A stretch of DNA of 21,186 bases. It comes from a virus. Both the position numbers and the translations under genes were made by a program. Positions 1 through 21,186 of the stretch are shown in pieces; position 1 is the stretch's first letter; each line of letters opens with the position of its first letter. Under the pieces are notes generated by a model. It had not been told where the DNA came from, ran no database searches, and saw only the letters and a list, made by a program, of their open reading frames with translations. The stretch lies in IMG/VR virus record IMGVR_UViG_3300032291_000249, positions 1-21,186 of that record. The stretch is one strand, 5' to 3'.

Positions 1-839
1 CCAAAGTCGCCAGCTTGCATCTTACGCAATCCCTCTACAGGAGTCTTAGCAAACTCTGGGCTGGCTGTGTAATCAACAATCGCACCCATCAATGCGCGGT
101 CAAAGTCTGCGCGTTTCTCAGCAAAGAACTGTGGATCGTTTGTTTGAGCTGCAATATCAAATACGCGCTGGCGTTCAACTAAGATACGCTCTGCCAGTAA
201 AACTGGGTCTTTCTCTACCCGCATCAGATCAGCAATGATAGTAGGTGTCTGCGAGATTAGGTCATCTGCGTTAGCTTTGACGCCTTCGCCATAAATCTTA
301 TAGGCGCGGTCTGCTGCCTTAGCGTATACAGGAGCTCCAGCACTACCAGCGGATGCCCTAAAGCGCAGGCCTTCCTCGGGTGATATGCTAGAGATAGCTC
401 TGCCATATCCATCGGTAATCGCTTTAATCTGAGTCTGTACGTCTTTTAAGTTAAAAGAACCAGAGTCAACCATTCCGCTTAGGCGCGAGAACTCATTACG
501 CACCTTTACTTCTAATTCATTACGGAGTTGAGCGGCCTGTACTTTACGAGCTGCATTGCCAAAGGTAGTGCCAGGCTGTGCAAACAATTCCTGTGGGCTT
601 TTACCGCCTTCCATTGCAGCCATAACCTGCTCTGCGCTTGGCTGGTTCTCTGCGCCGTACTGCAAACCTTCACGCTCTGCCTGCTCGTTTGCTTTTTTAA
701 ATGCAAAGTCAGATACGCGATCTAACGCAGATGTAATCGTAGTTAGCTGTGCCTGCGATTCCTTTACGTCAGCGCGATCTAAACGCGGAATGTCAGCAGG
801 CAAAAGGCCTGTTGGCTGATAGAGTGGGAGAGTTGCCAT
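1..839 (-). CDS. Internal virion / ejection protein, N-terminal part (mirror copy, runs off the start)
   Basis: Identical to the partial product at 20348-21186. It breaks off in the same codon as the right copy, after residue 279. This exact match of two supposedly independent ends is strong evidence for a doubled sequence. Confidence 0.65.
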   Translation of the reverse strand, partial: MATLPLYQPTGLLPADIPRLDRADVKESQAQLTTITSALDRVSDFAFKKANEQAEREGLQYGAENQPSAEQVMAAMEGGKSPQELFAQPGTTFGNAARKVQAAQLRNELEVKVRNEFSRLSGMVDSGSFNLKDVQTQIKAITDGYGRAISSISPEEGLRFRASAGSAGAPVYAKAADRAYKIYGEGVKANADDLISQTPTIIADLMRVEKDPVLLAERILVERQRVFDIAAQTNDPQFFAEKRADFDRALMGAIVDYTASPEFAKTPVEGLRKMQAGDF

Positions 840-840
840 A

Positions 841-1320
841 TTAACCTCCACCTCCATATGCAGATCCACCGCCAGAAGGAGCGCCGCCCATAGATCCATA
901 GGACGCGGCGGCCTGACCTAATTTACCAGCAGCGTCAAAATAGCCTGTGCGCTCTGCTGTAGCTCCAGCATCCTCGTATAAACTAGCCTGTATCAATCCA
1001 TTGCGGCGCTGACCTTCTGCGCCCGATAAAGCAAACGCAAACTCTTTACCGCCGCGAGTGCTATTTACCGCTTGAATTAATCCAGCTGATCCATCAAAAG
1101 CATTTACACCACCAGCAAAGCCGCGAGCAATTACAGCCGCATTAGCTGAGTTGGTGCGTTGTAGTATTTGATTAGCCTGAAATTCGTATTGAATAGATTT
1201 ACGCTCAGTCTCAAGACGAGTCACAGCTGCTTGCTGGTCGTAGTATTTTTTCTTGTCTTGTCCGGCCTTAATAGAGCCGTAAGCTGATACTACAGCTAAC
1301 ACTATCGCAACTGCTGCCAT
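841..1320 (-). CDS. Internal virion protein, gp14-like (mirror copy)
   Basis: Identical to the 159-residue product at 19867-20346: hydrophobic N-terminal helix, Gln/Ala-rich middle, Gly/Ser tail. Confidence 0.75.
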   Translation of the reverse strand: MAAVAIVLAVVSAYGSIKAGQDKKKYYDQQAAVTRLETERKSIQYEFQANQILQRTNSANAAVIARGFAGGVNAFDGSAGLIQAVNSTRGGKEFAFALSGAEGQRRNGLIQASLYEDAGATAERTGYFDAAGKLGQAAASYGSMGGAPSGGGSAYGGGG

Positions 1321-1321
1321 G

Positions 1322-3319
1322 CTATGTCCCCTGGTGTGTGGCTACTTTGTACTCCATACCTAATAAAGTCATCTTTAAAGGTATGTCCTGAGATATCGTA
1401 ATCTTAGCCTCTTGCGAGTAACCTAAGATGCCATGCAATACTTTTGTGCCTGTAAACTCTGTGACTGGCTCATCCAAAATATCACCGAAAGCGCGGAATG
1501 GGATCTGAGTACCGTTAATCTTCATGTGTTGTGTATTTGCAACAAGTGCGTTTACCTCAACAATGCGCTTTTTAAATCCAATGCGTGTCCCTGTTTGCAG
1601 CTTTAAATCGACTGGCATTGTGCGAGCCTCGACCGCGATAGGCAAACCGATCTCGTAGGATGATGCTGTAGCTCTAGGCAGCGTTACGGTACCGCCAGCA
1701 GGCACAGCCTGGTTAGCCTGTACTGCGCCGTCCTCAAGAATATTAACGGTCTCCGTTACTAGGTGCGACATCGTTACTGTGCTTACTACGCCTGTGCCTG
1801 ATTTAGCAGAGTCTGTAAACAAGTCATTATCAAAGACCTCTACGTAGTATTGGTTTGTTCCATTTACATTGCGGCGCACAACGGTATATATCGTAGATAT
1901 ATCCACGCTGACATCGATGTATGCACCATCTACTGTAATGAACTCAGATGGGGCAATGACGTTCTGTGCGCGCAGCAGAGAAAATACAGCCATCGTGCCA
2001 TCATTAGAGTTGGTCATCAAGAGTAAGTCATTCTCATCTGTAGCAACAGATCTACGCAAAGCTAGGCGACTTGGACCCTTTAGCAGATGACCAGCAAGCA
2101 ATGAGATTTTCTGAGTAACGTAAGTAGCTTGAGTATCCGTATACGCAAACTCATTAAGCGATTTACCCTGGCGTTGAATAAACAGAGTGCCTGACTCTAG
2201 CTGCTGCACCCGTACGCCTTGCTGCGTGCCGTTACGGCTAGCAGTCTTAACAAAGAAGTTAGTAGGCGTAATTGGATCTAATCCATTTTGCGGGACGTAG
2301 AACTCACCGCCAGTAGTAAACACTTGCAAGTCGCGACCAGAGATAATATCGACAATCGCGTTAAATGTATTGGTGTCTAGTGTTGCCTCAACCGCATCAT
2401 CATCTAAACCTTCAGTAGCCTCAAAATCAAAGAAGAGGCCAACCTTAGAACCCCATACAGTACTAGGGCGAGACTTAGAGCCACCAAAGTACAAACGACC
2501 TTCGTGGAAAGTAACAGAGCGAGGCCAACCCTTTCCGCTAGACCATACAGCTTCGTACCCAGATTCATAGTCCCAGCTCCCGTTTGCAATAGCGGATGTA
2601 TTAAAAAACGGAAACTCTGTAATTGCGTCTACAGATGTAGTCGAGTTAAACCGCACAATTTTAGCTCTGCCTTGTGGCACAGCATTTATATATTGACCAA
2701 CAGCGCCGGAAGTAAATACACCAGATGACGCAGTCAAAGTAACCTTGCCTGATACAGCGGATGGTGTCAGAGTCCCAGCTGGGTTAGTTACCGATACCGT
2801 AAACGCGTATTTAGGAATAGAGTCAAACGTAATTGCGCTAGCAGTCCAAAGAGAATCACTAGCTCCGCGCACAATGCTAATAGGCGCAATATCAGGATGC
2901 ACCACAATCAGCGTATCTGCCGATTGAGTCCATACGATATTATTTAATGTAGCGCCAGTCAGGCCAACTCCAGACGTACTTAGGTATTGATTGCCTGAGC
3001 CGTTAATGTTAGTGATTAAAGTTCTATTCTTAAATATGTACATCCGATTATGCGTAAAGCACAGCATATAGCTGTCAGATGTAGAGAACTCAAATTCAAC
3101 TAAGCGCACGCCGTTAGCCGCAGACTCAGTACTAGAGTTAGGCAGCGATGTAATGTAACGCGAGCCAGGCCTACGGCGAATACCGCCTTGTGGCTGGCAG
3201 ACTACATTGGTAGCCTTCTCTAATGCGTTTGAGTATGCAGTTAAATCTACACGGGCGCGGAGCAATGGATCGAGCTCACCCGTAGAGAAGTTCGTTTGTA
3301 TGCTTACAAAGCGACTCAT
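1322..3319 (-). CDS. Tail tubular protein B, gp12-like (mirror copy)
   Basis: Identical to the 665-residue product at 17868-19865, including the FSTGELDPLL and CQPQGGIRRRPGSRY signatures. Confidence 0.93.
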   Translation of the reverse strand: MSRFVSIQTNFSTGELDPLLRARVDLTAYSNALEKATNVVCQPQGGIRRRPGSRYITSLPNSSTESAANGVRLVEFEFSTSDSYMLCFTHNRMYIFKNRTLITNINGSGNQYLSTSGVGLTGATLNNIVWTQSADTLIVVHPDIAPISIVRGASDSLWTASAITFDSIPKYAFTVSVTNPAGTLTPSAVSGKVTLTASSGVFTSGAVGQYINAVPQGRAKIVRFNSTTSVDAITEFPFFNTSAIANGSWDYESGYEAVWSSGKGWPRSVTFHEGRLYFGGSKSRPSTVWGSKVGLFFDFEATEGLDDDAVEATLDTNTFNAIVDIISGRDLQVFTTGGEFYVPQNGLDPITPTNFFVKTASRNGTQQGVRVQQLESGTLFIQRQGKSLNEFAYTDTQATYVTQKISLLAGHLLKGPSRLALRRSVATDENDLLLMTNSNDGTMAVFSLLRAQNVIAPSEFITVDGAYIDVSVDISTIYTVVRRNVNGTNQYYVEVFDNDLFTDSAKSGTGVVSTVTMSHLVTETVNILEDGAVQANQAVPAGGTVTLPRATASSYEIGLPIAVEARTMPVDLKLQTGTRIGFKKRIVEVNALVANTQHMKINGTQIPFRAFGDILDEPVTEFTGTKVLHGILGYSQEAKITISQDIPLKMTLLGMEYKVATHQGT

Positions 3320-3933
3320 TAATACCTCACGTTAATAAGTGAGAAGTCATTTATAGCGTTAGTAGGATTGCCAGCGCCATCAATATTCATGGCCTGACGC
3401 AAATAGCCACCGCGGCCATTCTCGCTTGGGCCACCTGTAGCTACAGATTGCCAGTACTGGCTTTTGTCTGTTTGGTCGGTAATAGGCAAAGCGAGGTGCC
3501 AAGTCATCATGTACTTGAGCAGCTGCACGAAATAGCTAGGCATATCGTACTCAGGCACCGAGTACTGATAGTCGATATAGACCTGCTCGTAATCAGTCAG
3601 CAGCTTGTCGCCAATGATGCGGTATTCTTTGCGCGGAGGGATGTTGGTAGCGTTGGTATCATAGATGGCTCTAGGACTCGTTAAACGATCTCCTGGGAGC
3701 TGATATTCATAACGGTACTCATTGATAGGCGTAGAGATTAAACGCGCTATAGACGTCTTTTTATAGCTAAAAGACCAGGGGTACATTAATAGCGCCTGAT
3801 CCTTGATATCTGGGTATAAACGGTTGGCAACAGACGCCTCGTCTGTGCCTTCGTCAAAAGACGAAATCGGCTTGGCGCCGAGCATCAACAAAGCATCAGA
3901 ACATATCGAGAGAGCGGTATCACCAGCTGCCAT
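3319..3933 (-). CDS. Tail tubular protein A, gp11-like (mirror copy)
   Basis: Identical to the 204-residue product at 17254-17868. The stop shares one base with the start of tail tubular protein B. Confidence 0.92.
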   Translation of the reverse strand: MAAGDTALSICSDALLMLGAKPISSFDEGTDEASVANRLYPDIKDQALLMYPWSFSYKKTSIARLISTPINEYRYEYQLPGDRLTSPRAIYDTNATNIPPRKEYRIIGDKLLTDYEQVYIDYQYSVPEYDMPSYFVQLLKYMMTWHLALPITDQTDKSQYWQSVATGGPSENGRGGYLRQAMNIDGAGNPTNAINDFSLINVRY

Positions 3934-3951
3934 TTACTTCTCCAATGTGAG

Positions 3952-3989
3952 AATGGGCCACCACCGAGAAACCTCAGTAATGGCCCATT
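3952..3989 (-). promoter_or_regulatory. 17-bp RNA hairpin (mirror copy)
   Basis: Mirror of 17198-17235; the stem forms properly, with its G-U pairs, only in the leftward transcript. Confidence 0.75.
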
Positions 3990-4005
3990 TTAATACTAAA
4001 AGCTA

Positions 4006-4284
4006 TTAATCGCCGTCAGTATTTGCCAATACTGTGCCATCGTTTACGTCAACAACACCAGAGGCGTTAGAAAGAACATAAACAAGGCTAGCTACTGCGG
4101 TAGTGCCAGTAGAAGTTACGCAATAAATCAGATCGCCAACGCTGAGGATGGACGACAATTCATTGAAATAACCAGCTGTATTGACATCAGCCAAGGCGTC
4201 AGTCGTTTTATAAGCATACATTGCTGGAGCATTACCAGCTTTGGATGCAGCGATGGTTGAAAAACCAGTTGAGCTATAAGCCAT
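4006..4284 (-). CDS. Small capsid-adjacent virion protein (mirror copy)
   Basis: Identical to the 92-residue product at 16903-17181, 13 bases after the capsid stop with its own AGGAG site. Confidence 0.6.
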   Translation of the reverse strand: MAYSSTGFSTIAASKAGNAPAMYAYKTTDALADVNTAGYFNELSSILSVGDLIYCVTSTGTTAVASLVYVLSNASGVVDVNDGTVLANTDGD

Positions 4285-4297
4285 TTTTCAGTCTCCT

Positions 4298-5143
4298 TTA
4301 TGCTGTTTCGCGAGCGGTAATCTTAACGATACCCTCAGCATCGATGGCTACTGCACCAGCAGAGAATACAGAGTTCACGAGGAACGATGTCTTTTCTGGG
4401 ATGTAGTTAACTTCGGTGCGTGGAGCGATACCTTCAGCATAGCCGATAGCGTCTTTGTGGAAAGCAAAGCAGATACGATCCAAGCTACCATCAATAATCA
4501 GGCCGCCTTCAGTACGGTCGCCTAATACATGGAAAGTAAAGCCTAAGAAAGTATTGATTTCGCCGCTTACCAAAGCCTTAACGGTATTGAAGTCAGAGCT
4601 GGTTACAGCTGTTTCAGACAACAACGATGCCAAGCCTGATGCGTGGAGAATAATGTTACGACCTTCTGGTGGTACGTTTTTAGCGTCCAAAAGGCGCTTT
4701 GCTTCGCGCAATTTAGCTACGTTAAGGTTAGTATCGCTACCACCGATATCGTTGCTAACTGTGCCTGTGCCGCTAGCAGCTGTCAATGCGTCCAGGATTA
4801 ACTGGTCTTGACGGCGGCCAATAGCATTGCCCAGTACTTGTACGAGCTCTTGACGCTCGTCAAAGTTTACTTTGGCTTGGCTGAAGATATCGCTATATTC
4901 AGCAGCGTTCCAATCTTGCAATGTGCAAGTTACATTGGAAAAGCCTACGTTTAATGGGGTTACATCGGTCTGGGTAATGCGTGGGGTTGCAACGCCACGA
5001 CCAACTTTAGGGAAACGGACGGTAGAGCCTTCTACTCCACGACGCTGACGAACAGCACCAACCAGCATAGCCTTGCCCTGGTAGGCCTGTTTTACCTCAG
5101 CATCAAATAGAGTTACAAAGGCGTTCGATAATTGAACTGACAT
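4298..5143 (-). CDS. Major capsid protein (mirror copy)
   Basis: Identical to the 281-residue capsid protein at 16044-16889, with the same AGGAG site eight bases before the start. No differing codon is present between the copies, so they cannot be two capsid isoforms. Confidence 0.93.
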   Translation of the reverse strand: MSVQLSNAFVTLFDAEVKQAYQGKAMLVGAVRQRRGVEGSTVRFPKVGRGVATPRITQTDVTPLNVGFSNVTCTLQDWNAAEYSDIFSQAKVNFDERQELVQVLGNAIGRRQDQLILDALTAASGTGTVSNDIGGSDTNLNVAKLREAKRLLDAKNVPPEGRNIILHASGLASLLSETAVTSSDFNTVKALVSGEINTFLGFTFHVLGDRTEGGLIIDGSLDRICFAFHKDAIGYAEGIAPRTEVNYIPEKTSFLVNSVFSAGAVAIDAEGIVKITARETA

Positions 5144-5346
5144 TTGAAATTCTCCTGATAGGTAAACAAAAAATTAAGGTTTATTGCTTCGGTTAGCCTG
5201 TTTCGCAGGGCCGTATGCTTGCTAGTTACGCTAGCCAATCGACAGAAATATCTGTATTAAGGGCCAATTAAATGGTATGCCTTATGGAGTTTCTAGCAGA
5301 AGTGTTACAAAAACGCAACATCTTATGCAAATATTTTTATAGGCGT
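5144..5346 (-). promoter_or_regulatory. Capsid gene leader with three small stem-loops (mirror copy)
   Basis: Mirror of 15841-16043. The weak host-type promoter candidate falls at 5290-5318 and the three dyads at 5242-5255, 5221-5235 and 5197-5209. Confidence 0.35.
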
Positions 5347-5375
5347 AAAAAAACCCCGGCCGTACTGCGCCGGGG
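5347..5375 (-). terminator. Rho-independent terminator (mirror copy)
   Basis: Mirror of 15812-15840. On the + strand it appears as seven A residues (5347-5353) followed by the CCCCGGC / GCCGGGG dyad; it acts leftwards. Confidence 0.9.
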
Positions 5376-5396
5376 CAAGCCACTCCCGTGAAGGAT

Positions 5397-6173
5397 CTAT
5401 TGACCGAAAGTCGAGTTAAACATCTTCTCTACCTTGGCTCGGTATGCTGGGTCTGACTTGTACTTAGGATCCGCTACCATCTGATAGAGCTCATCCTTAG
5501 ATGGCGCTCCCTCAACTGGCATGGATTGGGTAGGAATACGAGTACCCTCGTAAGCCTCCCGTACTTTAGCTAAAGCCTTTAGGCCCTTAGCTGTGCCGCC
5601 CATATACTTAAATTCCTCAAAGTCATCTTTACCCCAGATGCCTTTGTTTACTAGCCCACGCGCCCAGTCTGTCATGCCTTTAATTACGACATCGGCATTG
5701 GGGCCTAGAGCTGCGCGCTCTTGCTCGATGGTACGCTGGCCGACTTCAGCCTGCTCACCACCCATTTTAACGACTTCACCGACTAGGGTATCTAGTGCGG
5801 CCTGCGATACGCCATACTCTTTAGCCCAGTTTAATACATGACTTTTTACTGGGTCATTGTCTGGTACTTCACCAAAGGCTGCGGTATCGTACTTCCCGTC
5901 TGCCGGGGCTTTGTGCTTGCCCTGGCTAATCTGCTTACGCAGGTCAGACCATGACTTTGCAATGCCCTCTAAGTCAGGCTCAGTAGTGTCTTTTTTCCAA
6001 AAGTTCTCTGGCCACCAATCGGGTCTTTCTAGGGGTGAATCATCTTCTTGTGGCGCCAAATGGCTTATTGCTGTGCTATTTGGGTCTTGTTGCTCTGCGG
6101 CATTACTGTCATCAACTGTTGCTGAATCCAATAGGCCGCTATCTTCTGCGGGTTGGTTCGCTTCGTCATTCAT
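5397..6173 (-). CDS. Head scaffolding protein (mirror copy)
   Basis: Identical to the 258-residue scaffold at 15014-15790, including the RPDWWPENFW block and the C-terminal tail. It ends 21 bases before the terminator stem. Confidence 0.9.
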   Translation of the reverse strand: MNDEANQPAEDSGLLDSATVDDSNAAEQQDPNSTAISHLAPQEDDSPLERPDWWPENFWKKDTTEPDLEGIAKSWSDLRKQISQGKHKAPADGKYDTAAFGEVPDNDPVKSHVLNWAKEYGVSQAALDTLVGEVVKMGGEQAEVGQRTIEQERAALGPNADVVIKGMTDWARGLVNKGIWGKDDFEEFKYMGGTAKGLKALAKVREAYEGTRIPTQSMPVEGAPSKDELYQMVADPKYKSDPAYRAKVEKMFNSTFGQ

Positions 6174-6175
6174 GG

Positions 6176-6460
6176 TTACATTTTCCTAGCTTTAATTAGC
6201 CGCGCTTCAAGGTCTCTAACGATGCTATTCTGCCCTTCTCGGTAGTAAGCAAAGCTAGAGTCGCTACCAGGCGTGGCGACTGGTTGCTCTAGTATGGATG
6301 AACGTAGCCATCCCATGAGCTTTTGGCCATCCTCAGTACCTAATACTCTGAGGCATAGCTTATTCAAATCCTCAACAGCCTGCTGAGAATCCCTAATATC
6401 TAGGGATATCTCATTGAGCCCTTCCCATCCATCTGTAAGCGCCTGCTCTAGCTTACTCAT
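6176..6460 (-). CDS. Bbp19-like small protein (mirror copy)
   Basis: Identical to the 94-residue product at 14727-15011. It overlaps the portal stop by four bases and ends two bases before the scaffold start. Confidence 0.65.
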   Translation of the reverse strand: MSKLEQALTDGWEGLNEISLDIRDSQQAVEDLNKLCLRVLGTEDGQKLMGWLRSSILEQPVATPGSDSSFAYYREGQNSIVRDLEARLIKARKM

Positions 6461-8025
6461 TGCATCTTACCTATTACTTCAGCCGCAACCTCTGGATTCT
6501 CTTGTGCGAGCTGCTGCGCTTGCTGCGCTGCTTGCTGCATATTAAATTGACGCTCCTCAGACGATGCGCGCAGTCTGCTTGGTACGCCGAGCTTGTCAGC
6601 GATAAAGTCAATAATCTCACCGTACTTCGGTGTGGCCTGACCCTCTGGACCCAACTGTGCAGCCATCTGTACAAACTGCATTGTGTTGGTTACATCTTCC
6701 ATATTCTGAGCCATAGCCAGCGGAGCGATTGGAGAAACACGCACCTCTAATCCGTTGACTCGCAATGGCAGATCGATCAGGCCGCGCTCATCCATTACCT
6801 GTAAAGTCTTGCTTACCAAAGGAATCATCGTCTCGTTAATTAAACGGCCAAACGCAGAGCCTAAGTTCTGGCTTAACTCCTTCATGCGCTCGACTACTTC
6901 AGTAGCAGAGCGAGCAGACATATTGTCAGGCGGCAATGACTCATCTAGCAAAATGCGCTTGATATTGGTTACGAGGTCATTAATAATAATCTGCGATACG
7001 TTGAAATCCCCAGCGCGAGGTAACGGTTTTAATGATTCGCCTTGTGGGCCACCATTACGCGCTACTGGGATAATTGCACCGGGGATAATCTTAACGGTAG
7101 CTGGATTTAAAACACCATCGTCTGCCGCTGTGTATACGCCTGAGATAGCCAAGCTAGCATTTTTAAGTACTAGCTCTTTTACCTTGTTTAATGTCTTAAT
7201 ATCTGGCAGAGCTGTAATCAATGGGCCGCGACCGTATATCTCGCCAGCGACTTTCATATAGCGACTGACAACCCAAGGGCTGTGCTTTAGTCTGCGGTAA
7301 ACAACCTCTACCTTAGACTCTTTGTGGATTACGTGATAGCAGTAGTCGCCACGCTTAGGATCAAATACGGTAGCCTCGATTAGCTCTACATCTTCTGTAG
7401 GCTTGTTATCAATCTTAGTTTGCAGATCGGCAGGAATAATCGCGTCTTTCCATTGCTGGATAATAGCCTCGCCCTTGATACGCATACGGCGGTATACGTT
7501 ATCTACTTGGCCGTTAGCGCCCTCTTCAAACGCAACCAAAAACTGTGGCACAGGAATGTAGTTGATTGGAGATATATCATCACCAGGCTGCACCATCATT
7601 ACTGCTGTGCCTACTGACAGATCAAGCAAAAACTCACCAACTGCAATATCAAAGTTAGATTGCTTAATGGTTGCAAACAGTTTCTCAGTATAGATATCAA
7701 GAGCTGCGTTAGCCTCTGCTTTGCGGTCATCTGGAATATCAGGGCCAGACTCTAAGCGGCACCATCTGCGCTGTGGCGGGAATATGCCTGACTGGATACG
7801 GTTAGCAAAACGCTGCGTGGAGTTGATAGCCGTAGCATCAAATACGCGATTCATCTTCTTAGCCCCGCCTACCTTGCCATCGTAATATCCATCGTACAGA
7901 TTACGCTGCGGCAAAGCGAACTCGTATGCCTCATCGTATAGATCACGGAAGTCCTCTTTCTTACGCAGCGCAATGTCGTGCCGCTTGAGGATGTCCTCTG
8001 GTTTTAAACGCATCATCTCAGCCAT
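6457..8025 (-). CDS. Portal protein, T7-type connector (mirror copy)
   Basis: Identical to the 522-residue portal at 13162-14730. The start codon complement is at 8023-8025 with an AGGA ribosome site. Since a capsid needs one portal gene, a second identical one on the opposite strand is further reason to read the window as a doubled fragment. Confidence 0.95.
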   Translation of the reverse strand: MAEMMRLKPEDILKRHDIALRKKEDFRDLYDEAYEFALPQRNLYDGYYDGKVGGAKKMNRVFDATAINSTQRFANRIQSGIFPPQRRWCRLESGPDIPDDRKAEANAALDIYTEKLFATIKQSNFDIAVGEFLLDLSVGTAVMMVQPGDDISPINYIPVPQFLVAFEEGANGQVDNVYRRMRIKGEAIIQQWKDAIIPADLQTKIDNKPTEDVELIEATVFDPKRGDYCYHVIHKESKVEVVYRRLKHSPWVVSRYMKVAGEIYGRGPLITALPDIKTLNKVKELVLKNASLAISGVYTAADDGVLNPATVKIIPGAIIPVARNGGPQGESLKPLPRAGDFNVSQIIINDLVTNIKRILLDESLPPDNMSARSATEVVERMKELSQNLGSAFGRLINETMIPLVSKTLQVMDERGLIDLPLRVNGLEVRVSPIAPLAMAQNMEDVTNTMQFVQMAAQLGPEGQATPKYGEIIDFIADKLGVPSRLRASSEERQFNMQQAAQQAQQLAQENPEVAAEVIGKMQ

Positions 8026-8026
8026 A

Positions 8027-8296
8027 TCAATCCTTTTTGTGCTTATTTGCAAAGTTGCGAGCTGCCTCTTTGCTACCAAATCCCCATGCCCTCAGCGCTA
8101 ACTTCAGACGCGTAGGCTTTCCATTCTCATCTGTCAACGGCCCAGCCATACCACCAAATCGAGCAGCAAAAGATACGCGCCGTGGGTTTGTACCTTCTTT
8201 GACAGGAGCTTTTAGATTCGCGCCCTCTGTCCGCTTAAAGTATTTACGGCCAGCCTCAGTAAGACCACCGCTTGGACTCTTATGCTCTTTCTTCAT
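8027..8296 (-). CDS. 89-residue DUF6321-like protein (mirror copy)
   Basis: Identical to the product at 12891-13160 (GGLTEAGRKYF near the N-terminus, GKPTRLKLALRAWGF near the C-terminus). One base separates its stop from the portal start. Confidence 0.7.
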   Translation of the reverse strand: MKKEHKSPSGGLTEAGRKYFKRTEGANLKAPVKEGTNPRRVSFAARFGGMAGPLTDENGKPTRLKLALRAWGFGSKEAARNFANKHKKD

Positions 8297-8871
8297 TCGT
8301 ACCAATCTGCTAATAAATTAGCCGCGTGAGGTTGAGCATTAACATTAGTAAGCCTAAACAAATAAGTTGTTAATGGCTTTAAAACAAATTCAAAAGAACT
8401 TAATTGACCGCCACCACCTTGCTTGTTAGACGGTACAAATTCACCAAATATTTCAGTACCAACTGATGTTACTGTAGGCGCAATAACGGCAGCCGCAGAG
8501 CTTGTAGTAATTAAGCTACGGTTACGCCTGTTAATCGTTAGTGCTGTTCCGCCGCTAGTAGTGGGAGCCTCATAAACATAAAACTCAGTTTCTCCAGAAG
8601 AGCCGTAGCTAAACATAATATGCGGAGTAACGCCAGCAGGGAAAGCCAATGCAATATCAATGCTAGCTCCAGCTGCCAATCCAGCTGCATATGGGTATTG
8701 CTTGTATACGTAATATCCTCTGCCTTCATGCAAACGTAAATGATTTACGTCCAATACAGGAAATGGTTTATCAGAGCTAGTTAAATATTGAACGCCATCC
8801 TTATCCACATAAGATGGGGATACGTGCCTTGACTTAGTATCTAGCGACTCGCGTTTGACTTCGATGGCCAT
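8293..8871 (-). CDS. Probable beta-rich virion protein (mirror copy)
   Basis: Identical to the 192-residue product at 12316-12894, with the NHLRLHEGR and YVYEAPTTSG segments. It shares one base with the gene before it and four with the gene after it. Confidence 0.6.
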   Translation of the reverse strand: MAIEVKRESLDTKSRHVSPSYVDKDGVQYLTSSDKPFPVLDVNHLRLHEGRGYYVYKQYPYAAGLAAGASIDIALAFPAGVTPHIMFSYGSSGETEFYVYEAPTTSGGTALTINRRNRSLITTSSAAAVIAPTVTSVGTEIFGEFVPSNKQGGGGQLSSFEFVLKPLTTYLFRLTNVNAQPHAANLLADWYE

Positions 8872-9053
8872 TAGCTGTCATTTTCCTCGTCTAACTCCAT
8901 AGCCTTCTCAAGATCCATCTCATTAAATTTGGATCTACCTTTTTGCTTGGCTAACATCTGAGCTACTTTTTTATGGAAAGCGCTAGGCTTTTTGGGCATA
9001 TCATCTTCGCCCTCATCCTTATCGTTACCGTTTAAATAGATTTCGATTTTCAT
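8871..9053 (-). CDS. 60-residue charged hypothetical protein (mirror copy)
   Basis: Identical to the product at 12134-12316, with an acidic head, basic middle and acidic tail. If Met19 were the true start the gene would run 8871-8999. Confidence 0.55.
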   Translation of the reverse strand: MKIEIYLNGNDKDEGEDDMPKKPSAFHKKVAQMLAKQKGRSKFNEMDLEKAMELDEENDS

Positions 9054-9208
9054 TATTTACTCTTAGGCTTCATTGCAGTTTTAGCTGCCTTCTTAAAGGC
9101 TGAATCAGTAGGAGCGCCAGGCGATCCAGGCTTACGCATCTTTTCCTTGGATCCCTCAGCAATGCGCTCACGCTTGGCGTGAATATTTGCGTATAGTCCA
9201 GCTTTCAT
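9053..9208 (-). CDS. 51-residue basic phage protein (mirror copy)
   Basis: Identical to the product at 11979-12134, with the YANIHAKRER and MRKPGSPGAPT segments. It overlaps the preceding gene by four bases and the following one by one base. Confidence 0.65.
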   Translation of the reverse strand: MKAGLYANIHAKRERIAEGSKEKMRKPGSPGAPTDSAFKKAAKTAMKPKSK

Positions 9209-9342
9209 TTTTTCTTCGCCATTCCAGCTTCAGACATAGCAATAGCTACAGCCTGATCGCGTGACTTTACTTTATCGCCAGAGCTAGACTTCAGCTTGCC
9301 TGACTTGTATTCGCGCATAACCTTGGCAACCTTAGCTTTCAT
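9205..9342 (-). CDS. 45-residue basic DUF6496-like protein (mirror copy)
   Basis: Identical to the product at 11845-11982. It begins one base after the preceding stop and overlaps the following gene by four bases. An upstream TTG giving three more residues would extend it to 9351. Confidence 0.65.
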   Translation of the reverse strand: MKAKVAKVMREYKSGKLKSSSGDKVKSRDQAVAIAMSEAGMAKKK

Positions 9343-9343
9343 C

Positions 9344-9661
9344 TTATCCAAGATTTTGTCCCCCGCCTAAAGTCTGTACACCAGACTCAGCATTTAATCG
9401 TGCGTCAGATAAAAGTTGGCGGCCACGGCGGCGAGCGCCACGCATACGAGCGCCCATCATCTCATCAGCTGCGCTTGCTTTGCCTAGCTTTGCTGCTGGC
9501 GCTGCCTCTGCTGCTGGAGCCGCAGCCGCAGCTGGAGCTTCTGCCTCTGGCTTGTTGCCGACTAATGTATTGGCTGCTTTAGATGCGCCACCAACAACTT
9601 GTTGTACTGCTTTTGTTGCTTGCTTAATTGGCTGTTGAACTGCTCTGACTGCTCCACCCAT
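9344..9661 (-). CDS. Small Ala/Pro-linker protein (mirror copy)
   Basis: Identical to the 105-residue product at 11526-11843: amphipathic helix, Glu/Ala/Pro linker, basic patch, then the LLSDARL tail shared with its neighbour. Confidence 0.7.
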   Translation of the reverse strand: MGGAVRAVQQPIKQATKAVQQVVGGASKAANTLVGNKPEAEAPAAAAAPAAEAAPAAKLGKASAADEMMGARMRGARRRGRQLLSDARLNAESGVQTLGGGQNLG

Positions 9662-9663
9662 GA

Positions 9664-9909
9664 TTAAACTCCCATTCCTCGGTTAGTTCCTAAAGTTTGC
9701 TCAACGCCTGTCTCTGGAGTTAAGCGCGTATCTGCCAACAACATTCTTGAGCCACCGCGTCTGCGAGCTGCAACGCGACCAGCTGCCTGCTCGGCTAGTT
9801 CTCTACGCTCATCATCTGCTTGTTGTTTTAGCGCAGCGTTTTCTTCGCGCTGTGCTGCCATCTGACCTGACATATCTGGGCCGCCACCGCCGCCAAATAA
9901 TCCACCCAT
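9664..9909 (-). CDS. Small Gly-rich coiled-coil protein (mirror copy)
   Basis: Identical to the 81-residue product at 11278-11523. The start is the ATG whose complement lies at 9907-9909, one base past the upstream stop and preceded by GAGG; the C-terminus carries the LLADTRL motif. Confidence 0.7.
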   Translation of the reverse strand: MGGLFGGGGGPDMSGQMAAQREENAALKQQADDERRELAEQAAGRVAARRRGGSRMLLADTRLTPETGVEQTLGTNRGMGV

Positions 9910-9910
9910 A

Positions 9911-10405
9911 TCAAAACCTCGCCATAAGTAAGTAATCAACCTGATCGGGGCCGTACTTTCGCATCACGCTCTCAGTTTCAAAACCAATCGCTTTTGCATA
10001 TCTGAACGCCCTATTGTCGTCAGTTCTAACAGTTATTTGTAATCTATGCAACTGGAGATATCTAATTGCGATATCGCTAAATCGTTTGCCTGCTCTAAGC
10101 ATTGTTGCTGGTATGTCTCTAGCCTGATTATCAAAGATACTCCACAGCTCACCGACTCCCGGCCAGATGTTTACTACGCCAATAACCGCTATAGGTCTGT
10201 TATGTCTAAACGCAGTAAACGCAACGCCCATCTGCGCCTGTTGCGAGACCATCGACTTAATATCGTATACATGGGATAAGACCGATATCTCTTTATGGTC
10301 AAAGTCTAAATGGTCAAAGTGCTCAGGCACGAACGGCAGATAGTACATACCCCTGCGCTTATGCATCTCATCATTCATTACCTCATACGGGATATGGAAT
10401 CTCAT
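9911..10405 (-). CDS. T7 gp13-like / GNAT-fold protein (mirror copy)
   Basis: This is the 164-residue copy of the gene at 10782-11276, identical throughout. Its place between terminase and portal differs from T7, where gene 13 lies between the tail nozzle gene 12 and the internal protein gene 14. Confidence 0.7.
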   Translation of the reverse strand: MRFHIPYEVMNDEMHKRRGMYYLPFVPEHFDHLDFDHKEISVLSHVYDIKSMVSQQAQMGVAFTAFRHNRPIAVIGVVNIWPGVGELWSIFDNQARDIPATMLRAGKRFSDIAIRYLQLHRLQITVRTDDNRAFRYAKAIGFETESVMRKYGPDQVDYLLMARF

Positions 10406-10593
10406 CGCCCAAATATATCAAAGTCGCTGTTAGCTACGGTCTGGGCTACAAAAGTCTTGGTTTGCCCCGCTGGCCCCCTCGTCATGCGCTTGTATTCGCC
10501 GCCACCTAGCAGCAAGTAGCCAAACGCGTCACCTACGTGCGAGTGCTCATTCTTATTCGGCGCATCCTTAAACCGCTCTTGGCCTGATCCTAC
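10402..10593 (-). CDS. terL: Terminase large subunit, C-terminal fragment (mirror copy)
   Basis: The 63-residue fragment is identical to that at 10594-10785. Reading leftwards from the axis, the two fragments meet head to head with only their C-terminal nuclease ends, so neither arm has an ATPase domain and no functional terminase is encoded in the window. Confidence 0.8.
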   Translation of the reverse strand, partial: VGSGQERFKDAPNKNEHSHVGDAFGYLLLGGGEYKRMTRGPAGQTKTFVAQTVANSDFDIFGR

Positions 10594-10599
10594 GTAGGA
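10588..10599. other. Centre of the palindrome / fold-back junction
   Basis: The symmetry axis lies between bases 10593 and 10594 inside TCCTAC|GTAGGA. The inner TACGTA is self-complementary, so a few bases at the axis cannot be assigned to one arm. Read rightwards, the terminase frame is open from the axis. Read back across the axis in the same frame it meets TGA at 10585-10587. The sequence left of the axis is thus not the natural upstream part of the terminase gene, and the join is not a native gene arrangement. Confidence 0.9.
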
Positions 10600-10785
10600 T
10601 CAGGCCAAGAGCGGTTTAAGGATGCGCCGAATAAGAATGAGCACTCGCACGTAGGTGACGCGTTTGGCTACTTGCTGCTAGGTGGCGGCGAATACAAGCG
10701 CATGACGAGGGGGCCAGCGGGGCAAACCAAGACTTTTGTAGCCCAGACCGTAGCTAACAGCGACTTTGATATATTTGGGCGATGA
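10594..10785 (+). CDS. terL: Terminase large subunit, C-terminal fragment (5' truncated by the junction)
   Basis: This is an open frame with no start codon of its own, giving 63 residues up to TGA at 10783-10785. It carries the end of the RNase H-like nuclease domain of phage terminases. The segment KNEHSHVGDAFGYLLLGG, about residues 14-31, has the usual H-x-x-D-A-x-x-Y layout, in which the Asp is the last metal-binding acidic residue. The large terminase pumps DNA through the portal and cuts the concatemer; its ATPase domain and most of the nuclease domain are missing here. The stop overlaps the next start as ATGA, so the downstream boundary is natural. The family call rests on a short segment, but the motif and the portal and scaffold context agree. 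Confidence 0.8.
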   Translation, partial: VGSGQERFKDAPNKNEHSHVGDAFGYLLLGGGEYKRMTRGPAGQTKTFVAQTVANSDFDIFGR

Positions 10786-11276
10786 GATTCCATATCCCGT
10801 ATGAGGTAATGAATGATGAGATGCATAAGCGCAGGGGTATGTACTATCTGCCGTTCGTGCCTGAGCACTTTGACCATTTAGACTTTGACCATAAAGAGAT
10901 ATCGGTCTTATCCCATGTATACGATATTAAGTCGATGGTCTCGCAACAGGCGCAGATGGGCGTTGCGTTTACTGCGTTTAGACATAACAGACCTATAGCG
11001 GTTATTGGCGTAGTAAACATCTGGCCGGGAGTCGGTGAGCTGTGGAGTATCTTTGATAATCAGGCTAGAGACATACCAGCAACAATGCTTAGAGCAGGCA
11101 AACGATTTAGCGATATCGCAATTAGATATCTCCAGTTGCATAGATTACAAATAACTGTTAGAACTGACGACAATAGGGCGTTCAGATATGCAAAAGCGAT
11201 TGGTTTTGAAACTGAGAGCGTGATGCGAAAGTACGGCCCCGATCAGGTTGATTACTTACTTATGGCGAGGTTTTGA
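10782..11276 (+). CDS. T7 gp13-like / GNAT-fold phage protein
   Basis: This 164-residue protein resembles the T7 gp13 family (Pfam DUF2833), which has a GNAT acetyltransferase-like fold and is an internal virion protein or assembly factor in T7. Visible marks are a strand block PIAVIGVVNIWPGVGELWSI (71-90), a helix near 103-120, and the C-terminal run VRTDDNRAFRYAKAIGFE (126-143), which matches the N-x-x-A-x-x-[YW]-x-x-x-[IL]-GFE end typical of GNAT proteins. The acetyl-CoA loop Q/R-x-x-G-x-G/A is not recognisable in 96-108, so catalysis is doubtful. The ATG overlaps the terminase stop by four bases with no clear ribosome site, suggesting coupled translation. A start at Met10, preceded closely by GAGG, cannot be excluded. 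Confidence 0.7.
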   Translation: MRFHIPYEVMNDEMHKRRGMYYLPFVPEHFDHLDFDHKEISVLSHVYDIKSMVSQQAQMGVAFTAFRHNRPIAVIGVVNIWPGVGELWSIFDNQARDIPATMLRAGKRFSDIAIRYLQLHRLQITVRTDDNRAFRYAKAIGFETESVMRKYGPDQVDYLLMARF

Positions 11277-11277
11277 T

Positions 11278-11523
11278 ATGGGTGGATTATTTGGCGGCGG
11301 TGGCGGCCCAGATATGTCAGGTCAGATGGCAGCACAGCGCGAAGAAAACGCTGCGCTAAAACAACAAGCAGATGATGAGCGTAGAGAACTAGCCGAGCAG
11401 GCAGCTGGTCGCGTTGCAGCTCGCAGACGCGGTGGCTCAAGAATGTTGTTGGCAGATACGCGCTTAACTCCAGAGACAGGCGTTGAGCAAACTTTAGGAA
11501 CTAACCGAGGAATGGGAGTTTAA
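11278..11523 (+). CDS. Small Gly-rich, coiled-coil phage protein with C-terminal LLxDxRLxxExGV motif
   Basis: The product has 81 residues and is of unknown function. I start it at ATG 11278, which has GAGG seven bases upstream and lies one base after the preceding stop. A longer TTG reading from 11248 would lie inside the upstream gene. The N-terminus is MGGLFGGGGG. A charged, probably coiled-coil helix follows at 15-48 (repeats of E, K, Q and R). An arginine cluster at 49-51 then leads into LLADTRLTPETGVEQTLG (57-74). The same C-terminal pattern recurs in the next gene, so the two look like tandem paralogues. Genes of this type between terminase and portal are common in podoviruses; a virion or head-assembly role is an inference. 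Confidence 0.7.
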   Translation: MGGLFGGGGGPDMSGQMAAQREENAALKQQADDERRELAEQAAGRVAARRRGGSRMLLADTRLTPETGVEQTLGTNRGMGV

Positions 11524-11525
11524 TC

Positions 11526-11843
11526 ATGGGTGGAGCAGTCAGAGCAGTTCAACAGCCAATTAAGCAAGCAACAAAAGCAGTACAACAAGTTGTTGGTGGC
11601 GCATCTAAAGCAGCCAATACATTAGTCGGCAACAAGCCAGAGGCAGAAGCTCCAGCTGCGGCTGCGGCTCCAGCAGCAGAGGCAGCGCCAGCAGCAAAGC
11701 TAGGCAAAGCAAGCGCAGCTGATGAGATGATGGGCGCTCGTATGCGTGGCGCTCGCCGCCGTGGCCGCCAACTTTTATCTGACGCACGATTAAATGCTGA
11801 GTCTGGTGTACAGACTTTAGGCGGGGGACAAAATCTTGGATAA
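11526..11843 (+). CDS. Small Ala/Pro-linker phage protein, paralogue of the preceding gene at its C-terminus
   Basis: The product has 105 residues. GGGAG lies seven bases before the ATG. Three parts are visible: an amphipathic N-terminal helix (1-35, with VQQPIKQATKAVQQVV at 8-23); a low-complexity Glu/Ala/Pro linker (39-58); and a basic patch RRRGR (77-81) followed by LLSDARLNAESGVQTLG (83-99). The last part aligns with residues 57-74 of the preceding protein, with one residue fewer between GV and QTLG. Both proteins also start with MGG. Function is unknown. The shared tail suggests that both bind the same partner, perhaps the portal or capsid lumen; this is inference only. Confidence 0.7.
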   Translation: MGGAVRAVQQPIKQATKAVQQVVGGASKAANTLVGNKPEAEAPAAAAAPAAEAAPAAKLGKASAADEMMGARMRGARRRGRQLLSDARLNAESGVQTLGGGQNLG

Positions 11844-11844
11844 G

Positions 11845-11982
11845 ATGAAAGCTAAGGTTGCCAAGGTTATGCGCGAATACAAGTCAGGCAAGCTGAAGTC
11901 TAGCTCTGGCGATAAAGTAAAGTCACGCGATCAGGCTGTAGCTATTGCTATGTCTGAAGCTGGAATGGCGAAGAAAAAATGA
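11845..11982 (+). CDS. 45-residue basic phage protein (probably DUF6496-like)
   Basis: A short gene with ATG one base after the upstream TAA and TGA at 11980-11982. The protein is lysine-rich. It has the pattern KVMREYKSGKLKSSSG (7-22) followed by VKSRDQAVAIAMSEAG (25-40), familiar from small phage proteins with K-V-M-x-E-[YF]-K-x-G-x-L and QA-[IV]-AIA-x-SEA; I believe this is Pfam DUF6496, from memory. The role is unknown. An in-frame TTG at 11836, with GGGGGA seven bases ahead of it, could add three residues. The stop overlaps the next ATG by four bases, which supports its being a translated gene. Confidence 0.65.
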   Translation: MKAKVAKVMREYKSGKLKSSSGDKVKSRDQAVAIAMSEAGMAKKK

Positions 11983-12134
11983 AAGCTGGACTATACGCAA
12001 ATATTCACGCCAAGCGTGAGCGCATTGCTGAGGGATCCAAGGAAAAGATGCGTAAGCCTGGATCGCCTGGCGCTCCTACTGATTCAGCCTTTAAGAAGGC
12101 AGCTAAAACTGCAATGAAGCCTAAGAGTAAATAA
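11979..12134 (+). CDS. 51-residue basic phage protein of unknown function
   Basis: It starts at ATG 11979 within the ATGA overlap and ends at TAA 12132-12134, which itself overlaps the next ATG by one base. The product (51 residues, strongly basic) reads GLYANIHAKRERIAEGSKEK near the N-terminus and MRKPGSPGAPT in the middle, then a lysine-rich tail. Small phage proteins with YANIHAKR and EKMRKPGxxGAPT occur in many tailed-phage structural operons, but I know of no assigned function. The conserved G/P stretch flanked by basic helices would suit a nucleic-acid or virion binding peptide (inference). Confidence 0.65.
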   Translation: MKAGLYANIHAKRERIAEGSKEKMRKPGSPGAPTDSAFKKAAKTAMKPKSK

Positions 12135-12316
12135 TGAAAATCGAAATCTATTTAAACGGTAACGATAAGGATGAGGGCGAAGATGATATGCCCAAAAAGC
12201 CTAGCGCTTTCCATAAAAAAGTAGCTCAGATGTTAGCCAAGCAAAAAGGTAGATCCAAATTTAATGAGATGGATCTTGAGAAGGCTATGGAGTTAGACGA
12301 GGAAAATGACAGCTAA
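12134..12316 (+). CDS. 60-residue charged hypothetical protein
   Basis: The product is not recognised. The first part is acidic (DKDEGEDD at 11-18), the middle is basic (MPKKPSAFHKKVAQMLAKQKG at 19-39), and the tail is acidic again. Start and stop each overlap a neighbour by one base (TAATG at both ends), typical of translational coupling. ATG at 12188 (Met19), with GAAG five bases upstream, could start a 42-residue basic version; the longer start is kept because of the tight overlap. No domain, signal peptide or membrane segment is seen. Confidence 0.55.
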   Translation: MKIEIYLNGNDKDEGEDDMPKKPSAFHKKVAQMLAKQKGRSKFNEMDLEKAMELDEENDS

Positions 12317-12894
12317 TGGCCATCGAAGTCAAACGCGAGTCGCTAGATACTAAGTCAAGGCACGTATCCCCATCTTATGTGGATAAGGATGGCGTTCAAT
12401 ATTTAACTAGCTCTGATAAACCATTTCCTGTATTGGACGTAAATCATTTACGTTTGCATGAAGGCAGAGGATATTACGTATACAAGCAATACCCATATGC
12501 AGCTGGATTGGCAGCTGGAGCTAGCATTGATATTGCATTGGCTTTCCCTGCTGGCGTTACTCCGCATATTATGTTTAGCTACGGCTCTTCTGGAGAAACT
12601 GAGTTTTATGTTTATGAGGCTCCCACTACTAGCGGCGGAACAGCACTAACGATTAACAGGCGTAACCGTAGCTTAATTACTACAAGCTCTGCGGCTGCCG
12701 TTATTGCGCCTACAGTAACATCAGTTGGTACTGAAATATTTGGTGAATTTGTACCGTCTAACAAGCAAGGTGGTGGCGGTCAATTAAGTTCTTTTGAATT
12801 TGTTTTAAAGCCATTAACAACTTATTTGTTTAGGCTTACTAATGTTAATGCTCAACCTCACGCGGCTAATTTATTAGCAGATTGGTACGAATGA
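12316..12894 (+). CDS. Probable virion structural protein, beta-rich (192 residues)
   Basis: After a polar N-terminus the sequence reads LDVNHLRLHEGRGYYVYKQY (40-59). Alternating hydrophobic strands follow, then FYVYEAPTTSGGTAL (97-111) and NRRNRSL (114-120). The combination of an H-x-x-LHEGR segment, a YEAPT loop and an N-x-NR segment is seen in a family of beta-rich phage proteins encoded close to head genes; their exact place in the particle is not established, with capsid decoration or head-fibre base as candidates. Residues 154-192 are again strand-like. The start overlaps the previous stop by one base and the stop overlaps the next ATG as ATGA. The family assignment is from memory of pattern. 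Confidence 0.6.
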   Translation: MAIEVKRESLDTKSRHVSPSYVDKDGVQYLTSSDKPFPVLDVNHLRLHEGRGYYVYKQYPYAAGLAAGASIDIALAFPAGVTPHIMFSYGSSGETEFYVYEAPTTSGGTALTINRRNRSLITTSSAAAVIAPTVTSVGTEIFGEFVPSNKQGGGGQLSSFEFVLKPLTTYLFRLTNVNAQPHAANLLADWYE

Positions 12895-13160
12895 AGAAAG
12901 AGCATAAGAGTCCAAGCGGTGGTCTTACTGAGGCTGGCCGTAAATACTTTAAGCGGACAGAGGGCGCGAATCTAAAAGCTCCTGTCAAAGAAGGTACAAA
13001 CCCACGGCGCGTATCTTTTGCTGCTCGATTTGGTGGTATGGCTGGGCCGTTGACAGATGAGAATGGAAAGCCTACGCGTCTGAAGTTAGCGCTGAGGGCA
13101 TGGGGATTTGGTAGCAAAGAGGCAGCTCGCAACTTTGCAAATAAGCACAAAAAGGATTGA
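12891..13160 (+). CDS. 89-residue basic phage protein (probably DUF6321-like)
   Basis: I start it at ATG 12891, in an ATGA overlap, instead of the TTG nine bases earlier. The protein reads PSGGLTEAGRKYFKRTEGANLKAP (7-30), then RRVSFAARFGGMAGPL, then NGKPTRLKLALRAWGF. This ordered set (GGLT-x-x-GRKYF, ANLK-x-PV, RR-x-SF-x-AR, GKPTR-x-x-LALR-x-W) fits the small basic phage proteins that I recall as DUF6321. No function is established for the family. It lies one base before the portal gene, whose ribosome site AAAGGA falls inside its last codons, so it is probably translated just ahead of the portal. Confidence 0.7.
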   Translation: MKKEHKSPSGGLTEAGRKYFKRTEGANLKAPVKEGTNPRRVSFAARFGGMAGPLTDENGKPTRLKLALRAWGFGSKEAARNFANKHKKD

Positions 13161-13161
13161 T

Positions 13162-14730
13162 ATGGCTGAGATGATGCGTTTAAAACCAGAGGACATCCTC
13201 AAGCGGCACGACATTGCGCTGCGTAAGAAAGAGGACTTCCGTGATCTATACGATGAGGCATACGAGTTCGCTTTGCCGCAGCGTAATCTGTACGATGGAT
13301 ATTACGATGGCAAGGTAGGCGGGGCTAAGAAGATGAATCGCGTATTTGATGCTACGGCTATCAACTCCACGCAGCGTTTTGCTAACCGTATCCAGTCAGG
13401 CATATTCCCGCCACAGCGCAGATGGTGCCGCTTAGAGTCTGGCCCTGATATTCCAGATGACCGCAAAGCAGAGGCTAACGCAGCTCTTGATATCTATACT
13501 GAGAAACTGTTTGCAACCATTAAGCAATCTAACTTTGATATTGCAGTTGGTGAGTTTTTGCTTGATCTGTCAGTAGGCACAGCAGTAATGATGGTGCAGC
13601 CTGGTGATGATATATCTCCAATCAACTACATTCCTGTGCCACAGTTTTTGGTTGCGTTTGAAGAGGGCGCTAACGGCCAAGTAGATAACGTATACCGCCG
13701 TATGCGTATCAAGGGCGAGGCTATTATCCAGCAATGGAAAGACGCGATTATTCCTGCCGATCTGCAAACTAAGATTGATAACAAGCCTACAGAAGATGTA
13801 GAGCTAATCGAGGCTACCGTATTTGATCCTAAGCGTGGCGACTACTGCTATCACGTAATCCACAAAGAGTCTAAGGTAGAGGTTGTTTACCGCAGACTAA
13901 AGCACAGCCCTTGGGTTGTCAGTCGCTATATGAAAGTCGCTGGCGAGATATACGGTCGCGGCCCATTGATTACAGCTCTGCCAGATATTAAGACATTAAA
14001 CAAGGTAAAAGAGCTAGTACTTAAAAATGCTAGCTTGGCTATCTCAGGCGTATACACAGCGGCAGACGATGGTGTTTTAAATCCAGCTACCGTTAAGATT
14101 ATCCCCGGTGCAATTATCCCAGTAGCGCGTAATGGTGGCCCACAAGGCGAATCATTAAAACCGTTACCTCGCGCTGGGGATTTCAACGTATCGCAGATTA
14201 TTATTAATGACCTCGTAACCAATATCAAGCGCATTTTGCTAGATGAGTCATTGCCGCCTGACAATATGTCTGCTCGCTCTGCTACTGAAGTAGTCGAGCG
14301 CATGAAGGAGTTAAGCCAGAACTTAGGCTCTGCGTTTGGCCGTTTAATTAACGAGACGATGATTCCTTTGGTAAGCAAGACTTTACAGGTAATGGATGAG
14401 CGCGGCCTGATCGATCTGCCATTGCGAGTCAACGGATTAGAGGTGCGTGTTTCTCCAATCGCTCCGCTGGCTATGGCTCAGAATATGGAAGATGTAACCA
14501 ACACAATGCAGTTTGTACAGATGGCTGCACAGTTGGGTCCAGAGGGTCAGGCCACACCGAAGTACGGTGAGATTATTGACTTTATCGCTGACAAGCTCGG
14601 CGTACCAAGCAGACTGCGCGCATCGTCTGAGGAGCGTCAATTTAATATGCAGCAAGCAGCGCAGCAAGCGCAGCAGCTCGCACAAGAGAATCCAGAGGTT
14701 GCGGCTGAAGTAATAGGTAAGATGCAATGA
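13162..14730 (+). CDS. Portal protein (T7-type head-tail connector)
   Basis: The product has 522 residues, near T7 gp8 (about 536). It would form the dodecameric ring at the special capsid vertex through which terminase pumps DNA and to which the tail tube attaches. Recognisable connector signatures are ALPQRNLYDGYYDG (37-50) with VFDATAINSTQRFANRIQSG (61-80), the GRGPLITALPDIKTLN stretch (265-280), and SARSATEVVERMKELSQNLG (370-389), followed by a long helix and Gln-rich C-terminal helices (493-508). The ATG at 13162 has AGGA five bases upstream. A TTG reading from 13108 would run inside the preceding gene and lacks a ribosome site. The stop overlaps the next start by four bases. Confidence 0.95.
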   Translation: MAEMMRLKPEDILKRHDIALRKKEDFRDLYDEAYEFALPQRNLYDGYYDGKVGGAKKMNRVFDATAINSTQRFANRIQSGIFPPQRRWCRLESGPDIPDDRKAEANAALDIYTEKLFATIKQSNFDIAVGEFLLDLSVGTAVMMVQPGDDISPINYIPVPQFLVAFEEGANGQVDNVYRRMRIKGEAIIQQWKDAIIPADLQTKIDNKPTEDVELIEATVFDPKRGDYCYHVIHKESKVEVVYRRLKHSPWVVSRYMKVAGEIYGRGPLITALPDIKTLNKVKELVLKNASLAISGVYTAADDGVLNPATVKIIPGAIIPVARNGGPQGESLKPLPRAGDFNVSQIIINDLVTNIKRILLDESLPPDNMSARSATEVVERMKELSQNLGSAFGRLINETMIPLVSKTLQVMDERGLIDLPLRVNGLEVRVSPIAPLAMAQNMEDVTNTMQFVQMAAQLGPEGQATPKYGEIIDFIADKLGVPSRLRASSEERQFNMQQAAQQAQQLAQENPEVAAEVIGKMQ

Positions 14731-15011
14731 GTAAGCTAGAGCAGGCGCTTACAGATGGATGGGAAGGGCTCAATGAGATATCCCTAGATATTAGGGATTC
14801 TCAGCAGGCTGTTGAGGATTTGAATAAGCTATGCCTCAGAGTATTAGGTACTGAGGATGGCCAAAAGCTCATGGGATGGCTACGTTCATCCATACTAGAG
14901 CAACCAGTCGCCACGCCTGGTAGCGACTCTAGCTTTGCTTACTACCGAGAAGGGCAGAATAGCATCGTTAGAGACCTTGAAGCGCGGCTAATTAAAGCTA
15001 GGAAAATGTAA
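14727..15011 (+). CDS. Bbp19-like small phage protein
   Basis: The product has 94 residues and begins in an ATGA overlap with the portal stop. Residues 34-51 (KLCLRVLGTEDGQKLMGW) and 72-86 (YYREGQNSIVRDLEA) match the layout of the Bbp19 family of small podovirus proteins: helix, T-x-x-G-x-x-[LV]-x-x-x-L, a variable linker, then Y-x-EG-[QR]-x-x-[IV]. The name comes from Bordetella phage BPP-1. It sits between portal and scaffold as such genes usually do. A link to head assembly is inferred from position; no activity is known to me. The protein is predicted helical with no membrane segment. Confidence 0.65.
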   Translation: MSKLEQALTDGWEGLNEISLDIRDSQQAVEDLNKLCLRVLGTEDGQKLMGWLRSSILEQPVATPGSDSSFAYYREGQNSIVRDLEARLIKARKM

Positions 15012-15013
15012 CC

Positions 15014-15790
15014 ATGAATGACGAAGCGAACCAACCCGCAGAAGATAGCGGCCTATTGGATTCAGCAACAGTTGATGACAGTAATGCCGCAGAGCAACAA
15101 GACCCAAATAGCACAGCAATAAGCCATTTGGCGCCACAAGAAGATGATTCACCCCTAGAAAGACCCGATTGGTGGCCAGAGAACTTTTGGAAAAAAGACA
15201 CTACTGAGCCTGACTTAGAGGGCATTGCAAAGTCATGGTCTGACCTGCGTAAGCAGATTAGCCAGGGCAAGCACAAAGCCCCGGCAGACGGGAAGTACGA
15301 TACCGCAGCCTTTGGTGAAGTACCAGACAATGACCCAGTAAAAAGTCATGTATTAAACTGGGCTAAAGAGTATGGCGTATCGCAGGCCGCACTAGATACC
15401 CTAGTCGGTGAAGTCGTTAAAATGGGTGGTGAGCAGGCTGAAGTCGGCCAGCGTACCATCGAGCAAGAGCGCGCAGCTCTAGGCCCCAATGCCGATGTCG
15501 TAATTAAAGGCATGACAGACTGGGCGCGTGGGCTAGTAAACAAAGGCATCTGGGGTAAAGATGACTTTGAGGAATTTAAGTATATGGGCGGCACAGCTAA
15601 GGGCCTAAAGGCTTTAGCTAAAGTACGGGAGGCTTACGAGGGTACTCGTATTCCTACCCAATCCATGCCAGTTGAGGGAGCGCCATCTAAGGATGAGCTC
15701 TATCAGATGGTAGCGGATCCTAAGTACAAGTCAGACCCAGCATACCGAGCCAAGGTAGAGAAGATGTTTAACTCGACTTTCGGTCAATAG
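15014..15790 (+). CDS. Head scaffolding protein
   Basis: The product has 258 residues. The role is to line the inside of the growing procapsid, set its size and then leave. Supporting features are an acidic, disordered N-terminus (1-50); the RPDWWPENFWKK block (50-61), typical of scaffold proteins of T7-like podoviruses (RP-x-W-x-P-x-x-FW); PDLEGIAKSWSDLRKQI (66-82); a helical middle; and a C-terminal capsid-binding-type tail ELYQMVADPKYKSD to MFNSTFG (228-257). AGGA lies ten bases before the ATG. It is flanked by portal and capsid genes and followed at once by a terminator, so it closes the terminase-to-scaffold operon. Confidence 0.9.
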   Translation: MNDEANQPAEDSGLLDSATVDDSNAAEQQDPNSTAISHLAPQEDDSPLERPDWWPENFWKKDTTEPDLEGIAKSWSDLRKQISQGKHKAPADGKYDTAAFGEVPDNDPVKSHVLNWAKEYGVSQAALDTLVGEVVKMGGEQAEVGQRTIEQERAALGPNADVVIKGMTDWARGLVNKGIWGKDDFEEFKYMGGTAKGLKALAKVREAYEGTRIPTQSMPVEGAPSKDELYQMVADPKYKSDPAYRAKVEKMFNSTFGQ

Positions 15791-15811
15791 ATCCTTCACG
15801 GGAGTGGCTTG

Positions 15812-15840
15812 CCCCGGCGCAGTACGGCCGGGGTTTTTTT
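15812..15840 (+). terminator. Rho-independent terminator after the scaffold gene
   Basis: There is a seven-pair all-G/C stem, CCCCGGC (15812-15818) with GCCGGGG (15827-15833), an eight-base loop, and seven T residues immediately after (15834-15840). It starts 22 bases past the scaffold stop. On the opposite strand no T run follows, so it acts in the gene direction. It should cut or reduce read-through from the portal-scaffold operon into the capsid gene. Confidence 0.9.
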
Positions 15841-16043
15841 ACGCCTATAAAAATATTTGCATAAGATGTTGCGTTTTTGTAACACTTCTGCTAGAAACTC
15901 CATAAGGCATACCATTTAATTGGCCCTTAATACAGATATTTCTGTCGATTGGCTAGCGTAACTAGCAAGCATACGGCCCTGCGAAACAGGCTAACCGAAG
16001 CAATAAACCTTAATTTTTTGTTTACCTATCAGGAGAATTTCAA
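15841..16043 (+). promoter_or_regulatory. Capsid gene leader: candidate promoter and three small stem-loops
   Basis: This 203-base gap is bounded by the terminator and the capsid start, so a promoter is expected here unless the terminator leaks. The best host-type candidate is weak: TTGCGT (15869-15874), 17 bases, then TAGAAA (15892-15897) with an extended TGC ahead of it. A phage-polymerase promoter cannot be recognised without relatives. Downstream lie three short dyads: ACAGA-TATT-TCTGT (15932-15945), GCTAG-CGTAA-CTAGC (15952-15966) and CCTG-CGAAA-CAGG (15978-15990). The leader ends with AGGAG at 16031-16035, eight bases before the ATG. A structured, stabilising 5' leader for a highly expressed gene is plausible. 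Confidence 0.35.
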
Positions 16044-16889
16044 ATGTCAGTTCAATTATCGAACGCCTTTGTAACTCTATTTGATGCTGAGGTAAAACAG
16101 GCCTACCAGGGCAAGGCTATGCTGGTTGGTGCTGTTCGTCAGCGTCGTGGAGTAGAAGGCTCTACCGTCCGTTTCCCTAAAGTTGGTCGTGGCGTTGCAA
16201 CCCCACGCATTACCCAGACCGATGTAACCCCATTAAACGTAGGCTTTTCCAATGTAACTTGCACATTGCAAGATTGGAACGCTGCTGAATATAGCGATAT
16301 CTTCAGCCAAGCCAAAGTAAACTTTGACGAGCGTCAAGAGCTCGTACAAGTACTGGGCAATGCTATTGGCCGCCGTCAAGACCAGTTAATCCTGGACGCA
16401 TTGACAGCTGCTAGCGGCACAGGCACAGTTAGCAACGATATCGGTGGTAGCGATACTAACCTTAACGTAGCTAAATTGCGCGAAGCAAAGCGCCTTTTGG
16501 ACGCTAAAAACGTACCACCAGAAGGTCGTAACATTATTCTCCACGCATCAGGCTTGGCATCGTTGTTGTCTGAAACAGCTGTAACCAGCTCTGACTTCAA
16601 TACCGTTAAGGCTTTGGTAAGCGGCGAAATCAATACTTTCTTAGGCTTTACTTTCCATGTATTAGGCGACCGTACTGAAGGCGGCCTGATTATTGATGGT
16701 AGCTTGGATCGTATCTGCTTTGCTTTCCACAAAGACGCTATCGGCTATGCTGAAGGTATCGCTCCACGCACCGAAGTTAACTACATCCCAGAAAAGACAT
16801 CGTTCCTCGTGAACTCTGTATTCTCTGCTGGTGCAGTAGCCATCGATGCTGAGGGTATCGTTAAGATTACCGCTCGCGAAACAGCATAA
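16044..16889 (+). CDS. Major capsid protein (HK97 fold, podovirus type)
   Basis: The product has 281 residues, shorter than T7 gp10A (345). It is the shell subunit. Features are an N-arm FVTLFDAEVKQAYQGK (9-24); a probable E-loop region 30-70 with GSTVRFPKVGRG (39-50); a long spine-like helix with DERQELVQVLGNAIGRRQDQ (95-114); and the P-domain signature KLREAKRLLDAKNVPPEGRN (144-163) followed by a strand and LASLLS. The C-terminal third, with NYIPEKTSFLV (246-256), fits the A-domain and exit strand of this class. AGGAG eight bases before the ATG is among the best ribosome sites here. Position directly after scaffold supports the call. Confidence 0.93.
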   Translation: MSVQLSNAFVTLFDAEVKQAYQGKAMLVGAVRQRRGVEGSTVRFPKVGRGVATPRITQTDVTPLNVGFSNVTCTLQDWNAAEYSDIFSQAKVNFDERQELVQVLGNAIGRRQDQLILDALTAASGTGTVSNDIGGSDTNLNVAKLREAKRLLDAKNVPPEGRNIILHASGLASLLSETAVTSSDFNTVKALVSGEINTFLGFTFHVLGDRTEGGLIIDGSLDRICFAFHKDAIGYAEGIAPRTEVNYIPEKTSFLVNSVFSAGAVAIDAEGIVKITARETA

Positions 16890-16902
16890 AGGAGACTGAA
16901 AA

Positions 16903-17181
16903 ATGGCTTATAGCTCAACTGGTTTTTCAACCATCGCTGCATCCAAAGCTGGTAATGCTCCAGCAATGTATGCTTATAAAACGACTGACGCCTTGGCTGA
17001 TGTCAATACAGCTGGTTATTTCAATGAATTGTCGTCCATCCTCAGCGTTGGCGATCTGATTTATTGCGTAACTTCTACTGGCACTACCGCAGTAGCTAGC
17101 CTTGTTTATGTTCTTTCTAACGCCTCTGGTGTTGTTGACGTAAACGATGGCACAGTATTGGCAAATACTGACGGCGATTAA
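16903..17181 (+). CDS. Small virion protein next to the capsid gene, possible decoration protein
   Basis: The product has 92 residues, with a low-charge composition rich in Ala, Ser, Thr, Val and Gly. MYAYKTTDALADVNTAGYF (22-40) followed by LSVGDLIYCVT (47-57) matches a group of small phage proteins encoded just after capsid genes, with the pattern Y-x-[TS]-x-DA-x-ADV-x-x-AGYF and L-x-x-GD-x-[IV]. The ribosome site AGGAG with eight-base spacing is the same as for the capsid gene, and the gap between the genes is 13 bases, so the two are probably co-expressed at high level. That is my reason for suggesting a capsid decoration or stabilising role; the sequence alone does not prove it. Confidence 0.6.
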   Translation: MAYSSTGFSTIAASKAGNAPAMYAYKTTDALADVNTAGYFNELSSILSVGDLIYCVTSTGTTAVASLVYVLSNASGVVDVNDGTVLANTDGD

Positions 17182-17197
17182 TAGCTTTTAGTATTAA

Positions 17198-17235
17198 AAT
17201 GGGCCATTACTGAGGTTTCTCGGTGGTGGCCCATT
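17198..17235 (+). promoter_or_regulatory. 17-bp RNA hairpin between capsid and tail genes
   Basis: AATGGGCCA (17198-17206) pairs fully with TGGCCCATT (17227-17235). The inner arms TTACTGAG and CTCGGTGG pair in eight further positions, three of them G-U, around a GTTT loop (17215-17218). Because the G-U pairs would be A-C mismatches on the other strand, the structure makes sense only in the gene-direction transcript. No T run follows, so it is not a textbook terminator; an RNase processing site, a 3' stabiliser for capsid mRNA, or an attenuator are options. The tail gene's ribosome site begins nine bases after it. Confidence 0.75.
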
Positions 17236-17253
17236 CTCACATTGGAGAAGTAA

Positions 17254-17868
17254 ATGGCAGCTGGTGATACCGCTCTCTCGATATGTTCTGATGCTTTGTT
17301 GATGCTCGGCGCCAAGCCGATTTCGTCTTTTGACGAAGGCACAGACGAGGCGTCTGTTGCCAACCGTTTATACCCAGATATCAAGGATCAGGCGCTATTA
17401 ATGTACCCCTGGTCTTTTAGCTATAAAAAGACGTCTATAGCGCGTTTAATCTCTACGCCTATCAATGAGTACCGTTATGAATATCAGCTCCCAGGAGATC
17501 GTTTAACGAGTCCTAGAGCCATCTATGATACCAACGCTACCAACATCCCTCCGCGCAAAGAATACCGCATCATTGGCGACAAGCTGCTGACTGATTACGA
17601 GCAGGTCTATATCGACTATCAGTACTCGGTGCCTGAGTACGATATGCCTAGCTATTTCGTGCAGCTGCTCAAGTACATGATGACTTGGCACCTCGCTTTG
17701 CCTATTACCGACCAAACAGACAAAAGCCAGTACTGGCAATCTGTAGCTACAGGTGGCCCAAGCGAGAATGGCCGCGGTGGCTATTTGCGTCAGGCCATGA
17801 ATATTGATGGCGCTGGCAATCCTACTAACGCTATAAATGACTTCTCACTTATTAACGTGAGGTATTAA
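17254..17868 (+). CDS. Tail tubular protein A (T7 gp11-like)
   Basis: The product has 204 residues (T7 gp11 has 196). It forms the dodecameric ring joining portal to nozzle and carries the fibre attachment site in T7. Marks are SICSDALLMLGAKPISSFDE at the N-terminus (9-28), DQALLMYPWSFSYKKTSIARL (45-65) with the hallmark P-W-x-F/S segment, YQLPGDRL, YRIIGDKLLTD followed by a YIDYQYSVPE strand, and a helix LLKYMMTWHLALPITDQ. GGAG lies six bases before the ATG, and the stop overlaps the next start by one base (TAATG). It is first of the tail genes and sits directly after the hairpin. Confidence 0.92.
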   Translation: MAAGDTALSICSDALLMLGAKPISSFDEGTDEASVANRLYPDIKDQALLMYPWSFSYKKTSIARLISTPINEYRYEYQLPGDRLTSPRAIYDTNATNIPPRKEYRIIGDKLLTDYEQVYIDYQYSVPEYDMPSYFVQLLKYMMTWHLALPITDQTDKSQYWQSVATGGPSENGRGGYLRQAMNIDGAGNPTNAINDFSLINVRY

Positions 17869-19865
17869 TGAGTCGCTTTGTAAGCATACAAACGAACTTC
17901 TCTACGGGTGAGCTCGATCCATTGCTCCGCGCCCGTGTAGATTTAACTGCATACTCAAACGCATTAGAGAAGGCTACCAATGTAGTCTGCCAGCCACAAG
18001 GCGGTATTCGCCGTAGGCCTGGCTCGCGTTACATTACATCGCTGCCTAACTCTAGTACTGAGTCTGCGGCTAACGGCGTGCGCTTAGTTGAATTTGAGTT
18101 CTCTACATCTGACAGCTATATGCTGTGCTTTACGCATAATCGGATGTACATATTTAAGAATAGAACTTTAATCACTAACATTAACGGCTCAGGCAATCAA
18201 TACCTAAGTACGTCTGGAGTTGGCCTGACTGGCGCTACATTAAATAATATCGTATGGACTCAATCGGCAGATACGCTGATTGTGGTGCATCCTGATATTG
18301 CGCCTATTAGCATTGTGCGCGGAGCTAGTGATTCTCTTTGGACTGCTAGCGCAATTACGTTTGACTCTATTCCTAAATACGCGTTTACGGTATCGGTAAC
18401 TAACCCAGCTGGGACTCTGACACCATCCGCTGTATCAGGCAAGGTTACTTTGACTGCGTCATCTGGTGTATTTACTTCCGGCGCTGTTGGTCAATATATA
18501 AATGCTGTGCCACAAGGCAGAGCTAAAATTGTGCGGTTTAACTCGACTACATCTGTAGACGCAATTACAGAGTTTCCGTTTTTTAATACATCCGCTATTG
18601 CAAACGGGAGCTGGGACTATGAATCTGGGTACGAAGCTGTATGGTCTAGCGGAAAGGGTTGGCCTCGCTCTGTTACTTTCCACGAAGGTCGTTTGTACTT
18701 TGGTGGCTCTAAGTCTCGCCCTAGTACTGTATGGGGTTCTAAGGTTGGCCTCTTCTTTGATTTTGAGGCTACTGAAGGTTTAGATGATGATGCGGTTGAG
18801 GCAACACTAGACACCAATACATTTAACGCGATTGTCGATATTATCTCTGGTCGCGACTTGCAAGTGTTTACTACTGGCGGTGAGTTCTACGTCCCGCAAA
18901 ATGGATTAGATCCAATTACGCCTACTAACTTCTTTGTTAAGACTGCTAGCCGTAACGGCACGCAGCAAGGCGTACGGGTGCAGCAGCTAGAGTCAGGCAC
19001 TCTGTTTATTCAACGCCAGGGTAAATCGCTTAATGAGTTTGCGTATACGGATACTCAAGCTACTTACGTTACTCAGAAAATCTCATTGCTTGCTGGTCAT
19101 CTGCTAAAGGGTCCAAGTCGCCTAGCTTTGCGTAGATCTGTTGCTACAGATGAGAATGACTTACTCTTGATGACCAACTCTAATGATGGCACGATGGCTG
19201 TATTTTCTCTGCTGCGCGCACAGAACGTCATTGCCCCATCTGAGTTCATTACAGTAGATGGTGCATACATCGATGTCAGCGTGGATATATCTACGATATA
19301 TACCGTTGTGCGCCGCAATGTAAATGGAACAAACCAATACTACGTAGAGGTCTTTGATAATGACTTGTTTACAGACTCTGCTAAATCAGGCACAGGCGTA
19401 GTAAGCACAGTAACGATGTCGCACCTAGTAACGGAGACCGTTAATATTCTTGAGGACGGCGCAGTACAGGCTAACCAGGCTGTGCCTGCTGGCGGTACCG
19501 TAACGCTGCCTAGAGCTACAGCATCATCCTACGAGATCGGTTTGCCTATCGCGGTCGAGGCTCGCACAATGCCAGTCGATTTAAAGCTGCAAACAGGGAC
19601 ACGCATTGGATTTAAAAAGCGCATTGTTGAGGTAAACGCACTTGTTGCAAATACACAACACATGAAGATTAACGGTACTCAGATCCCATTCCGCGCTTTC
19701 GGTGATATTTTGGATGAGCCAGTCACAGAGTTTACAGGCACAAAAGTATTGCATGGCATCTTAGGTTACTCGCAAGAGGCTAAGATTACGATATCTCAGG
19801 ACATACCTTTAAAGATGACTTTATTAGGTATGGAGTACAAAGTAGCCACACACCAGGGGACATAG
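17868..19865 (+). CDS. Tail tubular protein B (T7 gp12-like nozzle protein)
   Basis: The product has 665 residues, shorter than T7 gp12 (794) but within the range of podovirus relatives. It forms the hexameric nozzle at the tip of the tail tube. The N-terminus is diagnostic: QTNFSTGELDPLLRARVDL (8-26) and NVVCQPQGGIRRRPGSRY (38-55). Later GWPRSVTFHEGRLYFGGSK (264-282) and the following VWGSKVGLFFDFE give the usual beta-propeller-like repeat. The rest is beta-rich with no membrane segment. GAGG lies five bases before the ATG, and the start overlaps the preceding stop as TAATG, so production with tail tubular protein A is likely coupled. Confidence 0.93.
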   Translation: MSRFVSIQTNFSTGELDPLLRARVDLTAYSNALEKATNVVCQPQGGIRRRPGSRYITSLPNSSTESAANGVRLVEFEFSTSDSYMLCFTHNRMYIFKNRTLITNINGSGNQYLSTSGVGLTGATLNNIVWTQSADTLIVVHPDIAPISIVRGASDSLWTASAITFDSIPKYAFTVSVTNPAGTLTPSAVSGKVTLTASSGVFTSGAVGQYINAVPQGRAKIVRFNSTTSVDAITEFPFFNTSAIANGSWDYESGYEAVWSSGKGWPRSVTFHEGRLYFGGSKSRPSTVWGSKVGLFFDFEATEGLDDDAVEATLDTNTFNAIVDIISGRDLQVFTTGGEFYVPQNGLDPITPTNFFVKTASRNGTQQGVRVQQLESGTLFIQRQGKSLNEFAYTDTQATYVTQKISLLAGHLLKGPSRLALRRSVATDENDLLLMTNSNDGTMAVFSLLRAQNVIAPSEFITVDGAYIDVSVDISTIYTVVRRNVNGTNQYYVEVFDNDLFTDSAKSGTGVVSTVTMSHLVTETVNILEDGAVQANQAVPAGGTVTLPRATASSYEIGLPIAVEARTMPVDLKLQTGTRIGFKKRIVEVNALVANTQHMKINGTQIPFRAFGDILDEPVTEFTGTKVLHGILGYSQEAKITISQDIPLKMTLLGMEYKVATHQGT

Positions 19866-19866
19866 C

Positions 19867-20346
19867 ATGGCAGCAGTTGCGATAGTGTTAGCTGTAGTAT
19901 CAGCTTACGGCTCTATTAAGGCCGGACAAGACAAGAAAAAATACTACGACCAGCAAGCAGCTGTGACTCGTCTTGAGACTGAGCGTAAATCTATTCAATA
20001 CGAATTTCAGGCTAATCAAATACTACAACGCACCAACTCAGCTAATGCGGCTGTAATTGCTCGCGGCTTTGCTGGTGGTGTAAATGCTTTTGATGGATCA
20101 GCTGGATTAATTCAAGCGGTAAATAGCACTCGCGGCGGTAAAGAGTTTGCGTTTGCTTTATCGGGCGCAGAAGGTCAGCGCCGCAATGGATTGATACAGG
20201 CTAGTTTATACGAGGATGCTGGAGCTACAGCAGAGCGCACAGGCTATTTTGACGCTGCTGGTAAATTAGGTCAGGCCGCCGCGTCCTATGGATCTATGGG
20301 CGGCGCTCCTTCTGGCGGTGGATCTGCATATGGAGGTGGAGGTTAA
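19867..20346 (+). CDS. Internal virion protein, T7 gp14-like
   Basis: The product has 159 residues (T7 gp14 has 196). It starts with a hydrophobic helix AAVAIVLAVVSAYGSI (2-17) and a basic KKK. A Gln/Ala-rich helix follows with YEFQANQILQRTNSANAAVIARG (45-67), then the GFAGGVNAFDGSAG segment (67-80) and a Gly/Ser-rich tail ending GGGSAYGGGG. T7 gp14 is packed inside the head and forms a pore in the host outer membrane during DNA ejection; the hydrophobic N-terminus and small-residue segments fit such a role. GGGGA is six bases before the ATG, and the TTPB stop is one base upstream. Confidence 0.75.
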   Translation: MAAVAIVLAVVSAYGSIKAGQDKKKYYDQQAAVTRLETERKSIQYEFQANQILQRTNSANAAVIARGFAGGVNAFDGSAGLIQAVNSTRGGKEFAFALSGAEGQRRNGLIQASLYEDAGATAERTGYFDAAGKLGQAAASYGSMGGAPSGGGSAYGGGG

Positions 20347-20347
20347 T

Positions 20348-21186
20348 ATGGCAACTCTCCCACTCTATCAGCCAACAGGCCTTTTGCCTGCTGACATTCC
20401 GCGTTTAGATCGCGCTGACGTAAAGGAATCGCAGGCACAGCTAACTACGATTACATCTGCGTTAGATCGCGTATCTGACTTTGCATTTAAAAAAGCAAAC
20501 GAGCAGGCAGAGCGTGAAGGTTTGCAGTACGGCGCAGAGAACCAGCCAAGCGCAGAGCAGGTTATGGCTGCAATGGAAGGCGGTAAAAGCCCACAGGAAT
20601 TGTTTGCACAGCCTGGCACTACCTTTGGCAATGCAGCTCGTAAAGTACAGGCCGCTCAACTCCGTAATGAATTAGAAGTAAAGGTGCGTAATGAGTTCTC
20701 GCGCCTAAGCGGAATGGTTGACTCTGGTTCTTTTAACTTAAAAGACGTACAGACTCAGATTAAAGCGATTACCGATGGATATGGCAGAGCTATCTCTAGC
20801 ATATCACCCGAGGAAGGCCTGCGCTTTAGGGCATCCGCTGGTAGTGCTGGAGCTCCTGTATACGCTAAGGCAGCAGACCGCGCCTATAAGATTTATGGCG
20901 AAGGCGTCAAAGCTAACGCAGATGACCTAATCTCGCAGACACCTACTATCATTGCTGATCTGATGCGGGTAGAGAAAGACCCAGTTTTACTGGCAGAGCG
21001 TATCTTAGTTGAACGCCAGCGCGTATTTGATATTGCAGCTCAAACAAACGATCCACAGTTCTTTGCTGAGAAACGCGCAGACTTTGACCGCGCATTGATG
21101 GGTGCGATTGTTGATTACACAGCCAGCCCAGAGTTTGCTAAGACTCCTGTAGAGGGATTGCGTAAGATGCAAGCTGGCGACTTTGG
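20348..21186 (+). CDS. Internal virion / ejection protein, N-terminal part (runs off the end)
   Basis: A frame from ATG 20348, with GGAGG five bases upstream, stays open to the last base, giving 279 complete codons and no stop. The product begins MATLPLYQPTGLLPADIPRL. It is mostly helical and rich in Ala, Glu, Gln and Arg (for example FAFKKANEQAEREGLQYG at 45-62), without membrane segments or Cys. Its position directly after the gp14-like gene and its composition fit a T7 gp15-like or similar internal core protein that is ejected with DNA. The specific family is inferred mainly from gene order. The missing 3' end would carry the rest of the ejection module. Confidence 0.65.
   Translation, partial: MATLPLYQPTGLLPADIPRLDRADVKESQAQLTTITSALDRVSDFAFKKANEQAEREGLQYGAENQPSAEQVMAAMEGGKSPQELFAQPGTTFGNAARKVQAAQLRNELEVKVRNEFSRLSGMVDSGSFNLKDVQTQIKAITDGYGRAISSISPEEGLRFRASAGSAGAPVYAKAADRAYKIYGEGVKANADDLISQTPTIIADLMRVEKDPVLLAERILVERQRVFDIAAQTNDPQFFAEKRADFDRALMGAIVDYTASPEFAKTPVEGLRKMQAGDF

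Follow-up and report, generated by a model that had tools for sequence, protein, structure and literature searches.

A 21,186-base viral record that is almost certainly an artefact: a MEP301-like phage fragment joined head to head with its own reverse complement

Replicons with hairpin telomeres, of which phage N15 is an example, form head-to-head inverted molecules, and their replication yields head-to-head palindromic junctions located at the telomere palindrome. Palindromes are also known as products of sequencing and assembly. In long-read metagenome contigs they arise from adapter-skipped reads and mark mis-assembly (BIGMAC, PMC5084376). Symmetric fold-back reads, some of them lacking any sequence between the halves, are an established artefact of nanopore libraries, with almost none in PacBio HiFi data from the same survey (Breakinator, PMC12870357), and palindromic reads also result from missed SMRTbell adaptors and from whole-genome amplification (Pacasus, PMC6218980). 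For IMG/VR itself, the CheckV authors regarded contigs with a repeated genome as probable assembly artefacts (PMC8116208).

The stretch analysed here (the window) is the entire IMG/VR record IMGVR_UViG_3300032291_000249 (G000:C1:1-21186), a viral sequence of 21,186 bases classed as linear, and thus there is no unique flank beyond either end. An earlier note had described the whole window as a spacerless perfect palindrome. Indeed, a position-by-position comparison of the window and its reverse complement gave 0 differences over 21,186 positions. The axis lies between positions 10593 and 10594, with GGCCTGATCCTAC to its left and GTAGGATCAGGCC to its right and no spacer. Chance is excluded as the origin of this palindrome, because 10,593 independent matches would be required. 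Searches of the window for tRNAs and for Rfam families returned no match. The features of the window, which apart from the left arm, the axis and one mirror copy are given for the right arm only, are as follows.

1-10593, minus strand: left arm, exact reverse complement of 10594-21186 with 0 mismatches
10594-21186, plus strand: right arm, one fragment (10,593 bases) from the genome of a MEP301-like phage
10578-10609, no strand: axis region, spacerless palindrome centred on 10593/10594
10594-10785, plus strand: C-terminal 63 codons and stop of the terminase large subunit gene (terL), cut at the axis (tblastn to MEP301 TerL residues 458-517, 70% identity, in both arms)
10402-10593, minus strand: mirror copy of the terL fragment, with the same tblastn match as in the right arm
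10782-11276, plus strand: acetyltransferase-like protein or internal virion protein homologue (PHROG 4177 and 308; position matches the putative acetyltransferase gp44 of MEP301)
13108-14730, plus strand: portal (head-tail connector; PHROG 332, E 1.4e-87; 78% identity to MEP301)
15014-15790, plus strand: capsid assembly (scaffold) protein (PHROG 1052; MEP301 gp32)
16044-16889, plus strand: major capsid protein (PHROG 3437, E 3.2e-54)
17254-17868, plus strand: tail tubular protein A (PHROG 394; MEP301 gp29)
17868-19865, plus strand: tail tubular protein B (PHROG 376, E 7.4e-128; MEP301 gp28)
19867-20346, plus strand: internal virion protein (PHROG 418)
20288-21184, plus strand: homologue of MEP301 gp26, cut by the outer end

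Several small proteins are also encoded between the acetyltransferase-like ORF and the portal region. The acetyltransferase-like ORF directly follows terL, and its relation to both PHROG 4177 and PHROG 308 (internal virion protein) is weak. The gene content of the arm is that of an unremarkable structural module, derived from a short-tailed phage (podovirus) related to Methylophilales phage MEP301 (MW452941), with portal, capsid and tail-tube homologues in MEP301-like order. MEP301 is the closest isolate that we found by protein search, whereas megablast of a phage collection gave no near match to the window. Uncultured relatives in IMG/VR are numerous; their portal proteins reach 99% identity, and in the nearest relatives aligned blocks of DNA are about 82-95% identical. 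These relatives and MEP301 share with the arm the order terL, acetyltransferase, portal, scaffold, capsid, tail tubes, internal proteins, but MEP301 has a single-copy genome of 34.8 kb in which terL is intact and the fold is absent. For the larger arm proteins, alignments with those of the relatives mostly cover the full length and are almost free of gaps, and therefore the consensus is accurate and does not represent a raw noisy read.

Both the axis and the outer end fall within genes. The reading frame cut by the outer end continues, in the same frame, in two relatives (L001 and L005). At the axis, the earlier note had placed the fold inside a terminase gene, and comparison with the relative L036 bears this out: the arm begins at codon 457 of the 517 in terL, a gene that is intact in the relatives (517 to 519 codons). 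As the earlier note had proposed, we also searched for related contigs that continue terL unfolded. Taking as read-through a terL alignment that spans at least 30 codons on each side of the point equivalent to the axis, 144 of the 146 related loci that matched terL continue straight across it. Just one alignment stops 15 codons or fewer from this point, that of L001, a contig that merely begins there. Rightward of the axis, L036 and the window are identical at 53 of 53 bases, while leftward of it similarity to the relatives ends immediately.

We considered whether the axis might coincide with a native palindrome or a snap-back hairpin and rejected this, since the relatives have neither. No inverted repeat of at least 6 bp closely spans the site in L002, L004, L005, L006 or L036, and the few 6-mers that straddle it in these five relatives lie 38 to 94 bases apart. 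A GATC pair in the native sequence of the relatives would leave a 7-base loop, and this loop is missing from the window. Moreover, the mirrored sequence to the left of the axis contains a stop when read in the terL frame (LA*SY), so that a native palindrome of at least 18 bp at this position would break terL. This argument against a natural fold takes the relatives as stand-ins for the sequence upstream of the axis in the window, and would hold to the extent that they represent it. The palindrome also does not recur: the 16-mer at its centre is absent from all related phage contigs in viral_contigs, where its sole occurrence is in one unrelated 428-kb contig, and no inverted repeat of at least 40 bp was found in 226 related loci (2.37 Mb in total).

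We conclude that the record is almost certainly a sequencing or assembly artefact, in which a 10,593-base MEP301-like fragment meets a reverse-complemented copy of itself head to head. The earlier note had reached the same reading, and it is supported by an axis and an outer end that both lie in mid-gene, by relatives that read through, by the lack of a native palindrome and by the lack of recurrence. These observations are stronger evidence than the identity of the arms. The earlier note had counted the identical arms and the outer ends at the same base as signs of an artefact. Both are observed, but an assembler that merges each k-mer with its reverse complement yields both by construction; they are thus not independent evidence, and would appear even with a real inverted molecule. 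As in fold-back artefacts, the two halves are mutually reverse-complementary and symmetric about the midpoint, and independent relatives lack the axis. The likeness to the fold-back and adapter-skipped reads described previously (PMC5084376, PMC12870357, PMC6218980) extends to the two strands following each other consecutively, to the missing spacer and to the arbitrary position of the axis; the difference is that here the shape is seen in a deposited contig rather than in a read.

As for how the join arose, the source would be one 10,593-base stretch of an ordinary podovirus genome of ~34 kb, and the join would have been placed where the sequenced fragment, or the covered path in the graph, came to an end. 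We infer that either a fold-back read carried both strands of one fragment in succession, for example as an adapter-skipped long read, or a few fold-back library molecules were present at the tip of a contig. An assembler would then continue past the join and retrace the same nodes in the opposite direction, giving identical arms and outer ends at the same base. We examined this in a toy de Bruijn graph assembly of error-free simulated reads from the arm, with or without fold-back reads at the axis. The arm reads alone gave a unitig of 10,593 bases. When three fold-back reads were added and upstream reads were absent, the result was a single unitig of 21,186 bases that was a perfect palindrome, whereas with reads continuing upstream of the axis the path branched and no palindrome formed. 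If a graph assembler was used, the exact arms and same-base ends therefore imply that the true upstream continuation was absent from the source data or had been pruned. An adapter-skipped long read would give the same shape, and we regard the long-read and graph origins as equally plausible.

Within the artefact reading, two other routes deserve consideration. In an MDA amplification chimera, a displaced 3' end would re-prime on the sister strand and be copied back. Inverted joins account for most MDA chimeras (85%; PMC1855051), and in one data set produced by whole-genome amplification 40-50% of the long reads were palindromic (PMC6218980). However, MDA inversions typically come with an intervening deletion and, at short range, with complementarity of a few bases, which is present in 93.5% of the cases under 10 kb (PMC1855051). 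The join in the window is spacerless and thus lacks such a deletion, and no microhomology is visible: with the relatives standing in for the native sequence, the base adjoining the axis is A or G, against C in the mirrored sequence. Because both a deletion and short complementarity are usual in such chimeras, we consider this route unlikely. The other route is purely computational, in that a short native palindrome at the axis would have made the assembler reverse with no fold-back molecule involved. With odd k, an assembly graph can contain an edge identical to its own reverse complement, and contigs of the relatives do break close to the axis. L094 and L001, two contigs of the same sample, share exactly 91 bases where L094 ends and L001 starts, in the conserved stretch encoding the TerL C-terminus, and L001 begins 33 bases inside the axis; this overlap is a typical graph break point, and relatives' contigs do end in that region of terL. 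A turn of this kind nevertheless needs a palindrome that the relatives do not have at the site and that, from 18 bp upwards, would put the in-frame stop into terL, making this route very improbable.

A natural origin would require that the record represents a real molecule folded inside terL, either a head-to-head intermediate of replication or a defective genome in inverted-dimer form, possibly derived from a closed hairpin end. The precedent of the N15-type replicons speaks for this reading, and a rare defective molecule would be compatible with the sequence alone. Unlike the junctions of those replicons, however, the axis lies inside a packaging gene, and neither a telomere site nor the corresponding enzyme was seen in the relatives examined: a telomere-like palindrome is absent from the five relatives named above, and no protelomerase was found among the main ORFs of the arm (about one third of the genome) or among the annotated genes of MEP301. 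The long relatives (34 to 36 kb) break at differing points relative to the arm, and in G006 the same stretch of the arm is found at both ends of the contig. The varied break points and the double-ended stretch fit circular or permuted maps rather than a fixed hairpin end in terL. As the axis does not recur among related loci either, we find a natural inverted molecule scarcely credible.

The consequence of the artefact reading is limited to data quality. The true content of the record is 10.6 kb, about 31% of a genome of ~34 kb; record length and gene counts are doubled, and estimates of completeness or gene copy number that use the record are inflated. A self-reverse-complement test would detect records of this kind.

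Lastly, the relatives differ among themselves around the portal gene. In three of them (L028:2330-4323, L029:2401-4397 and L030:173-2166) the start of the portal gene is duplicated: about 27 residues of the portal N-terminus lead into a separate ORF (in L028, 155 codons from one stop to the next), after which the portal resumes ~360 bases later from residue 19. Rfam gave no match in these three loci, hence no intron match at the duplicated start, and none in L008. After the portal region, L005 has an extra ORF of ~178 codons (L005:11840-12375) that is not in the window and by eye resembles an HNH homing endonuclease. A 3.4-kb insertion follows the portal in L008 (L008:3349-6785) and encodes a collagen-like protein with GXX repeats and a long repetitive protein (727 codons), which are possibly adhesins or fibre proteins.
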